DNA from: Selenomonadaceae bacterium
GTDB taxonomy: Bacteria > Bacillota > Negativicutes > Selenomonadales > Selenomonadaceae
Reading direction: 5' to 3'
DNA length: 64,000 bases
Assembly: GCA_017476005.1 (NCBI GenBank)
Contig: JAFVEM010000028.1
Coordinates: 1-64,000 of the forward strand
The position numbers and the translations under genes were made by a program. Within the stretch, counting starts at the first letter, position 1. The number at the start of each line of letters is the position of its first letter. Positions 1-64,000 of the stretch are shown here, one piece after another. The notes under the pieces are model-generated. The model ran no database searches. It was not told the origin of the DNA and saw only the letters and a list, made by a program, of their open reading frames with translations.

Positions 1-920
1 AAGCTCAAAAGATTTCCCAAGGGGTAGTGGATAATTTCCTGCTCATGCAAACCAACATGAATCAACAAACTCAAAGCCTATTGGTGAAATTCCTGAACAG
101 CCGCATTGATACCGCCAAAAAGGAATCCGACGAAGCGGCGCAAAAGTTGGCGGACTACTCCAAGGAACAGAAAATGTACAGCCCCGACGACCAAGCCAAA
201 GAGGCCATCACGGAGTTGGCGGCCTACGACAAGGCCATCGCCGATATGCAGGTAAGCCAAGAAAGCGCCAGAACCGAATATGAAACAGCCACCCAGAAAC
301 TGGGCGAGCAAAAAGCCGGCGCCAAAGCCTACGCCATTAACGACAACGGCACGGTGCAAAGCATCAGGAGCCAAATCGTGGCCAAAGAGGTGGAACTCGT
401 TGGCATAAAGCAAAAATACACCGAGGAGCATCCTGATGTACAAACGGCGGAAAAGCAATTAAAAGAACTCAACGATTCGCTGGTAAACGAGGTGAATACG
501 GTAGTAGCCTCCAATGCCGCCAGCCTAAACACGGCGCAAATGGCCTTGGTGCAAAGCCAAGCGGTAGCCGCCGCGAAACTTGCCGCCGCCTCTGCCAGTG
601 AAACGGCGATTCAAGAAAAACTGGCGGAAAAAGAAGCGGAAATGGAATCATTCCCCGATAAAGTCATGAATTATTTAAACCTAGAGCGGGATGCCAAAAT
701 CAAGCAGGAAGTTTATATCAACCTCGTACAGCAGTGCGAGCAAAATAAAATCCAAGAAGCCATGGAAAGCATGGACATTCAAATTATAGATCCGGCGAAC
801 TTACCCGACGAGGACAAGCCGTCGGCGCCGCGTCGGAAACTTATCAGCGCGGTGGGGTTTGTTATCGGGTGTCTAATAAGTTTTGGGTATAGTTTGGTGT
901 TGTATAGAAAAGTGGCGTGA
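1..920 (+). CDS. Wzz/GumC-type polysaccharide chain-length protein, 5'-truncated
   Basis: The frame is open from the left edge, so the real start is outside the window; the GTG at 27 is only an internal codon. About 305 residues are visible. Most is a Lys/Glu/Ala-rich helical stretch expected for the periplasmic coiled coil of chain-length determinants, with the usual SLLVKFLNSRIDTAKKESD type opening. It ends in a basic proline motif (DKPSAPRRK) and one membrane helix just before the stop. No tyrosine-kinase domain follows, so this is the Wzz/GumC part alone. In the family it sits in the inner membrane and sets polymer length in Wzy-dependent export. It lies 9 bp upstream of the initiating sugar transferase, which supports the role. 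Confidence 0.85.
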   Translation, partial: AQKISQGVVDNFLLMQTNMNQQTQSLLVKFLNSRIDTAKKESDEAAQKLADYSKEQKMYSPDDQAKEAITELAAYDKAIADMQVSQESARTEYETATQKLGEQKAGAKAYAINDNGTVQSIRSQIVAKEVELVGIKQKYTEEHPDVQTAEKQLKELNDSLVNEVNTVVASNAASLNTAQMALVQSQAVAAAKLAAASASETAIQEKLAEKEAEMESFPDKVMNYLNLERDAKIKQEVYINLVQQCEQNKIQEAMESMDIQIIDPANLPDEDKPSAPRRKLISAVGFVIGCLISFGYSLVLYRKVA

Positions 921-929
921 GGTAACTAC

Positions 930-2339
930 ATGAATAGCTATCGTCGCTATCTTGCGCCCCTCGTCTTTTGCGCTGTTGATTACATGGCTATTGTTCTAGC
1001 CGTACAAATCTCGCTTATATGGCGTAATACTTTGTTTTCGGACAGTCTGTATCATTTGCCGGAGGCCTACGTTTACGGTTATATCCCATTAGGTTTTCTC
1101 CTCTTCTTGGCTCACTCCAAAGCCTACCAAACTATGCAGCCATATGTAGAGACCATGCGCGAAATTTTTTGGTCGATTGCCTTTGGCTTCGCGTTGGCGG
1201 TGTTCCTTCTCTATTTTACCGAGTCCAGTCTGTTGGCTTCACGGTTTTTCGTGGTGTTGCTATGGCTAACAATGCTCGTCACTGTTTATGTTGGTCGTAC
1301 AACGATAAGTTACTTGCTAAAACGCCGCCATTTGCTATACGAGCCGTTGCTCTTAATCGGCGCCGGTAAAACTGCTGAAATGACATTGCATTTTTTTTCC
1401 AATGACTTGGGTTATCGCTATGATGTGGTGGGAATTGTGGATGATGCTCCCGTATCGGAGCAACTTACCAATAAATATCGCCTCTATGGAAGTGTGGAGG
1501 AGGCAGCAACAGTTGTCAAACGTCTTCAGTGTCAGAATGTCATCATCACCGCTCCGGGCATGGAACGAGAGAAACTGGCGGACACCATCGCCAAGGTGCA
1601 ACCCTACGTCAGGAACATCAGCTATGTTCCTGACTTAATCGGCACTCCCATGGCCGGAGTAGAAGCGCAGGTTTTGTTCAGCGAAGAAATTTTATTGCTC
1701 CACATGAAAAATAACCTCGCCCTGCGGCGGAATCGGATCGTGAAACGGGTTTTTGATTTGGTGTTGACCATCTGCGGTGGAATTGTGATTTTGCCATTTA
1801 TTTTGGTTTTGGCGTTTATTGTTGCCATTGACAATAAGGGACGAGTTATTTTTGCTCACCGTCGTGTCGGGAAAAAAGGTCGCCTCTTTCTATGCTATAA
1901 GTTTCAGACCATGGTGTCGGACGCTCAAGAAAAACTGGAAATCTATTTACGGGAAAATCCGGCAGCGCGTCGAGAGTGGGAGGAGAGTTTCAAGCTGACC
2001 GATGACCCAAGAGTGACTAAGTTGGGCAGTGTTCTCCGTAGAACGAGCTTAGATGAATTACCACAGCTTTGGAATGTAATTTGTGGCGACATGAGTTTGG
2101 TGGGGCCGCGGCCTATAGTGACCAAAGAGATAGAGCGTTACGGCGAGTATTTCCGCGAGTATTCCATGGTTCTCCCCGGTATCACTGGGATGTGGCAAGC
2201 CAGTGGACGCAGTGACACCACTTACGAAGAACGCGTCGTCATGGACACATGGTATGTGAGAAATTGGAGTTTGTGGATAGACATCTATTATTTGGCTAAA
2301 ACCGTGAAGATTGTGTTTACCGGTAAAGGAGCGTACTGA
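930..2339 (+). CDS. Undecaprenyl-phosphate sugar-1-phosphate transferase (WbaP/CpsE-like)
   Basis: 469 residues in the polyprenyl glycosylphosphotransferase layout: about four N-terminal membrane helices (residues 10-130), a nucleotide-binding-fold CoA-binding-like domain (about 140-240, with LLLIGAGKTAE), a membrane helix near 275-300 and the C-terminal bacterial sugar transferase domain. The catalytic domain shows CYKFQTMV, DPRVTKLGSVLRRTSLDELP and MSLVGPRP. The KGAY end is typical of WbaP relatives that transfer galactose-1-P; substrate choice is inference. It starts repeat-unit assembly by loading a sugar-1-P from a UDP-sugar onto undecaprenyl phosphate at the inner membrane. Its stop overlaps the next start (TGATG), so translation is probably coupled. 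Confidence 0.93.
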   Translation: MNSYRRYLAPLVFCAVDYMAIVLAVQISLIWRNTLFSDSLYHLPEAYVYGYIPLGFLLFLAHSKAYQTMQPYVETMREIFWSIAFGFALAVFLLYFTESSLLASRFFVVLLWLTMLVTVYVGRTTISYLLKRRHLLYEPLLLIGAGKTAEMTLHFFSNDLGYRYDVVGIVDDAPVSEQLTNKYRLYGSVEEAATVVKRLQCQNVIITAPGMEREKLADTIAKVQPYVRNISYVPDLIGTPMAGVEAQVLFSEEILLLHMKNNLALRRNRIVKRVFDLVLTICGGIVILPFILVLAFIVAIDNKGRVIFAHRRVGKKGRLFLCYKFQTMVSDAQEKLEIYLRENPAARREWEESFKLTDDPRVTKLGSVLRRTSLDELPQLWNVICGDMSLVGPRPIVTKEIERYGEYFREYSMVLPGITGMWQASGRSDTTYEERVVMDTWYVRNWSLWIDIYYLAKTVKIVFTGKGAY

Positions 2340-3037
2340 TGAAAGCATTTCTTTTGGCAGCCGGTTACGGGACGCGGCTTCGTCCACTGACCAATACAGT
2401 GCCCAAATGTATGGTGCCGATAGCCGGTCGTCCGCTTTTAGCATGGTGGATGGATTTGTTCAACCGTTACGGCGTTACCGATGTTTTGCTAAATACCCAT
2501 TATCTGCCGGAGCCGGTGCGTGAATTTATCGCTGTTTACAACCGCCAAAAGCAGGGCGCGAAACTCCTAGAATATCACGAACCGAATTTGCTAGGTAGCG
2601 GCGGTACGGTACGAGAAAATCATTCTTTTATCGGTAATGACTCCTCCTTTCTGATTTGCTATGCCGACAATCTAACCAAGGCTAATTTAGGCGAGCTTAT
2701 GTCTGTTCACGCTCAAAACGACAGTTTGTTGACCATGGGGCTGTTTCACGCTTCCGACCCCAAAAGTTGCGGTATTGCTACTTTAGATGAAAACGGCCGG
2801 ATTGTTGAGTTTGTGGAAAAGCCCGATAATCCTAAAAGCGACCTAGCCAACGCCGGCATTTATGTAGCGGATAGCAAGATATTTTCTTACTTGGGCAACC
2901 AAACGCCGTTGGATTTTGGCAAAGATGTTTTGCCGCAACTCGTCGGTAAAATGAGTGGCTTTCTCATTAAAGATTATCTTTTGGACATCGGTACCATGCC
3001 TAATTATGAACGAGCGCAGAAGGAGTGGAGTCCTTGA
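2339..3037 (+). CDS. hddC: Sugar-1-phosphate nucleotidyltransferase, HddC-like
   Basis: 232 residues with the nucleotidyltransferase signature LAAGYGTRLRPLT at 6-18, then PKCMVPIAGRPLL; these hold the NTP and metal site. Family members transfer a nucleotidyl group to a sugar-1-P. The next gene is a GHMP kinase of the HddA type and gmhA lies three genes on, so the best assignment is D-glycero-alpha-D-manno-heptose-1-phosphate guanylyltransferase, giving GDP-heptose for a capsule or S-layer glycan. Guanylyl specificity is inferred from context; a glucose- or mannose-1-P enzyme remains possible. Its start overlaps the previous stop and its own stop overlaps the TTG start of hddA. Confidence 0.8.
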   Translation: MKAFLLAAGYGTRLRPLTNTVPKCMVPIAGRPLLAWWMDLFNRYGVTDVLLNTHYLPEPVREFIAVYNRQKQGAKLLEYHEPNLLGSGGTVRENHSFIGNDSSFLICYADNLTKANLGELMSVHAQNDSLLTMGLFHASDPKSCGIATLDENGRIVEFVEKPDNPKSDLANAGIYVADSKIFSYLGNQTPLDFGKDVLPQLVGKMSGFLIKDYLLDIGTMPNYERAQKEWSP

Positions 3038-4002
3038 TTATCACCAAAACACCCCTGCGGGTGAGTTTCGTGGGCGGCGGTACGGATTTAGCCAGCTACT
3101 ATCAAAACGGCCATGGCGGCGTGGTCAGTACCGCCATTAACAAATACATCTACATCACCATCAACAAGCGTTTTGACGACACCTTGCGCCTCAGCTACTC
3201 CAAAACGGAAATTGTCAACGAACCGGAAGAACTAAAACACGACATCGCCAGAGCTTGCCTCGACATGGTGGGCATAACGGGCGGCGTGGAGATAACCTCC
3301 ATTGCCGATATTCCTTCCGGTACGGGGCTTGGCTCCAGTTCCTCTTTTACCGTGGGACTTTTGAACGCTCTCTACACCTATGTGGGCGAAAGGGTTTCGG
3401 CGCATGAACTCGCCGCCAAAGCCTGTGAAGTAGAAATTGACATTCTCCATCATCCCATCGGCAAACAAGATCAATATGCCGCAGCCTTTGGCGGCCTTAA
3501 TTATTTCATGTTCAATCAAGACGGCACAGTTATCCGCGAGAAAATAAATCTGCCGGAGTCAGGGTGGCGCGACATTGATCGCAAGCTGATGATGTTTTAC
3601 ACCGGTATTCGCCGCGATGCCAATGAGATTTTGCAGGAGCAGGGTGAGCGCACCAAAGAAAAACTGGACGTTCTCAATTATATGCGAGATCAGGCTAAGG
3701 ATATGCACGATCTTTTGGTCAAAGACGGCTTCACCGAGAGTTTTGCGTTTATGCTTGACGAGGCATGGCAGAAGAAAAAATCGGTGACGGACAGCATATC
3801 AAACCAAGATATTGACGATTATTATGAGAAGGCTCTGAAGGCCGGAGCTAAGGGAGGAAAACTCTTAGGCGCCGGAGGCGGCGGTTTTATCCTGCTGTAT
3901 TGTGACGAAGCCTATCAAGAAAACGTGCGTCAAGCCTTGGGACTTCGAGAACTTGATTTTCGTCTGTCCCCCCACGGTAGCCGAGTGGTTTATTTTGCTT
4001 GA
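3034..4002 (+). CDS. hddA: D-glycero-alpha-D-manno-heptose-7-phosphate kinase (GHMP family)
   Basis: GHMP kinase of about 322 residues. It opens with IITKTPLRVSFVGGGTDL, has the ATP-binding glycine/serine loop PSGTGLGSSSSF near residue 100 and the C-terminal GGKLLGAGGGGF motif. This sugar-kinase branch phosphorylates heptose-7-P at C1. I chose the TTG at 3034 because AAGGAG at 3020-3025 lies 8 nt before it; a GTG at 3025 would sit inside that ribosome site. The TTG overlaps the hddC stop. With hddC and gmhA it forms a GDP-heptose branch. Confidence 0.87.
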   Translation: MIITKTPLRVSFVGGGTDLASYYQNGHGGVVSTAINKYIYITINKRFDDTLRLSYSKTEIVNEPEELKHDIARACLDMVGITGGVEITSIADIPSGTGLGSSSSFTVGLLNALYTYVGERVSAHELAAKACEVEIDILHHPIGKQDQYAAAFGGLNYFMFNQDGTVIREKINLPESGWRDIDRKLMMFYTGIRRDANEILQEQGERTKEKLDVLNYMRDQAKDMHDLLVKDGFTESFAFMLDEAWQKKKSVTDSISNQDIDDYYEKALKAGAKGGKLLGAGGGGFILLYCDEAYQENVRQALGLRELDFRLSPHGSRVVYFA

Positions 4003-4017
4003 GACACGGAGGAAGAA

Positions 4018-4992
4018 ATGAAGGTACTGATAACCGGCGGCGCTGGGTATATTGGCAGTCACTGCAACCGTTATTTTAACGAACAAGGCATAGACACTGT
4101 GGTGTTGGACGATTTAAGCGACGGACATCGCGAGGCGGTACAGTGGGGGCGTTTTGTCGAGGGCGATTTTGCCGACAGGGAGTTGATAAAGCAAATCATC
4201 GCTGAGGAAGGAATAGAAGCGGTGGTGCATTTTGCCGCTTTTGCTTCGGTGCCTGACTCGGTGGCAAGACCACAACGCTACTACGACAACAATGTGACCA
4301 AAATGCTGGCGCTTTTGGATACCTTGGTGACAAACGGCGTGAAGTATTTCGTGTTTTCCTCTTCGGCGGCTACTTTCGGAGAACCGCGCTATACTCCCAT
4401 GGACGAGCAGCATCCCCAAGAGCCGATAAATCCTTACGGCATGACCAAACTTATCGGCGAGAAAATTTTGCTGGACTACGAAAAAGCTTATGGACTCCAC
4501 TCTTGTTCTTTCCGCTATTTTAATGCCTCGGGTGCGGCGAATGATGGAAAAATCGGTGAAGCGCATAACCCGGAATGTCACTTGTTGCCGCTCATTATTC
4601 GCGCCGCCTTGCATGGAGAACCTGTCTTGCAGGTTTTTGGTAATGATTACGACACGAGGGACGGTAGCTGCGTCAGAGATTATGTACACGTCAATGATTT
4701 GGCGGCGGCGCATTTCTTAGGGCTAAGATACATTCAAGAACACAACGTGAGCGAACAGTTCAATTTAGGTAGCAATACGGGTTTCACGGTATTGGAAATG
4801 ATAGAGGCTTTCGAGAGAATCAGCGGCCACAAGGTACCCTATGAGATAGCGCCGCGTCGCGAAGGTGATCCGGCGGTGTTGGTGGCGGCTAACGCTAAGG
4901 CCAAAAAACTATTGGGATGGCAACTGACCCAAAGTTCCTTGGAAAATATTGTCAAGGATGCCTTAAATTGGGAAATGAATAAAAAATACTAA
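4018..4992 (+). CDS. galE: UDP-glucose 4-epimerase
   Basis: 324-residue extended short-chain dehydrogenase. The NAD-binding TGGAGYIGS is at residues 7-15, the catalytic serine region reads FSSSAATFGEP, and the Tyr/Lys pair lies in NPYGMTK. CVRDYVHVNDLA and the C-terminal RREGDPAVLVA are typical of GalE, which interconverts UDP-glucose and UDP-galactose in the cytoplasm. A GGAGGA ribosome site precedes the ATG. It sits inside the heptose cluster and would supply UDP-Gal both to the initiating transferase and to the later glycosyltransferases. Confidence 0.94.
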   Translation: MKVLITGGAGYIGSHCNRYFNEQGIDTVVLDDLSDGHREAVQWGRFVEGDFADRELIKQIIAEEGIEAVVHFAAFASVPDSVARPQRYYDNNVTKMLALLDTLVTNGVKYFVFSSSAATFGEPRYTPMDEQHPQEPINPYGMTKLIGEKILLDYEKAYGLHSCSFRYFNASGAANDGKIGEAHNPECHLLPLIIRAALHGEPVLQVFGNDYDTRDGSCVRDYVHVNDLAAAHFLGLRYIQEHNVSEQFNLGSNTGFTVLEMIEAFERISGHKVPYEIAPRREGDPAVLVAANAKAKKLLGWQLTQSSLENIVKDALNWEMNKKY

Positions 4993-5010
4993 GTAAGGGG
5001 AGGTGCAAAT

Positions 5011-5577
5011 TTGGATTATCGGGAAGCCATCAAAGATTATTTGGAACGAGAGATTCAGGTCTTGCAAAACCTAGATCAAGGGGCGATTAAGGCGGCCATG
5101 GAAGCTATCGTGACCGCTTGGCGAGAAGGAAAAACCGTTTACACCATGGGCAACGGCGGTAGCGCTTCCACGGCGAGTCACATGGTCTGCGACTTTAACA
5201 AAGGCGTATCGGAGGCAGTAGGTAAGAACAAATTTCGCTTTAACTGTCTGTCGGACAACACGGCGCTTACCATGGCTATCGCCAATGATATTGCCTATGA
5301 CGACATTTTTGTATTTCAGTTGCGCGGTAGCGTAAAGCCGGGTGATTTAATCATAGCCCTGTCAGGCAGTGGCAACTCAGAGAATGTTATCCGCGCTGTA
5401 AAATATGCCAAAGAGCAAGGGGCGAAGATAATCGCCTTGACGGGCTACAACGGCGGTAAGTTAAAAGAACTGGCCGATTATCCTCTGCATGTGGCGGTGG
5501 ATGATATGCAGATAGCCGAGGATGTGCATTTGATATTTAATCATTTGATAATGCAGGTGTTGTCGCGGGGGCTGTAA
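5011..5577 (+). CDS. gmhA: Sedoheptulose-7-phosphate isomerase (SIS domain)
   Basis: 188 residues, the normal size for GmhA. Shows the SIS-domain phosphosugar site GNGGSASTASHMV (about 48-60) and SGSGNSENVIRA near residue 112, with a C-terminal AEDVHLIFNHL that carries the acidic and histidine residues of the active site. It converts sedoheptulose-7-P to D-glycero-D-manno-heptose-7-P, the first step to GDP- or ADP-heptose. Start is TTG at 5011 after a GGGGAGGTG ribosome site. It closes this + strand gene block. The phosphatase step (GmhB) is not encoded in the window. Confidence 0.93.
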   Translation: MDYREAIKDYLEREIQVLQNLDQGAIKAAMEAIVTAWREGKTVYTMGNGGSASTASHMVCDFNKGVSEAVGKNKFRFNCLSDNTALTMAIANDIAYDDIFVFQLRGSVKPGDLIIALSGSGNSENVIRAVKYAKEQGAKIIALTGYNGGKLKELADYPLHVAVDDMQIAEDVHLIFNHLIMQVLSRGL

Positions 5578-5608
5578 TTTTGATTAAATTTTATCCGCGT
5601 GGATACAC

Positions 5609-5634
5609 AAAAAGCCACCGTGCGAGGCGGTGGC
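5609..5634 (-). terminator. Terminator of the Rpn gene
   Basis: GCCACCG and CGGTGGC (5614-5620 and 5628-5634) form a 7-bp stem with a 7-nt loop. Read on the minus strand it is followed by TTTTT (5609-5613), just after the Rpn stop at 5653. It also lies between convergent genes. A near copy sits at 7763-7783. Confidence 0.7.
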
Positions 5635-5652
5635 GCATGATTCTCAAGGTCT

Positions 5653-5820
5653 CTACGCCAACAAAGGGGCAAAGACCGCTTGCTTAGTTGGCGGTATAAG
5701 GAGCGCGTCCATGGCATCTTTGGCCGTCCAATTCTTGGTTTGCATCAGATTGCGAACGGCACGGGTCAAAGCACTATCCACCGCCTCCCGTTCGCGGTCG
5801 CGCATTTCCAAATCGTACAT
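5653..5820 (-). CDS. Candidate internal C-terminal product of the Rpn gene (RpnS-like)
   Basis: In frame with the larger Rpn gene. GGAGG at 5837-5833 (minus strand) lies 9 nt before a GTG at 5823 and 12 nt before an ATG at 5820. Either start would give a helical tail protein of about 55 residues containing LMQTKNWTAKDAMDALL. Similar internal ribosome sites occur at the equivalent place in the Rpn remnants at 25036 and 45030. E. coli Rpn genes are reported to encode intragenic C-terminal antitoxin proteins; whether this one is made is inference. Confidence 0.35.
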   Translation of the reverse strand: MYDLEMRDREREAVDSALTRAVRNLMQTKNWTAKDAMDALLIPPTKQAVFAPLLA

Positions 5821-6531
5821 CACGTAGTCCAGCCTCCATTTCTCATTAGATTTCACCTTCTGCACAGCCTCGTCCAGCCGTTTTACAAAATCGTCTTCGG
5901 TTGGTCGTCCGCATAGGTAGTCAAAAAAGGGTTTCAGTTCCTTGTTTCTGTCTTCCATTGCCTTTACATCTATTTTTTCTTTCTCATCGGTTGCTTTCTT
6001 TTCCTTGGTCTTGATATTGAGAAAAATCTTGCTGGTACCATCGCCCAGTTCCAACGCGGCATCTTCTGCGCAGACGTTGCGGAAGGTATAAACCGGCAAG
6101 CCATTGTCGAAGGGGTCAAAGCTACAGATGAAAACGATGGTGGATTCGTTAAGGGTCTCGTAGTCCTGTCCACGCTCCAAGAAGTCAAGGTCAATCAGAC
6201 TTTGGTAGTAACGCACACGTTTAGGCAGAAATTCCCGGTTTTTGGTTTGCATCTCCAAGACAATGGCGTGATCCAAATCGTCCATGAGATACACATCAAG
6301 CCGCACACTGCGACTATCGCGGCGAAGTTGCACGGTTTTTTCGGTTTCCGGGAAGGTAATGTGGTGGATACTTCGTCCCAAAATCTTTTCACACAGTTCC
6401 CGGCATAAGTCTGGATTACTCTGCATAGTTTTTTGGAAGATGAAGTTGTCCATGAGGGTGAGGGATTCCCACTTGCGTTCGGCGGCAAGCCTATCGGCTT
6501 CGCGTTGTTCCTCCGGGGTGAGTCCTAGCAT
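5653..6531 (-). CDS. Rpn-family PD-(D/E)XK nuclease (putative transposase)
   Basis: 292 residues and apparently full length. It begins in the Rpn style with LTLMDNFIFQKTMQSNPDLC, has the nuclease core Asp in RLDVYLMDD and the E-x-Q of VLEMQTK (about residues 75-95), then the family block STIVFICSFDPFD. The C-terminal part is helical with RAVRNLMQTKNWTAKDAM. Family knowledge: Rpn proteins are DNA endonucleases linked to recombination and phage defence. It stands alone on the minus strand inside a + strand polysaccharide locus, with its own terminator, so it was probably inserted. A candidate internal start is listed separately. Confidence 0.85.
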   Translation of the reverse strand: MLGLTPEEQREADRLAAERKWESLTLMDNFIFQKTMQSNPDLCRELCEKILGRSIHHITFPETEKTVQLRRDSRSVRLDVYLMDDLDHAIVLEMQTKNREFLPKRVRYYQSLIDLDFLERGQDYETLNESTIVFICSFDPFDNGLPVYTFRNVCAEDAALELGDGTSKIFLNIKTKEKKATDEKEKIDVKAMEDRNKELKPFFDYLCGRPTEDDFVKRLDEAVQKVKSNEKWRLDYVMYDLEMRDREREAVDSALTRAVRNLMQTKNWTAKDAMDALLIPPTKQAVFAPLLA

Positions 6532-6661
6532 GGAGTGGCCTCCTTTCGATTAGATTTCTGTATTTATTATAGCTTATGGTTGGCGGTGTGTCAATGGGTT
6601 TTTGAGATGGGTTAGCTTTCACATTTGCATGTGTAATATTTTACCGCATAGGGGTAACATT

Positions 6662-7774
6662 ATGATAAGGGTTTTGCAGATAATAGGCATTGTTTGTGGT
6701 GGTGGCGTGGAAGCTGTCATTATGAACTATTATCGCCACATTGACCGTTCACGGGTGCAGTTCGACTTTGTGATTGATGGATATGAGAAGTCGATATTAG
6801 ATGCTGAGATTGAGGCGCTGGGCGGCAAAGTTTATCGGGTGGAACCTTATCGTAAAAATATCTTCCGCTATATGTGGCAGATTTATGACATTATTCGTGT
6901 GGGCGGCTATGATATAGTACACTCCAACATGAATACGCTATCCGGCTTTTCACTTTTGTCTGCTTATTTTGGTGGTGTAAGGGTCAGAATACTGCATAAC
7001 CATTCCACGGCCACTTCCCATGAAGGTATGCGAACCGTTTTGAAAGTGTTGCTTCGTCCGTTTGCTAGATTATTCGCTAACCGTTATGTGGCTTGCTCTC
7101 ATACAGCCGGTATCTGGATGTATGGTCGATGTTTAATGAATAATGGTGGTGTCAAGATTTTAAACAACGCGGTAGATACAAATAGATTTTCTTTTTCCCC
7201 GTCACTTCGACAAAAATATCGTAGTGAATTGGGTGTAGATGAAAAAACACTGGTTATTGGTCACATAGGTAGGTTCATGTATCAGAAAAACCACGAGTTC
7301 TTGATTGATGTTTTTCGGCCGATACATGCTAAACATTCCAATACTGTATTATTACTGATAGGTGATGGAGAAAGACGTAAATTCATTGAACAAAAGGTTA
7401 AGGATTACGGGTTGGAAAAAGCGGTGCGTTTTCTGGGATTAAGAAATGATGTGGCCGGTTTATATAATGCCATGGATTTATTTATGCTACCGTCGTGGTA
7501 TGAAGGACTGCCGGTAGTGGCAGTGGAGGCGCAAGCTAACGGGCTCAGGTGTGTCTTTTCCGATAGAGTAACAAGGGAAAGTAAGTTGCTAGACAGCACA
7601 GAGTTTCATGCTTTGGAGGAGGGGGCACCAAAATGGGCAGAATATATTTTACACGGTAATAACGTCAGGGAAGATAGCGCTATCGAAAGAATATCCGCGG
7701 CAGGTTTTGATATCAAGTCGGAGGCTAAGAACTTGGTAGCTTTTTATGAAGATAACATAAAAGCCACCGCATGA
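6662..7774 (+). CDS. Glycosyltransferase family 4 (GT-B)
   Basis: About 370 residues. N-terminal domain opens RVLQIIGIVCGGGVEAVIMN; C-terminal domain has VIGHIGRFMYQKNHEFLID, LLIGDGERR and the nucleotide-sugar motif PSWYEGLPVVAVEAQA (E-x7-E). It is a retaining GT-B enzyme adding a sugar to the lipid-linked repeat unit at the cytoplasmic face. I start it at ATG 6662 (AGGGGT ribosome site) instead of the in-frame ATG at 6602, whose first 20 codons look non-coding. The final codons (KATA-stop) lie inside a terminator hairpin of the downstream toxin-antitoxin module, so the natural 3' end may have been replaced. Confidence 0.9.
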   Translation: MIRVLQIIGIVCGGGVEAVIMNYYRHIDRSRVQFDFVIDGYEKSILDAEIEALGGKVYRVEPYRKNIFRYMWQIYDIIRVGGYDIVHSNMNTLSGFSLLSAYFGGVRVRILHNHSTATSHEGMRTVLKVLLRPFARLFANRYVACSHTAGIWMYGRCLMNNGGVKILNNAVDTNRFSFSPSLRQKYRSELGVDEKTLVIGHIGRFMYQKNHEFLIDVFRPIHAKHSNTVLLLIGDGERRKFIEQKVKDYGLEKAVRFLGLRNDVAGLYNAMDLFMLPSWYEGLPVVAVEAQANGLRCVFSDRVTRESKLLDSTEFHALEEGAPKWAEYILHGNNVREDSAIERISAAGFDIKSEAKNLVAFYEDNIKATA

Positions 7775-7783
7775 GGCGGTGGC
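7757..7783 (-). terminator. Terminator of the PIN/AbrB module
   Basis: GCCACCGC (7763-7770) pairs with GCGGTGGC (7776-7783) around a 5-nt loop. On the minus strand a TTTTA run follows. It overlaps the last codons and the stop of the upstream + strand glycosyltransferase and nearly repeats the hairpin at 5614. Confidence 0.65.
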
Positions 7784-7788
7784 GAAAA

Positions 7789-8190
7789 TCAAGAAAAGTA
7801 TTCTTCTAGGAAGTCAGACACAGTCAAAATTTTAATATCAGCGTATTTTTCTAGCGAAAGTAAATCTTTGTCTCCACTTACGATGTAGATACAGTTAGCA
7901 TCTACGGCACATTCAATAAATTTATCATCATCGGGATCTCTGCATACAGATATTACAGATGCTGGCGTTATGGTATGACAGGCTGAACTTATATCCCTCA
8001 AATTAAATCTCATTGGTTTTTGCGGATAACGCTTATGTACTTTATTGACACTACGATTATACTCTTTCAGGATCTCCGATGAAGCGTAAGCCTCAAATTC
8101 GTGAGTCAATAACATTTCGACCAGTTTTTTGGGTAGCCCACCGAAGAATATGGCCGATACAATCACGTTGGTATCAATAACGATGTTCAT
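7789..8190 (-). CDS. PIN-domain toxin (putative ribonuclease)
   Basis: 133 residues. Typical PIN start NIVIDTNVIVSAIFFGG with the first catalytic Asp (residue 6), a middle Glu in SSEILKEY, RDPDDDKFIECA and the last Asp in VSGDKDLLSL. PIN toxins cut RNA with a metal ion. Its ATG overlaps the stop of the upstream antitoxin gene (ATGA at 8187-8190), the classic toxin-antitoxin arrangement. The pair lies on the minus strand inside the polysaccharide locus. Target RNA is unknown. Confidence 0.88.
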   Translation of the reverse strand: MNIVIDTNVIVSAIFFGGLPKKLVEMLLTHEFEAYASSEILKEYNRSVNKVHKRYPQKPMRFNLRDISSACHTITPASVISVCRDPDDDKFIECAVDANCIYIVSGDKDLLSLEKYADIKILTVSDFLEEYFS

Positions 8191-8519
8191 GCATATTTCC
8201 TTACTCGATTTTCCTCACGTACCTCTCGTATGGCATCAGCTATATCCTGCTCGGTTAGCCCAACTTCTTTTGCCCATGCGGCTGCCGACTGCATCCCAGC
8301 GCAAAATTTTTCTATATCCGGCTTCGGTAACGGCTGGATGCGAATCCCCGAACCGTCACGCACTATAAGCATGGTGGAATTAGGCACCAGTCCTAACGAA
8401 GCGCGAATAGATGATGGTATGTTCACCAAACCTTCCGAGGACATACTGACAAATTCCGTATCGTCACGATACAACAATTCATCAATATCCGCCTCGGAGG
8501 TGATGATGCTATCAGACAT
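8187..8519 (-). CDS. AbrB/MazE-type antitoxin
   Basis: About 110 residues. The middle (residues 28-65) is a SpoVT/AbrB swapped-hairpin DNA-binding domain: SSEGLVNIPSSIRASLGL and then an RDGSGIRIQPL strand. The C-terminal half is helical and should bind the PIN toxin encoded immediately downstream. I use ATG 8519, about 10 nt after AAGGAG; a GTG at 8528 is almost on top of that site. AbrB antitoxins usually repress their own operon, which I expect here but cannot see. Confidence 0.83.
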   Translation of the reverse strand: MSDSIITSEADIDELLYRDDTEFVSMSSEGLVNIPSSIRASLGLVPNSTMLIVRDGSGIRIQPLPKPDIEKFCAGMQSAAAWAKEVGLTEQDIADAIREVREENRVRKYA

Positions 8520-8806
8520 ACTAAGCACACTCCTTTTTTAATCATAGAAGCTATTTAGTTTTCCCTCTGCATTTTTTGTTATGGTCACAATATATTTTAT
8601 TGCAAATGCTTTCCTCTTTCACAGATCATGACTAAGATGCATCATAACGTATATTTAGCCTTATGTCAAGTAAATTTTATCGTCATTGTGGGGACGAGTG
8701 CAAGCAGTGAATGTCGTTATTGCCATTGAGATTATGTAAAATTCGCTCAGAGTTAAGGGCGGCTATAGAAAACGCCAATGCGTGAGGTGGGAGGTGGAGA
8801 AACATA
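8520..8806. other. AT-rich non-coding stretch upstream of the antitoxin and glycosyltransferase scraps
   Basis: Contains the ribosome site of the antitoxin (minus strand, AAGGAG near 8531-8538) and presumably its promoter. I see no credible reading frame, RNA gene or clear repeat. Near 8771-8796 there is a degenerate form of the GCCACCGC hairpin (CGCCAATGCGTGAGGTGGGAGGTGG). It leads into two glycosyltransferase remnants. Confidence 0.4.
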
Positions 8807-8938
8807 GTGAACGCCATCATTGTAAACGACTATGCTTATGTAAATGGCGGTACGGGTAATGTTGCCTTCTATACTGCAAAGCTGTTGGCCGGTAGCGGTG
8901 TAAATACAATTTTAGGTCATGTCAAGAGTTTTACATAA
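8807..8938 (+). pseudogene. N-terminal scrap of a GT4 glycosyltransferase
   Basis: A 43-codon frame starting GTG at 8807 after GGAGGTGG. It reads NAIIVNDYAYVNGGTGNVAF, then YTAKLLAGSG, the usual first strand, glycine loop and helix of GT4 enzymes, then drifts and stops at 8936-8938. The remaining 300 or so residues are absent. It retains a ribosome site, so a short peptide could be made, but the enzyme is lost. Confidence 0.6.
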
Positions 8939-9036
8939 AATAAATTTTTAAAGTTAATTTTGTAACAGAATTTTATGGTTCAAGTCTTTTAGATATGTCA
9001 ATATTTGCGGTGGCAAAAAAATAAGGTGTATTTTTC

Positions 9037-9189
9037 ATGAATGTCGCGTTTACCACATCCGGTCATTTACCTGTTCCACCTACTAAATGGAGAGCAGTAG
9101 AAAATCTGGTGTATGACTTGATGAACGGGGGTACAAAGGACACGGATATATATTGTCCATCAGCGTTGGTTATGGTCGGAGGGATGTAG
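9037..9189 (+). pseudogene. Second N-terminal scrap of a GT4 glycosyltransferase
   Basis: A 50-codon frame from ATG 9037 begins NVAFTTSGHLPVPPTKWRAV and ENLVYDLMNGG, close to the common GT4 opening with PPTKGGAVENL. It then ends at TAG 9187, two bases before the next intact gene starts. The expected second glycine of the loop is replaced (KWRAV). It looks like the stump of a gene deleted when the downstream DUF6625 gene was joined on. Confidence 0.6.
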
Positions 9190-9191
9190 TG

Positions 9192-10178
9192 ATGAAGTCT
9201 ATCACCATGCTGTGTCCATATTTTGGACGGTTGCCCTCATACTTTACTGTTGTTCTTAACTCCATGAAGTTGAACCCTTCCGTCAATTGGTTGATATTTA
9301 CCGATGATAATACGTCATATGACTATCCATCCAATGTTAAAGTGGTTAGCATGACCTTTGCCGATATGCAAACTTATATAAAGATTCGTATGCCGATAGA
9401 TATATCTTTACCAACAGTTTATAAACTCTGTGATTACAAACCGTTTTACGGCATAATTTTTCGGGAGTATTTAATCGATGCTGATTTTTGGGGATATTGT
9501 GATTTCGATTGCATTTTCGGCGATATTCGTCACTTTATGACCTCAAGTATTTTGGATATTTACGACAAATGTATGTGGCTTGGGCATTTTACTATCTATC
9601 GAAACACGGAGAAAATATCAAATATCATAGCCGACATCTTAAAAAAACCGTTTATCCAGAAAGCATTGTTAGATAGCGAAAATTATGGTTTGGATGAACG
9701 GACTTTGCCATATCTTTTGCGCGACTACGAGATATCTGTGTACGATAATGAAGAAGTCATCGGAGATATATATTGTCTGCATAGTAACTTTACTCTAGTG
9801 AAGGCCATACTGACTGCAAAAGACAATGACTATCGAAAAATGACTTTGCGACCAATCATGCGAAAAGAACGGGGCATAATCTTCAAAAGAACGGCTGAGG
9901 GGTTATACGGCTATTACTTGGTAAACAACAAATTAGTCACCAAAGAATATATGTATTGTCATCTACAGAAAAGAAAAATGGCAATGCAAGACGTAGGAGA
10001 AAGGGATTTTTGGATAGTACCCAATACGTTCATGAAAGACAATGGGGAAAATGAAGCAGAGATGGTGAAAAAGTATCGTAAATGGTTTTTCTATTGGCCA
10101 TGTTACATGATAATGTATAAGAAATTGAAGTATAGATTGAAGAAGATTATAAGTAATAAATATATTGCTGGATGTTGA
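9192..10178 (+). CDS. DUF6625-family glycosyltransferase-like protein
   Basis: About 328 residues. Starts KSITMLCPYFGRLPSYFTVV, then NWLIFTDD, then KLCDYKPFYGIIF and a DxD-like FWGYCDFDCIFGDI near residue 112, which could bind a metal and nucleotide sugar. This pattern fits DUF6625 proteins found in capsule loci; no enzyme activity is proven, so transferase is inference from motif and context. I use ATG 9192, 8 nt after GGAGGG; an earlier ATG at 9153 overlaps the preceding scrap. The gene is strongly AT-rich, suggesting transfer. Confidence 0.75.
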   Translation: MKSITMLCPYFGRLPSYFTVVLNSMKLNPSVNWLIFTDDNTSYDYPSNVKVVSMTFADMQTYIKIRMPIDISLPTVYKLCDYKPFYGIIFREYLIDADFWGYCDFDCIFGDIRHFMTSSILDIYDKCMWLGHFTIYRNTEKISNIIADILKKPFIQKALLDSENYGLDERTLPYLLRDYEISVYDNEEVIGDIYCLHSNFTLVKAILTAKDNDYRKMTLRPIMRKERGIIFKRTAEGLYGYYLVNNKLVTKEYMYCHLQKRKMAMQDVGERDFWIVPNTFMKDNGENEAEMVKKYRKWFFYWPCYMIMYKKLKYRLKKIISNKYIAGC

Positions 10179-10334
10179 TGACAGTTTTGTAGATAATTTA
10201 TCGAGTTATATGCAAGACTTATGGATAATAGTGAGGAACTGATAAATTTGAAGTGGGATGTCATAGCAAATCATAACAAATTCCCTAGTCTGAAAGATTA
10301 TTGTGAAGAATTTGCGGAACTGGTACAAGGTTGA
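10179..10334 (+). pseudogene. Frameshifted C-terminal scrap of a glycosyltransferase
   Basis: Directly after the DUF6625 stop, one frame reads DDSFVDNLSSYMQDL and a second frame continues from 10221 as MDNSEELINLKWDV, ending FPSLKDYCEEFAELVQG at the stop 10332-10334. Joined, they resemble the last helices of a GT4 enzyme. The rest is missing. It may be the far end of the gene whose N-terminus survives at 9037, with the DUF6625 gene inserted between; that is inference. Confidence 0.5.
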
Positions 10335-10339
10335 TTTTT

Positions 10340-11605
10340 ATGGAGTATGTTCATACGTTAATAATCGGCGCGGGAGTTAGCGGCCTTACCTATGCTTTAC
10401 ATGCGAAGGGTGAATACCTGATATTTGATAAAGATGTTCGCCCCGGAGGATTGTGTAAAACTTTTTATCAAGATGGTTCCATTTGGGATTATGCCGGACA
10501 TTTCTTTCATTTTGCACACCCTTGGCTAAAAAAATATTTTTCAGATGCCATCGGTATTGACAGCATGGTTACCTGTGCTAAAAATACAAATATCAACTAT
10601 TACGGCCGACTCATAGATTACCCTTTTCAAATGAATATACACCAATTAGCAAAGGATGAATTTATTGATTGTCTGTACGATTTGTTTCACAGGCCAAAAG
10701 GAGCTAGGCAGGGAAGTTTTCAGGAAATGCTGTATCAGAAATTCGGCAAAGGTATCACTGAAAAATTTTTGAAACCTTATAATGAAAAACTCTACGCTTG
10801 TGATTTGAATGAGCTAGATGTGGATGCTATGGGAAGATTCTTTCCTTATGCCAGTCCTGAGGAGATTATTGACAACTTTAAGGACGCCAATGTTGCTACC
10901 TATAACAGCGTATTTAACTATCCTAAACGAGGCGCAGAAGTGTTTGTCGATGCTTTACTACAAGGTATTAACAAAGAAAGGTTGAGGTGTGAGCAAGCAT
11001 TGGAACGAGTTGATATACGCGATAAGGTGGCCTTGATTGACGGTAAAGAGTTCCGCTATGAACAACTTATTAGTACCATACCGCTAAACCGCTTTATAAA
11101 GCTCGTTTACAAAAATGGCGCACCTTTTGTCGCTGAGGAAAAGGCGCCTATTCTAACGGCTAACCAAGTACTTGTATTTAACCTAGGGTATGATCGCCCA
11201 GCGCTCGATACCAACGTACATTGGACTTATTACCCAGATAAGAAAATTAATTTCTATCGGGTAGGTTGCTATTCTAACATTTTGAACACGAATCGTCTTA
11301 GCCTATATGTAGAGATTGGAGCTAAAGAAACCGAGAAGTTAGATATAAATGCCCAGTTAGAGCTAACTCAACATTGGCTCAAACATGTAGGCATTATTAG
11401 CGAACACCAGCTAATAGCTTATAATGCTTTAATCATAAATCCTGCTTATGTGCATATTACGAATAAAGGAAAGAAATTTGTTGAGGCCTTGGCTGATACA
11501 TTGCAAGAGTATGATGTGCATCTTTTGGGAAGATACGGCAAATGGACTTATTGCTCCATAGAGGATTGTATGGTTGATGCCATGGGACTGGCTAATAAAG
11601 GGTAG
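10340..11605 (+). CDS. FAD-dependent amine-oxidase-fold protein (UDP-galactopyranose mutase-like)
   Basis: About 421 residues. Rossmann motif LIIGAGVSGLTYALHAKG at 6-23, then FDKDVRPGGLCKTF and YAGHFFHFAHPW, typical of FAD proteins related to UDP-galactopyranose mutase and protoporphyrinogen oxidase that occur in polysaccharide loci. It could rearrange or oxidise a nucleotide sugar; the substrate cannot be read from sequence. Start ATG 10340 follows ACAAGG; a TTG at 10331 is in frame but less likely. Ends 7 bp before the next glycosyltransferase start. Confidence 0.72.
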   Translation: MEYVHTLIIGAGVSGLTYALHAKGEYLIFDKDVRPGGLCKTFYQDGSIWDYAGHFFHFAHPWLKKYFSDAIGIDSMVTCAKNTNINYYGRLIDYPFQMNIHQLAKDEFIDCLYDLFHRPKGARQGSFQEMLYQKFGKGITEKFLKPYNEKLYACDLNELDVDAMGRFFPYASPEEIIDNFKDANVATYNSVFNYPKRGAEVFVDALLQGINKERLRCEQALERVDIRDKVALIDGKEFRYEQLISTIPLNRFIKLVYKNGAPFVAEEKAPILTANQVLVFNLGYDRPALDTNVHWTYYPDKKINFYRVGCYSNILNTNRLSLYVEIGAKETEKLDINAQLELTQHWLKHVGIISEHQLIAYNALIINPAYVHITNKGKKFVEALADTLQEYDVHLLGRYGKWTYCSIEDCMVDAMGLANKG

Positions 11606-11612
11606 AGTTAGT

Positions 11613-12602
11613 ATGAAAATACTTACCATATCGATAGCAGCGTATAATGTAGAAAAATATTTGACAAAGGCCTTAGAGTCAATATGTTACTCGGAGGAAA
11701 TCCAGAATATCGAAGTTCTGGTGATAGATGACGGATCTACGGATGGCACTTTGGCAATTGCCAACAGCTTTGCTTCACGCTATCCGACTTCTGTCACAGC
11801 TGTTCATAAAGAAAACGGGGGACATGGCTCCACTATCAATACGGGCATTCGGCAGGCGCGAGGTAAATACTTCACGGTACTAGACGGTGACGATTGGTAT
11901 AATACCCAAGGTTTATCGGCACTGGTACGTCAGCTAAAAAATATATCGAGTGATATTGTGACGACCAATTATCGCCGCATATATGCGGATCACGAGAAAG
12001 ATGTGGTTTTCCAGTCTATGCGAGAAGATATAGTTTACAGTATTGCACCGGGTTACCCTAATGAGATGGTTTGGCTTCCCACCATGACAGTAAAAACAAG
12101 TTTACTGAAGGAAAACAGAGTAACCATAACCGAAAATTGCTACTATACGGATTTGGAATATGTCGTATACAGCATACTATACTCCGAAACATTTTCCTAT
12201 GTAAATCAAACGGTCTATATGTATAGGCTGGGTAATGACGAACAAAGTGTTAGCAAAAAAGTTATGTTAAAACGAGTTGACATGATAGAACGTGTTATAA
12301 AGAAACTCTTTTCTATATACGATAATTCGAATGCACCATTGCAGGTAAAGGAATTTGCTTTAGAGCGCATAAAGGCTTCTTTCGCTTCATTGTATCGCGT
12401 TTATTTATTGCTGGACAATCCCGATAAAGCTGTTCACAGCATCAAAGCATTTGATGCCTATCTTAAGAACAGTTACGGAGAGAATTTTAGCAGAGATGTT
12501 GGGGACAGGTTCGTTTTTGCTGTCAGGTTATTTGATTATAGGCTTGTTAAAATAATCAGATGGATGTATATCGTCTATCTAAAAAGAAAAGGTCTGCTGT
12601 AG
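11613..12602 (+). CDS. Glycosyltransferase family 2
   Basis: About 329 residues. GT-A fold opening ILTISIAAYNVEKYLTKALE, VLVIDDGSTDGT and HKENGGHGSTINTGI, followed by the metal-binding YFTVLDGDDWY near residue 95. Inverting GT2 enzymes add a sugar to the growing lipid-linked unit. I start at ATG 11613; the longer frame from 11574 overlaps the preceding gene. One of two GT2 genes here, and less similar to the second (16707) than expected for duplicates. Confidence 0.88.
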   Translation: MKILTISIAAYNVEKYLTKALESICYSEEIQNIEVLVIDDGSTDGTLAIANSFASRYPTSVTAVHKENGGHGSTINTGIRQARGKYFTVLDGDDWYNTQGLSALVRQLKNISSDIVTTNYRRIYADHEKDVVFQSMREDIVYSIAPGYPNEMVWLPTMTVKTSLLKENRVTITENCYYTDLEYVVYSILYSETFSYVNQTVYMYRLGNDEQSVSKKVMLKRVDMIERVIKKLFSIYDNSNAPLQVKEFALERIKASFASLYRVYLLLDNPDKAVHSIKAFDAYLKNSYGENFSRDVGDRFVFAVRLFDYRLVKIIRWMYIVYLKRKGLL

Positions 12603-12651
12603 GCATTGGCAAAACAATATGTTTTTTACCAACTAATAGGAGGAACATACC

Positions 12652-13767
12652 TTGACTAAACGCATATTGCAGATAGGTATGACCAGCAATATTGGCGGCA
12701 TTGAAACGTATTTATTCAGGCAGTTTAAGTATCTGGATAAAAACAGACTAATTTTTGATTTTATACAGACTTACGGGGAAGGCGAATATCCCTTCACCAA
12801 AGAGGTTCAAGCTATGGGAGGACGTGTTTATCGCTCCCCTACGCGTCATGCTACGCCTCTACGATACTATCTGTTCTGGATTAAGTTTTGGTTGGCTCGC
12901 CATCGTGAATATCATGGTGTAGTGGTAAACACCGGCGGACTGTACGGGTCATTGTTTCCTTTGGTTCTTGCCTATCTGTGCAATATACGGAAGAGAGTAG
13001 TCTTTTCTCATAATGCAATGGATAGTATCAAGCCCGGTATGTTTAATATCATACTGAGAAGAATGAATAAATTTGTGCTGGATCACTTTGCCAATACCTA
13101 CTTCGCCTGTGGCAAGGCAGCCGGCAAAATTCTTTTCGGCGCTAAAACATATACGGTAATCAATGTCTGCGTGGAGGCAGATCATTTTAAATTTGATGAA
13201 AATAAGCGGAGGAAAATCCGTTGCCAACTAAATCTTGGTAGCAAATTGGTAATAGGACATGTAGGAAGGTTTAACAAGCAAAAAAATCAAACATTTTTAG
13301 TTGAAGTTATGAACGAGTTAAAGAACAAAGGTGTGGATGCTATCTTACTGTTGATCGGCGGACATGATTTACCGGAGGATATGGATTTTTACACTAGGGT
13401 CGAGAGTATGATTCAGAGTTTACGGTTGCAATCGACTGTAAAAATCCTAGGCAAACGAGATGATGTGGCAGAGCTTATGATGGCTATGGATGTATTTGTA
13501 CTGCCATCCTTATATGAGGGATTTCCCGGCGTGGGGGTTGAAGCCCAGGCTACTGGATTACCTTGTTATTTTGCTGATACTATAACGGATGAAATTGCTA
13601 TAACGCCCTTGGCGCATTTTCTTCCTATTGATAATCCCGGCAAGTGGGCTGATGCCCTATCTATCGTCAGTATCAACAAACAAAGAGATATGCAACAAAT
13701 GATTCAAGAGAGCGGTTACGATATAGAAACAGCCATAAGTTACATCGAAGATTGTTATCTGTCTTGA
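12652..13767 (+). CDS. Glycosyltransferase family 4 (GT-B)
   Basis: 371 residues. N-terminus RILQIGMTSNIGGIETYLF, C-terminal domain with VIGHVGRFNKQKNQTFLVE, LLIGGHDLP and the E-x7-E region PSLYEGFPGVGVEAQA. A retaining transferase like the gene at 6662, with about the same organisation. The TTG start has a strong AGGAGGA ribosome site 8-9 nt upstream. It precedes the polymerase gene by 31 bp. Confidence 0.9.
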   Translation: MTKRILQIGMTSNIGGIETYLFRQFKYLDKNRLIFDFIQTYGEGEYPFTKEVQAMGGRVYRSPTRHATPLRYYLFWIKFWLARHREYHGVVVNTGGLYGSLFPLVLAYLCNIRKRVVFSHNAMDSIKPGMFNIILRRMNKFVLDHFANTYFACGKAAGKILFGAKTYTVINVCVEADHFKFDENKRRKIRCQLNLGSKLVIGHVGRFNKQKNQTFLVEVMNELKNKGVDAILLLIGGHDLPEDMDFYTRVESMIQSLRLQSTVKILGKRDDVAELMMAMDVFVLPSLYEGFPGVGVEAQATGLPCYFADTITDEIAITPLAHFLPIDNPGKWADALSIVSINKQRDMQQMIQESGYDIETAISYIEDCYLS

Positions 13768-13798
13768 TAATCGACCGGAGAGAAGGGATAAATTTGCC

Positions 13799-14956
13799 AT
13801 GGGCGTATTTGATTTAACTATATATTTTTATGTTTTGACGGTGCCGGTTTTATGTGCCGTGCTACTGAAATATCGCCTTACATGGAACGGAAGATTATTA
13901 TGTGGCGGTGGCAAGTTATATCTTCTTGTGGTATGTTTTCTTTTGGGGATCATAATGTGTTTTCGCAGTGTGTCTGTTGGTACCGACACCGGGGGATACG
14001 CAATCAATGTATATCAGGATATTATTGCCAGATATTCATTTGATGATATGCTCGATGATACAAGGGAGGTTGTCAAGGCACCATTATATTGGTGGATGTT
14101 TTGGCTTGTATCGTATGTCTCTGCCGATCCACAAATGTATATTCTTGTTGAGTCCCTGATTATTATAACGGGAATGGGCTATTTCATATACAAATCGGGA
14201 GTCAATATTCCCCTAGCAGTACTGACATTTATTCTTACGTTGCAATATTTTTTGTCCTTCAATATTGCCCGACAGTTTGTGGGAATTGTCTTGGGGATAA
14301 ATGCGTTTTTATTGCTTTATAAATCATTCAAGAATATTTGGGGCTGGTTACTGTTATTATTGGCAATAGGCATACATGTTGTATGCGCATCATTTATTAT
14401 CCCCATCTTCTTCATGTATTTAAGCCAACATTTGAACTATCGTAAGCTACTCTTGTCAATCTTTACTTTGGCTCTGGCAATCGGCCCCTTTTCCTATGCT
14501 ATCATTGAACTGATTTTGGTTGATATGTTAGGAGGGGATACAATATATATTGGTTATATCGAAGGTAATGGTGACGTGATACGTGGTCAAGCCAATGCTT
14601 CCGGTATGGCGGTATTTGGTCAAGCTTTAGGATATTTATCCATGGGACTGCTGTATGTATATGCTATAAATCGCTACAAATTACCGTACAAAGGGACGCT
14701 GACCTATTCCATTTTGCCATCAACCATATTCTTCGCCGTCCTATGGTTAGTATTCTATGATACGGTCTTAATCGATAGATTTTTAATGGGGTTTAGAGCG
14801 TTACAGATAGCTTTTATCCCCAGCGTTATATTTCTATTTCCCAGAACAGAACGCTGGGTATTGATAGGCGTTATGTGTGTGGCGTTGACAATATATTCAC
14901 TGCGAATGTTGGCCTTAGGTCAAATGAGCATTTTTCCCTATTCCTTTGGATTTTGA
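13799..14956 (+). CDS. EpsG-family polysaccharide polymerase (Wzy-like)
   Basis: 385 mostly hydrophobic residues with about ten membrane helices. The short polar segment FRSVSVGTDTGGYAINVYQ (about residues 58-76) is the EpsG hallmark. EpsG-type proteins act as Wzy-like polymerases in the inner membrane, joining flipped repeat units. No other polymerase candidate is present in the locus, so this is the likely one, working with the Wzx at 22655 and the chain-length protein at the window start. Confidence 0.82.
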   Translation: MGVFDLTIYFYVLTVPVLCAVLLKYRLTWNGRLLCGGGKLYLLVVCFLLGIIMCFRSVSVGTDTGGYAINVYQDIIARYSFDDMLDDTREVVKAPLYWWMFWLVSYVSADPQMYILVESLIIITGMGYFIYKSGVNIPLAVLTFILTLQYFLSFNIARQFVGIVLGINAFLLLYKSFKNIWGWLLLLLAIGIHVVCASFIIPIFFMYLSQHLNYRKLLLSIFTLALAIGPFSYAIIELILVDMLGGDTIYIGYIEGNGDVIRGQANASGMAVFGQALGYLSMGLLYVYAINRYKLPYKGTLTYSILPSTIFFAVLWLVFYDTVLIDRFLMGFRALQIAFIPSVIFLFPRTERWVLIGVMCVALTIYSLRMLALGQMSIFPYSFGF

Positions 14957-14976
14957 GCATAGGGAGGGTGACAGCC

Positions 14977-15879
14977 ATGATACCAAAAATAATACACTAC
15001 TGCTGGATGAGTGGCGAGCCATTTCCGCCGCTTATTGAGGAATGTATGGCCACTTGGCGCGAAATTTTACCGGATTATGAAATCGTAGAATGGAACAGCA
15101 AAAATTTCCCGGTGGACAGTATGCCTTTTACCAGAGAGGCTATGGCTTGCCGGAAATATGCCTTCGTTTCCGATGTGGTTAGACTATATGCGTTATATCA
15201 CTTTGGTGGTATATATCTGGACAGCGATATAAAAGTCTTAAAATCATTTAATGACCTTTTGTATCTGCCGGCATTTACCGGATTCGAGACGGAACATGAC
15301 GTTGGCGTATGGCTACTTGCCTCGGAAAAACACAATCCTATTTTTAAAGAAATGTTAGACTGCTACTGGGATAAGCATTTCCTAGAGCCGGATGGCAGTA
15401 TGGATTTGACACCTAATCCTTTGGTGCTAAAACACATTTTTATTAAGCATAATATTATGTTTAACAATCAACAGCAAGAAACCGAATTTATAACCGTCTT
15501 TCCTACCGAATATTTTGCACCTATGGATGTTAGGACTGGTCTAGTAAATATTACGGACAATTCCTACGCCATGCATTTATTTAACGGAGCATGGTTGGAA
15601 AAGTCCGATTGGGAATATAGAGCCTTATTTCTCAAAAACTATGGGCTGTTCCATAAGTTTCTCCCTAAGGCTATAGTTTCTAAAGTAGCCCATGCCCTGA
15701 CCATTTACAAACAAGATGGATTTATGGCACTCCTGAAGAAGACAGCGGAGAAAATATGTAAATCCCTAGTCGTAGAATCCTCGTGTATCCGGGGGGGGTA
15801 TAAGTACACTTATCGTGTACAAAGAAAAAAATATCGGGCATGGTCGAGGGTGTACCTTTGTCGAAGGGTATGTCCATGA
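14977..15879 (+). CDS. Glycosyltransferase family 32 (first copy)
   Basis: About 300 residues. GT32 opening MIPKIIHYCWMSGEPFP, YAFVSDVVRLYALYHFGG and the DxD motif IYLDSDIKVLKSF near residue 85. These capsular/mannosyltransferase-like enzymes transfer hexoses from nucleotide sugars. ATG 14977 follows GGGAGGG; an upstream in-frame ATG at 14875 overlaps the polymerase gene. A run of eight G at 15791-15798 lies 27 codons from the end, and its TGA overlaps the next ATG (ATGA at 15876), so a length change in the run would alter the tail and uncouple the next gene. Confidence 0.88.
   Translation: MIPKIIHYCWMSGEPFPPLIEECMATWREILPDYEIVEWNSKNFPVDSMPFTREAMACRKYAFVSDVVRLYALYHFGGIYLDSDIKVLKSFNDLLYLPAFTGFETEHDVGVWLLASEKHNPIFKEMLDCYWDKHFLEPDGSMDLTPNPLVLKHIFIKHNIMFNNQQQETEFITVFPTEYFAPMDVRTGLVNITDNSYAMHLFNGAWLEKSDWEYRALFLKNYGLFHKFLPKAIVSKVAHALTIYKQDGFMALLKKTAEKICKSLVVESSCIRGGYKYTYRVQRKKYRAWSRVYLCRRVCP
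15791..15798 (+). repeat. Run of eight G inside the first GT32 gene
   Basis: Eight consecutive G. With eight, the frame reads through to 15879. One more gives a stop within three codons; one fewer continues in another frame to 15997. Possible slippage site. Confidence 0.55.
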
Positions 15880-16688
15880 TACCCAAAATCATCCACTATT
15901 GTTGGTTCGGCGGCAAACCACTCACTGCCGAAGCAAAGAGATACATAGCAACTTGGCGGGGTTTATGTCCCGACTACGAAATAATAGAATGGAATGAACA
16001 AAATTTTGATGTTACGCAAAATATTTATTGCCGCGAGGCTTACGAGGCAAAAAAATGGGCTTTTGTATCCGACTATGCGCGGCTGAAGGTGCTTTACGAT
16101 CACGGTGGAATATATATGGATACTGATGTGGAGGTGGTAAAGTCTTTTAATGATTTATTGGACTTAAATGGCTTCATGTGTTTTGAAAGTAAAAAAGGAG
16201 TATCAGTTGGCACTTTGGGCGCCAGCGAAAACAATCCTTTGCTGAAAGAATTTTTGCAGGCCTACGCCGGAAAGCATTTTCCAATAGTTGATCACAAAGG
16301 GACGTTGCTGACGAACTTACAGCTGATTACCCCTGTTTTAGTGAACAGTTACGGGCTTAAGCTGGACGGAAAACGACAGACACTAAATAATGATATTATC
16401 GTATTTCCCATGGAGGTTTTTATTGCCAAGTCATATTTTACTGGCTGGATAGAATGTAACGAAAATACCTATGCCATTCATCATTATGCGGAGTCATGGG
16501 TCAGCGAAGAAGATCGTCAATACCATAGAAACTTGCAATCTTTGGTTCGCGCTCACTTGAAAAAGGGCGAGTGGCTAGCCATAAAATTAGCCATAGCCAG
16601 ATTGGAACTGCGGCTAAACGGATTTTCTGGATTATGCGCCAGACTGGTGTCGTATTTGGGAAAGAGACTGGGGTGGTCTAATTCATAA
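15876..16688 (+). CDS. Glycosyltransferase family 32 (second copy)
   Basis: About 270 residues, paralogous to the neighbours at 14977 and 19505: MIPKIIHYCWFGGKPL, WAFVSDYARLKVLYDHGG, IYMDTDVEVVKSF with the DxD metal site. Start ATG 15876 lies 9 nt after GAAGGG and overlaps the previous stop; an ATG at 15870 is also possible. It probably adds a different sugar or linkage from the first copy, since the acceptor-side C-terminal half differs. Acceptor and donor are unknown. Confidence 0.88.
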   Translation: MIPKIIHYCWFGGKPLTAEAKRYIATWRGLCPDYEIIEWNEQNFDVTQNIYCREAYEAKKWAFVSDYARLKVLYDHGGIYMDTDVEVVKSFNDLLDLNGFMCFESKKGVSVGTLGASENNPLLKEFLQAYAGKHFPIVDHKGTLLTNLQLITPVLVNSYGLKLDGKRQTLNNDIIVFPMEVFIAKSYFTGWIECNENTYAIHHYAESWVSEEDRQYHRNLQSLVRAHLKKGEWLAIKLAIARLELRLNGFSGLCARLVSYLGKRLGWSNS

Positions 16689-16706
16689 TGTGGGAGGTGT
16701 CCCTTA

Positions 16707-17702
16707 TTGATCTCCGTCATCGTCCCCATCTACAAAGTCGAAAACTACCTCGACCGCTGCGTGGAGTCCATCGTCAATCAGACCTATAGTGAGCTGGAAA
16801 TTATCTTGGTAGATGACGGCTCCCCCGATAATTGCCCGGCTATATGTGACCGGTGGGCGAGGAAGGATTCGCGGATTAAGGTGATCCACAAGGCTAACGG
16901 CGGTCTGTCGGATGCGCGTAATGCCGGTATTGAGATTTCTACCGGAGAATATCTGCTGTTTATAGATAGCGATGATTATATTCTGCCCCAGATGTGCGAA
17001 CGGCTCTTAAATGCCTTACAGGAGGCGTCAGCCGATATTGCCCTTTGCAATCTTTTTTTTGATTATGGGGATAGGACAGAAGAAAATACCGGGGTTACTC
17101 CCCCCGGTATATATACAAATCACGAGATACTTAAGGAGTACTTTCTGCGAGGCAATATAGAGTTGGGGGTTATTTGGAATAAACTGTTTCGCCGGTCGCT
17201 TTTCTTTACCGAAGAACACATTCGTTATCCTGTAGGGCGTTTGCATGAGGATCAATATACTACTCATCGACTGCTTTATGCCGCTAAAAAAACCGTAATT
17301 ATTGCCGAGGCTTTATATGTTTATGTACAGCGCGATGGGAGTATTACGCATAAATTAGGCAAGAAACATATCGTTGATACCTTAGATTTTATAAGGGGAT
17401 ACATACAATGGGGTAGAACCAAAGGCGACGACGTTCTTTATTTGGCGGAGGCAGGTGTGTTTGATTTTCATAATTGGATGCACCTATGCAAAGATAAATG
17501 GGATGTAGATAAGGCTACCTTGGATGAAATAATGGACGAATGTACTCGTTTTGTCCGGCAAGAGGTGCGGTCGATGCTGTTTAATCCTTATGCCGGCTGG
17601 AAACGAAAAGTAAAGTGGGCGCTTTTCCGATTAGGGATGTTGGACATGGCTGTTAAAGTTTACAGGTGGCTTAGGGGCAAGGGATCTGCCTATGGAACGT
17701 AG
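16707..17702 (+). CDS. Glycosyltransferase family 2
   Basis: 331 residues. Classic GT2 opening ISVIVPIYKVENYLDRCVES, ILVDDGSPDNCP, KANGGLSDARNAGI and the DxD-type LLFIDSDDYI near residue 93. C-terminus basic and possibly membrane-associated. TTG start after GGGAGGTG. Last gene of this + strand run before the minus-strand ATPase. It belongs to the large EpsJ-like GT2 group and its donor sugar cannot be predicted. Confidence 0.9.
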   Translation: MISVIVPIYKVENYLDRCVESIVNQTYSELEIILVDDGSPDNCPAICDRWARKDSRIKVIHKANGGLSDARNAGIEISTGEYLLFIDSDDYILPQMCERLLNALQEASADIALCNLFFDYGDRTEENTGVTPPGIYTNHEILKEYFLRGNIELGVIWNKLFRRSLFFTEEHIRYPVGRLHEDQYTTHRLLYAAKKTVIIAEALYVYVQRDGSITHKLGKKHIVDTLDFIRGYIQWGRTKGDDVLYLAEAGVFDFHNWMHLCKDKWDVDKATLDEIMDECTRFVRQEVRSMLFNPYAGWKRKVKWALFRLGMLDMAVKVYRWLRGKGSAYGT

Positions 17703-17786
17703 GAATTGTCTAGGTCGGAGAGAAATTAATCGCCGGTGGAAATGTAGATACCTGCACGGGTGAAGCTAAAAATGTTTGGGTACGGC

Positions 17787-17808
17787 AAAAAGCCGCCATA
17801 GCGGCGGC
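17787..17808 (-). terminator. Terminator of the AAA-ATPase/nuclease gene
   Basis: GCCGCC (17792-17797) and GGCGGC (17803-17808) form a stem with loop ATAGC; on the minus strand TTTTT follows. It lies 9 bp beyond the stop at 17817. Confidence 0.7.
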
Positions 17809-17816
17809 TATTGGCT

Positions 17817-19385
17817 TCACTCCGCTACCAACCAGTCGCTTACGAGTCGCGTCTTTGAATCAAAGGCTACTCCGATTTTGTAAAGCGATCGTTTATCGGC
17901 GACAAAGGGAAGCGCGTATTCTTTCGCTTCGATCTGCTCCAGCGCTGCTTTGGCGGTACTGTCCCGTTTGAATTCAAAGAGGTAGATGTAATTGGCCGCT
18001 TGCACAATGCAATCCACGCGCCCGGTGGCTGTAAACATTTCGCATTGGGTAAACCGACCTAGGAGTTTAAAGACCAAGTAAATCACCGTTTGGAAGTAGT
18101 GCTCAAAAGGTGTCGCGGCGGTTGTATAGGGAATGTTGGCAAAGATGGCAGTGATTACATTTTTGATGCCATCTAAATCGCCGGAGTCGATATAGTCGCC
18201 TAAAGTATAAATATCCATGTCATTGCCGACTGTCAGAGGGGGAATATAACTGGGCAGCAAACACTCCAATAAACCGTATTCGACCTCTTGATTGGGTACT
18301 TTCAGCAAATATTGATTCCGAACGTTGTCATAACCGGCTAGGGTTAGATAGCCGGTTTGATAAAGGAGGGGTATCGGATCGTTTTCTTCGCCGCGGTAGT
18401 TGGCCAATCTGGCCTCTGTTACGCGTAGGTTTTTGTTGGTTAATTTACGTAAATCAAATCCGGCGGCCACCATCTTATTAACTAGGAAAGTAGGTGTGCC
18501 GCTGGCAAACCAATACGCGCCAAACTCTCTGGCAGAAAAGGCTTTCAAAAGACTGAAGGGATTATATACGCCAACGGCCTCCGAGTGGAAATGATAGCCG
18601 TCGTAACGCTCTTTCAGAGTTTTTATGCACTCCTCAACGGTGAGTGACTTATCTATAGCCAGCTCAGATATTTCCGGCTGAAAATTATTGAGTAATTCTT
18701 CTTCGGTGATACCACAAATTCCGGCAAATTTTTTCTGTAAGGAAATGTCATCCAGCTGATTAAGGTCGCTAAAAATACTAACTTTGGTAAATTTGGTTAC
18801 CCCGGTAATAAAGGCAAAGCGTATATACCGATCAAATCCCTTCAGGGTGCTGAAGAATCCCTTGAAAAGATTTTTATTGGCATCGAGTAGCGGGGGATTG
18901 TTAGTAGCTTCCAGTAAAGGTTTGTCATATTCATCTACCAAAACGACACAGCGCAACCCTGACTGCCGATTGGCCTGTATCAACAGGTTGCGGAATCTCT
19001 CCCCCAATGTGATACCCTTCCCGTTCAGGGCATACGTCTCTTCCCAGCGCCGCAGATGTTCGTCCAGAATAGCCTCCAGCGCATTTTCATTAGAGTAGTC
19101 TGCGCCGGTGAAGTCAAAGTGGAACACCGGGTGAGCTTGCCAAGCCGTTGGGTCATCTTGGGTAAGCTCCACAATCTTGAGCCCCGCAAACAGCTTGCGC
19201 TTCCCCTCGAAATAGGCTCTGATGGTAGATAAGAAGAGGCTTTTCCCGAAGCGACGGGGACGGCTGAGAAAATAGTACTTGCCGCCCTCCGCAAGATTGT
19301 AAAGGTATTGGGTTTTATCCACATAAACATAATTGTCCAGCCGCAACCCCTCAAAGTACTGCAAGCCGATAGGCAGCTTTCGCAT
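17817..19385 (-). CDS. AAA-ATPase-like protein with C-terminal PD-(D/E)XK nuclease domain
   Basis: About 522 residues. N-terminal AAA-ATPase_like domain: KLPIGLQYFEGLR, YVDKTQYLYNL, a P-loop-like region SRPRRFGKSLFLST and the Walker B-like VVLVDEYDKPLL. The C-terminal 150 residues are the DUF1703 type nuclease, with RVDCIVQAANYIYLFEFKRD giving the D...E-x-K core. Function is unproven; the family is very common in anaerobes and often multicopy. I prefer ATG 19385, 7 nt after AAGGGGGA, over ATG 19391. A solitary minus-strand insertion in the polysaccharide locus with its own terminator. Confidence 0.88.
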   Translation of the reverse strand: MRKLPIGLQYFEGLRLDNYVYVDKTQYLYNLAEGGKYYFLSRPRRFGKSLFLSTIRAYFEGKRKLFAGLKIVELTQDDPTAWQAHPVFHFDFTGADYSNENALEAILDEHLRRWEETYALNGKGITLGERFRNLLIQANRQSGLRCVVLVDEYDKPLLEATNNPPLLDANKNLFKGFFSTLKGFDRYIRFAFITGVTKFTKVSIFSDLNQLDDISLQKKFAGICGITEEELLNNFQPEISELAIDKSLTVEECIKTLKERYDGYHFHSEAVGVYNPFSLLKAFSAREFGAYWFASGTPTFLVNKMVAAGFDLRKLTNKNLRVTEARLANYRGEENDPIPLLYQTGYLTLAGYDNVRNQYLLKVPNQEVEYGLLECLLPSYIPPLTVGNDMDIYTLGDYIDSGDLDGIKNVITAIFANIPYTTAATPFEHYFQTVIYLVFKLLGRFTQCEMFTATGRVDCIVQAANYIYLFEFKRDSTAKAALEQIEAKEYALPFVADKRSLYKIGVAFDSKTRLVSDWLVAE

Positions 19386-19504
19386 AATCATTCCCCCTTC
19401 GCGACGTAAGTTTCTTTTTGGTGGGTATTGTATCGCTTTTTTTGTGGGGTGTCAATAGATGCGTTGTTTTTGGGGGGCAATATGACTAAAGGAGTGATAA
19501 TTCG

Positions 19505-20320
19505 GTGATACCCAAGATAATACATTACTGTTGGTTTACTTATCCGGAGGATTATCCGGAGGATGTTCTCCGCTGCATGGACACTTGGCGAAAATTCATG
19601 CCGGACTATGAAATAAAACTTTGGAACGCCCATAATTTTGATGTCTCTATTCATCCCTATGTAGAGGAAGCCTATCGCGAAGGAAAATTTGCTTTTGTCA
19701 GTGATTATGTGCGGCTGTGGGTTTTGTACAATTTCGGCGGTATTTACCTTGATTCGGATATAGAAGTTACTCGTTCTTTTGATGACCTGCTGGAAAATCG
19801 CGCTTTTACCGGCATTGAGGATTTTGGCAGAGTGGCGGCTTGGATTTTTGCCAGTGAAAAGGGCAATCCTTTGTTTAAGCAGTTCATGGATGATTATGAT
19901 GGCAGACATTTTGTCTTAGGCGATGGTTTATATGATTTAACGCCAAATCCCGAACCTATTACCAAACGATTGATAAAGTATGGGTTGACAACCAAGAATG
20001 AGATTCAACATTTGGAAAACATTACGGTCTATCCCATGACTTACTTTTGCCCCTTTAATCCTTATCGCGAATGCGGCGAGTGTTTCAGCGACGATACCTA
20101 TGCCAACCACCATTTTAACGGCACTTGGCAGAAAGTATTAAACAAACGGGAGACAATGTACAAAGCCAAGGAAGCGACTTATAAAAAATATTTGGGCGAT
20201 AGGCTTGGAACGTGCCTTTGTCGCAACATACAAATGATAAAAGGTCAGGGATTAGTTGAGTGGTATAAAGAGCGCAGAGCCAGAAAAGATAGAGAGCGAA
20301 AGGAAAGAGCGGAATCATGA
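19505..20320 (+). CDS. Glycosyltransferase family 32 (third copy)
   Basis: 271 residues. IPKIIHYCWFTYPEDYPED, FAFVSDYVRLWVLYNFGG and IYLDSDIEVTRSF with the DxD site near residue 80. The C-terminus is highly charged (KERRARKDRERKERAES). GTG start after AGGAGTG. Its stop overlaps the ATG of the pyruvyl transferase (ATGA at 20317). Third GT32 paralogue in 5 kb, separated from the first two by a GT2 gene and the ATPase insertion. Confidence 0.88.
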   Translation: MIPKIIHYCWFTYPEDYPEDVLRCMDTWRKFMPDYEIKLWNAHNFDVSIHPYVEEAYREGKFAFVSDYVRLWVLYNFGGIYLDSDIEVTRSFDDLLENRAFTGIEDFGRVAAWIFASEKGNPLFKQFMDDYDGRHFVLGDGLYDLTPNPEPITKRLIKYGLTTKNEIQHLENITVYPMTYFCPFNPYRECGECFSDDTYANHHFNGTWQKVLNKRETMYKAKEATYKKYLGDRLGTCLCRNIQMIKGQGLVEWYKERRARKDRERKERAES

Positions 20321-21450
20321 AGCGCTGTGGGATCTTGACCATCAATGTATCATTGATGAATTACGGCAACCGTTTGCAAAACTATGCATTGCAAGAGGTT
20401 ATTAAGTCTTTGGGCTTTGAGGTTGAAACCGTCAACTATACGCCGATTTATCCGGCACAGACTACCGTGTCACCGTCGCCCCAATTGACGTTTTATCAGC
20501 GTATAAAAAGAAAGCTACGAGGACGTAAAAATATGTCAATATGGCAGCGTCTTAATAATCGATACAAGTATAGAAGAAAAATATGTGAATACCGGGAATT
20601 TAAAAATAAACGTATAATGTGGTCGAAAGAACGGCTTACCTATGGGGACGATTTGAGGGTGTTGGCCGCTAAGTACGATTATGTGATTTGCGGTAGTGAT
20701 CAAGTATGGAATCCATATTGGGAAGGAACTCAACCGATTTATTTTATGGAATTTATACCCCAAGAACGGCGTATCGCCTACGCCGTCAGTTTTGGTGTAA
20801 GCGATATACCGGAAAATATGAAAGAGATGTATCGCGTGGCTATCGAGTCTATTCCCCATCTTTCTTGTCGCGAAGCCAGAGGCGTAGAATTAATCCGCAG
20901 CCTAACTGGCAAAGAGGCCAAACAAGTATTAGACCCCACCTTGATGTTAGATAGAGGTCAATGGGAAAACATAGAGGATAGATTCTCAGCTGTGAAATCA
21001 GGCGAAGATTACATATTGGCATATTTCCTAGGGAAAATGGACGAAGGTGCCGAGGAGGTAATGATTTCTTTTGCCCAAACAAACAACTGCCGTACAATTT
21101 ATTTGGATAAATGGGAGTACAAGGATAATGCTTTTGCATCTCCAACTGAATTTCTATATTTAGTACACCATGCAAGGCTGATTGTTACCGATTCTTTTCA
21201 TGGAATAGTCTTTTCCATTATATATAATCGTCCCTTTGTGTATGTACCACGTTCTCTGGAGTTGGGACAGGCGCAGGATATGAGTTCCCGTATGGATAGT
21301 TTATTGCGTCTTTTTAAGCTGGAAGGACGCGCAATAGATAAGTTATCTGCGGAGGATTGGGAGTGGCTCGATTATACGGAAGTAAATATGATTTGGCAAA
21401 AAGAAAAAGAATCGTCCATGAAATTTTTGCGTTCTGCTTTAGGGGTGTAA
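20317..21450 (+). CDS. Polysaccharide pyruvyl transferase family protein
   Basis: 377 residues. CGILTINVSLMNYGNRLQNYAL opening shortened here to its core, then the family landmark YDYVICGSDQVWNP, AVSFGVSDIP, SCREARGVELI and VTDSFHGIVFSII. Members transfer pyruvate from phosphoenolpyruvate as a ketal onto a sugar, giving negative charge to capsule or wall polymers. It is followed 3 bp later by an F420-dehydrogenase-beta-like iron-sulfur protein, a frequent partner of this family, so the two probably act together. Confidence 0.88.
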   Translation: MKRCGILTINVSLMNYGNRLQNYALQEVIKSLGFEVETVNYTPIYPAQTTVSPSPQLTFYQRIKRKLRGRKNMSIWQRLNNRYKYRRKICEYREFKNKRIMWSKERLTYGDDLRVLAAKYDYVICGSDQVWNPYWEGTQPIYFMEFIPQERRIAYAVSFGVSDIPENMKEMYRVAIESIPHLSCREARGVELIRSLTGKEAKQVLDPTLMLDRGQWENIEDRFSAVKSGEDYILAYFLGKMDEGAEEVMISFAQTNNCRTIYLDKWEYKDNAFASPTEFLYLVHHARLIVTDSFHGIVFSIIYNRPFVYVPRSLELGQAQDMSSRMDSLLRLFKLEGRAIDKLSAEDWEWLDYTEVNMIWQKEKESSMKFLRSALGV

Positions 21451-21453
21451 AGT

Positions 21454-22671
21454 ATGCTGAAAGTCTTGGGGGAGAGATGCGCCGGATGCGGCGCTTGCGC
21501 CCAAGTATGTTCGCAAGGTGCTATTGAAATGCAACCAAATAAAGAAGGGTTTTGGTATCCCCAAATAATAAGAGAGCGGTGTATTGACTGTGGTCGGTGC
21601 TATAATGTTTGTCCGTGGATAGACATGGGCGATTCAAGTTTGTTTCACCCCAGTCCCCGAGTAGCATACGCCATAAAATCAAAATCACGGGACATACAAA
21701 TGCAAGCTACTTCGGGCGGTTTATTTGCCGAATTGGCCAGAAAATTTATTGCCGCTGGCGGCGTGGCATACGGGGCGGGATATAATTCATCCTTCCAAGT
21801 CAGACACCTACGCACCGCGTCCATGGAAGAGACTGAACAACTTAGCGGTAGTAAATATGTGCAAAGTTTTATGGGGAGCGTCTATGCTTTAGCTAAACAA
21901 GATTTGCAACAAGGTAAAAAGGTGTTGTTTTCGGGAACGGCTTGCCAGATTGCCGGATTAAGAAAATATCTGGTCAAAGATTATGAGAATTTATTATGCG
22001 TCGATGTTATATGTCACGGGGTACCTTCCCCAAGAATATGGGAATATTATGTGGAAAAACAAGAAAAACGAGGTGGCAAAATTCTTGAAATTATCCACAG
22101 GGGAAAGACAATAGGCGGTTGGAGTTGGAGGAAACAGTTTTTTTACCTAGTTTTTGCCGACGGCAAGGTCTTGCGTGAAAATATTTGGGAAAATGCTTAT
22201 ATGCTTGGCTTTTTGAAGGATTTGTATCTACGACCGTCTTGTCATGAATGTATGTTCAAAAGGCTGGATAAACGTCGTGTATCTGATATTACCCTCGGCG
22301 ATTACTGGGGATGCGAAGATATAGAACCAGATTTTTTTGATGCCAGCGGCGTGAGTTTGGCGATAATGAATACGCTAAAAGGAGAGCAGTGTCTTAACGA
22401 GGTTGAGAATATAAGCAAAAAAGTAACGAATTTGGAAAAAGCCGTTTCTTATAACATAGCCGTTATGTATTCTTATCGGCGTATGTTGGCTAGGGCATAT
22501 TTCTTTCGTAAATTTCATAGCCAAATGTCCCTTGAGGAATTTGGGCGCCTTGTTGACACATGTGTAAGACTTGTAGGCTATGAAAATAGCCTACGAAAAT
22601 TATGTGATTATCCTCGACGCATATTAGGAAAACTAAAGAGGATGTGTTTAGGAATTGGCGCGAAGTCGTAG
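21454..22671 (+). CDS. Iron-sulfur F420 hydrogenase/dehydrogenase beta-subunit-like protein
   Basis: 405 residues. Two 4Fe-4S clusters in the first 55 residues: CAGCGACAQVC and CIDCGRCYNVCPW. Then a FrhB N-terminal domain (ATSGGLFAELARKFI, SGSKYVQS, LFSGTACQIAGL) and C-terminal domain with RPSCHECMFK and ITLGDYWG. In polysaccharide loci it accompanies pyruvyl transferases; its redox role there is not established. The following flippase start lies inside its last codons, so expression is coupled. Confidence 0.87.
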   Translation: MLKVLGERCAGCGACAQVCSQGAIEMQPNKEGFWYPQIIRERCIDCGRCYNVCPWIDMGDSSLFHPSPRVAYAIKSKSRDIQMQATSGGLFAELARKFIAAGGVAYGAGYNSSFQVRHLRTASMEETEQLSGSKYVQSFMGSVYALAKQDLQQGKKVLFSGTACQIAGLRKYLVKDYENLLCVDVICHGVPSPRIWEYYVEKQEKRGGKILEIIHRGKTIGGWSWRKQFFYLVFADGKVLRENIWENAYMLGFLKDLYLRPSCHECMFKRLDKRRVSDITLGDYWGCEDIEPDFFDASGVSLAIMNTLKGEQCLNEVENISKKVTNLEKAVSYNIAVMYSYRRMLARAYFFRKFHSQMSLEEFGRLVDTCVRLVGYENSLRKLCDYPRRILGKLKRMCLGIGAKS

Positions 22672-24184
22672 TGCTTATGCGAAGTACAATATCTTGTACG
22701 CGTTAATTTTCAAAATATATCAGATGATAGTTCCGTTCATTGTACGTACTCTGATGATATATCGTCTTGGTATGGAATATGTGGGTCTAACGGGACTTTT
22801 TTCTTCTTTGCTAGGAGTACTAAGTTTTGCAGAGTTGGGCATAGGCACAGCCATTGTTTACAGTCTCTATCAGCCTGTGGCGGAAGGCGATACTGCAACA
22901 ATAAATGCGACCATAAAATTTTATCGCAAATGTTGGCGCATTATCGGCACGGTGATAGTATTCCTAGGACTGGCTATACTGCCTTTTTTACCTTGGTTTG
23001 TTAATTATGCGGTACCCGAAGATGTCAACATCTATGTCTTGTATTTGTTGCAATTGGCTACTACCGCTGTTACCTATTTTATGTTTTCTTATCGCGAGTG
23101 CTTATTCATCGCTCATCAACGGAACGATTTAAGCAGTAAAATAGGCGTGGCCTCCAGCAGTATTACATATATGTTGCAAATAGCCGTATTATTATTTGTG
23201 AGAAACTATACCGTATATTTGGCGGTTGCTTTATTGGGGGCTGTATGCCGTAATTTTATGGTGGCTTTTGTTTCCCGTAAATATTATCCTCAATTTGTTT
23301 GTCAAGGGGAACTGCCTAAAGAAACCATAGATATGTTGGTACACAAGGTAAAGGCGTTGGTGGTTGTAAAATTAGGTGATGTCATACTTTATTCGGTAGA
23401 TGGGCTGATAATTTCGACGTTCTTAGGGCTAACGGTTTTAGGGGTTTATAGCAGTTACTACGTTATTTTATCATCTGTGATTGGTCTGGTGGGACTTATT
23501 ACGGCCTCAATAGTATCGTCTATTGGCAATAGTCTGGTCACGGAGACGAAGGAAAAAAACTATCGAAGTTTTCAAGCCTTGGCGCATTTGAATTTCTGGG
23601 TAGTCGGTGCGGTGGCAGCTGTATTTCTGATAACGTATCAATCCTTCATGGAATGTTGGATAGGGCAAGAATCATTGCTAGATACGGAAATTCCCGGTTT
23701 GCTGGTTTTGAGTTTTTATATTTTGCAGAGCAATCAAGTCTTGGGCGCTTACAAAGATGCTGCCGGTATATGGACAGCTGATAGATACAGACCATTGATT
23801 ACGGCTACGGTGAATTTAACGCTGAATCTTATTTTGGTGCAATTTGTGGGACTGGTGGGAGTGGTTCTCTCTACCGTGGCGGCGCTTCTTTTGGTGAATA
23901 CGCCATGGCTCGCGTATAATGTGTGCAAATTGGTGTTTCAGACCACGCCTTATCGCTACGCTGTTTGGTGGGTGAAAAATTTAGTTATCAATTTGTTGGT
24001 GATAGGTGTAGTTTGGTATGTGGGGCAGATCCTCCCCGTAACAGGCTGGCTTGGTTTTATCATTCGTGGGTTAGTTGGTCTGGTACTTGCCAATATTTTA
24101 CTGGCTGGTTACCATTTTAACAGTCGCGATTTTGGGATGAGCAGGGAGTTACTTAAGAAAATAATCCCTTCAATATCAATCTAA
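22655..24184 (+). CDS. Wzx-type oligosaccharide flippase (MATE/MOP superfamily)
   Basis: 509 residues with about fourteen hydrophobic helices. Opens near NILYALIFKIYQMIVPFIVR, then YVGLTGLFSSLLGVLSFAELGIG, typical of polysaccharide biosynthesis transporters. It should move undecaprenyl-linked repeat units across the inner membrane before polymerisation. Start TTG at 22655 overlaps the previous gene by 17 nt; no better start with a ribosome site is visible before the first helix, so the exact start is uncertain. Confidence 0.87.
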   Translation: MARSRSAYAKYNILYALIFKIYQMIVPFIVRTLMIYRLGMEYVGLTGLFSSLLGVLSFAELGIGTAIVYSLYQPVAEGDTATINATIKFYRKCWRIIGTVIVFLGLAILPFLPWFVNYAVPEDVNIYVLYLLQLATTAVTYFMFSYRECLFIAHQRNDLSSKIGVASSSITYMLQIAVLLFVRNYTVYLAVALLGAVCRNFMVAFVSRKYYPQFVCQGELPKETIDMLVHKVKALVVVKLGDVILYSVDGLIISTFLGLTVLGVYSSYYVILSSVIGLVGLITASIVSSIGNSLVTETKEKNYRSFQALAHLNFWVVGAVAAVFLITYQSFMECWIGQESLLDTEIPGLLVLSFYILQSNQVLGAYKDAAGIWTADRYRPLITATVNLTLNLILVQFVGLVGVVLSTVAALLLVNTPWLAYNVCKLVFQTTPYRYAVWWVKNLVINLLVIGVVWYVGQILPVTGWLGFIIRGLVGLVLANILLAGYHFNSRDFGMSRELLKKIIPSISI

Positions 24185-24194
24185 GGAGCAAACC

Positions 24195-24801
24195 ATGTCG
24201 AAATTCAACAATATCTCACGGCGCATATACAATCGTTATCAACAGAGTCGCTTACAGAACCGAAATTTTTCATTGATAGCCAGTAACTGTAATGGGGGCG
24301 TGATGTTGCACGACTTGGGACTGCGTTTTAATAGTCCCTTTGTCAATTTATGGGTTAGACCAACCGAGTTTGTCTTAATGTGCGAAAATCTTTCCTATTA
24401 TTTGGGACAGGATTTGGAGTTCATTCGAGAAGATGATATATCATACCCTATTGGTCTACTCGGGGGGGGGTATTCGTCTATATTTCATGCACTATTGTAA
24501 TGAGGCCGAGGCGCGTGAACAGTGGTATCGACGTTTGAAACGCCTAAACTGGGATAATATGTTCATTCTGCTTACGGACAGAGATGGTTGCACGTCTGCC
24601 GTTTTGGAACGCTTTGATAAATTGCCGTATCCTAAAGCGGTGTTGGTACACAAACCGTATCCTCACATCGCTTCGGCAAAATACATTCGCGGCTTTGAAA
24701 CCGAAAATATGGTTGGTAATTGCATGGAGTTCCGCAATAGGTTTACTTGGCATCGTTATTATGATGATTTTGACTACGTTGCGTGGTTTAACGGTCGTTA
24801 G
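24195..24801 (+). pseudogene. DUF1919 polysaccharide-modification gene, out of frame at a G9 tract (likely phase OFF)
   Basis: Two overlapping frames form one protein. The first (from ATG 24195, after AAGGAGC) carries NRNFSLIASNCNGGVMLHDL and RFNSPFVNLW, and ends at 24500. The second continues YFMHYCNEAEAREQWYRRLK, NWDNMFILLTDRDGC and KPYPHIASAKYIRGF to 24801. They meet exactly at nine G (24462-24470). With eight G the gene would be open for about 201 residues, the normal DUF1919 size, with SYPIGLLGGGIRLYFMHY across the join. DUF1919 genes sit in capsule loci; their reaction is not established. Slippage or a sequencing error could explain the break. Confidence 0.75.
24462..24470 (+). repeat. 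Run of nine G at the frame break of the DUF1919 gene
   Basis: Nine consecutive G. Eight (or eleven) restore the frame; nine and ten do not. Long G runs are typical contingency-locus slippage sites. Confidence 0.7.
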
Positions 24802-24861
24802 TCATTAGCGTCCAAATTGGGGCAACAGTTCATAGCGTATATAATCGGAGGAAGCTGAAAA

Positions 24862-24900
24862 CACCAAAAAAGCCGTCGATGACTGACGGCTTTTTTGGTG
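24862..24900. terminator. Strong bidirectional terminator ending the polysaccharide locus
   Basis: A perfect 16-bp stem, 24862-24877 with 24885-24900, and a 7-nt loop; both arms carry the A6/T6 run next to GCCGTC/GACGGC. It closes the + strand locus 60 bp after the DUF1919 frame. Confidence 0.85.
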
Positions 24901-25035
24901 TCTTCGACTTACCACATTATGACCAATAGGCGTAGTGCGCGACTCACGACCACGACGAGTATGCGTTTTCACAGCCTTATTTTGAGCCATTTTTCATACG
25001 AGTGTGACAGCTGGGGAAGGAGGTGTTAGTAAAAC

Positions 25036-25254
25036 CTACGCCTTCAGCATGGCGGCGTAGGTAGCTTGCTCAGCGGTAGGGATGCTTAGAGCTTCCATGG
25101 CCTGTGTGGCAGTCCAGCTCATGTTTTTCATGAGGTTACGCAGTGAGGACAGTAGGCATTCTTGGACACCTTTTTGGATACCTTTTTGGATACCGTTCCG
25201 TTCGCCTTCCTCCCGTAATTCATCCGAGGGGAGCCTGAATACTTCTCCTAGCAT
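25036..25254 (-). CDS. Candidate internal C-terminal Rpn tail protein (RpnS-like)
   Basis: 72 residues from ATG 25254 with AAAGGAGGT at 25273-25265, 10 nt upstream: a near-perfect ribosome site inside the Rpn frame, coded by the K-E-V-N-N-I-M segment. The product has EGERNGIQKGIQKGVQE and then SLRNLMKNMSWTATQ. The nuclease part above it is broken but this unit is intact, as at 45030. Function as an intragenic antitoxin is inferred from reports on E. coli Rpn genes. Confidence 0.45.
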   Translation of the reverse strand: MLGEVFRLPSDELREEGERNGIQKGIQKGVQECLLSSLRNLMKNMSWTATQAMEALSIPTAEQATYAAMLKA

Positions 25255-25471
25255 GATGTTATTTACCTCCTTTTTGGTGAGGGGTTCCTTGGCAAGGATT
25301 GCGTCGATAACGTTACGCATAATTATGACCAAGTCGGCATAATCCTTTAGCGCGATGGCCACATCGTATTCAAACATGCGTACAATCATCGTGCCATCCG
25401 GCGTGCTTTGGCATTCCACATGATAGGTCAATATGAAATCACCAATACTTATTGCGTTTACTATAAACGCT
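25036..25471 (-). pseudogene. Rpn-family nuclease gene, truncated and internally deleted
   Basis: Recognisable pieces are FILTYHVECQS, GTMIVRMFEYDVAIAL and then YADLVIIMRNVIDAIL. The N-terminal nuclease start is missing; the upstream end is abutted by the GNAT toxin gene, and roughly a hundred residues expected between the first and second blocks are gone. The frame technically opens to 25563, but those extra codons are the GNAT gene read in the wrong frame. The tail (EERNG/QKG repeats, SLRNLMKNMSWTATQAMEAL) is intact and resembles that of the Rpn at 5653. Nuclease activity is very unlikely. Confidence 0.7.
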
Positions 25472-26083
25472 TCAAATAAACCGTAAAAGTTGCACCAGCT
25501 CTTCTTCGCCGTCCTCCGACGCCGCGGTTCGTCGGTCAAAGGCTTTAAACCCGTTTCTGGCATAAAAATCCAGTAGGAAAGGCGTGTCCTCGCACTCGAG
25601 GAACTCTACCACGCCGCCAACAATATGTCGTGCCATCTTCACGGTCATATCGGCCAGCCCTAGCAGGGCTGTACCGGAAATCCGTTTTTCCGGCGGCAGG
25701 GAAAAGTTCTTACCCAGTTGGGCAATAAGATAGGCAGAGGCCGTATAGGTGCCGTTTTCTCTGTTTAAGGTACTTACGCGCAAAAGTTTTTTCTCCATAG
25801 TCCTGCTGAGAACAGAAGCGCGGATGGAGACGGGTTTAACGGCGAGGGTGAAATAACCGACAAATATTTCTTCCTTGGCAGTCGGCTGAAAGACTAAGTA
25901 TGTAACCGATTGATTTTTCTTGGTAAATTCAATGGCGTTGCGCTTTAGAAAATGCTCTACCTCCGCATTGGGCGGACACGAGAAGCCTTCTATCAGCTTC
26001 CGCACAGCCTTTTCGCCAATAAAAGCAGGGTCGTCCTCGTTTAGGGCGTTATGAATATTCACTCCGTAACATGCTGTACTCAT
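25472..26083 (-). CDS. GNAT-family acetyltransferase, probable toxin (copy 1)
   Basis: 203 residues. GNAT-like features: IEFTKKNQSVTYLVF, GYFTLAVKPVSI, YLIAQLGKNFSLP (acetyl-CoA strand and loop) and the C-terminal DTPFLLDFYARNGFKAFD, the usual last strand with the Tyr/Asn-Gly-Phe motif. GNAT toxins acetylate aminoacyl-tRNA; that activity here is inference. ATG overlaps the stop of the 68-residue partner gene by 4 nt. The last 50 residues are nearly identical to copy 2, the first 150 clearly diverged. Confidence 0.78.
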   Translation of the reverse strand: MSTACYGVNIHNALNEDDPAFIGEKAVRKLIEGFSCPPNAEVEHFLKRNAIEFTKKNQSVTYLVFQPTAKEEIFVGYFTLAVKPVSIRASVLSRTMEKKLLRVSTLNRENGTYTASAYLIAQLGKNFSLPPEKRISGTALLGLADMTVKMARHIVGGVVEFLECEDTPFLLDFYARNGFKAFDRRTAASEDGEEELVQLLRFI

Positions 26084-26286
26084 ACTTTCCCCTCTGTCTT
26101 TAACTGAGCTTTGATTTTGCTGGCAAAGGTTGCCAGTTCTCGCGGATCGGTCAGAATCCTTCCCACAGGCTCCGTGGGGGGGCGATGTTTCGCCTCCTCT
26201 TCGGATTCTTCCAGCGCCTGAACAAACCGCTCCACCGCCGCCGGGTCGGTGATGAAAAAATTGTGGGTGATGCTTGAGGTGGCCAT
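26080..26286 (-). CDS. Probable antitoxin of GNAT pair (copy 1)
   Basis: 68 residues. N-terminus ATSSITHNFFITDPAAVERF is identical to copy 2; the C-terminal half (PTEPVGRILTDPRELATFAS) is diverged. I do not recognise a ribbon-helix-helix fold with confidence. Its size, order and ATGA overlap with the GNAT gene are the basis for calling it an antitoxin. The ribosome site TAGGAGGAA precedes the ATG. Confidence 0.65.
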   Translation of the reverse strand: MATSSITHNFFITDPAAVERFVQALEESEEEAKHRPPTEPVGRILTDPRELATFASKIKAQLKTEGKV

Positions 26287-26343
26287 GTGTATTCCTCCTA
26301 TCGGAAAATTATGCTGCTACCGGCAGTATATTGCCTGAACGCT

Positions 26344-26955
26344 TCAAATAAACCGCAAAAGTTGCACCAGCTCTTCTTCGTCGTCCTCCGACGCTGCGGT
26401 TCGCCGGTCAAAGGCTTTAAACCCGTTTCTGGCATAAAAATCCAGCAGGAAAGGCGTGTCCTCGCACTCGAGGAACTCTACCACGCCGCCAATGTCGTAT
26501 TGGGTTTTGGCAATGCGCTGGCCGGCAAGGTCAAGAAGCGCTGCGCCTCCGATGCGCTCCTCCTTTGGCAAGGCGAAATTTTTTCCTAGCTGGGCAACGA
26601 GATAGGCCGAAGCCGTGTAGGTGTTGGTTACGGGATTAAGGACGCTAACGCGCGCCAGTTTCCTGCCCATGGTTTTGCTGATAGCCGAGGCACGAACAGA
26701 AAGGGGCTTGATGGTGAGAGTGAAGTAACCCACCAACAAATCGCTATATGAAACGCGGTTAAATACCAGATAGGTTACAGACTGACTTTTCTTGGTAAAT
26801 TCTATGGCACTGTGCTTTAAGAATTGTTCAACTTCTTGGTTAGGCGGACAGGAAAAGTCGCTGAGAAGGCTGTTTAACGCTTTTTCACCCATATAGGCAG
26901 AGTCTTTTGGGTCGAGGGTGCGGCGTAGATTTATCGTGTAGAATGACGTACTCAT
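26344..26955 (-). CDS. GNAT-family acetyltransferase, probable toxin (copy 2)
   Basis: 203 residues, same layout as copy 1: IEFTKKSQSVTYLVFN, GYFTLTIKPLSVRAS, YLVAQLGKNFALPKEER and the identical C-terminal LLDFYARNGFKAFDRRTAAS. The N-terminal half (SFYTINLRRTLDPKDSAYMG) differs at many positions from copy 1. Overlaps its partner gene by 4 nt (26952-26955). It is the upstream pair in the transcription direction. Confidence 0.78.
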   Translation of the reverse strand: MSTSFYTINLRRTLDPKDSAYMGEKALNSLLSDFSCPPNQEVEQFLKHSAIEFTKKSQSVTYLVFNRVSYSDLLVGYFTLTIKPLSVRASAISKTMGRKLARVSVLNPVTNTYTASAYLVAQLGKNFALPKEERIGGAALLDLAGQRIAKTQYDIGGVVEFLECEDTPFLLDFYARNGFKAFDRRTAASEDDEEELVQLLRFI

Positions 26956-27158
26956 AATTTACCGGCTGCTTTTAGTTGTGACTTAAGTCGAGTGGCAAAA
27001 GCGGCAAGTTCCTCTGGCGCTGTGAGTTCTCTTCCCACCGGTTCACGGGGGACGCGGTTCCTTTTTTCTTCTTCCGCTTCTTCCAGCGCCTGAACAAACC
27101 GCTCCACCGCCGCCGGGTCGGTGATGAAAAAATTATGGGTGATGCTTGAGGTGGCCAT
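26952..27158 (-). CDS. Probable antitoxin of GNAT pair (copy 2)
   Basis: 68 residues. First 27 residues match copy 1; the rest (EEKRNRVPREPVGRELTAP, then AFATRLKSQLKAAGKL) diverges. First gene of the four-gene minus-strand cluster. The same TAGGAGGAA ribosome site precedes it. Divergence in the C-terminal part, which in most antitoxins binds the toxin, suggests each pair is specific for itself. Confidence 0.65.
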   Translation of the reverse strand: MATSSITHNFFITDPAAVERFVQALEEAEEEKRNRVPREPVGRELTAPEELAAFATRLKSQLKAAGKL

Positions 27159-27348
27159 GTGTATTCCTCCTATCGGAAAATTATGCTGCTACCGGCAGTA
27201 TATTGCCTGAACGCCGCCATGTCAACGCCAGAAAATTATCGCTTAACCCGGCACAAAATTTTTGGCCTCGGCAGGATTAACCGACCAGAGACGCGAATAT
27301 GACTATTGAATTGCAACGTAATATCGATTCAACAAAGGGAGTACAGTC

Positions 27349-27726
27349 ATGGAAATGGAAAAAATTCATACACCTAAGGCGCCGGCGGCGGTAGGGCCTT
27401 ACAGCCAAGCCATTAAGGCCGGAGGCACACTTTATCTTTCGGGGCAAATTGCCATCGACCCGGCGGTGCAAAAAATCGTGGCGCAAGACATAGCCGGACA
27501 GACGGAACAGATTTGCCGCAACATCGCCGCCGTCCTTGAGGCCGCCGGTACCGATATGAACGCCGTGGTCAAGACCACCTGTTTCCTCGCCGACATCGGC
27601 GATTTTGCCGCCTTTAATGCCGTCTATGAAAAACATTTCGTCAGCCGCCCGGCCAGAAGTTGCGTCGCCGTCAAGGATTTGCCCGCCGGCGCTCGTTGCG
27701 AGGTGGAGGTCATTGCTCTTTGTTGA
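27349..27726 (+). CDS. ridA: RidA-family enamine/imine deaminase
   Basis: 125 residues, typical size. Shows APAAVGPYSQAIKAGGTLYLSGQI, VKTTCFLADIGDFAAFNAVY, and the C-terminal RPARSCVAVKDLP with the catalytic arginine, then GARCEVEVIAL. RidA hydrolyses reactive 2-aminoacrylate from PLP enzymes to pyruvate and ammonia in the cytoplasm. ATG 27349 follows AAAGGGA; an ATG two codons later is possible. The exoprotein gene begins 21 bp downstream. Confidence 0.95.
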   Translation: MEMEKIHTPKAPAAVGPYSQAIKAGGTLYLSGQIAIDPAVQKIVAQDIAGQTEQICRNIAAVLEAAGTDMNAVVKTTCFLADIGDFAAFNAVYEKHFVSRPARSCVAVKDLPAGARCEVEVIALC

Positions 27727-27747
27727 TTGTTATGGGGAGGCATGAAT

Positions 27748-29913
27748 ATGCGCCAATATCGACTGCTGAAAGCGGCTTTGGCGATAACGCTTCTTGCTCC
27801 TTGGAGCGGCGCACCACCCGTGGCCTACGCTTTGCCTACGGGTGGCGCAAGTTCCACCGCCGCCATTAGCGCTATCGCCGGGGAAATGACGATTGGTAGC
27901 AACGTGGCGGAAAATCTCATCACTTGGCAGGATTTTTCCGTGGGGAGTACGGAGAAAGTAAATTTTCTGGGTAGCAATACCTATTTGAATTTTGTAATTG
28001 GTTCCCTGCCTTCAGCCATTTACGGCGAAATTACGGGCGAGGCGGCCAGTGTTTGCATTTTGAATCCCCACGGCATCATTATCGGCGACGGCGCGATTAT
28101 AAACGTAGGAAGCCTCACCCTATCTACCGCCGCCGTTGATAAAACTTTGCAGGATTTTGCGGCAGTCAAAAATGCGCTGGACAGTCCCCTTACTTTGGTA
28201 GGGGACGTAATCAACAAGGGGCAGCTGACAAACGCCAACCTCGCTATTGCCATCGCCGGCAAAAATGTCAGCATTAAGCGGCTGGAAAGTGTTACCGTAA
28301 ACGGTACTATCAACAGTCCCCAAGTGAAAATTACCGCCGCCCCTCAAGGAGAAATTCACATCGGCTATGACACGCCCCCGGTCGGCCTCAACTACACCAT
28401 GAATCTGCCATCAGACCAAATTATTGGCTATCAGTTGATTAAGAATCGGAGCGATTTCCAGAAAATTGACGACAATGATACGAACCTCGCGAGTAACTAT
28501 ATGCTGGCCAATGACCTCGACAACGTGGGAGATATTGCCCTCTCCGGCAAATTCAAGGGACGTTTTGATGGGCTGGGTTATGTTATTAGTGGTTTTAACG
28601 TGGTAAGCAAAAAGGGAAAATCTTCCAACATGGGACTCTTTGCCAACAATACCGACAGCGGTATCATTGAAAATGTTGGTGTTGTCAATGCGTCTATACA
28701 ATATAAGTACAGCAACAATGTCAATGTGGGTGGATTAGTTGGGGACAACCAAGGGACGATTCGCAATGTTTATTTTATAGGCGACGTGGAAGGGACAAGC
28801 ACGGGGGGAGTATATGCTAATGTTGGTGGCTTGGTTGGTAGCAACGGTGGTAGCATCATTAACTCCTACCATGTGGGAAAAATTACGGCTACGGGAGCGA
28901 CAGCCTATGCCGGAGGTATTGCCGGGTTTCACACTTACAAACCGTCGCGACAAAGCACTATAGCAAACACTTATCATAGCGACTTAATCACAGCCACTGG
29001 CAATACAGACGATAATGCTTTCATAGGGGGCATTGTTGGCCACAGCTCTGGGGGCGTAACAGATTCCTATACGGATTTTGGCGAAGATGCCAAAGACCTG
29101 AAAAGCGCCGCTACCTTTGTAAATTGGAATCTTGACATTGATGGCACCAAAGCCGAGGCAGTGTGGCGAATTTACGAAGGTTATACCGCGCCTCTCTTAA
29201 AATATTTTCTGGCGCCGAAAATTTTGCCGAGCGCCACCGTAAATTACGATGGGGAGGAACATACCTTGACCGTGGATACGGCGGAGCACCTGTGGCAAGG
29301 AGAGGCTGCTACCGGGACGGAGGTCGGCGTTTATCAAGCCAAAGTATATTCCGACCAAGATGGCTATGATTTGGTTGCGCCCACTCTCACCATTTTGCCT
29401 CCGACCAGCGAGGAAATTCCCCCCGTGGACAACGCAGCGCCGGAAAATTCCGGCGAACTGACGCCGCCGGCCGCCCCTCCCTTGGCTCAGCCGGTAGCGG
29501 TACCCGAACCCGATAAAATTTTGCCGGACAGTAACCCTATCAGCGAAGAAAGGACATCTCCTTCGGCTCCCACCGAAATTTCTGCCGCCACCGCACCGAC
29601 AGTCACCGTCGCAGACGAGGCGACGACGCCACAGCAACCGGCTCCCCCGGAGAGCGTAAGCGAGGAGGCGCCTTTACCCTCGACTGCCACGGAACCCAAC
29701 CTAACGACAGCGGCTACAGCTTCACCGGAAGAAAATACCTTAGCTGACAGCGAGGATGCTTTCCCCTCCGGCCTAAATTGGACGCAAAGACCCGACACCT
29801 ACAGTCTGCTGGAATTGCAACCTCCCTTGCCGCCAGCGAATCTGGGGACAGAAGCGCCGCCAGCTAACGAGGACGGAGCGGTCGTACTGGAAACGGAGGG
29901 GGAGGAAAGCTAG
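27748..29913 (+). CDS. Secreted two-partner-secretion exoprotein with GLUG repeats
   Basis: About 721 residues. Signal peptide ending near APPVAYA. Then a TPS (haemagglutinin N-terminal) domain, about 30-140: VAENLITWQDFSVGSTEKV, then ILNPHGIIIGDGAIINVGSL, marking export through a TpsB pore in an outer membrane. Residues about 215-400 hold GLUG-type repeats (VGGLVGDNQGTIRNVYF, VGGLVGSNGGSIINSY, AGGIAGFH). A small Ig-like/MBG-type unit follows, then a Pro/Ala/Glu-rich tail. No TpsB is in the window. I use ATG 27748, 7 nt after GGGGAGG. Adhesion or surface display is inferred. Confidence 0.82.
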   Translation: MRQYRLLKAALAITLLAPWSGAPPVAYALPTGGASSTAAISAIAGEMTIGSNVAENLITWQDFSVGSTEKVNFLGSNTYLNFVIGSLPSAIYGEITGEAASVCILNPHGIIIGDGAIINVGSLTLSTAAVDKTLQDFAAVKNALDSPLTLVGDVINKGQLTNANLAIAIAGKNVSIKRLESVTVNGTINSPQVKITAAPQGEIHIGYDTPPVGLNYTMNLPSDQIIGYQLIKNRSDFQKIDDNDTNLASNYMLANDLDNVGDIALSGKFKGRFDGLGYVISGFNVVSKKGKSSNMGLFANNTDSGIIENVGVVNASIQYKYSNNVNVGGLVGDNQGTIRNVYFIGDVEGTSTGGVYANVGGLVGSNGGSIINSYHVGKITATGATAYAGGIAGFHTYKPSRQSTIANTYHSDLITATGNTDDNAFIGGIVGHSSGGVTDSYTDFGEDAKDLKSAATFVNWNLDIDGTKAEAVWRIYEGYTAPLLKYFLAPKILPSATVNYDGEEHTLTVDTAEHLWQGEAATGTEVGVYQAKVYSDQDGYDLVAPTLTILPPTSEEIPPVDNAAPENSGELTPPAAPPLAQPVAVPEPDKILPDSNPISEERTSPSAPTEISAATAPTVTVADEATTPQQPAPPESVSEEAPLPSTATEPNLTTAATASPEENTLADSEDAFPSGLNWTQRPDTYSLLELQPPLPPANLGTEAPPANEDGAVVLETEGEES

Positions 29914-31437
29914 ATGAATCACTGTCTCATGTTCATGGGTACCAGCTCCCATGTGGGGAAAAGCATTTTAACCACGGCGCTGTGCCGCATTTTTTATCGA
30001 CAGGGGCTGTCCGTTGCTCCCTTTAAAGCGCAGAACATGGCCTTAAACTCCTTTGTTACCAAAGACGGTGGGGAAATGGGGCGAGCGCAGGTGGCGCAAG
30101 CGGAGGCGGCTGGGCTTTTGCCCGAAGTTGACATGAACCCGGTACTTTTGAAACCCACGGGTAACGCCGCTTCCCAAGTAATTATTCTGGGCAAAGCCTT
30201 GGGGAATATGTCGGCTCGGGAATATCATCGGGGCTATTCTTTAAAGGCTTTTGCGGCGGTCAAAGAAGCCTTGGGGCGGCTGCAAAAAAAATACGACACG
30301 CTGGTGATAGAAGGCGCCGGCAGTCCCGCCGAAGTGAATCTCAAGGCCAACGACATTGTAAATATGCGCGTGGCCAAATACCTAGAGGCTCCGGTGATAT
30401 TGGTGGCCGATATTGACCGAGGTGGTGCCTTGGCCGCTTTGGTGGGAACCTTGGAACTATTAGATGAAGAAGAACGGGCATTGGTGAAAGGGCTTGTCAT
30501 CAATAAATTTCGGGGCGATGTTAGCCTCCTGCAACCGGCGGTGGATTTTTTGGAGGCAAAAACGGGAAAACCGGTGCTGGGCATTGTTCCCTATCTGCCG
30601 GACTTAGGCATTGACGACGAGGATTCCGTTTCCTTGGAAGAAAAAAGCAGCGCGGCAACAGTCGCCGCCGCGGATCTCACCATCGCTGTCATTCGCACGC
30701 CCAAGATCGCCAACTTCACGGATTTCGCCTGTTTGGCCGGGGAAGAGGACGTGTCCTTGGTGTATGTGGATTCGCCGACGGAACTGCAAAGTTGCGACCT
30801 CATTATTCTGCCGGGCAGTAAAAACACGGTGGAGGATTTGCTTTTTTTAGAAGAAAAGGGATTAAGCGCCGCCATCAAAGCCAAAGTACGGGACGGAGTA
30901 CCCTTGATTGGAATTTGCGGCGGCTATCAGATGCTGGGGCTGGAGGTGGCCGATCCTCATCATAGCGAATCCCGTTACGATAAGGTGCCGGGCTTGGGGC
31001 TACTCCCCATAAAAACCGTCTTTGCCGCCGAAAAATTAACGGCGCAAGTGGTGGCCGACTGCCCCGGCTTTAATTTTCTTGGCAGTACCATAGCGGCGCA
31101 AAGTTTGCCGGGTTACGAGATACACATGGGGGAAACGGAATTTTTCGGGGGGACTCACCCCTTTATCCTGCGTCGCCGCCACGGGGCGGCTTGCCATGAG
31201 CCGGAGGGGACTGTTTCTGCGGAATACCCCGTCTTGGGGACTTATATACACGGGATTTTTGACAACGACGATTTTCGGCGGCAATTTCTCAACGCCCTGC
31301 GTCAAGCCAAACATCTCCCCCCCCTGCCCCAAGGACGCAACCTTAGCGCCGAAAAAGAACGTAACTATGACCGACTGGCCGACGCGGTGCGGCAAAGTCT
31401 TGACCTAGACAGGATTTATGGTATTATGGGGTTTTGA
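29914..31437 (+). CDS. cobQ: Adenosylcobyric acid synthase (cobyric acid amidase)
   Basis: 507 residues. N-terminal ATPase domain FMGTSSHVGKSILTTALCRI and KAQNMALNSFVTKDGGEMGRAQ; C-terminal glutaminase domain with the nucleophile in IGICGGYQMLGL and GYEIHMGET / YIHGIFDND for the His-Glu. CobQ amidates four carboxylates of adenosylcobyrinic a,c-diamide using glutamine and ATP. It starts directly after the exoprotein stop behind GGGGGAGGA, so they may be co-transcribed although the functions are unrelated. No other cobalamin gene is present here. Confidence 0.96.
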   Translation: MNHCLMFMGTSSHVGKSILTTALCRIFYRQGLSVAPFKAQNMALNSFVTKDGGEMGRAQVAQAEAAGLLPEVDMNPVLLKPTGNAASQVIILGKALGNMSAREYHRGYSLKAFAAVKEALGRLQKKYDTLVIEGAGSPAEVNLKANDIVNMRVAKYLEAPVILVADIDRGGALAALVGTLELLDEEERALVKGLVINKFRGDVSLLQPAVDFLEAKTGKPVLGIVPYLPDLGIDDEDSVSLEEKSSAATVAAADLTIAVIRTPKIANFTDFACLAGEEDVSLVYVDSPTELQSCDLIILPGSKNTVEDLLFLEEKGLSAAIKAKVRDGVPLIGICGGYQMLGLEVADPHHSESRYDKVPGLGLLPIKTVFAAEKLTAQVVADCPGFNFLGSTIAAQSLPGYEIHMGETEFFGGTHPFILRRRHGAACHEPEGTVSAEYPVLGTYIHGIFDNDDFRRQFLNALRQAKHLPPLPQGRNLSAEKERNYDRLADAVRQSLDLDRIYGIMGF

Positions 31438-31439
31438 AG

Positions 31440-31459
31440 ATTGGGGCAAAGCCCCATTG
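31440..31459. repeat. GGGGC-AAA-GCCCC palindrome (intergenic repeat family)
   Basis: Short hairpin TTGGGGCAAAGCCCCA right after the cobQ stop. Members of the same family occur at 39308, 39451, 44772, 48838 and 50590. It may act as a terminator for cobQ. Confidence 0.6.
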
Positions 31460-31503
31460 TTTATTTCGTTTGCTATAAGAGGAGAATGAGGCTCCTAAAT
31501 ACC

Positions 31504-32490
31504 ATGAAAGAACCAAAGGAAAATTTTTACCTGCTGAAAAATGCGGACATCGCCGCCAATACTCGCCTTTCGGCCAAAGCCAAAAGACGGTTGGCGAAAA
31601 CCAAGGCCGCCAACACACTCAAAGCCTACAGCAGCGACTGGAGTAATTTTGTAGATTGGTGTAAGGCTAACGGTGAGGCGGATTTGCCCACTACGCCGGA
31701 AACTATTGTCAACTACATAAATGACTTGGCGGATTTTCTTAAAGCCAATACCATTTCCCGGCGAGTTACCGCCATTTCGGAAAATCACATTGCCGCCGGT
31801 TATGCTCGGGAAAATCCGGCCAAAGACGGACTGGTGCGCGCCGCCATGGCGGCCATTCGCCGGGAGAAAGGCACCTTTCAAAAGGGGAAGTCTCCCATAC
31901 TTTACGATACCCTGCGGCTCATGGCGGATAATTTTGGAGAGGATATGACGGGGATACGGGATAAAGCCCTGCTGCTCTTGGGTTTTGCCGGCGCTTTTCG
32001 GCGTTCGGAATTGGTGCGCGTGAAGGTGGAGGATTTAAAATTTTCCCCGGAGGGTATGACGGTGTTTATCCCTCATTCCAAGGCCGACCAAACCGGCAAA
32101 GGCAGTACCATTGCCATACCTTATGCGCCGGACGAATCCATTTGCGCCGTGCGCGCCGTGGAGCGTTGGCTGGTGACGGCCGAGCTGGAAACGGGGGTTT
32201 TGTTCCGCCCCTTCACCAAAAACGGGGGACGGCTCCGGGATAGACCTTTATCGGACAAATCGGTGGCGCTCATCGTCAAAAAATACGTGGAGCTGGCCGG
32301 ACTAAACGCCGCCGGTTTTGCCGGTCACAGCCTCCGGCGAGGATTTGCCACCAGCGCCGCCGAACGGGACGTATCGGCCTTGACCATCATGCGGCAAACC
32401 CGTCACCGCTCGGAAAAAATGGTGCATCGTTACATAGACCAAGGCAATATCTTTAAGGATAACGCCTTGACCAGAATATACGGAAGGTAG
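31504..32490 (+). CDS. Solitary tyrosine recombinase/integrase
   Basis: About 328 residues. N-terminal SAM-like DNA-binding domain (KAANTLKAYSSDWSNFVDWC), C-terminal catalytic domain with the first Arg in GAFRRSELVRVKVEDL, HSLRRGFATSAAER (H-x-x-R), the second His in QTRHRSEKMV and the tyrosine in HRYIDQG. All catalytic residues are present. No phage or transfer genes adjoin it. Start is uncertain: ATG 31504 or 31486, the latter only 1-2 nt after AAGAGGAG. It sits between cobQ and recQ, 9 bp before recQ. Confidence 0.88.
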   Translation: MKEPKENFYLLKNADIAANTRLSAKAKRRLAKTKAANTLKAYSSDWSNFVDWCKANGEADLPTTPETIVNYINDLADFLKANTISRRVTAISENHIAAGYARENPAKDGLVRAAMAAIRREKGTFQKGKSPILYDTLRLMADNFGEDMTGIRDKALLLLGFAGAFRRSELVRVKVEDLKFSPEGMTVFIPHSKADQTGKGSTIAIPYAPDESICAVRAVERWLVTAELETGVLFRPFTKNGGRLRDRPLSDKSVALIVKKYVELAGLNAAGFAGHSLRRGFATSAAERDVSALTIMRQTRHRSEKMVHRYIDQGNIFKDNALTRIYGR

Positions 32491-32499
32491 GCCAGCATT

Positions 32500-34323
32500 T
32501 TGAATGATCTTTCGGTGCAAATGACGGCGGCGCGGACTCTGCTCCGCCGCTTTTACGGTTACGACAGTTTTCGCGCCGCCCAAGAGCCGGTAATAGAAAG
32601 TCTGCTCTCCCGGCAAGATACGGTGGCCATCATGCCCACCGGCGCCGGCAAATCAATTTGTTTTCAAATACCGGCGCTAATGCTCCCAGGGATAACCTTG
32701 GTGATTTCCCCCCTGATTTCTTTAATGAAAGATCAGGTGGATGCCTTGACGGAACAGGGGGTGCCGGCTACCTTTCTCAACAGCACCCTGTCTTTTGCGG
32801 AGGCGCAAGAACGGCTGAAGTATATCGCTTCCGGCGAGTGCAAGCTGGTTTATCTCGCGCCGGAACGTTTGGAGAGCGAAAATTTTCGCCGGAAAATGGC
32901 CGCCTTTAATGTGTCCATGGTGGCGGTGGATGAAGCTCACTGCGTTTCCCAGTGGGGACACGATTTTCGTCCCAGTTATCGGCTGATTGCCCCCTTTATC
33001 GCCGGCCTTCCCCGTCGCCCCCTCATGGGAGCCTTTACGGCCACGGCTACCCCGGAGGTAAAGGACGATATGGTAAAACTCCTGAAACTTCGGGAGCCGA
33101 GGGTGTATGTCAGCGGCTTTGACCGTCCCAATCTGTCCTTTGCTGTTTTGCGAGAAAAAAATAAGGATGCCTTTGTGGCCAGTTTTGTGCAAGAACATGT
33201 TAGCGACGCCGGTATCATCTACACCGCCACCCGGAAGAACGCCGAGAGCCTCTGCGATTTTCTGCGGCAAAGAAATATTCGGGCAGGATGCTACCATGCC
33301 GGACTTACCGACGAAGAACGCAAGGAGGCTCAAGAGGATTTTCTCTACGATAATATTTCGGTTATCGTGGCCACCTGCGCCTTTGGTATGGGGATTGACA
33401 AATCCAACGTGCGCTACGTTATTCACTACAATATGCCGCAAAACGTGGAGGCTTATTATCAAGAAGCCGGGCGCGCCGGTCGCGACGGCGAAAACGCCCA
33501 GTGTCTCCTCCTTTTTTCCGAAAGCGATGTGGCTACCCAGCGCTATCTCATCAATCGCTCCGGCGAGGATGAGGCGCGCATCGCCTATAATTTAAGTCGC
33601 TTGCAATTCATGGTAAATTATTGCCACACCACCGAATGTCTGCGGCATTTTATCATAAACTATTTTGGGGATACCGCTTTCCCGAGAGAATGTCATAATT
33701 GCAGTAATTGTTTGTCTGCCAAGTCCAAAGTAGATGTGACCATTGATGCCCAGAAGGTTTTTTCCTGCGTCTATCGGCTGAACAGAGCCAAGATAAATGC
33801 GAGTGTGGTGATGGTGACGCGAGTGCTTATGGGGTCGAAGGACAAACGACTGCTGGCATTGGGGCTGGATAAACTTTCCACCTACGGCCTGTTTCGGAGC
33901 CGGGAGCGAGGGGAAATAAAGGAATTGGTGCAACGGTTTATGGCCGCCGATTACCTCGAGCAACGGGAGGGGCAGTATGCCAACGTGGTACTGAAGAGCA
34001 GCGCCTACCCCGTGCTGAAGAGTGAGGCCAAGGTCTATTTAAACCTGCCGCAAAAAGCGCCCTCGCGCGCGCGGACGCCCGTCAAAGAGCCTCTAACCGT
34101 AGATACGGAGCTTTTCGAGGCGCTTCGCGTTTTGCGGAAAAAAATTGCCCGGCAGGAAAAGGTGCCGCCTTACATGGTCTTTGCCGATTCTGCCCTAAGG
34201 GATATGTGCGCCAAGAAGCCGCGCACTTTAGAGGCCATGCGACAGGTCAAGGGCGTGGGAGATCTAAAGCTCCAGCGCTACGGCCAAGATTTTTTGGCGT
34301 GTCTCATGGCAAACAGTCATTGA
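32500..34323 (+). CDS. recQ: ATP-dependent DNA helicase RecQ
   Basis: 607 residues. Walker A AIMPTGAGKSICFQ near 44-57, DEAHCVSQWGHDFRPSY at about 144, helicase C-terminal motifs ATCAFGMGIDKSNVR and QEAGRAGRDG, a zinc site CRECHNCSNC type (ECHNCSNC near 395) with the upstream Cys in TECLRHF, then RQC and a C-terminal HRDC domain (PPYMVFADSALRDM). A 3'-5' helicase in recombination and replication repair. TTG start after GGAAGG; an in-frame ATG at 32521 is an alternative. All conserved motifs are intact. Confidence 0.96.
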   Translation: MNDLSVQMTAARTLLRRFYGYDSFRAAQEPVIESLLSRQDTVAIMPTGAGKSICFQIPALMLPGITLVISPLISLMKDQVDALTEQGVPATFLNSTLSFAEAQERLKYIASGECKLVYLAPERLESENFRRKMAAFNVSMVAVDEAHCVSQWGHDFRPSYRLIAPFIAGLPRRPLMGAFTATATPEVKDDMVKLLKLREPRVYVSGFDRPNLSFAVLREKNKDAFVASFVQEHVSDAGIIYTATRKNAESLCDFLRQRNIRAGCYHAGLTDEERKEAQEDFLYDNISVIVATCAFGMGIDKSNVRYVIHYNMPQNVEAYYQEAGRAGRDGENAQCLLLFSESDVATQRYLINRSGEDEARIAYNLSRLQFMVNYCHTTECLRHFIINYFGDTAFPRECHNCSNCLSAKSKVDVTIDAQKVFSCVYRLNRAKINASVVMVTRVLMGSKDKRLLALGLDKLSTYGLFRSRERGEIKELVQRFMAADYLEQREGQYANVVLKSSAYPVLKSEAKVYLNLPQKAPSRARTPVKEPLTVDTELFEALRVLRKKIARQEKVPPYMVFADSALRDMCAKKPRTLEAMRQVKGVGDLKLQRYGQDFLACLMANSH

Positions 34324-34388
34324 CGGTAATGAGTAACAGTGTTATACTCCAACTGTACGGATTTTACGAGAAAGGAGGACTGACAACT

Positions 34389-34799
34389 ATGGGCTGGACA
34401 GAGGAAGACAAGAAGGCCTTGCGAGAATTTTTAAACGAAGCTTCGCGTACCATGGGAGTCATGCTTAAAGAGGCGGAGGAGCGGTTGAGAAAAGACCTCC
34501 GGCAGGAGAGCAAGGCATCTGAAGAGCGGCTGAGAAAAGGCCTCCAGCATGAAATCCGGGCATCTGAAGAGCGGCTGAGAAAAGAGATCAAAGCATCGGA
34601 AGAACGACTCAGAAAAGAGTTCAGGGCTTCTGACGAGCAACTGAGAAAAGACCTACAGCAGGACTTCATGGAGTTTGAGGAACGGCGGAAAGAAGATACC
34701 CAGCAGGATTTCGAGGCGCTAGAGGAGCGCGTGGAAGAACTGGAGGATTTACAAGACGGTATTGGCCAGCTGTACCAAGAACATAAACTGAGCGCCTAG
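34389..34799 (+). CDS. Charged coiled-coil repeat protein of unknown function
   Basis: 136 residues, almost wholly Lys/Arg/Glu helix. The unit EERLRK recurs six times with spacings of 15, 15, 11, 11 and 15 residues, a hendecad/pentadecad pattern that favours a straight or right-handed coiled coil. At DNA level GCATCTGAAGAGCGGCTGAG occurs identically at 34515 and 34560, 45 bp apart, so copy number may vary. No signal peptide or membrane helix. ATG 34389 follows AAAGGAGG; the longer frame from 34206 overlaps recQ. It is followed by its own terminator. No function is assigned. Confidence 0.65.
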   Translation: MGWTEEDKKALREFLNEASRTMGVMLKEAEERLRKDLRQESKASEERLRKGLQHEIRASEERLRKEIKASEERLRKEFRASDEQLRKDLQQDFMEFEERRKEDTQQDFEALEERVEELEDLQDGIGQLYQEHKLSA

Positions 34800-34805
34800 C
34801 AAAAT

Positions 34806-34838
34806 GGGACTGTCACCGTGACAGCCCCTATTTTTTTT
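34806..34838 (+). terminator. Terminator after the coiled-coil gene
   Basis: GGGACTGTCAC and GTGACAGCCCC pair around a short loop, followed by TATTTTTTTT. Confidence 0.85.
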
Positions 34839-34908
34839 GCGGTGCGCCCGGCGGCTGTAAAATTATTTGATTTGCATTAGAAAAAAGCTGTGATAGAATA
34901 GGGGACAG

Positions 34909-34937
34909 TTGGCAAGGATAAAATCTTGTGCTACAAT
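34909..34937 (+). promoter_or_regulatory. Sigma-70-type promoter for the mreB operon
   Basis: TTGGCA (34909-34914), 17-nt spacer, TACAAT (34932-34937), about 85 bp before the mreB ATG. A weaker candidate, TTGCAT-16-TAGAAT, lies just upstream at 34872-34899. Confidence 0.6.
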
Positions 34938-35021
34938 AACCGTTGGCCTGTTTTTATTTTGGATTTATACCAATGCAATAGCATTTGACCTCGTAATTAT
35001 TGAAGGGAGCTACTCAGTAAA

Positions 35022-36062
35022 ATGTTAAATATTTTTGGCGGTTTTTCCCACGACATGGGGATAGATCTTGGGACGGCCAACACCTTGGTACACGTTAAAG
35101 GACGGGGTATAGTCCTCCGAGAGCCTTCGGTGGTGGCCATCAAAAGCGATACCGGCGACGTCTTGGCCGTGGGCGAAGAGGCCAAGCAGATGATCGGACG
35201 CACCCCGGGCAACATCGTGGCCATACGTCCCATGAAGGATGGGGTTATCGCCGATTTTGACGTTACGCAAGCCATGCTGAAATATTTTATCCGCAAAGCC
35301 ATGAACACCAAGTCCTTTATCCGCCCTCGGGTAGTGGTAGGCGTTCCCTCCGGCGTTACGGAAGTAGAAAAAAGAGCCGTCATTGACGCAGCCCAGCAGG
35401 CCGGCGCCAGAGAAGCCTACCTCATCGAAGAACCCATGGCGGCCGCTATTGGCGCGGGACTGCCGGTAGAGGAAGCCACCGGCAGCATGGTGGTGGATAT
35501 CGGCGGCGGCACCACGGAAATTGCCGTAATTTCTTTGGGCGGCATCGTCACCAGTCGCTCCATTCGCATCGGCGGCGACGAGATGGACAGCGCCATTCAG
35601 CAATACATTAAACGGATGTATAATTTAATGATAGGCGAACGCACTGCCGAGGAAATAAAAATAACCATCGGCTCCGCCATTGTCACTCCCGACACGGATC
35701 GCACCATGGACATTCGCGGTCGGGATCTCGTGAGCGGCCTCCCCAAAACCCTCACCATTCAGGCCAAGGAGATTCGCGAGGCGTTAAACGAACCTATCTA
35801 TAAAATAATCGATGCCGTGAAAGGAACCCTCGAAAAAACTCCGCCGGAACTGGCGGCGGATGTGATGGATCACGGTATTATGATGACCGGCGGCGGAGCG
35901 CTTCTGACGAACCTTGACAAGCTCCTGTCCCACGAAACGGGGATGCCCGTCCTCGTGTCGGAAGACGCTTTGTCCTGCGTGGGAGCCGGCACCGGGCGTT
36001 CCTTAGAAAATATCGAGCTTTTAAAACGGGTCGTTATGACCTCCAAAAAACTGAGAAGTTGA
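35022..36062 (+). CDS. mreB: Rod-shape-determining protein MreB
   Basis: 346 residues, actin fold. [20 protein letters not shown] (phosphate 1), [34 protein letters not shown] (phosphate 2) and [15 protein letters not shown] (adenosine site). Polymerises under the inner membrane and guides the elongasome. First gene of a + strand block running to rodA. GGGAG ribosome site about 12 nt before the ATG. Confidence 0.98.
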
Positions 36063-36068
36063 GAATAG

Positions 36069-37007
36069 ATGAGTAGAGTCAGGCGGGATAAAAACTCTGC
36101 CCAAAAGAACTGGGCTTTGGCCGTGGTGCTGGTGAGCATCTTCTGCATTATCTTTTTTGCCGCTCGCGGTCGCTTTCAAGTAACAGCGAGCAGTCAGACC
36201 TTGTCCCTTATCGTCTCCCCCTTCCAGCAAGCGGTGTCTTGGGTGGGAAACGAAATGGATTACGTCACCACCAACATTTGGGAAATAGCCACGGTACACC
36301 AGCAAAATAAAATGCTTAGGAGCGAAGTGGAACAACTGCGTTACCAAAACTTGCAGGCCAGCGAGTTTGCGGCGGAAAACGAAAGACTGCGCGCCTTGGT
36401 GGATTACAAGCAATCGGCCTTGCAGTTCGACATGCTGGCGGCGAGGGTCATCGGTCGCGAGGCGGCCTCTTGGTCAAGCATGATAGTCATAAATCGCGGC
36501 ACCATGGACGGCGTAGAGAAGGATATGGCGGTGGTGACTCCCCAAGGTCTGGTGGGACGCATCTCCGAGGCCGGTCTAAATTCCTCCCAAGTGCAACTCA
36601 TCTTAGACCCCCGTTCTTCGGTGGGAACTTTGGTACAACGCGCCGCCTCCAGAGTAACGGGCATTGTGGAAGGGGATATTTCCAATCCCACCATGCCGCG
36701 CATGGTCAATATTCCCAAAACAGCCGACGTATTAGTAGGCGATGTCATTGTCACCTCCGGCTACGGCAATGTTTATCCCAAAGGTCTGGTGGTGGGGCTG
36801 GTGTCCTCCATTGAAAATGACGCCGGGGGACTTTTGAAATACGGCCTCTTGGAGACGGCGGTGGATTTTCAAAAATTGGAAGATGTGGCGGTGATAATTC
36901 GCTCTAGGGAGGCGCCGCCGGAGCCTTTGCGGCCGCCCGCGCAAACCCCGGGGACGGAGACGGATCCCACCCAAGACCCGACGGCAGAGCGAGGCGACGG
37001 GCCATGA
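36069..37007 (+). CDS. mreC: Cell shape protein MreC
   Basis: 312 residues. One N-terminal membrane helix (about 15-33), a coiled coil (VHQQNKMLRSEVEQLRYQN, about 80-110), then the beta domain with VINRGTMDGVEKDMAVVTPQGLVG shortened here to its core, and QLILDPRSSVG. The tail is Pro/Thr-rich, a usual variable end. Bitopic periplasmic partner of MreB and PBP2. Its TGA overlaps the mreD ATG (ATGA at 37004). Confidence 0.96.
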   Translation: MSRVRRDKNSAQKNWALAVVLVSIFCIIFFAARGRFQVTASSQTLSLIVSPFQQAVSWVGNEMDYVTTNIWEIATVHQQNKMLRSEVEQLRYQNLQASEFAAENERLRALVDYKQSALQFDMLAARVIGREAASWSSMIVINRGTMDGVEKDMAVVTPQGLVGRISEAGLNSSQVQLILDPRSSVGTLVQRAASRVTGIVEGDISNPTMPRMVNIPKTADVLVGDVIVTSGYGNVYPKGLVVGLVSSIENDAGGLLKYGLLETAVDFQKLEDVAVIIRSREAPPEPLRPPAQTPGTETDPTQDPTAERGDGP

Positions 37008-37513
37008 CCTCTCGGAGTTTTTACGCTTGGGCAGGATGCGCCTTGGCTCTCTTTACGGCGCAAACCTCCCTGCTCCCCAGGCTGTCTTTTCACGGGGTTT
37101 CCACGGATTTTTTGCTCCTCCTCACCGTGTCCTTCGCTTTTTTGCAAGGCTCTCGCTACGGAGTGCTGATGGGATTTTCCGTGGGACTCATGCAGGATTT
37201 GGTGACGGGGACTTTTTTCGGCACCAATGTATTCTGCAAAATGGTTATCGGCTATATCTGCGGTAAGATGTCGGATCAGGTCTTCAAGGATCAGTTTTAC
37301 CTCCCCATACTGGCCTCGCTGATAGCCACCGTCTGCAACTATTTCCTGATGGCGCTGTTCATCCTGCTCCTAGGCTACCAGCTGGCCTTGGAGGAGCATG
37401 TCAAGGCCACCTTGCTGCCCATGCTGTGCTACCAAGTCATTTTTGCTTATCCGGTGCATCGTTTGGTCTGTAAAATAGACGCTTGGCTAAACGATAAAAA
37501 GAAGAATCGCTGA
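37004..37513 (+). CDS. mreD: Rod shape-determining protein MreD
   Basis: 169 residues with about five membrane helices. GVSTDFLLLLTVSFAFLQG, GVLMGFSVGLMQDLVTGTFF and NVFCKMVIGYICG are the conserved MreD blocks. Inner-membrane elongasome component, translationally coupled to mreC and followed by mrdA. Confidence 0.94.
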   Translation: MTSRSFYAWAGCALALFTAQTSLLPRLSFHGVSTDFLLLLTVSFAFLQGSRYGVLMGFSVGLMQDLVTGTFFGTNVFCKMVIGYICGKMSDQVFKDQFYLPILASLIATVCNYFLMALFILLLGYQLALEEHVKATLLPMLCYQVIFAYPVHRLVCKIDAWLNDKKKNR

Positions 37514-37540
37514 ACCTTATGAAACTGGGAGAGATTTTTC

Positions 37541-39304
37541 GTGGTGGAGATTGATGAATACAGCGGCCGCCTAAAGGCGCTGGGGTATATCGTGGTGTTC
37601 GTGGTGGCGATACTCATCGCGAGAGCCGGGTATCTTCAAGTCTATGATGGGGAGTATTATGCGCATCTTGCCGACGGCAACCGTATTCGCATCATTCCCT
37701 CCATGGCTCCCCGAGGGACTTTTTTTGACCGCAACGGCCAGCTTCTTGTGGAAAATCGACCGGGTTTCACCGTATCTCTCCTGCCCCTTTCCGCCAAAAT
37801 ACCGGATGACGTGGTGACGCGAGTGGCTGAATTGCTAAAGGTACCCAAAGAGGACATCGAAAAAAAAATTGCCGCCCACATAGGTTTTGACCCCATTCGC
37901 GTGAAACAGGACGTGACGGAAGACATCGTCACCATTATCGAAGAACAAAAGGAAAAATACCCCGGGGTCGTCATCGAAGTGCAACCCATTCGCAACTACC
38001 TCCTCATGGAGGAAGGAGCGCATACTTTCGGTTACGTCAGCGAAATCAGCGAGGATGAGCTGGAACGGCGCAAGGGCGAAGGCTACCGTTCCGGGGACAT
38101 TATCGGGAAATTTGGCCTCGAAAAAATTTACGACAGCGAGCTAAGAGGCGAAAACGGCGGCGAACAGGTGGAAGTGGATGTGGCCGGCAAACCGGTGCAA
38201 CGCTTGGGACTAAAACCCCCCGTTCCCGGCAACGACCTCGTGCTGACCATCGACAAAAATTTGCAGGAAGCCACGGAACGCGCCGTGGATGACCAACTAA
38301 AATTGATTAACGCCCACGGCGCGGCGGCGGTGGTGATGAATCCCCAAACGGGAGAAGTCCTTGCGCTCGTCAGTCGCCCGGCCTTTAATCCCAATCTCTT
38401 CGCCCACGGTATTTCCACCAAAGATTGGAACGCCATTAACAACAATCCCTATCACCCCATGGACAACAAGGCCATCACGGGAGAATACGCCCCTGGTTCC
38501 ACTTTTAAAATCGTCACCGGCACAGCGGCTCTCACCGAAGGGGTCATCAGCCCCACGGATAAGATTTTCGACGCCGGTTATCACTGGATTATTCCCAAAA
38601 GCAACGCCGCCGGAGAAGCCCTAGGCTGGATAGATTTTACCGAGGCTATGGCGCACTCCGACAACGTGTATTTCTACGAGATGGGGAATAGGCTGGGCAT
38701 CGACCGACTGGAAAAATACGCCCGGATGTTCGGCCTAGGTGAAATCACGGGCATCGATTTACCCTACGAATCCGACGGTCTGGTGGCCAATCGCAAATAC
38801 AAATGGAAGGTTTTTGAGGACGACTGGTATCTTTCCGAGACTTTTGATGCCGCCATCGGCCAAGGTTTTAATTTGGTGACGCCCCTGCAAGCCGCCATGG
38901 TTATGGGAGAGATTGCGGCGAACGGCAAACGCTACAAGCCCCATTTGGTGAATCGCATCGTCTCCCCCGAGGGAAAGACCATCAAAGAATTTCAGCCGGA
39001 GCTTTTATCGGAATTGCAGGTACCGGCAAACGTTATTCAGCTGGTGCAGAACGGCTTGCACGAGGTGACGAAGGTGGGGACGGCGGCCGGGGTCTTTGCC
39101 GGTTTTCCCTTAGACATTGCCGGCAAAACCGGCACGGCGGAAAATTCCCAAGGCAGAGATCACGGCTGGTTTGTGGCCTACGGCCCCTTCAATAATCCCA
39201 CCGTGGTAGTGGCCGTAGTAGTGGAACAGGGCGGCTACGGCTCCCAATCAGCCGTTCCCATCGGCCGCAAAATTTTGGAAGCGGCTTTTCATGTTACTTA
39301 TTGA
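37541..39304 (+). CDS. mrdA: Penicillin-binding protein 2 (elongasome transpeptidase)
   Basis: 587 residues. Short cytoplasmic start, one membrane helix (about 15-33), dimerisation domain from RIIPSMAPRGTFFDRNGQLL, and transpeptidase domain with the catalytic S-x-x-K in YAPGSTFKIVTG, the SDN triad AHSDNVYFYEMG and AGKTGTAEN. Cross-links peptidoglycan during lateral growth together with RodA. GTG start. Ends 240 bp before minC, with palindromic repeats between. Confidence 0.97.
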   Translation: MVEIDEYSGRLKALGYIVVFVVAILIARAGYLQVYDGEYYAHLADGNRIRIIPSMAPRGTFFDRNGQLLVENRPGFTVSLLPLSAKIPDDVVTRVAELLKVPKEDIEKKIAAHIGFDPIRVKQDVTEDIVTIIEEQKEKYPGVVIEVQPIRNYLLMEEGAHTFGYVSEISEDELERRKGEGYRSGDIIGKFGLEKIYDSELRGENGGEQVEVDVAGKPVQRLGLKPPVPGNDLVLTIDKNLQEATERAVDDQLKLINAHGAAAVVMNPQTGEVLALVSRPAFNPNLFAHGISTKDWNAINNNPYHPMDNKAITGEYAPGSTFKIVTGTAALTEGVISPTDKIFDAGYHWIIPKSNAAGEALGWIDFTEAMAHSDNVYFYEMGNRLGIDRLEKYARMFGLGEITGIDLPYESDGLVANRKYKWKVFEDDWYLSETFDAAIGQGFNLVTPLQAAMVMGEIAANGKRYKPHLVNRIVSPEGKTIKEFQPELLSELQVPANVIQLVQNGLHEVTKVGTAAGVFAGFPLDIAGKTGTAENSQGRDHGWFVAYGPFNNPTVVVAVVVEQGGYGSQSAVPIGRKILEAAFHVTY

Positions 39305-39307
39305 TTT

Positions 39308-39385
39308 TTGGGGTTTCACCCCAAACCCTGACCAAAGGGCTTTGCCCTCTGGACTCCCAGCAGGGGGATAATCCCCCTGCACCCT
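39308..39385 (+). repeat. Intergenic palindromic repeat array, copy facing right
   Basis: Three small hairpins in a row: TGGGGTTTCACCCCA, AAGGGCTTTGCCCT and CAGGGGGATAATCCCCCTG. The linker CTGGACTCCC and the end CTGCACCCTGTAGTAAAATT recur at 50590-50690. Could also act as the mrdA terminator. Confidence 0.75.
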
Positions 39386-39450
39386 GTAGTAAAATTTACT
39401 TATTGAGGGGTACGGGTTAAAAAAATTTTTTTGCATTTTATTTTAATTAC

Positions 39451-39530
39451 AAAGGGAGTCCAGAGGGGCGAAGCTCCTTTGGCAGGTCAAGGGCAGCGCC
39501 CTTGCAGGGTATGGGGCAGCGCCCCATAAA
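39451..39530 (-). repeat. Intergenic palindromic repeat array, inverted copy
   Basis: The same family as 39308-39385 in opposite orientation: on the minus strand it reads TGGGGCGCTGCCCCATACCC, then CTGCAAGGGCGCTGCCCTTG, then GGAGCTTCGCCCCTCTGGAC. The two arrays face each other across 65 bp of AT-rich DNA before minC. Confidence 0.75.
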
Positions 39531-39547
39531 AAAACAAGTGTGGGGTA

Positions 39548-40192
39548 ATGATGAGCGAGGATATAGTAAAGCTGAAGGGAACCAAGACCGGGCTGCAAAT
39601 AAGTTTTGCGCCGGGCGTTACCTTTCAGGCCATCGAAAAAAATATCAAACGCAAGCTAGAATCAGGTTCCGGCTTCTTCATGCGCGGCACGGTGGTGGAA
39701 ATAGCCCCCAATCTCTTGCGTCATGCCGATTGGGAGAGGCTTAGAGTACTTTTTCGCCGCCACGGCATTGTCTTTCGCATGAGCAAACCCAGCGTGGATA
39801 AACCGGCGGACAGCCTCCTAGAGGAAGCCGCCAAGAAGAAGAAAAAAGCCCGTGAGCGTGAAGTGGAGCAGATGGTAGTGGTGGATAGAACTCTCCGCGG
39901 TGGGCAGGAGATTCGTACCGAAAGCTCGGTGCTGGTGTGCGGCAACGTGAATCCGGGGGCGCAGATCATCGCCGGCGGCAGTATCGACATTCGCGGCACC
40001 TGTCGCGGCCTCGTACACGCCGGAGCCTTTGGGAACTCCAAGGCCTTTATCATCGCCGACCGCCTCATGCCCATGCAGATACGCATTGCCAATTTCATCG
40101 CCCGTTCCCCCGACCAACCGGAAACGAGCGACAAAGCGGAAAGAGCTTCGATAAAGGACGGCCAGATAGTTATCGAGCCGATAGAGCGCTGA
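39548..40192 (+). CDS. minC: Septum site-determining protein MinC
   Basis: 214 residues. N-terminal domain about 1-100 (KGTKTGLQISFAPGVTFQAI), a charged linker KKKKAREREVEQ, and a C-terminal beta-helix domain with TLRGGQEIRTESSVLVCGNV, then NPGAQIIAGGSIDIRGTCRG and HAGAFG. Inhibits FtsZ assembly away from midcell when recruited by MinD. First of minC-minD-minE. Two tandem ATGs (39548, 39551). Confidence 0.95.
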   Translation: MMSEDIVKLKGTKTGLQISFAPGVTFQAIEKNIKRKLESGSGFFMRGTVVEIAPNLLRHADWERLRVLFRRHGIVFRMSKPSVDKPADSLLEEAAKKKKKAREREVEQMVVVDRTLRGGQEIRTESSVLVCGNVNPGAQIIAGGSIDIRGTCRGLVHAGAFGNSKAFIIADRLMPMQIRIANFIARSPDQPETSDKAERASIKDGQIVIEPIER

Positions 40193-40214
40193 CAGAGAAA
40201 GGGCGGATACTTTC

Positions 40215-41003
40215 ATGAGCGAAGTAATAGTTATCACCTCCGGCAAAGGCGGGGTGGGCAAGACAACCACCACGGCCAATTTGGGCGTGGGGCTGGCCAT
40301 GCGCGGGAAAAAAGTGGTGTTGGTGGATACCGACACCGGTCTTAGGAATTTGGATCTTTTGTTGGGCTTAGAAAATCGCATTATGTACGATTTGATCGAC
40401 GTCACCGAAGGCCGAGTGCATTTCAAAAAAGCCTTGGTACGACACAAGAAATACGAAAGTCTCTTCCTTTTGCCCACTTCCCAAGTCAAGGATAAGTCGG
40501 CGGTGAACCCGGAGCAACTGGTGCGGCTGTGTAATGATCTTAGGCAGGAATTTGACTATGTGCTTATCGATTGTCCCGCCGGTATCGAGCAGGGATTTCA
40601 GACGGCCATCGCGGCGGCTGACTGGGCTTTGGTAGTGACCATGCCGGAGATTTCCGCCGTTAGAGATGCGGATAAAATAATCGGCGAACTGGGTCGCGCC
40701 GACAAAGAGAATATAAAACTCGTGGTGAACCGCATTCGTCCCCAAATGGTAGAAAAAGGGGACATGCTGGACATGGACGATATTAACGATATACTTTCCA
40801 TTGAGTGCATCGGGCAGATTCCCGACGATGAGAAGGTGGTGACTTCCACCAACCGCGGCGAGCCGGTTATTTCGCTGGATGACAGCCAAGCCGGGCAAGC
40901 ATACCGCAATGTGGTAGGACGCATTTGCGGCGAGGACATTCCCTTCATGACTTTTCCCAAAGAAAGTTTCTTCCAGCGGCTGAGGCATGCTCTGGGCATG
41001 TAA
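40215..41003 (+). CDS. minD: Septum site-determining ATPase MinD
   Basis: 262 residues. Deviant Walker A VITSGKGGVGKTTTTANLGV at 6-25, switch regions VLVDTDTGLRNLDLLLGLE and YVLIDCPAGIE, and a C-terminal amphipathic helix SFFQRLRHALGM for membrane binding. Recruits MinC and oscillates or concentrates at poles under MinE. GAAAGGG ribosome site. Confidence 0.98.
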   Translation: MSEVIVITSGKGGVGKTTTTANLGVGLAMRGKKVVLVDTDTGLRNLDLLLGLENRIMYDLIDVTEGRVHFKKALVRHKKYESLFLLPTSQVKDKSAVNPEQLVRLCNDLRQEFDYVLIDCPAGIEQGFQTAIAAADWALVVTMPEISAVRDADKIIGELGRADKENIKLVVNRIRPQMVEKGDMLDMDDINDILSIECIGQIPDDEKVVTSTNRGEPVISLDDSQAGQAYRNVVGRICGEDIPFMTFPKESFFQRLRHALGM

Positions 41004-41015
41004 GGGGGACTGGAG

Positions 41016-41279
41016 ATGATCAATTTGCTTATGAAGATTTTCGGGAAGAGTGAACGCTCTTCTCGCGAGATAGCTCGCGATCGACTGAAGGTAGTGCTGA
41101 TTCACGACCGCGCCAACGTTTCCCCGGAGGTTATGGATCACCTGCGGTCGGACATTATCCGCGTCATCTCGAACTATATGGAGATAAACCAGCGAGACAT
41201 GGAAATTACCCTAGCCAACGACGAGGATTCCGTGGCGCTCGTGGCGAACATTCCCGTCAGCAAAATGAAACACGCCTAG
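41016..41279 (+). CDS. minE: Cell division topological factor MinE
   Basis: 87 residues. N-terminal membrane and MinD-contact region (INLLMKIFGKSERSSREIAR), then RLKVVLIHDRANVSPEVMD and the C-terminal topological-specificity strand. Stimulates MinD ATPase. Presence of MinE instead of only DivIVA fits a diderm Firmicute. Confidence 0.96.
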   Translation: MINLLMKIFGKSERSSREIARDRLKVVLIHDRANVSPEVMDHLRSDIIRVISNYMEINQRDMEITLANDEDSVALVANIPVSKMKHA

Positions 41280-41306
41280 GGGCTGTAATGAGGCAGAGTT
41301 AGTCAC

Positions 41307-42410
41307 ATGAACAAGCGATTGCTAAGACGACTGGATTTTCGGCTCATAGCGGTGGTGGCGTGTATTGTTATCATTAGTATTGTTATAATCGGCAGCGCCA
41401 CCCATATAAATACTCCCAGCGATGAACGTTATTGGTATGTGCAGCGTCAAGGCATTTCGGCTATTCTCAACGTGGCGTTGGCGTTGTTCCTCATGAATTT
41501 CGATTACAAAATGCTTCAGGGCTACGGCAATCGGCTCTACATATTCAATATCATCATGCTGCTGGCGGTGATGCTCTTCGGCCATGCGGCTCTGGGGGCG
41601 CAACGCTGGATAGCCATCGGCCCTTTAACCATTCAGCCCTCGGAGTTCTCGAAGCTCATTATGATTATCGCGCTGGCCGCCATGCTGGAGGAGCGAGTGG
41701 GAAAGATTAACACCCTCCAGGATTTACTGCCCATAGCCGCCTATGTGGGACTTCCCTTTCTCTTGGTGCTGAAGCAGCCGGATCTCGGTACTTCCTTGGT
41801 GTTTATGGCCATATTTTTCGGCATGATTTTTGTCTGTGGGATAAAATTGAGGCTGCTGGCCGGAATATTTGCCTTTGGGGCGGCTATGCTCCCGGTGTTG
41901 TGGCAGTTTTTGAAGGACTACCAGAAGATGCGCATCATGGTCTTTATCGACCCCAATGTGGATCCCTTGGGTTCCGGCTATCACATCATTCAATCAAAAA
42001 TCGCCATCGGCTCCGGGATGCTTTTTGGCAAAGGTCTTTTTGGCGGTACTCAAAGCCAACTGAATTTCCTGCCGGAGAATCACACGGATTTTATTTTCGC
42101 CGTGGTAGGGGAGGAACTGGGCTTTGTGGGGGGCGCGGCGCTCCTGCTCCTGTATTTGGTGGTACTGTGGCGCGGCGTGCAAATAGCCAAAGACGCCAGC
42201 GACGTTTTTGGAAGGTTGCTGGCAGTGGGCATAACTTCGATGCTGGCCTTTCATGTCTTGGTAAACGTAGGCATGACCATGGGCATCATGCCCGTAACGG
42301 GTATTCCCCTGCCGCTAATGAGCTACGGGGTCAGTTCTCTCACCACCAATATTTTAGCCATAACCATCTTGCTGAACATTCACATGCGAAAAACGAAGTT
42401 GGTGTTTTGA
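41307..42410 (+). CDS. rodA: RodA peptidoglycan glycosyltransferase (SEDS family)
   Basis: 367 residues with about ten membrane helices. SEDS landmarks: GAQRWIAIGPLTIQPSEFSK with the catalytic-loop region, FLKDYQKMRIMVFIDPNVDP, NFLPENHTDFIFAVVGEELG and the ending PLPLMSYGVSSL. Polymerises glycan strands with PBP2. Last gene of the shape/division block, followed by a strong terminator. Confidence 0.96.
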   Translation: MNKRLLRRLDFRLIAVVACIVIISIVIIGSATHINTPSDERYWYVQRQGISAILNVALALFLMNFDYKMLQGYGNRLYIFNIIMLLAVMLFGHAALGAQRWIAIGPLTIQPSEFSKLIMIIALAAMLEERVGKINTLQDLLPIAAYVGLPFLLVLKQPDLGTSLVFMAIFFGMIFVCGIKLRLLAGIFAFGAAMLPVLWQFLKDYQKMRIMVFIDPNVDPLGSGYHIIQSKIAIGSGMLFGKGLFGGTQSQLNFLPENHTDFIFAVVGEELGFVGGAALLLLYLVVLWRGVQIAKDASDVFGRLLAVGITSMLAFHVLVNVGMTMGIMPVTGIPLPLMSYGVSSLTTNILAITILLNIHMRKTKLVF

Positions 42411-42451
42411 AAAAAACCGGGGCAAGCTGACAGCTTGTCCCGGTTTTTTTT
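42411..42451 (+). terminator. Terminator of the mre-min-rodA block
   Basis: CCGGGGCAAGCT (42417-42428) pairs with AGCTTGTCCCGG (42432-42443), followed by T8; A6 precedes it, so it may also work in reverse. Confidence 0.88.
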
Positions 42452-42562
42452 AGGGGGATTTATCCACATAAAAAAATCGATAGTGTACAATATCTTGTGT
42501 AAACTTTTGAAAAAACTTTCGCTCGGTTGACGCACGGCACTTACCCAAGAAGAATAGACGGC

Positions 42563-43351
42563 TTACCGTAAATATTTTGCTTCCAGCTTTGCCATGGTGC
42601 CGTCCATGCGTAGTTCCGCTAGGACGAAATTGATGTAGTTCATCCATTCTTGGTCGCCCTTGGCCATAAGTATCCCACAGGAGTGCCGCGTGAATGGTTC
42701 GTTTATCAGCGGTGCGGCCAGCCGATTGTCGCTTCTGACATAGTGAGCCGCCTCCACGGTTTCCGTTATCATGATGTCGGCTTTGCCCTCGGCAATTTGG
42801 CGCGGAATGTCGGCGTTTTCGTTATGCACAATGAGCTTGGCGTGTTTTAGATTGGCATGGGCAAATTTTTCATTGGTGCCGCCGGGATTTATCATTACTC
42901 GCACCTCAGGTTTGTCAATGTCGGCAAGGCTCTTGAAACGCTCGGCCTCCTTTTGGCGGCAGAGAATTGTTTTCCCGAACAGCCCTTCTCCATAAGCATC
43001 CGACATAGCCATGGTCTTGGCGCGACTATAATTGCGAGATATGCCGCACAGGGCGATATCGAATTTATCCGCTTGCATATCGGCAGCTAGGGTCGGCCAA
43101 GTCGTTGGCACATATTCGATTTTTACCCCCAAGGATGCGGCGATAAGCTCGGAAAGCTCGGCATCGATCCCCTCGTACTTACCTGTCTCTTGATTCAGAT
43201 ACGACATAGGGATGTAGTCCCCCGTCGTGCCGATGCGAATGGTACCCCTCGCTAGGGTATCTTCCAAATGTCCGGCAGAAGCAATACTTAGCGGTAAAAG
43301 CATGACTGTTGCCAAGCATAGAGCCACCAATAATTTCATCATTTTCATCAT
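42563..43351 (-). CDS. Periplasmic amino-acid-type solute-binding protein (PheC-like)
   Basis: About 262 residues. Signal peptide KLLVALCLATVMLLPLSIASA, then the type II periplasmic-binding fold: GTIRIGTTGDYIPMSYLN, YEGIDAELSELIAASLGV, KFDIALCGISRNYSRAKTM and a hinge NPGGTNEKFA. No lipobox, so a soluble periplasmic protein. Some members of this group are cyclohexadienyl dehydratases (PheC) instead of transport proteins; sequence alone cannot decide. No permease or ATPase adjoins. Three ATGs follow GGGAGGAAA (43354, 43351, 43348); I chose the middle. Confidence 0.82.
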   Translation of the reverse strand: MMKMMKLLVALCLATVMLLPLSIASAGHLEDTLARGTIRIGTTGDYIPMSYLNQETGKYEGIDAELSELIAASLGVKIEYVPTTWPTLAADMQADKFDIALCGISRNYSRAKTMAMSDAYGEGLFGKTILCRQKEAERFKSLADIDKPEVRVMINPGGTNEKFAHANLKHAKLIVHNENADIPRQIAEGKADIMITETVEAAHYVRSDNRLAAPLINEPFTRHSCGILMAKGDQEWMNYINFVLAELRMDGTMAKLEAKYLR

Positions 43352-43438
43352 CATTTTCCTCCCTCGGGGATACAGCACCTTAGCACCGATTTTAAACCAT
43401 GCAATACTATAGCAAGTTGGCCGCCCAAAAACAAGGTC

Positions 43439-44749
43439 TTATTGGCTCAGGCTCCCCCAAACTCCGTCTTTGTAAAGTTTCTCTAGGCGCACGGGGTAAA
43501 ACTCGCCGCCTGTTACCTTGTCCGCCGTATATACCCGAAGGTAACTCTCGGTTAAGCCGTCGCTGATTCCCTCTCGGGTGGTTTCAAACAGCACGGTGAC
43601 TTCGCGTCCCAGAAACCGGCGTGCAAAATCTTGCGCACTCTCAGCGGCTACCTCCTGCAACGCCTTGAGACGCACTTTTTTTATGTTTTCGGGGACAGCT
43701 CCCGACATTTTAGCCGCCGGGGTTCCTTCCCTCGGAGAAAAGGGAAAGACGTGTACCCTCGCAAATTTCATTTGCTCCACAAAATGTTTCGTTTCGTCAA
43801 AAAGTTCCTCCGTCTCTCCGGGAAAGCCTACGATTACATCGGTGGAGATGGCTATATTCGGGAAAACTCGTCTGATTTTTTGCAAGAGAGCGGCATATTC
43901 GGTGGTATTATAGTGGCGATGCATGGCTTTTAATATGGTGTCGGAACCGGCTTGCAGGGGAAGATGCAGGTGAGGACACAGCCGTTTGTCCTGTCCCATG
44001 AGTTCCAGTATTGACGGCGAAACTTCGATGGACTCTAGCGACCCCAGTCGCAACCGTTTCAATCCCGGTACTTTAAGCGCCGCTCGGCAAGCATCGTAAA
44101 GGGAAACGCCCCCCCCTAAGTCGCGACCGTAAGCTCCCAAATGTATCCCGGTCAGCACCATTTCCTTGAAGCCCACGGCTACCAATTTTTCCGTTTCGGC
44201 GCGAATGGAAGCTAGGCTCCGGGAACGCACCGGCCCCCTCGCATAGGGAATTATGCAATAAGAACAAAAATTGTCGCAACCGTCTTCGATTTTCAGAAAG
44301 GCGCGAGTACGCTTGGTGGGGGTAAGCAGGGGAATGTCCTCAAAAAGCCGATTTTCGCGCGCGTTTTGCAGGTTTCCCAAAATTGTGGCCGTGGCGTCCC
44401 TTTCCAACCGCAGGGCTTCCTCCACATAATCCACAATTTTCTCTCGTTCCCTTGTGCCGATAACCACCTTTACCCCGGGGGTGGCGGCTACCTTTTGGGG
44501 ATTAAGCTGGGCGTAGCATCCGGCGACGGCCACTATCCCTTGGGGATTTTGTCTGGCCACCCGGCGTATGAGCTGCCCGGATTTTTTTTCGCTTGAGCCT
44601 GTCACGGCGCAGGTATTCACCACATAAACATCCGCCGTCTCCTCCGGCGCCACTTCCTCATACCCCCGAGCGCGAAACAACCCCACCATAGCGGTGGTTT
44701 CAAACTGATTGACCTTACAACCCAAGGTAACAAAGGCGACTTTCGGCAC
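43439..44749 (-). CDS. mtaB: tRNA t6A37 methylthiotransferase MtaB
   Basis: 436 residues. N-terminal MTTase domain with FVTLGCKVNQFET, VNTCAVTG and AVAGCYAQ giving the three cluster cysteines; radical SAM motif EDGCDNFCSYCIIPYARGP; HLGAYGRDL and VGFPGE; C-terminal TRAM domain. Adds a methylthio group to N6-threonylcarbamoyl-A37 of tRNAs. Its normal upstream partners prmA-rsmE are now 4 kb away because of the restriction island. A run of eight C (44109-44116) codes for its LGGG and is in frame. Confidence 0.96.
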   Translation of the reverse strand: MPKVAFVTLGCKVNQFETTAMVGLFRARGYEEVAPEETADVYVVNTCAVTGSSEKKSGQLIRRVARQNPQGIVAVAGCYAQLNPQKVAATPGVKVVIGTREREKIVDYVEEALRLERDATATILGNLQNARENRLFEDIPLLTPTKRTRAFLKIEDGCDNFCSYCIIPYARGPVRSRSLASIRAETEKLVAVGFKEMVLTGIHLGAYGRDLGGGVSLYDACRAALKVPGLKRLRLGSLESIEVSPSILELMGQDKRLCPHLHLPLQAGSDTILKAMHRHYNTTEYAALLQKIRRVFPNIAISTDVIVGFPGETEELFDETKHFVEQMKFARVHVFPFSPREGTPAAKMSGAVPENIKKVRLKALQEVAAESAQDFARRFLGREVTVLFETTREGISDGLTESYLRVYTADKVTGGEFYPVRLEKLYKDGVWGSLSQ

Positions 44750-44771
44750 GTTATTCCCCTCCTAAAAAAAT

Positions 44772-44790
44772 TTGGGGCAAAGCCCCAAGA
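44772..44790. repeat. GGGGC-AAA-GCCCC palindrome upstream of mtaB
   Basis: Same hairpin as at 31440. A related copy lies at 48838 next to the other rsmE end. Confidence 0.55.
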
Positions 44791-44803
44791 TATAAGCTAT
44801 TAC

Positions 44804-44906
44804 TTACCCCAAATCGCCCAACTCGTATTGTACGATGCTCATGATGGCTAAGGCCGCTGTTTCGGCGCGTAAGATTCGCTTGCCTAAGGTGACGCTCTGA
44901 CCGCCG
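44804..44906 (-). pseudogene. Duplicated 3' end of rsmE
   Basis: About 103 bp with about seven differences from the end of the intact rsmE at 48913-49015, including the stop codon in the same place. Beyond CCGCCG (44906) the two sequences separate. Only the last 33 or so codons exist here, without a start. It lies at the mtaB side of the restriction island and marks the old rsmE-mtaB junction. Confidence 0.85.
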
Positions 44907-44996
44907 CTGACGTTCCTCTCACCACGGCTTTTGTAACTCATTCTAATAGATTGTGCAAATTGTAATATATACCTTTAATAAAGTCAACGATTGATT

Positions 44997-45022
44997 AAAA
45001 AGCCGTCACAAAAGTGACGGCT
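44997..45022 (-). terminator. Terminator of the restriction-modification operon
   Basis: AGCCGTCAC (45001-45009) pairs with GTGACGGCT (45014-45022) around AAAA; on the minus strand TTTTT follows. Confidence 0.85.
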
Positions 45023-45029
45023 GGGGGAG

Positions 45030-45260
45030 TCAGTGAGCCAAAGACGCATTGAGGGTTATGAGGCGTTCCAAGGGGAGATGGGTGTATTTCATTATCGTGT
45101 TGACATCGAGATTATCCTTTAGCATATTCAAAGCCGTGGCGATGATGCCCTCCTCACGGCCTTCCTCACGACCTTTTTTTACGCCGTCATCGAATCCTTC
45201 CTCACGACCGTCTTCCCTACTGGCTGCTAGGGCATCGTCTAAGTTCCATTCAAAGAGCAT
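45030..45260 (-). CDS. Small Rpn C-terminal tail protein (RpnS-like) with its own ribosome site
   Basis: 76 residues from ATG 45260, with a perfect AGGAGGT (45277-45271) 10 nt upstream. The frame opens further to a TTG at 45305 (TDFLKKYEQEVEQ) and this matches the pre-tail part of Rpn nucleases, but no nuclease core exists. The product has FEWNLDDALAAS, an EGREEG/KKG-rich charged helix, and LNMLKDNLDVNTIMKY. It is the last gene of the minus-strand restriction operon. It could be a relic or a stand-alone antitoxin-like tail; see also 25036 and 5653. Confidence 0.55.
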   Translation of the reverse strand: MLFEWNLDDALAASREDGREEGFDDGVKKGREEGREEGIIATALNMLKDNLDVNTIMKYTHLPLERLITLNASLAH

Positions 45261-45315
45261 GACTTGTTCTACCTCCTGTTCGTATTTTTTGAGAAAATCC
45301 GTCAATATGTGGTAC

Positions 45316-46287
45316 TCATTTGGAATTACTCAGATATTTAGATATTTTATTAGCTACATACCAGAACATTACTGGTGGGATAGCATTTCCTAATGCACGG
45401 TATTGAGCAGAGTCACTTCCGAACAAAGAGAAGTTTTCAGGGAAAGACTGGATTCTTGCTACTTCTCGAGGCGTGAACCTGCGATATCTCCCATCCGCGA
45501 ACAAAACTGGGTCTGTGCTGTTCAGGGAAACTTTAGCGAGATGAGCACCGACAGTATTGCACGGCTTACTGATATCTTGTGACCGACCTTTGTTCATCGC
45601 TTTTCTGTTTTTCATCATCCCTGCCACTGCGCGATCGCTGAAGAAATATTTGTCCGGAACTTCTGCATCTATGCAGTTATGCAGAGCAACATATTCCTCT
45701 TCGTTTGAAATGACAGTATCTGGAAACTCAAAATCAATTTTCAGGTCTTTTCGGAATCCAACGATTATGACACGTTCACGCTTTTGTGGGACTCCGAATG
45801 TCGCAGAATTCAATATTGTATATTTGACATCGTATCCGCTATCCTCAAACTCTTTGATTATCATCGGGAAAGCCTCATGCTTGTTTGCCGTAATGATTCC
45901 CTTCACATTTTCAGCGATGAAGCATTTGGGTTGCTTGTCACGAAGAATACGGCACATTTCGAAGAAAAGCATGCCCTTCTCGTCCTTTATTCCTAGGCGT
46001 TTGGGATTCTGGGCTATTATTGAGAAAGACTGGCAGGGGAATCCGCCTGTCAGTACATCGAATTCTGGCAGTTCGTCTGATGATACTGTTCTGATATCTC
46101 TGTTGTCCGGTTTGATTCCAAAATTTTTTTCAAATATGTCGCATGCACTCTGTTCTATATCGTTCGCATAAACTATCTCGGTATTGTTGGATGAGTAATG
46201 TTTTCCGAGGTAATCAAAATCCCCCAGAACGCCTACATCCGTACCTCCGCATCCGCAAAACAGAGAGGCAACTCTTAAGTTTTCCAT
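45316..46287 (-). CDS. C5-cytosine DNA methyltransferase 1
   Basis: 323 residues. Motif I VASLFCGCGGTDVGVLG, motif IV TGGFPCQSFSIIAQNPKR with the catalytic Cys, motif VI CFIAENVKGI, motif VIII FGVPQKRERVIIVGFR, and motifs IX-X RRFTPREVARIQSFP and YRALGNAIPPVM. The target-recognition region lies at about 185-250. Complete. Its start overlaps the nuclease gene by 13 nt. It modifies one strand or half of the recognition site, with the second methyltransferase of the operon doing the other, if the site is asymmetric. Confidence 0.94.
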   Translation of the reverse strand: MENLRVASLFCGCGGTDVGVLGDFDYLGKHYSSNNTEIVYANDIEQSACDIFEKNFGIKPDNRDIRTVSSDELPEFDVLTGGFPCQSFSIIAQNPKRLGIKDEKGMLFFEMCRILRDKQPKCFIAENVKGIITANKHEAFPMIIKEFEDSGYDVKYTILNSATFGVPQKRERVIIVGFRKDLKIDFEFPDTVISNEEEYVALHNCIDAEVPDKYFFSDRAVAGMMKNRKAMNKGRSQDISKPCNTVGAHLAKVSLNSTDPVLFADGRYRRFTPREVARIQSFPENFSLFGSDSAQYRALGNAIPPVMFWYVANKISKYLSNSK

Positions 46288-47735
46288 GTCAACAGCTCCT
46301 TGAATTCGCCGACATCTGACGGATTGAATGTGATATCAGCTCCATCGCCCGGCACCATATCTATTTTGTCACTCTTGTATAGTCCTACTGGATCTTGAAG
46401 GATGAAGAGTTTCCTTTCATTTTTGCTTAGCATCAGTCTGTAAATAAAATATCGATCATGTGTGCTACTTGCAGTATTCCATTCATTTTTCGTAAGATGT
46501 ATCCTATTGAAATGAATAGGCTTGGAACTGACAGTAGTTTTCACTTCTATGTACCGCTTGCGTTCATCAAGCTCTACAGAACTTATATCATAACCGATTG
46601 CAAACTGGGTAGGAATCCTCTTGATCAGATGGATAAGATCCTCCCTTCCGCCGAGCTTCACTCTCATGCACTCATGCCCATGCACAAGTCCCTCTCCGAG
46701 TTCTCCGATATCCTTGGTTGTAAACTCTTTTATATCCTTCTCTATGCGTTCTAAAAAAGCCTTTTCCTTATTAACAAATTCACCATAATCCGCCTCTTCG
46801 TCAGGTGTGTTCTCTTTCAGTGATTTCAGCTCTTCATCGTCATTTGCGATATACGCAAGAATATCTGTCGAGAAGTCAGTATCCCCCATATCTCGGTTCA
46901 CAAAGGAAAACCAGTTTTGAGTGCAGTTTTTCACTGTTTCCAGATTGCCTAGCCTATTTCTTATCATTGTGTCGTATCCGGAGAACCATTCCGTTGATTC
47001 GCAGAATTTGATGATTATCTCTTCTTCGAGCGTGTTCAGATAATACATCCTGCTGTCATATGTTTTTAGGAGATTGGCTATCTCCATGTAATCAATAATG
47101 TCACCTGCATATCTGATTACATCCCCGGTCTGGTCATAGTCAATCCGCTTCTGCCTGTTCGTAAGGATACGCTTCCATGTTGCCTCCGCTCCTTCATGAT
47201 CCCGTGTTACACGGAGATCATTGAAAATGCAATGGCATACCTCGAATTTGGTTAGTCCGAGTGCGTTCCCACCGTCCTTGTTTGCATACCGCAGAACCTG
47301 CAATATATACTGTGCCGGCTTGAAATGCACTCCTGCTGTTATCTGCTCGAGTACATTCTTGGGCTTTATGTGTGCCCCAGGATACTGAAAGTTGTAAAGA
47401 AAAACCTTGAAACTCTCAACGAGATCTTGATTCTGTGCTAATTCCAAAGCCCTTCGCCCGGGTTTATCAGTATCATATGTATGTTCGATGAATCCGAATA
47501 AGGCAGATATTTCTGTTCTCCAGTTATTTATCGTCTTCCGCTCTCGGTGAGCATTCCCTGGATAGCGGTATAATGCGGTATTCACGGCTTGAGCGAATTC
47601 ATCAGTAGGTCTTTCACCGATTCTTGATAGCTCTTCCGCGATATAGAACAAGACGTTTTCAATGTCACCCTTGAATCGTGGTCTTACATGGTGAATCCTA
47701 AAATAATATTCTTCAGGTATTTTATATTCACTCAT
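46275..47735 (-). CDS. Putative restriction endonuclease with C-terminal DUF3883-type nuclease fold
   Basis: 486 residues. The C-terminal part has FAIGYDISSVELDERKRYIE, VKTT, then HLTKNEWNTAS and YFIYRLM: a D...E-x-K nuclease core as in DUF3883. The N-terminal 300 residues are not recognised and may read DNA sequence. It overlaps the methyltransferase genes on both sides (8 nt and 13 nt), so all three form one operon, which is the main reason to call it the restriction enzyme. Codon use is AT-rich compared with the flanks. Confidence 0.75.
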   Translation of the reverse strand: MSEYKIPEEYYFRIHHVRPRFKGDIENVLFYIAEELSRIGERPTDEFAQAVNTALYRYPGNAHRERKTINNWRTEISALFGFIEHTYDTDKPGRRALELAQNQDLVESFKVFLYNFQYPGAHIKPKNVLEQITAGVHFKPAQYILQVLRYANKDGGNALGLTKFEVCHCIFNDLRVTRDHEGAEATWKRILTNRQKRIDYDQTGDVIRYAGDIIDYMEIANLLKTYDSRMYYLNTLEEEIIIKFCESTEWFSGYDTMIRNRLGNLETVKNCTQNWFSFVNRDMGDTDFSTDILAYIANDDEELKSLKENTPDEEADYGEFVNKEKAFLERIEKDIKEFTTKDIGELGEGLVHGHECMRVKLGGREDLIHLIKRIPTQFAIGYDISSVELDERKRYIEVKTTVSSKPIHFNRIHLTKNEWNTASSTHDRYFIYRLMLSKNERKLFILQDPVGLYKSDKIDMVPGDGADITFNPSDVGEFKELLTWKT

Positions 47736-48780
47736 GGGCCTTCAATGCCTCCTTGACCTTATAAGCTATCTCCTGTGCCATGATTGGCGGTACCGCATTC
47801 CCAACCTGCCGGAACTGCTGTGTTTTGTTTCCAAGGAAAATAAAATCATCGGGAAAAGATTGGAGTCTGGCACATTCTCTTACTGTTGGAACTCTGTTAT
47901 ATCTGTAATGGAAATGATGCCTGTGTCCCGTATCAATGGTTGGTGCTGGCTTATCGCTTGCAAATCTTGTCCAAGCGACATGAAAATTTCGGGTGTTAGC
48001 ATATTCCTCTGGCAAGTCTTTGTAATTACCTCCATCGGGAACTAAGGCAATTATTTCCTTGACTCTTTCTGAATGATTTGCTGCAACATGATTTCTGATG
48101 ACAGACGACTTTTCTCGCATCCTCTTTTGATAATCATTTTCCGCATCCGTTGGATATTCCATTGTATCTTCTCCGAGTTCATCTATTAGTGCAGGAAGGT
48201 CAGATAATGCCATACTGCAAGTTACCACTTCTTTCTGAGGCTTCGGATATTCAAAATCCCCTATCCTGCTCCCGATGAATACAACCCTCCGTCTGCTTTG
48301 CGGTACGCCGTGGTCGGCAGCACATAGGACTCTATATTTAATGTGGTATCCCATTGCAGTGAATTTCTTTATGATACTATCCTTGATTTTACCACCGAAC
48401 AGCCCGACCAGTCCCGGCACATTCTCTATAACAAACATTTTTGGCTTGATTTCCTCCACCAGTCGGATATACGACAGATAGAGCTTGTTTCTCGGATCAT
48501 CAAACTGCCTTAGTCCCGATAGAGACATTCCCTGACATGGAGGCCCACCGACAATTACATCAATATGCTTATCTCCAAGCAATGGTTTGATATCCTTCTC
48601 ATAATGTATTTTCGTTATATCTCCGCAAATAGATTTAGCATTGTTATGATTCAATTCAAATGTCTCAAGTGCCTTTGCATCATTATCGATTCCGAGTAGC
48701 ACATTGAATCCCGCTTGCTCAAATCCGTATGATAAACCACCACATCCGCAGAAAAGATCTATAATATTATATTTTTGCAT
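47728..48780 (-). CDS. C5-cytosine DNA methyltransferase 2
   Basis: 350 residues. Motif I NIIDLFCGCGGLSYGFEQAG, motif IV VGGPPCQGMSLSG with catalytic Cys, motif VI MFVIENVPGLV, motif VIII HGVPQSRRRVVFIGSR, target region about 190-285, then TVRECARLQSFPDDF and FRQVGNAVPPIMAQEIA. Clearly not a duplicate of methyltransferase 1. First gene of the minus-strand operon; a GAGG site lies about 12 nt before the ATG. Confidence 0.94.
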   Translation of the reverse strand: MQKYNIIDLFCGCGGLSYGFEQAGFNVLLGIDNDAKALETFELNHNNAKSICGDITKIHYEKDIKPLLGDKHIDVIVGGPPCQGMSLSGLRQFDDPRNKLYLSYIRLVEEIKPKMFVIENVPGLVGLFGGKIKDSIIKKFTAMGYHIKYRVLCAADHGVPQSRRRVVFIGSRIGDFEYPKPQKEVVTCSMALSDLPALIDELGEDTMEYPTDAENDYQKRMREKSSVIRNHVAANHSERVKEIIALVPDGGNYKDLPEEYANTRNFHVAWTRFASDKPAPTIDTGHRHHFHYRYNRVPTVRECARLQSFPDDFIFLGNKTQQFRQVGNAVPPIMAQEIAYKVKEALKAHE

Positions 48781-48837
48781 GACTAATTATGTCCTCGTTA
48801 ATGTGTATTGTGGGTTTTTCAACATCATTTTGCTAAA

Positions 48838-48900
48838 AAATTTGGGGCTTTGCCCCACCCCCCCCCCAAGGACTTTCGCCCTTTGGAATCCCATTCCAAA
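48838..48900. repeat. Intergenic palindromic repeat with a C10 run
   Basis: TTTGGGGCTTTGCCCCA, a run of ten C (48858-48867), then AAGGACTTTCGCCCTTTGGAA, a further member of the family at 39308. It separates the island from rsmE. Confidence 0.6.
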
Positions 48901-48912
48901 TTGTTTTCTTCG

Positions 48913-49650
48913 TTACCCTAAATCGCCCAGTTCGTATTGTACGATGCTCATGATGGCTAAGGCCGCTGTTTCGGCGCGTAGGATTCTCTTGCCCAAGGTG
49001 ACGCTTTGACCGCCGCCCTCTTCAATGGCTGCCGCCTCCGGCAGGGTGAAGCCCCCCTCGGGGCCTACCAGCAGAAAAATCCGAGAGGAAGTCAGCTCGC
49101 CCAGACGTTCTTTTAAGGCATGAGCCGTTTCGTTTTCGTAGCAAAAGAGGAGGGTGCTGTCTGAAGTTTCCTGTCTGCGGCGCAGGAAATCCGTTAGGGA
49201 CGTTACTGCCGATACGACGAGGCGTTTTTGGCGACCGCATTGTTTGGCGGCTTCGTCGGCGATTTTCTGCCAGCGTTCTTGCCGCCCTTGCCGTTTTTTC
49301 TCGTTTAGTATAGGGACAGAGTTTTGACTGACGAGGGGCATTACCCCCACCGCTCCCAGTTCCACCGCTTTTTGCACCACTAAATCCAGCTTATCCCCTT
49401 TTAAGAGGCAGGGCGCCAAAATAATTTCCATCGGGGATTCCGTATCCCCCGGCAAAGGCTCTATGAGTTTTAACGTCACCTGCTCGTTGCTAAATCCTAT
49501 CATTTCCATTAAGGCCACTTGCCCTCGGTCATCCACCACCGTGAGCCTATCACCTAACCGAGCGCGGCAGGAATGCATGAGATGGTGAGCGTCCTCCCCG
49601 GTTATGGCCACCGTATCCGCCAAGAGGCCGCCGTAAAACAGCCGCCTCAT
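48913..49650 (-). CDS. rsmE: 16S rRNA (uracil-1498-N3)-methyltransferase
   Basis: About 245 residues. RRLFYGGLL start, a PUA-like N-terminal domain, then the SPOUT knot: AVELGAVGVMPLVSQNSV, LVGPEGGFTLPEAAAIEEGG and TLGKRILRAETAALAIMSIV. ATG 49650 overlaps the prmA stop (ATGA); the ten codons before it in the longer frame are prmA sequence. Its final 103 bp are duplicated at 44804 beyond the restriction island. Confidence 0.95.
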   Translation of the reverse strand: MRRLFYGGLLADTVAITGEDAHHLMHSCRARLGDRLTVVDDRGQVALMEMIGFSNEQVTLKLIEPLPGDTESPMEIILAPCLLKGDKLDLVVQKAVELGAVGVMPLVSQNSVPILNEKKRQGRQERWQKIADEAAKQCGRQKRLVVSAVTSLTDFLRRRQETSDSTLLFCYENETAHALKERLGELTSSRIFLLVGPEGGFTLPEAAAIEEGGGQSVTLGKRILRAETAALAIMSIVQYELGDLG

Positions 49651-50582
49651 GGTTCTCGCCCTATGACCATGGCCGCCCATCCTTCTTCTTCCACCACGCG
49701 CCGCACGCAGAAATTATTCTTAAGCGCCGCTTGCGTGACATCGGATACCCGTTCGGTGATGATGCCGCTGGCTAAAAGAACCCCTTGGGGCTTTAAGTGA
49801 GCGCCGGTTGTCGGCAAAAGCTCCATAATCACATCGGCAATAATATTGGCCACGATAATATCCGCTTCGCCGGTGACGTTTCTCAGTAAATCCCCGGACT
49901 GCACGGTGATATTACCCAGCCCGTTGCGCTTGACGTTTTCTTGCGCCGCTTCAATGGCGGCCGGGTCGGTATCTACGGCCACAACCGAGGCGGCGCTCAG
50001 TTTGGCGGCGGTGATGGCCAGCACCCCGGAGCCTGTACCTAGGTCAAAAACTGTCATGCCGCCCTTCACCAAGGATTCCAGCTCCCTAATGCACAGGGCA
50101 GTGGTGGGGTGGGTGCCGCTGCCGAAAGCGCTTTTGGGGTCTAGCTCTATCACAATGTCATCGGGGGCGGCGGTGTATTCCTCCCAAGCAGGTTTAATGA
50201 CGATGAGTCCCCCCACCTTGGTGGGATGGAAATACTGTTTCCAGCTGTCGGCCCAATCTTCCTCATGCACCTCGCTCCAAGAAACAGTACCGGGGCCGCC
50301 GGGGATATGCCCCTCCCTAAGGATTTTTTCCACGCGACACTCGAATGCCTGTAGTTTCCCCGGGAGTTCTTTGTCCATGGGCAGATAGGCTTTGACCGTC
50401 ACCACCTCTGTGTCCTCCGCTTTGGTCAGCGCCGAATAATCAAAAATCCCCGCTTCGATATAGCTGTTTAGGAGCCGCGGATCCTCGATTACCACCCCGG
50501 CGGCTCCCAACTCATGATAAATTTCCGCCACCACGTCGGTGGCTTCATGGGACGTGCGCACGCTGATTTCTGCCCAGTTCAA
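49647..50582 (-). CDS. prmA: Ribosomal protein L11 methyltransferase
   Basis: 311 residues. WAEISVRTSHEATDVVAE N-terminal substrate domain, linker with EEDWADSWKQYFHPTKVGG, and SAM-binding domain AFGSGTHPTTALCIRELE, VFDLGTGSGVLAITAAKL, IIVANIIADVI. Trimethylates L11. TTG start after AAGGGGGT. Coupled to rsmE, the usual Firmicute order. Confidence 0.95.
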   Translation of the reverse strand: MNWAEISVRTSHEATDVVAEIYHELGAAGVVIEDPRLLNSYIEAGIFDYSALTKAEDTEVVTVKAYLPMDKELPGKLQAFECRVEKILREGHIPGGPGTVSWSEVHEEDWADSWKQYFHPTKVGGLIVIKPAWEEYTAAPDDIVIELDPKSAFGSGTHPTTALCIRELESLVKGGMTVFDLGTGSGVLAITAAKLSAASVVAVDTDPAAIEAAQENVKRNGLGNITVQSGDLLRNVTGEADIIVANIIADVIMELLPTTGAHLKPQGVLLASGIITERVSDVTQAALKNNFCVRRVVEEEGWAAMVIGREP

Positions 50583-50589
50583 GTAGCTA

Positions 50590-50690
50590 CCCCCTTTTTG
50601 TTGAGGGCTTTGCCCTCAAACTCCCACAAGGGACTCCGTCCCTTGACTCTGGCAGGGACTTTCGCCCCTGCACCCCATAATAAATTTATA
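50590..50690. repeat. Intergenic palindromic repeat array between serA and prmA
   Basis: Three hairpins: GAGGGCTTTGCCCTC, CAAGGGACTCCGTCCCTTG and CAGGGACTTTCGCCCCTG, ending CACCCCATAATAAATTTA. Same family and order as 39308-39385. Confidence 0.75.
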
Positions 50691-52269
50691 TGGCGTAGAA
50701 GTTCACCAGTTTAGCGTCGAAAATGCCATCCACTTCTTTGACTTTGCTGAGAATTTCCGCCGGAATGTCGTTGTCGATAGAAAGTACCATGAGGTTGGTG
50801 CCTTCCACGTCGGATTTACCCACCTGCATACCGGAGATGTTTATGTTGGCCTGCCCCATGATGGTACCCACGGTGCCGATGACCCCGGGGCGATTGATGT
50901 GGGGGCAAATGAGAATGCGAGCGTGGGGATCCACATCCACCCGGAATTTATTGATGCGGACAATGCGTCCCTCGTCGCCAAAGAGGGTTCCCTGTACCGT
51001 TACTTCTTTGTCCTTGGCCTTGACTTTCACCGTAATGAGGTTGGCAAAACTTTCCGCCGTCCGTTCTTTGACTTCGGTGATTTTTATGTTGCGCTCCTTG
51101 GCAAAACCGGGAGCGTTGACGTAATTCACTTCGTTTTCCATGACGGGGTTCAGCATACCCTTAATGACCGCCGTGGTTAGGAGTCCCGTATTGACTTCGG
51201 TAATCTCGCCGCTGTAAGTGACTTCTACGCTCTTGATAGCGCCCTCGGCTAAAGAACAAACGGTGCAACCCAGCCGTTCCGCCAAGGTGAGATACGGGGC
51301 AATCACGCGCATCACTTGCGGCGACACAGGCGCCATGTTCACTGCCGTAGCTACCGGCTCGCCGTTTAAGGCCGCCTTTACCCCTTCGGCCACGTCTAAG
51401 GACACGCCGATTTGCGCCTCCACCGTGGAAGCTCCCAAATGAGGCGTGAGGATAATGCCCGGCACCCCCACCAAGGGATGCCCTTCGGGAATCGGTTCGC
51501 TGGTAAAGACATCTATGGCGGCTCCGGCCACTAAACCCTCCTTGACCGCCGTCGCCAAATCATTTTCGTCGATAATGCCGCCGCGAGCGCAATTTATGAG
51601 GCGCACGCCCTTTTTCATGCGCTGCATTTCCTTGAGACCGATCATGCCTTTGGTCTCCGGCGTAAGGGGCATGTGTACGGTGATGAAATCTGCCTCGCGG
51701 ATAACGTCGTCTAAGGTTCCTACCGCGACGTGCATGGCCTCGGCTCGTTCTTCGTTAATGTAGGGATCGTAGGCGATGACCTTCATGTCAAAGGCTTGCG
51801 CCCGTTTGGCCACGCCGCTGCCGATACGCCCCATGCCGATAACCCCAAGGGTCTTGCCCTTTAGCTCCACCCCCACATATTTTTTGCGATTCCACTCGCC
51901 TTTCTGGGTGGTTTCGTTGGCTACGGGAATGTGGCGAGCCAGAGAGAGCATCATGGCCATGGTGTGTTCCGTGGCCGCGATGGTGTTGCCGCCGGGGGAA
52001 TTGATGACAATGATTCCCTTGGCGGTGGCCGCCGGAATGTCGATATTATCCACGCCTACGCCGGCGCGGCCGATAATTTTTAGCTTGGCGCCCTTTTCGA
52101 TGACCTCGGCGGTGACCTTCGAGGCAGAACGCACCAGCAGGGCATCGTATTCGGGGATTATGGCCAGCAGTTCCTCGGCCGGGAGTTTATCCCGTACATC
52201 CACCGTGAAATCCTGTTGCAACAATTTAATTCCCTGTTCGGATATACCATCGGCTGCTAAAACTTTCAT
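50686..52269 (-). CDS. serA: D-3-phosphoglycerate dehydrogenase
   Basis: About 527 residues, the long form. NAD-binding domain GKTLGVIGMGRIGSGVAKRA, catalytic LINCARGGIIDE, TPHLGASTVEAQ with the His; an allosteric substrate-binding domain (about 310-450) and a C-terminal ACT domain (ARILICPHINRPGVIGTVGT) for serine feedback. Oxidises 3-phosphoglycerate at the head of serine synthesis. ATG 52269 follows GGAGAACC; the longer frame to 52317 has no support. Confidence 0.97.
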   Translation of the reverse strand: MKVLAADGISEQGIKLLQQDFTVDVRDKLPAEELLAIIPEYDALLVRSASKVTAEVIEKGAKLKIIGRAGVGVDNIDIPAATAKGIIVINSPGGNTIAATEHTMAMMLSLARHIPVANETTQKGEWNRKKYVGVELKGKTLGVIGMGRIGSGVAKRAQAFDMKVIAYDPYINEERAEAMHVAVGTLDDVIREADFITVHMPLTPETKGMIGLKEMQRMKKGVRLINCARGGIIDENDLATAVKEGLVAGAAIDVFTSEPIPEGHPLVGVPGIILTPHLGASTVEAQIGVSLDVAEGVKAALNGEPVATAVNMAPVSPQVMRVIAPYLTLAERLGCTVCSLAEGAIKSVEVTYSGEITEVNTGLLTTAVIKGMLNPVMENEVNYVNAPGFAKERNIKITEVKERTAESFANLITVKVKAKDKEVTVQGTLFGDEGRIVRINKFRVDVDPHARILICPHINRPGVIGTVGTIMGQANINISGMQVGKSDVEGTNLMVLSIDNDIPAEILSKVKEVDGIFDAKLVNFYAI

Positions 52270-52367
52270 AATCGGTTCTCCTTTGGCAAATAAACACAGC
52301 GACTTTCTAAATCTCATCCCACATTATCTTCCCACACAGCCCCCAATAAGTCAAGCGTCAAAAAAAT

Positions 52368-52396
52368 TTGCCTTTTTAGAGGCAGTTTGTTATAAT
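52368..52396 (+). promoter_or_regulatory. Candidate promoter, upstream
   Basis: TTGCCT, 17-nt spacer, TATAAT. About 110 bp before the antitoxin gene at 52507. Confidence 0.45.
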
Positions 52397-52445
52397 TTCC
52401 CTATAGAATACGGGACATTCCGAAAATTCTCAAGGCGATGCCGTA

Positions 52446-52474
52446 TTGCGTTGACAGCCTTAATACGGTATAAT
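52446..52474 (+). promoter_or_regulatory. Candidate promoter of the RelB/YoeB-like pair
   Basis: TTGCGT, 17-nt spacer, TATAAT at 52469-52474. Followed by a GGAAAGGGG ribosome site and the ATG 33 bp on. Confidence 0.5.
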
Positions 52475-52506
52475 GGCAGACAAAAAATCAGGAAAGGGGA
52501 ATTTTT

Positions 52507-52740
52507 ATGTCTATAGCTGTAGATTTATCTCCGGCCGATGTAGCGTTTGTCGAGGAGCAAGCCAGCGCGGCCAATTTAAGCCTAGAAGTCTTTGCCTATG
52601 ATGCCATAATGAAAGCAGCCAATAACGCGGCGTACTTGGCAAAATTGGAACTGGCAGACCGCCAACTTCGGGAGGGGAAGGTTAAGACGTTCACGGCGGA
52701 AGAATGGGAGAAGTTTGTAAATGAACAAGACATTTACTGA
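52507..52740 (+). CDS. RelB/DinJ-like antitoxin
   Basis: 77 residues. N-terminal AVDLSPADVAFVEEQASAAN and SLEVFAYDAIMKAAN fit a ribbon-helix-helix DNA-binding region; the acidic C-terminal helix (LREGKVKTFTAEEWEKFVNE) would wrap the toxin. It overlaps the YoeB-like gene by 20 nt. Antitoxins of this kind bind their own promoter with the toxin as co-repressor. Confidence 0.8.
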   Translation: MSIAVDLSPADVAFVEEQASAANLSLEVFAYDAIMKAANNAAYLAKLELADRQLREGKVKTFTAEEWEKFVNEQDIY

Positions 52741-52981
52741 TCGCGCTTTTAAGGAATATCTATATTGGCAAGCGAACAATAGAGCAATTTTCAATAAAGT
52801 CAATTCGTTGATACGAAGTATAGAACGCGATGGGGTTATGCGCGGCGAAGGAAAACCGGAGAAGTTAAGCTATCGCAAAAACGATTACAGCCGTCGCATT
52901 GATAAAGAAAATCGTCTTGTATATGAGATTGTCGATAAAACAATTATCGTAAAATCCTGCCGTGGTCACTACGAAGATTAA
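52721..52981 (+). CDS. YoeB/Txe-family mRNA interferase toxin
   Basis: 86 residues, standard YoeB size. FTDRAFKEYLYWQANNRAIF, GEGKPEKLSYRKNDYSRRID, NRLVYEIV and the terminal CRGHYED with the catalytic His-Tyr. Cuts mRNA at the ribosomal A site. Second gene of the pair, intact catalytic residues. Confidence 0.9.
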   Translation: MNKTFTDRAFKEYLYWQANNRAIFNKVNSLIRSIERDGVMRGEGKPEKLSYRKNDYSRRIDKENRLVYEIVDKTIIVKSCRGHYED

Positions 52982-53020
52982 CCACATATATTTTTAGCGC
53001 GAGATGCAGGAGGTATTTGT

Positions 53021-54709
53021 ATGGAGAGTACCAATCTTATTCCCACCGGCTTGCCGGGAGGATTCTTTATATACAGCGCCTTGGGGGATGAGGAGATTTA
53101 TTTTGCCGACCAGAATGTGGTTAATCTTTACGGGTGCGAAACCTTAGAGGATTTTCTGCACCATGTAGGCGGCAGTTTCCGAGGTATGGTTCACCCGGAA
53201 GATTTGGAAAAAGTCGAAAACGACATTACGGCGCAAACCTTCAACAGTTCCAAGAAACATGACTATGTGCGTTATCGTATCTGCACCAAGCAGGGCGATA
53301 TACGCTATGTGGAGGATTTCGGTCATCTGCTTCATGGCGAGGGCGGCAAGTGCGTTTTCTACGTTTACATTGTCGATGTGGATCAAGACGAATATTACAA
53401 TCGGGGACGCAACAGCTTCGCCGAGTCCCAGATTTTTGCCATGAACCGCAGCGCCGATCGCCTCACGGGACTTTTAAACATGGCGGTCTTTTACGAAAAA
53501 GTCCAAGACCGCATCAATACCCGGAGCCAGAATCAACTGACCTTCATTCACTTCGACATCGTAAATTTCAAGATTTTCAACGAAAACTATGGCTTCCAGC
53601 GAGGGGACGATCTCCTCTGTCGCATGGCCTACACCATCAAGACGGAATTTCCCGGCGCCGATGCCGCTCGCTTCTCCAACGATCATTTCGTGGTCTGTAC
53701 CGATTTGGACAACGTCACCGACCATGTGGAGCAGGTGCATACCACCATGCTTCGCATCTTGGACGGTATCAGGGTGGAGATAAAGGCCGGCATTTATCGG
53801 TTGGAAGATACCTGCCGGGAGGTGGGGATAGCTTGCGACCACGCCCGCATCGCTTGCAACATGATAAAACGGCGCTACGATAAAGTCTATGACATCTACG
53901 AAGCCGCCCTCTACGAAAGGCTCCGTATGCAACAATACGTCCTAGACAATATCGATACCGCCGTGGAAAAGGAGTATATCAAAGTTTTCTATCAGCCAAT
54001 TATCCGGGTGGCCACGGGTAAAATCTGCGGCTACGAGGCTCTGGCGCGCTGGGACGACCCTACGCTTGGGATGCTGTCTCCGGCGGTCTTTATCACCACC
54101 CTAGAGGAATTTCACCTGATTCACAAGATTGATACCTTCATTATCAAGAAGGTCTGCGAGGATTTAAGCCGGTTGCTGGAGAGCAACGAGCCGGTGGTGC
54201 CGGTGTCGGTGAATCTGTCTCAGCTTGACTTCGAGCTGTGCGACATCTTTGCCCTGACGGAGCATTTCCGCCAACTTTACGACTTGCCCCGGGAACTCAT
54301 CGACATTGAAATCACCGAAAGCGCTTTAAATGAAAATTCTGCTCACCTGCAAAACGAGGTGAAAAAATTCCGCAACGCCGGGTACAAAATTTGGATTGAC
54401 GACTTCGGCAGTGGGTATTCTTCCTTAAATCATTTGCTGAACTACGAATTTGACGTACTGAAGATGGATTTGGAATTTTTGCGTACCTACGACAAGCATC
54501 CCGACGCCGCCACCCTGATGCAACATATTACCGAGGCGGCCTTGGAACTTGGCCTTATCCCCTTGCAAGAAGGAGTGGAGACCAAGGAGCACTTTGAATT
54601 TCTGAAATCCATCGGTTGCAGGTGCGCCCAAGGTTATTATTTCGCCAAACCTCTGCCCATAGAAAAATCCCGGGCATACACCCGGGAAAAAGGTATGGAA
54701 TGGGAATAA
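53021..54709 (+). CDS. PAS-GGDEF-EAL protein, probable c-di-GMP phosphodiesterase
   Basis: 562 residues. A PAS-like region (20-125: VNLYGCETLEDFLHHVGGSF), a GGDEF domain (150-300) whose signature is replaced by SNDHF (RFSNDHFVVC), so cyclase activity should be lost, and an EAL domain (310-555) with all main metal and catalytic residues: CGYEALARW, SVNLSQLDFE, EITESAL, DDFGSGYSSLNH, VLKMD and LQEGVET. No membrane helix, so a cytosolic sensor. Expected to hydrolyse c-di-GMP, perhaps with the degenerate GGDEF as a GTP sensor. Its 3' codons contain a terminator for the convergent gene. Confidence 0.9.
   Translation: MESTNLIPTGLPGGFFIYSALGDEEIYFADQNVVNLYGCETLEDFLHHVGGSFRGMVHPEDLEKVENDITAQTFNSSKKHDYVRYRICTKQGDIRYVEDFGHLLHGEGGKCVFYVYIVDVDQDEYYNRGRNSFAESQIFAMNRSADRLTGLLNMAVFYEKVQDRINTRSQNQLTFIHFDIVNFKIFNENYGFQRGDDLLCRMAYTIKTEFPGADAARFSNDHFVVCTDLDNVTDHVEQVHTTMLRILDGIRVEIKAGIYRLEDTCREVGIACDHARIACNMIKRRYDKVYDIYEAALYERLRMQQYVLDNIDTAVEKEYIKVFYQPIIRVATGKICGYEALARWDDPTLGMLSPAVFITTLEEFHLIHKIDTFIIKKVCEDLSRLLESNEPVVPVSVNLSQLDFELCDIFALTEHFRQLYDLPRELIDIEITESALNENSAHLQNEVKKFRNAGYKIWIDDFGSGYSSLNHLLNYEFDVLKMDLEFLRTYDKHPDAATLMQHITEAALELGLIPLQEGVETKEHFEFLKSIGCRCAQGYYFAKPLPIEKSRAYTREKGMEWE
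54663..54687 (-). terminator. Terminator of the binding-protein gene inside the EAL coding end
   Basis: TCCCGGG (54668-54674) pairs with CCCGGGA (54681-54687), loop 6 nt; minus-strand reading gives TTTTTC (54663-54667). The two convergent stops are only 6 bp apart. Confidence 0.6.
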
Positions 54710-54715
54710 CAGCTC

Positions 54716-55525
54716 TCACTTAGCGGCGGCTTCGCTCTTTTTGGTAATATCCTTGCCGAACCATTTTTCCGCAATGGTACCCATGGTGCCGTCGGCGACC
54801 ATCTCGTTCATCACCTTTTGTACTTCGTCCCGGAGTTTGGTGTCGTCCTTGCGGAAACCGATGCCGAAGGTGCTGACAGGGCCGATGGCCACATCCACCG
54901 CTCCAATTTTGTCGGGATGCTTGCTCATGTAGTAGCGGCCGATGATCTCGTCACCCACCACGGCGTCAATGCGACCGTTCTCTAAATCCATGAAGGCGGA
55001 AATGTAATCGGAGTATTTTTTGACCTCTTTAACGCTGTCCTTATAGAAAGAGTTGCCGTCCATGTACTCCTCGGCGGTGCCGCTGCTTTGGGTGCCGACG
55101 ACTTTACCGGCTAGGCTCTTTTCGTCGGTGATGTCCGTATTGTTCTCCTGCACGAAGAGTATCTGGCGATTGTCCATGTAAGGCTCGGAGAACAGGATGT
55201 TCTCTTTGCGCTTGTCGGTAATATCAAGGCCGTTCCAGAGGACATCCACCCGTTTGCTTTTGAGTTCCGCCTCTTTGCTGGACCAGTCGATGGCCTTAAA
55301 CTCCACCTCGCGCCCCAAACGCTTGGCGGCCTCCTTGGCCACATCGATGTCAAAGCCCACAATCTCGTTTTTCTCGTCCTTAAAGCCCATGGGTGGGAAA
55401 TTGTCATCGAGTCCCACCACGATTTTGCCCCCGGCGGCTTTTTCATCGGTGGAGCCGCACCCGGCAAACAGGCTGACCGTCACCACGCCGGCCAGCAAGA
55501 TACCCAAAAGTTTTTTCATCTTCAT
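54716..55525 (-). CDS. Amino-acid ABC transporter substrate-binding lipoprotein
   Basis: About 269 residues. Lipoprotein signal KKLLGILLAGVVTVSLFAGC with lipobox LFAGC, then KIVVGLDDNFPPMGFKDEKN, VGFDIDVAKEAAKRLGREVE, VDVLWNGLDITDKRKENI and GIGFRKDDTKLRDEV, the SBP_bac_3 pattern of polar amino-acid receptors. Tethered in the periplasm. The permease and ATPase genes are not adjacent. ATG 55525 follows AAAGGAGC by 7 nt; the frame upstream to 55579 crosses a terminator. Confidence 0.92.
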   Translation of the reverse strand: MKMKKLLGILLAGVVTVSLFAGCGSTDEKAAGGKIVVGLDDNFPPMGFKDEKNEIVGFDIDVAKEAAKRLGREVEFKAIDWSSKEAELKSKRVDVLWNGLDITDKRKENILFSEPYMDNRQILFVQENNTDITDEKSLAGKVVGTQSSGTAEEYMDGNSFYKDSVKEVKKYSDYISAFMDLENGRIDAVVGDEIIGRYYMSKHPDKIGAVDVAIGPVSTFGIGFRKDDTKLRDEVQKVMNEMVADGTMGTIAEKWFGKDITKKSEAAAK

Positions 55526-55565
55526 GTTTACGCTCCTTTTAAAACTGAAATAAACGGCTAACTCC

Positions 55566-55603
55566 AAAAGGGAGGGCATCTCGCGAGAGACGCTCTCCCT
55601 TTT
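55566..55603. terminator. Terminator between the aldo/keto reductase and binding-protein genes
   Basis: AAAAGGGAG (55566-55574) pairs with CTCCCTTTT (55595-55603), with further pairing inside around TCTCGCGAGA. Works for the minus-strand reductase gene that ends at 55638. Confidence 0.7.
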
Positions 55604-55637
55604 GCCATGGGGATTATACCCCAGTAACCCTAAATTT

Positions 55638-56753
55638 TCAACCCAAAGTCTGGCTGACTTTTACGAGTTCGTCCCGAATGTGAATATGCTGAGGGCAAAC
55701 GGCCTCGCACTTGCCGCATTTAATGCACTGGGCGGCTTTTTGGCGACCGTGCATCCCCACCAGCCACTCTTCTTGGTGTTTGGCCGCCGCTAAATCTCCG
55801 TAAAGGGTATATATATTCATGGCGGTAAAGGAGCCGGAGATGCCAATTTCCTTGGGGCAGACCTTGGCGCAGTAGTTGCAAGTGGTGCAGGGAATGACGG
55901 GAATTTTTATCAAAGCCTGTCTGGCCTCTTCCACCACTTTTTTCTGCGCCTCGGTAAGGCCGGTGAAATCTTTCATGTAAGAAAGGTTGTCCTCCATTTG
56001 CTGGACGCTGCTCATGCCGGAGAGAACGGTAATAAGTCCCGGCAGGCTGGCGGCAAAGCGAATGGCCCAAGAGGCGCAGGAACTATTGGGTTCCGCTGCC
56101 GTCAGGATATTTTTTACCGATTCCGGAGGACTAGCCAGCATACCGCCCTTCACCGGCTCCATGATGATGACAGGTTTATCGTACTTCCGCGCCATTTCAT
56201 AGACGGCTCGGGACTGAATGGCCGGGTTCTCCCAATCCCCGTAGTTTATCTGAAGTTGAACGAACTCCATCTCCGGGTGCTTTTGCAGAATGGCCTCCAG
56301 TTCCTCCGGGGTGGAGTGGAAGGAGAAGCCCACATGTTTAATGAGACCCTCCGCCTTTTTCTCCTGCACAAAAGACCACATATCGAAGTCGTCAAAAAAT
56401 TTCGTCCGTCCCTCGCCCAAATTATGCAGCAGGTAGAAATCGAAATACCCGGCGCCGGTGCGCTCAAGGGACACGTTGAACTGGTCAATGGCCTCCTCTC
56501 GGGTCTTGCAGTTTATCCAAGCCGCATTCTTGGTGGCCAGCTGAAAGGCCTCCCGAGGATAACGCTTCACGAGAGCTTCCCGAATGGCCTCCTCGCTGCC
56601 GGGATAAGCCCAAGCCGTATCAAAATAGGTAAAGCCAGCCCCGAGGAACTTATCCACCATGACCTTGACCTGCTCCACGTCAATGGCCTCGCCCTCTTTC
56701 GGCAAGCGCATAAGACCGAAGCCCAGTTTTTTGATTTGCTCTCCTAAATACAT
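55638..56753 (-). CDS. Aldo/keto reductase with C-terminal 4Fe-4S ferredoxin domain
   Basis: About 371 residues. AKR barrel: KLGFGLMRLPKEG, FTYFDTAWAYPGSEEAIREA (catalytic Asp and Tyr), FDFYLLHNLGEG with the His. The C-terminal 90 residues carry two clusters: CTTCNYCAKVCPKEIG and CIKCGKCEAVCPQHI. Such proteins are common in anaerobes; the substrate is unknown. ATG 56753 follows AAGGGAG; the start at 56777 has no ribosome site. Confidence 0.92.
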   Translation of the reverse strand: MYLGEQIKKLGFGLMRLPKEGEAIDVEQVKVMVDKFLGAGFTYFDTAWAYPGSEEAIREALVKRYPREAFQLATKNAAWINCKTREEAIDQFNVSLERTGAGYFDFYLLHNLGEGRTKFFDDFDMWSFVQEKKAEGLIKHVGFSFHSTPEELEAILQKHPEMEFVQLQINYGDWENPAIQSRAVYEMARKYDKPVIIMEPVKGGMLASPPESVKNILTAAEPNSSCASWAIRFAASLPGLITVLSGMSSVQQMEDNLSYMKDFTGLTEAQKKVVEEARQALIKIPVIPCTTCNYCAKVCPKEIGISGSFTAMNIYTLYGDLAAAKHQEEWLVGMHGRQKAAQCIKCGKCEAVCPQHIHIRDELVKVSQTLG

Positions 56754-56901
56754 AATATTCTCCCTTCTTTCACCCAAAACACTTTCTCATTATAGCATAA
56801 ACTACGGCTTGGGGGAACGGGAAAATATAATGGCAAAGCGGTTGCCCGTTCTTGAAACTTTGAGTTAAAACGTGACAACACCGCCGCCATCCGTTTTTGG
56901 T

Positions 56902-56943
56902 AAAAAGAATAGCCCAACACGAAATGCTCTCGTGTCGGGCTAT
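56902..56943 (-). terminator. Terminator of leuS
   Basis: A 14-bp stem with one mismatch, 56909-56922 with 56930-56943, loop of 7; the minus strand continues TTCTTTTTA. It lies 5 bp beyond the leuS stop. Confidence 0.8.
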
Positions 56944-56947
56944 GTTT

Positions 56948-59422
56948 TCATTTCACCACGATATTTACCAATTTTTTCGGCACGGCGATGACCTTCAGGA
57001 TGTTTTTGCCTTGAGTCAAGGCTTGCACCTTGGGCTGCGCCAAGGCCGCTTTTTCCATGGCCTCTCGGTCTAGGTCAACGGGAACGGTGATTTTATCCCG
57101 GACTTTGCCGTTGATTTGGAGTACGATTTCTATTTCGTTTTGCGTCAAGGACGCCTCATCATAGCTGGGCCATTTTGTCCGATGAACGCTCCCCTCGCCG
57201 AAAAGATTGCTCCACAGTTCCTCGGTAATATGGGGGGCAAAGGGCGCCAAGAGTTTTAAGAGGGATTCTGCCACCTCTCGCGCCAAGGCCGGATTCAATG
57301 CTTTATCCTGCCACAGATAGAAGGCGTTCACCATTTCCATTATGGAGCTGATGGCGGTATTGAACATGAAGCGTTCCCCCACGTCCTCCGTCACCTTCTT
57401 GATGGTAAGATGCAGGACGCGCCGTAGTTCCTTTTCTTCCCCGGTGAGAGTTGTCGGGTCGTAGGTGGTAGGAGCGTTTTTGATGGCGCTGGCAAATTGC
57501 CCTAAAATCCGCCATACCCGGGACAAGAAGCGGTAAGCGCCCTCCACTCCTTGGTCGCTCCACTCCAAATCCCTTTCCACGGGGGCGGCAAAAAGAATGA
57601 ACAGTCGCGCCGTATCCGCGCCGTATTTCTCGATAATGTCCTCCGGGGAGACCACGTTCCCTTTGGATTTAGACATTTTCGCGCCGTCTTTTATCACCAT
57701 GCCCTGGGTCAAGAGATTGGTGAAAGGCTCGTCAAAATCAATGAGCCCTTCGTCCCGTAGCACCTTGGTGAAGAACCGGGAATACAAAAGGTGCAAAATG
57801 GCGTGTTCGATACCGCCGATGTACTGATCCACCGGCGCCCAGTATTTAGCCTTGTCCTTGGCAAAAGGCGCCTTGTCGTTGTGGGGATCCGTGTAACGCA
57901 GGAAATACCACGAGGAACAGATGAAGGTGTCCATGGTGTCCGTTTCCCGTTTGGCTTCGCCGCCGCATTTGGGACACTTAACGCGCAAAAATTCCTCGCA
58001 CTTGGCTAAGGGCGACACCGCCCCCTGCTCAAAATTAACCTTCTCCGGGAGCAGTACCGGCAAATCTTCCTCCGGCACCAAAACCTCGCCGCAGTGAGGA
58101 CAGTGGATGATGGGAATAGGCGCGCCCCAATAGCGTTGCCGAGAAATCAGCCAATCCCTGAGGCGATAATTTACTTTTCGTTCCCCAAAGCCTTGCTCCT
58201 CGGCGTAGTCCATAATAGCGCCCATGGCCTTATGCATTTCCATGCCGTCAAACCGGCCGGAATTTATGAGCCGCCCGTTCTTTTCCACATAGGCCGCCTG
58301 CATATCCTCTAGGCGAAGCTCTCCCTCCGGGGGCTGAATGGTGAGAATCTTCTCGATGCCGTATTTGGTGGCAAAGAGCCAGTCACGTTGATCCTCGGTG
58401 GGGACGCCCATCACCGCGCCGGTGCCGTATTCGGCCAAGACGTAGTTGGTTACCCAGATTTCCACTTGTTTGCCGTTAAAGGGATTCACGCAGTACAGGC
58501 CGGTGAAAATACCTTCTTTTTCCGCTTCGCCGGAGGTGCGCTCGATTTCCGATTGACCTTTGACTCGCTCGCAGAAGGCTTTGATTTCCTCGGCTTTGTC
58601 GCTGACGGCGCAGATTTTTTCCATCAGGGGATGCTCGGCGGCAAGCGCTAGGAATGTCACCCCAAAGGCCGTATCGGGTCTGGTGGTATAAACCGCCACC
58701 TTCTCGCCAAGTTCCGGGATTTCCAAGGTAAATTCCAGTCCCTCGCTACGGCCTATCCAGTTTTCCTGCATGATTTTGACCCGTTCCGGCCAGCCCGGGA
58801 GTTTGGCCAAATCCTGCAAAAGTTCTTCGGCGTAAGCCGTTATCTTAAAGAACCATTGAGAAAGATTCTTTTTCTGTACTTCGCTGTCGCAACGCCAACA
58901 TTTCCCGTCAATGACTTGCTCATTGGCCAGCACCGTGCCGCAGGTGTCGCACCAATTCACGGTGGCGCCTTTTTTGTAGGCCAGTCCTTTTTTGTAAAAG
59001 AGTTCAAAGAACCACTGGGTCCAGCGATAATAATCCGGGGAGCAGGTAATGGCCTCCCTGTCCCAATCGTAAGAAAGACCCAGCTGTCTTTGTTGGCGTT
59101 TCATGTTTTCGATGTTGGCATAAGTCCAGTCGCCGGGTTTAACTCCATGTTGGATGGCGGCGTTTTCCGCCGGCATCCCGAAGGAGTCAAAGCCCATGGG
59201 GTGCAACACGTTAAAACCCGTCATGGTCTTAAAACGCGCCACCACGTCGCCGATGGCATAGTTCCGCACATGCCCCATGTGCAAATTTCCCGACGGGTAA
59301 GGGAACATTTCCAGCGCGTAATACTTCTGGCGGCTGTCATCCTTCTCCGTCCGATAAACGTCGTTTTTAGCCCAAACTTCCTGCCATTTCTTTTCTATGG
59401 TCTGCGGTGAATATTTTTCCAT
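56948..59422 (-). CDS. leuS: Leucyl-tRNA synthetase
   Basis: 824 residues, normal size. HIGH motif in [22 protein letters not shown]1 editing domain (about 225-420) with [16 protein letters not shown], zinc-like CPHCGE and CPKCGG pairs, [16 protein letters not shown], and the C-terminal tRNA-binding region. Charges tRNA-Leu and edits norvaline/isoleucine. No T-box leader is visible upstream: the preceding 200 bp hold a small gene and a repeat. Confidence 0.98.
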
Positions 59423-59628
59423 GTTCTATTCTCTCCCAGTAAATTTTTGGCGTCTCGCGCCATCTTTTGACGATGTTGCCAGCCGTGCCATACAGAGAGC
59501 CCGGCCAGCGCGATGCCGCACGCCACATGCCAACGCTTGCCGAGAAACAACCCGGCCACGGTTCCCACCGCCGCTAAAGTCAGCGGCAAACCCAGCGAGG
59601 CTTTCTTTGGGGTAACTGCTTTTTGCAT
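59395..59628 (-). CDS. Small membrane protein of unknown function
   Basis: 77 residues. Two hydrophobic segments, [19 protein letters not shown] and [18 protein letters not shown], followed by a basic tail ([14 protein letters not shown]). AAAGGGA lies 7 nt before the ATG at 59628, and the gene overlaps leuS by 28 nt, so they are probably co-transcribed. I do not recognise the family. Confidence 0.65.
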
Positions 59629-59657
59629 TGTTATATCCCTTTCTTATTGAGTATATG

Positions 59658-59797
59658 AGAAGCCCCCGATAGAGTCGCAACCTCTTATCGGGGGCTTCGT
59701 TGCTGTTGTACTACTATGCTTTTCGCGATTTGACAGGACGAGTGTAGCACGCTTTTCCCCGGTTGGCAAGATATTTTTTCTAAAGGGTAAAAAAATC
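59658..59797. repeat. 140-bp direct repeat, copy 1 (duplicate of the nif3 3' end and flank)
   Basis: Begins with the hairpin AGAAGCCCCCG...CGGGGGCTTCGTTGC, contains a decayed peptide start (ATG 59716, stop after five codons) and ends with TAAAGGGTAAAAAAATC, which equals the last 18 nt of nif3. The second copy, also 140 bp, is at 60204. Confidence 0.85.
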
Positions 59798-59981
59798 GTT
59801 ACAGTTCAGCCTTCCAAACTACAATATATAGTACCAACCACCTGAATACCCACAATATCTAGTATATTTATACTCATACAATCATGATTTTGAAAAAAAA
59901 TTTTAGTGAGAAAGTTGCTCAACCACTATATATTGTACCACAGTCTATGTAAAACGCTCTATATAGTGGCTGAACTGTAAC
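59798..59981. mobile_element. MITE-like element, 184 bp, 14-bp inverted repeats
   Basis: Ends are GTTACAGTTCAGCC (59798-59811) and its exact reverse complement (59968-59981). AAAAAATC flanks it on both sides (59790-59797, 59982-59989), an apparent 8-bp target duplication; the second copy of the host repeat (60336-60343) has the site once, uninterrupted. Inside, ACAATATATAGT (59821) is inverted at 59934. No coding capacity, so any transposase is elsewhere. Confidence 0.72.
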
Positions 59982-59999
59982 AAAAAATCCTTTCTCCTG

Positions 60000-60008
60000 T
60001 GGTATAAT
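60000..60008 (+). promoter_or_regulatory. Extended -10 promoter of the small peptide gene
   Basis: TGGTATAAT, a consensus TATAAT with the TGn extension; no good -35. It lies about 60 bp before the peptide ATG at 60070. Confidence 0.55.
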
Positions 60009-60069
60009 AAAGGTGTTGCCCGAAACCTCCTTCTTGAACTTCTGCAACAGAGAGGAGGGTTGCGACGTT

Positions 60070-60168
60070 ATGTTTCTTCGTGAGGTCTTGGCGGCCGTCG
60101 TGGCGAATGTGGTGGCGTACTATGTTTGCAAATGCTTGGACTGGCTCGTCGCGGTTATCTTTGGGTGA
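60070..60168 (+). CDS. 32-residue hydrophobic peptide (type I toxin-like candidate)
   Basis: Reads MFLREVLAAVVANVVAYYVC then KCLDWLVAVIFG: one membrane-spanning stretch with few charges. AGAGGAGGG lies about 11 nt before the ATG, and its GGAGGGTT can pair with AACCTCC 25 nt earlier, hiding the ribosome site. Related but broken starts exist at 59716 and 60261, preceded by the same GTTGC leader. Size, hairpin and degenerate copies recall type I toxins or small holin-like peptides; there is no direct proof and no antisense RNA can be seen from sequence. Confidence 0.5.
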   Translation: MFLREVLAAVVANVVAYYVCKCLDWLVAVIFG

Positions 60169-60203
60169 TCAGGCTGGGTCTGGCGTAGCCTTATAAATAC
60201 GCA

Positions 60204-60343
60204 AGAAGCCCCCGTAAGAGTGCCAGCTCTTATCGGGGGCTTCGTTGCTGTTGCGCCGTTATGTTCTTCGTGATCTTAACAAGGCAAGTATAACACGCTT
60301 TCCCCCGGTTGGCAATATATTTTTTCTAAAGGGTAAAAAAATC
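60204..60343. repeat. 140-bp direct repeat, copy 2 (at the nif3 3' end)
   Basis: Hairpin AGAAGCCCCCG...CGGGGGCTTCGTTGC (probably the nif3 terminator on the minus strand), a broken peptide start (ATG 60261, MFFVILTR) and the last 18 nt of nif3. About four-fifths identical to copy 1. Confidence 0.85.
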
Positions 60344-61111
60344 CGTGGAGCGAGTGGCGGTGAGTACCGTGACCTCCGGTATTTCGGCGGCAAGTTTCCC
60401 GGCCAGCACCTTAACTACGGGTTGTTCCGTGGCAAAATGGCCGGCATCGATGAGATTTAGCCCGAGTTCGGCGGCGCGCTGGGCATCGTGATAGCGCACG
60501 TCCCCGGTGACATAGACATCGGCGCCTCGAAAAGCGGCGCGGTCAATGAACTCGGCGCCGCTGCCGCCGCACAGCGCCACTTTTTTGACGGGAGCCTCTC
60601 TTGCCTTAACCACGCGAACTTGCTTTAGCCCTAGGGCTTTTTTGACCAGTTCGCCAAAATCAGTGAGGCTCATGGCGGTGGGTAAAAGTCCCAAACGTCC
60701 CAAGCCGGGGGATTCTGCCGTAGCGTTTTTGTCTAAGGGTTTTATCTCCGTCAGTCCCAAAGATGCGGCCAGCGTGTCATTTACCCCACCGGGAGCTGCG
60801 TCTAAATTGGTATGGGCGGCGATAAGGGCGATGTTATGGGCTAAAAGTTTTTGTAGCCGCGCCCCTAGGGAAGAGTCGGTACGCACCGCCTTTATTGCCT
60901 TAAATATCAGCGGATGATGGGAAACTATCAGGTCGGCTCCGGCCTCCATGGCCTCGTCAATTATGTCTTCGTTGGCATCGAGGCAGACCAAAATCTTATG
61001 CACTTCCTGCCTAGGACTGCCCACCAGTAGCCCCACATTATCCCACTCTTCGGCGAGAGCCTTGGGGGCAATCTTTTCCATGACAGCCAGAACTTTATCG
61101 CAAGTCACCAT
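60326..61111 (-). CDS. Nif3-like dinuclear metal-centre protein (GTP cyclohydrolase I type 2 homologue)
   Basis: 261 residues. EEWDNVGLLVGSPRQEVHKI, LIVSHHPLIFKAIKAV with the paired His metal ligands, AAHTNLDAAPGGVND with another His/Asp, and C-terminal DVYVTGDVRYHDAQRA and LIDAGHFATE. This is the short family form without the inserted domain. Its true reaction is unsettled despite the database name. It overlaps trmK by 7 nt, the usual Firmicute pairing. Its last codons lie inside the 140-bp direct repeat. Confidence 0.93.
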   Translation of the reverse strand: MVTCDKVLAVMEKIAPKALAEEWDNVGLLVGSPRQEVHKILVCLDANEDIIDEAMEAGADLIVSHHPLIFKAIKAVRTDSSLGARLQKLLAHNIALIAAHTNLDAAPGGVNDTLAASLGLTEIKPLDKNATAESPGLGRLGLLPTAMSLTDFGELVKKALGLKQVRVVKAREAPVKKVALCGGSGAEFIDRAAFRGADVYVTGDVRYHDAQRAAELGLNLIDAGHFATEQPVVKVLAGKLAAEIPEVTVLTATRSTDFFTL

Positions 61112-61791
61112 TTAAGTTTCGCCTCTAATTCTGAGATTCGTTCTTTCACAGCCAGATAACGCGAGCTTTCTTTGGCCGAACGACTTCTTTCCATACCGGC
61201 GGCGACGCGCCTTGCTTGAAAGATGAGCGCTTCAATATGCTCTTTCAGATAAGGCGGTTTTTTCTCCCAGAGCTTAGGCCCGATGGCAAGCATGAGTGGG
61301 GAGGGACAGGGGCGAGAGCCGGGGAGAGCCTTAATTATCTCGTAAAGTCGCCCGTCGGCCAGCGCCAAATTTTCATCGGCAATATGCCAAGCCTGCCCGT
61401 AGAGCCAAGCCCTCAGGTCGGCCGCGGCGCTCTGGGGTTGCAGAATGAGCATTTTGGCGGCAGCCACCACCTCCGGCCGAGCTACTAAAATTCGTTCCAT
61501 GAGACTGCCCCCCATACCGGCTAGGCACAGGGTATCCGCCTCGCCGGGGACAAGGGTCAAGAGGCCATCCCCCAGCCTGACTTCGATACGGTCGCTATGT
61601 CCTAAAGCCCTGAGAGAACGCCTAGCCGCTTCGCAGGGGCCGGGGTTTTTGTCGGTGGCAATGACAAACCGAGCCTTGCCGCTTTCGACTAAAGCCACGG
61701 AGAGGTATGCATGATCCGTCCCTACGTCCGCCACGCGGCTACCCGGTTCCACAAAATCCGCCACCGCCTGTAGTCTTGCATCCAGTTGCAT
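61105..61791 (-). CDS. trmK: tRNA (adenine-22-N1)-methyltransferase
   Basis: 228 residues. RLQAVADFVEPGSRVADVGT, DHAYLSVALVESGKARFVIA (SAM motif I and II), RLGDGLLTLVPGE, CLAGMGGSLM (the conserved GMGG), and LQPQSAAADLRAWLY. C-terminal coiled coil (about 190-228). Methylates A22 in the D loop of certain tRNAs. A + strand tRNA-Asn-side terminator lies just upstream. Confidence 0.93.
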   Translation of the reverse strand: MQLDARLQAVADFVEPGSRVADVGTDHAYLSVALVESGKARFVIATDKNPGPCEAARRSLRALGHSDRIEVRLGDGLLTLVPGEADTLCLAGMGGSLMERILVARPEVVAAAKMLILQPQSAAADLRAWLYGQAWHIADENLALADGRLYEIIKALPGSRPCPSPLMLAIGPKLWEKKPPYLKEHIEALIFQARRVAAGMERSRSAKESSRYLAVKERISELEAKLKW

Positions 61792-61807
61792 TGCTACTCC
61801 TTACGGC

Positions 61808-61844
61808 GAAAAAAAAGAGACGCAGACACGCCGCTCTGCATCTC
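61808..61844 (-). terminator. Terminator of tRNA-Asn
   Basis: GAGACGCAGA (61817-61826) pairs with TCTGCATCTC (61835-61844), one G-T/A-C mismatch; minus strand continues with T8 (61809-61816). Placed between the tRNA and trmK. Confidence 0.8.
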
Positions 61845-61884
61845 TCGTTGTATTTTTACGCCCCACCGGGCGCTTATCGCAAAA

Positions 61885-61960
61885 TGGCTCCGCGAACAGG
61901 GCTCGAACCTGTGACCCTCTGGTTAACAGCCAGATGCTCTACCGACTGAGCTATCGCGGA
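61885..61960 (-). tRNA. tRNA-Asn (GTT)
   Basis: 76 nt on the minus strand with encoded CCA. Acceptor TCCGCGA/TCGCGGA with G discriminator, D arm TAGCTCAGTCGGTAGAGCA, anticodon stem-loop CTGGCTGTTAACCAG with anticodon GTT, T loop GGTTCGAGCC. All arms pair normally. Confidence 0.97.
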
Positions 61961-62127
61961 ATCTCACCAACGCCCTCGATTATAAAGTTTTTATTTTCTC
62001 CTGTCAAGGGGCAAAAAATTTTTTTTGGAGAATTTGCGGAAAGTCGGCGCAAAAAAACAATTGCGAGAAAGCCTAAGGCTTGGTAGAATACGGGGATACA
62101 ATATTTTTTCAGGCAAGGAGAATAGCT

Positions 62128-62775
62128 GTGCGTTTACGAAGAAAACCTTGGGTGGATGAGGCGCTGGAAGAATTTTCCTCCTTTGTCTTTAGAGAAAAAG
62201 ACCTGCCGGAGGATATGCCGGGCAAGTGGCAAGAGTTGTTCCCCCACCAAGCCCCCCTGTGGGTGGAACTGGGTACCGGCAAGGGAGATTTCATCAGTCA
62301 AATGGGAGAGCTTTATCCAGAGGTGAATTTTGTGGGACTGGAGGCGGCGCCGACGGTTATTTATGCCGCTGCTCGGAAAGTGGCCGCGAAGGGGCTTAAC
62401 AATGCGCGACTGCTCATCTTTGACATCAATAATTTGGAACAGCTGTTTGCCCCCCAAGAGATAGACCGCCTGTATATCAATTTTTGCGACCCTTGGCCGA
62501 AACGCCGCCACGCCAAACGGCGGCTGACCCACGCCGACTTTTTGGCCAAATACCAAAAACTCCTAACAAAGGGCGGCGAGCTTCATTTTAAGACCGATAA
62601 CCGCCCCCTCTTTGACTTCTCTTTGGGCGAATTTCGCAAGGTAGGGGCAAAAATAAAAAATCTTACTTACGACCTTCACGCCGAAAATCCCACGGACAAC
62701 ATCGAAACGGAGTACGAACGCAAGTTCAGCGCCTTGGGCGAGAAAATAAACCGCTGTGAGGTGGTGTTTACCTAA
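62128..62775 (+). CDS. trmB: tRNA (guanine-46-N7)-methyltransferase
   Basis: About 215 residues. RLRRKPWVDEALEEFSSFVF, WVELGTGKGDFISQMGELYP (SAM motif), FVGLEAAPTVIYAAARKV, INFCDPWPKRRHAKRRLTH (catalytic region) and HFKTDNRPLFDFSL, TEYERKF. Makes m7G46. GTG 62128 lies 7 nt after AAGGAG; the frame back to 62080 has no ribosome site. The stop overlaps the next gene's ATG (TAATG). Confidence 0.95.
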   Translation: MRLRRKPWVDEALEEFSSFVFREKDLPEDMPGKWQELFPHQAPLWVELGTGKGDFISQMGELYPEVNFVGLEAAPTVIYAAARKVAAKGLNNARLLIFDINNLEQLFAPQEIDRLYINFCDPWPKRRHAKRRLTHADFLAKYQKLLTKGGELHFKTDNRPLFDFSLGEFRKVGAKIKNLTYDLHAENPTDNIETEYERKFSALGEKINRCEVVFT

Positions 62776-64000
62776 TGCCGAAAACGCGAGAAGAACTGAC
62801 CCAGAGGAGATTTTGGAACAATGACATGGAGGCCATCATCGGCATCATGGTGGTGCTTATCGTCTTGGGAACCATCAATGTCTTTAGTTCCAGTTTTATC
62901 CTTTCTGAAGCAGAGTACAACAGTCCCTATTTCTTTTTGCAACGTCACCTGCTGAATTTAGCCGTGGGGACGGTGTTCTTCATCTTTTGCGCCGTGGTCA
63001 TCGACTATCACGAATGGCGTCGTACCATGCCGCTGATCCTCTTGGTGACTATCGGCGCGCTTATCCTTGTGCTCATTATCGGCCCGCCGGTGAACGGCGC
63101 CAGACGCTGGCTCCCCTTGGTGGTGGTACAGGTGCAACCGGCGGAAATCGCCAAATTGGTTTCCATTATGCTGGCCGCATCCTATCTCTCGGTGCAGGTG
63201 AAGCAGGGGCGAGGCATTGATCTCCTCAATTTGCAAACAGGACTCATCGGGGTGATGTTTTTCCTGACGGAGAAAGAACCGGACATGGGGACGGCCTGCG
63301 TCATCTTGGGGGTGCCGCTCCTGATGGCGGTGGTGTGCGGTTTGCGCCGGGATAAGATTTATTTGCTCTCTGCCGCCGTGGTGGTAGGCGTTGTCGGTAT
63401 GATTTTCCTGCAACCTTATCGCTTGGAGCGAGTGAAGGTCACATGGGATCCTTGGTCGGACGCGCAAAACGTAGGGTATCAGACGGTGCAATCCCTGTCG
63501 GCCATCGGTTCCGGCGAAGTTTTTGGCATGGGACTGGGGGTTGGTGTCAGTAAATATGACTACCTGCCGGAGGCGCACACGGATTTTGCCTTCGCTATCT
63601 TTTGCCAAGAAAACGGCTTTATCGGCGCCTTGTTTGTATTTCTGTTGTACGCGGCGCTTATTATTTACGCTGCCAGAGTGTCCCGACGTGCCGTGGATGA
63701 ATATGGACAGATTTTGGCCATGGGGATTTTGCTCTTAATCAGCGGTCAGGCCATCGCCAACCTTTTAATGGTGGGGGGAGCCTTTCCCGTGGTGGGGGTA
63801 CCCTTGCCCTTTATCAGCTACGGCGGCACTTCTCTCATGGTGAGTATGGGTGCCATGGGGATTTTAATTAACATTGGCGTCAAAGGTGACCGTGCCAGAC
63901 GAGAACAGGAGCTAAAGGAGCTGGAAGAACTGGAAGAGGCTGAGGAGAAGGAGGAAAGGGAGCGTCTCCCGGAGTATCATCCTCCCAAGTTCCGACTGCT
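62775..64000 (+). CDS. FtsW/RodA/SpoVE (SEDS) family protein, 3'-truncated by window end
   Basis: About 408 residues are visible with no stop. Around ten membrane helices, NGARRWLPLVVVQVQPAEIA, WDPWSDAQNVGYQTVQSLSA, LPEAHTDFAFAIFCQENGFI and VPLPFISYGGTSLMVSMGAM are the SEDS landmarks. The visible C-terminus is a charged Glu/Arg helix (ELKELEELEEAEEKEERE). A second SEDS protein besides RodA at 41307; by family logic a septal or spare peptidoglycan polymerase. ATG overlaps the trmB stop. Confidence 0.92.
   Translation, partial: MPKTREELTQRRFWNNDMEAIIGIMVVLIVLGTINVFSSSFILSEAEYNSPYFFLQRHLLNLAVGTVFFIFCAVVIDYHEWRRTMPLILLVTIGALILVLIIGPPVNGARRWLPLVVVQVQPAEIAKLVSIMLAASYLSVQVKQGRGIDLLNLQTGLIGVMFFLTEKEPDMGTACVILGVPLLMAVVCGLRRDKIYLLSAAVVVGVVGMIFLQPYRLERVKVTWDPWSDAQNVGYQTVQSLSAIGSGEVFGMGLGVGVSKYDYLPEAHTDFAFAIFCQENGFIGALFVFLLYAALIIYAARVSRRAVDEYGQILAMGILLLISGQAIANLLMVGGAFPVVGVPLPFISYGGTSLMVSMGAMGILINIGVKGDRARREQELKELEELEEAEEKEERERLPEYHPPKFRL

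Follow-up and report, generated by a model that had tools for sequence, protein, structure and literature searches.

Each of three Rpn-type loci on a single contig of a Selenomonadaceae bacterium probably is, or descends from, a gene-within-gene toxin-antitoxin unit composed of RpnL plus an internally started RpnS, with the tail unit alone left at loci 2 and 3, a reading to which we assign a probability of about 85%. In the proposed mechanism, RpnL, the full-length nuclease, would be translated from the gene start and RpnS, a small three-helix tail protein, from an internal SD site at the nuclease/tail border; RpnS would then pair with the tail of RpnL, which is identical to it, and hold the nuclease inactive. 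Initiation, toxicity, and antitoxin action at these loci we infer from published work on E. coli. Reading the border sites as RpnS-type starts, as an earlier note on this DNA had proposed, is supported by (i) family-wide codon tests, (ii) the shared starts of free-standing tails, (iii) purifying selection, and (iv) likeness of the locus 3 tail to the structure 7TH0, which are lines of evidence drawn from sequence and structural models.

Three border sites and their loci

The window, i.e., the whole stretch of DNA that was analysed, comprises 64,000 nt (positions 1-64,000 of contig JAFVEM010000028.1, assembly GCA_017476005.1). Direct reading of the minus strand returned, to the base, the three purine-rich sites that had been described, and the spacers to in-frame starts at the nuclease/tail border were likewise as given (9-12 nt at locus 1, 10 nt at locus 2, and 10 nt at locus 3). 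The sites had also been placed at the same position; this stands as a motif for loci 2 and 3, where the codons align as claimed (K-K-E-V-N-N-I-M versus Q-E-V-E-Q-V-M, each with a 10-nt gap), but not for the nuclease families, which differ between these two loci. The three loci fall into three separate nuclease families, one each. The Rpn PD-(D/E)XK nuclease domain is complete in locus 1 only, and the breakage reported for the other two was found as a nuclease fragment at locus 2 and a complete absence at locus 3, with tail ORFs of 72 and 76 aa, respectively.

Locus 1 is an intact nuclease gene with an internal site:

5653..6531, minus strand: complete gene for an Rpn-type nuclease (RpnL) of 292 aa; PD-(D/E)XK motif D...ExQ present
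5833..5837, minus strand: internal SD-like GGAGG (sequence)
5653..5823, minus strand: predicted internal tail protein, RpnS-like, 56 aa (GTG 5823) or 55 aa (ATG 5820) (sequence, alignment, and model)

Two candidate starts follow the GGAGG, GTG 5823-5821 at 9 nt and ATG 5820-5818 at 12 nt; the aligned start is the GTG, where a paralogue on contig C66 has ATG (WRLEY/MVYDF versus WRLDY/VMYDL, locus 1 second). With this GTG/ATG ambiguity and a 5-base SD, locus 1 is the weakest of the three. In its model, the tail is formed by a long helix (230-266) and two further helices, and the internal start lies 7-8 residues into that long helix, with which the tail opens. Foldseek with the full-length model returned no significant match, and inspection of the tail sequence found no four-residue repeats.

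Locus 2 is, as read from alignment, a gene cut down by deletion:

25255..25470, minus strand: nuclease remnant, with the segment YHVECQSTPDGT fused in frame to the pre-tail region and the start and middle gone (sequence match)
25265..25273, minus strand: SD AAAGGAGGT, 10 nt ahead of ATG 25254-25252 (sequence)
25036..25254, minus strand: tail ORF of 72 aa that contains 12-nt (four-residue) repeats (sequence)

The remnant aligns, at 46% identity, to residues 68-104 of a query cut from the paralogue on contig C74, which is intact, and this nuclease family has no Pfam match. The tandem repeat of the tail spans 25162-25194.

Locus 3 has a tail gene alone, behind a restriction-modification (R-M) pair:

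46275..47735, minus strand: restriction endonuclease of the BpuJI type, whose gene shares 13 nt with that of the methyltransferase (PF11564, 344 bits)
45316..46287, minus strand: C5-cytosine DNA methyltransferase, immediately ahead of the tail gene (PF00145, 255 bits)
45261..45305, minus strand: leftover codons of the former Rpn gene, FLKKYEQEVEQV, bearing the SD (alignment with the full-length relative L241, FLEKFSEEVQQA/M)
45271..45277, minus strand: SD AGGAGGT, 10 nt ahead of ATG 45260-45258 (sequence)
45030..45260, minus strand: free-standing tail gene, 76 aa, with three predicted helices and 12-nt repeats (sequence and model)
45001..45022, minus strand: intrinsic terminator-like hairpin, 7 nt past the tail gene (sequence)

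At locus 3 the site has ceased to be internal: the preceding ORF is that of the methyltransferase and stops 55 nt upstream. As a tail-only gene behind the R-M pair, the locus therefore has its site as an ordinary ribosome-binding site. The start aligns with residue 325 of L241, which is the internal start of that gene, and DNA homology to L241 begins 50 nt upstream of the ATG. Locus 3 accordingly has the mark of a separate RpnS gene, being a free-standing ORF homologous to a tail that begins where related genes have their internal start. Its tandem repeat spans 45147-45175. A search of this genome (93.6% complete assembly), run without a control, found no cognate nuclease of the locus 3 kind, which is a weak point against the proposed reading.

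Free-standing tails and the state of loci 2 and 3

Only the tail unit remains at loci 2 and 3, and therefore we propose that a free-standing tail protein is now started from the internal site. Locus 2 would have reached this state by deletion and locus 3 by loss of the whole nuclease part, with the tail unit and its own ribosome site left behind. As a class, free-standing tails start at the internal start of the parent in 31 of 63 cases among the matches listed, and the DNA ahead of that start stays homologous, mostly for 10-220 nt. The breakpoint analysis leaves out free-standing tails that share a locus with their parent because their flanks overlap and align to themselves, making same-locus DNA breakpoints unusable.

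It is possible, if somewhat unlikely, that loci 2 and 3 are instead pseudogenes in decay, with tails that no longer have a function. The missing start and middle of the nuclease at locus 2 would fit decay, as would a decayed nuclease-type fragment elsewhere (C52). Against this, free-standing tails are under purifying selection as a class (dN/dS median 0.11-0.16), a measurement that concerns the class and has loci 2 and 3 outside it, there being no same-genus genome among those searched and hence no close relative for a dN/dS of their own. Moreover, locus 3 is intact, has kept a strong ribosome-binding site, and is followed by a terminator 7 nt past its stop. From this analysis, free-standing tail genes appear to be both frequent and constrained, so that "antitoxin without toxin" becomes a state open to testing; many short tail ORFs, which annotation would overlook or label as fragments, are flagged as well.

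The locus 3 tail is the last gene of a likely R-M transcription unit. With endonuclease, methyltransferase, tail, and terminator in that order on one strand, the tail could have been co-opted by the R-M operon for an accessory or controlling role. We consider this improbable, as the arrangement is a single case, the tail showed no likeness to known R-M controller proteins, and the methyltransferase/tail junction can equally be explained as a recombination scar. A broader, speculative extension of the RpnS-type reading, which we regard as unlikely in its entirety, is that tail units with their own ribosome site are portable antitoxin modules. Such modules would be carried by several nuclease families unrelated to one another (some of them not in Pfam), would be freed time and again when the gene breaks shortly before the internal site, and would be selected without a toxin as protection against Rpn nucleases arriving or persisting elsewhere; locus 3 would be such a module inside an R-M transcription unit.

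Codon choice at the border across the family

Within the larger ORFs of the window, an SD match of at least 7 precedes 2 of 352 internal in-frame ATGs, one of the two being locus 2. Given the protein and the codon usage of the window, the chance of such an SD is 0.11 at locus 1, 0.13 at locus 2, and 0.18 at locus 3. Three loci by themselves therefore prove little, and deciding from the chance value of each site was set aside, since 0.11-0.18 settles nothing. Folding of the mRNA at the three starts was not stronger than in shuffled sequence, which says only that these sites are buried no more than usual.

At the three loci taken on their own, these values leave room for the SD-like words to be a by-product of a protein motif in which K/E-E-V or E-E-L precedes a conserved Met, with no internal initiation. 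We therefore turn to about 145 non-redundant Rpn-type genes from the same bacterial family, with synonymous shuffling within genes (500 shuffles) as the null model. At the border, an in-frame ATG preceded by an SD of 7 bases or more was observed 61 times versus 14.8 expected, a count that none of the 500 shuffles reached, and the same test gave no SD excess downstream of the border. At suitable codon pairs, GGAGG was used in 85 of 112 cases (76%) with Met at the right distance versus 30 of 380 (8%) without it. Three BLAST-separate nuclease families were each enriched independently; one of five nuclease clusters (at least 4 genes each) showed no enrichment (1/6 genes). The by-product explanation is thereby refuted for the family as a whole and becomes very improbable, given the shuffles, the roughly tenfold difference in codon choice, and the recurrence in three nuclease families.

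It is just as improbable that the SD-like words pause ribosomes at the domain border and aid folding, the start codon being irrelevant: in the locus 1 model the site indeed coincides with a domain border, but SD and start codon travel together, many free-standing tails begin at the same start, and a lineage with Ala in the column instead carries an SD with ATG or GTG some 20 residues later. Within family 0, 54 of 54 genes with Met in the main column carry an SD of at least 5 (27.0 expected) versus 1 of 7 without Met; in family 1, the figure is 18 of 18 genes with Met (10.8 expected).

The earlier note had staked its prediction on SD and ATG being conserved beyond what the protein needs, and the prediction held strongly, by shuffle enrichment, by covariation of SD and start in aligned columns, and by recurrence in three nuclease families. 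As judged from codon choice, this shows that the border site is kept by selection across relatives; therefore, it is very probable that the cell produces the tail as an antitoxin in its own right, at two of the three loci after loss of the toxic nuclease.

Comparison with known Rpn systems

Rpn intragenic toxin-antitoxin systems were described by Zhong et al. in 2023 for E. coli RpnA-E and RpnP2 (RpnL/RpnS) and one C. difficile rpn gene (PMC10327210), and experiments have shown the design in E. coli and for that one C. difficile gene. The intragenic principle, including separate copies of the tail gene (RpnS genes), was thus already known (PMC10327210). What is new here is the codon-level evidence, the nuclease families outside curated models, and the orphan tail in an R-M unit. 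The codon-level evidence is independent and points to the gene-within-gene design being under selection in a distant bacterial family, also in nuclease families unnamed by current models.

Locus 1 lies above both curated cut-offs of the Rpn family, with 81.2 bits against TIGR01784 (COG5464; cut-off 52.1) and 48.4 bits against Pfam PDDEXK_2 (PF12784; cut-off 27.4), whereas loci 2 and 3 fall below the cut-off and match through fragments or the tail only. L203, a nuclease related to L241 (the closest full-length relative of locus 3), matches Pfam Transposase_31 (PF04754, YhgA-like) above the cut-off; L241 has no such Pfam match, and locus 3 has no nuclease domain. Unlike in E. coli, the nuclease family of locus 2 is without a Pfam match and locus 3 is nuclease-free behind an R-M pair; the SD words vary by subfamily, and the loci are described here from sequence and models. 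Separate RpnS genes of E. coli, such as ypaA (RpnES), are likewise free-standing tail genes derived from an rpn gene, but those copies adjoin their full-length parent and loci 2 and 3 have no parent beside them.

The E. coli Rpn gene joins a nuclease to a small tail, with an internal SD and start at the border (structure PDB 7TH0), and the RpnS tail has three helices, with four-residue repeats that begin 8-20 residues past the start (PMC10327210). Single-sequence searches of the PDB gave no match; the locus 3 tail alignment matched 7TH0 RpnA at E 0.0011, a modest profile match. The locus 3 model (H7-48, H53-60, H64-75; pLDDT 80.8) had 7TH0 as its top Foldseek match (probability 0.97, TM 0.81 on the target, rmsd 1.1 Å, E-value 0.55 for this short tail). 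Common to E. coli Rpn and the loci described here are thus the small tail with an SD and in-frame start at the border (at all three loci, though that of locus 3 is no longer internal), the RpnA-S fold of a long helix plus two helices in the models of loci 1 and 3, and variable 12-nt repeats from 8-20 residues past the internal start at loci 2 and 3, though not locus 1.

Rpn-type loci of the window

The earlier note had claimed strong SD sites ahead of in-frame starts at the border between nuclease and C-terminal tail of three minus-strand Rpn-type loci (positions 5837, 25273 and 45277), and direct reading found all three:

5653-6531, minus strand: locus 1, intact Rpn-type gene of 292 codons
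5837-5833, minus strand: GGAGG of locus 1, preceding GTG 5823 by 9 nt and ATG 5820 by 12 nt
25273-25265, minus strand: SD AAAGGAGGT of locus 2, 10 nt before ATG 25254
45277-45271, minus strand: SD AGGAGGT of locus 3, 10 nt before ATG 45260
7 nt past the locus 3 tail stop, minus strand: terminator-like hairpin

Locus 1 encodes a PD-(D/E)XK Rpn nuclease domain (PDDEXK_2, 48.4 bits; TIGR01784, 81.2 bits; both over curated cut-offs). A broken or absent nuclease beside an intact tail, as proposed for the other two loci, was confirmed. Locus 2 keeps a 72-aa tail from ATG 25254, upstream of which the nuclease is reduced to one piece, a 37-residue segment around YHVECQ that resembles an intact paralogue (contig C74) and is fused in frame with the stretch preceding the tail. 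At locus 3, a 76-aa tail starts at ATG 45260, no nuclease is present in the sequence of the locus, and the genes next to it on the upstream side encode a C5 methyltransferase and a BpuJI-type endonuclease. Its SD is therefore the ordinary ribosome-binding site (RBS) of a small gene, so that the idea of internal ribosome sites in three loci holds for the presence of the sites but not for the current role of this one, which was presumably once internal to an rpn gene.

Next to locus 2, a two-gene cassette is repeated in tandem (two copies, 25472-27158, minus strand). It is possibly a toxin-antitoxin pair, in which a 68-aa ORF overlaps a 203-aa ORF; the 203-aa proteins share 67% identity, and the cassette has no match in Pfam or NCBIfam. 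The copies have a spacing of 872 nt, with the final 155 nt 97% identical and the remainder about 73%, and the high-identity stretch stops at 25466, where the Rpn remnant starts. The sole other strong SD (8-base match) with an in-frame ATG inside a larger window ORF is at 34389 (plus strand; ORF 34206-34799), which may be a true gene start because the ORF weakly and partially matches DISARM DrmD.

Codon choice at the nuclease/tail border

Taken singly, the three sites give no firm answer between chance and selection: from the protein words and window codon usage, the probability of such an SD is 0.13 at locus 2, 0.18 at locus 3 and 0.11 at locus 1. Relatives were therefore collected. Of 151 genomes from the window's bacterial family, 117 carried Rpn-type genes, and the family-wide tests used about 145 non-redundant full-length genes, which are partly dependent samples, with 4-mer overlap restricted and three unrelated groups in agreement. 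In-frame ATGs whose SD match scored at least 6 (by string matching, not energy) peaked at 60-119 residues from the C-terminus, unmatched elsewhere in these genes. The border zone, 55-125 residues from the end, held 61 sites scoring at least 7, versus a mean of 14.8 and a maximum of 26 in 500 within-gene synonymous shuffles. The same test gave no excess in the E/K/R-rich repeat helix downstream of the border, and a lesser one in the nuclease zone (10 observed, 2.5 expected) that may reflect true gene starts within stop-to-stop frames. An E codon followed by a codon starting with G read GGAGG 85 times out of 112 if a Met lay 3-5 codons further on at the border, versus 30 times out of 380 without such a Met. 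The earlier note had made its case depend on SD and ATG being conserved beyond protein need, and such conservation was found.

Clustering on the nuclease part only gave sets of 104, 19, 11, 6, 4 and 1 genes. Group 0 (PDDEXK_2, with locus 1), group 1 (some YhgA-like members, and L241, the full-length gene most closely related to locus 3) and group 2 (locus 2 type, no Pfam match) were each SD-enriched (count equalled in 0 of 300 shuffles); the 4-gene group was also enriched (2 of 300), and the 6-gene group showed no enrichment in this test (1 of 6 genes). At the aligned start, an SD match of at least 5 occurred in 54 of 54 group 0 genes with Met in that column (27.0 expected from synonymous resampling) versus 1 of 7 lacking it, in 18 of 18 in group 1 (10.8 expected) and in 9 of 10 in group 2 (5.3 expected). 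The Met of L241 lies one codon downstream of its group's position, with SD and spacing identical to locus 3. In one group 0 lineage the old start is occupied by Ala, and an SD with a GTG or ATG lies about 20 residues downstream, an apparent relocation of the internal start. Such an apparent shift is seen in L174, L175, L176, L179, L182 and L033, a lineage of Rpn genes that has no Met at the usual start and carries GGAGGTG with GTG or ATG some 20 residues downstream.

Among named genomes of other phyla, a border SD and start also occur in Spirochaetes, Synergistetes, Peptococcaceae and Lachnospiraceae. Bacteroidota relatives mostly lack the SD, as expected from the generally weak SD use there. 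In one Spirochaetaceae MAG, L246, L248, L254, L257, L263, L269 and L286 share a GGAGGTGA placed 7 nt ahead of an in-frame TTG (between GGEV and LSILMTEYD), which suggests TTG as their internal start.

Free-standing tails

Short tail-homologous ORFs are common, and their best SD-start coincides exactly with the internal start of the nearest full-length relative in 31 of the 63 listed matches, the remainder including low-similarity and antisense ones; the locus 3 tail, matched to L241, is among the 31. When different loci are compared, homology at the DNA level mostly begins 10-220 nt upstream of that start, a figure biased by the 200-aa length limit on ORFs; breakage therefore drops the nuclease and keeps the ribosome site. 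For free-standing tails paired with their nearest full-length relatives, median dN/dS was 0.11 (dS 0.05-0.4) and 0.16 (dS 0.4-1.0), with 0.07 and 0.10 for the tails of full-length pairs (pairwise, simple Nei-Gojobori count; limited to open ORFs of 60 aa or more with at least 60% identity). Free-standing tails as a class are therefore under purifying selection.

Elsewhere in the window's genome (G000), intact Rpn genes on contigs C1, C66 and C74 join that of locus 1; C44 has a frame-broken gene with its tail intact, C47 a stop separating nuclease and tail, C7 a tail-only ORF and C52 one decayed nuclease-type fragment. The tail ending RNLM...W/G.T...AM.AL.IP..EQ..YAA is similar in L098 (C47), L097 (C74), L102 (C1) and window positions 5653-5823 and 25036-25254. 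Similar endings sit on at least three unrelated nuclease-like families in this one genome, which suggests that tail modules have been exchanged between them.

Likeness to the RpnL/RpnS system

The locus 3 tail alignment retrieved PDB 7TH0 (E. coli RpnA-S; E 0.0011), below the repeat-rich entries 8vd6 and 8g9k. The tail itself is modelled (pLDDT 80.8) as a long helix followed by two short ones, and Foldseek ranked 7TH0 top of 79 (probability 0.97, TM 0.81 on target, rmsd 1.1 Å), over a short match with E 0.55. In the locus 1 model, the nuclease is followed by helices 230-266, 270-276 and 281-291, the first of which contains the internal start (residue 237 or 238).

In the published Rpn systems, the full-length nuclease RpnL is toxic and is paired with and blocked by RpnS, a small protein made from within the gene; separate RpnS genes are known there too (Zhong et al. 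2023, PMC10327210). By analogy, this scheme is the best explanation for the loci here: initiation at the internal sites would likewise yield an RpnS that pairs with a toxic RpnL and blocks it. The locus 3 tail can be read as (i) an antitoxin retained without its toxin or (ii) a relic of recombination between the R-M pair and an rpn gene.

The gene-within-gene principle is already known, and a literature search covering a minority of subscription journals found, as later work besides the 2023 paper, only an ortholog-tool paper mentioning the Rpn family. Added here are codon-choice selection as evidence independent of expression, an extension to nuclease groups without a Pfam match, the class-wide constraint on free-standing tails, and a single tail gene within a likely R-M transcription unit. 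The full-length Rpn-type genes L062, L130, L147, L183, L212, L241 and L242 have at least one tail-only copy nearby within their own locus, resembling the E. coli rpnC and rpnE loci as reported, and the placement of the 12-nt repeats found in loci 2 and 3 agrees with that described for RpnS.
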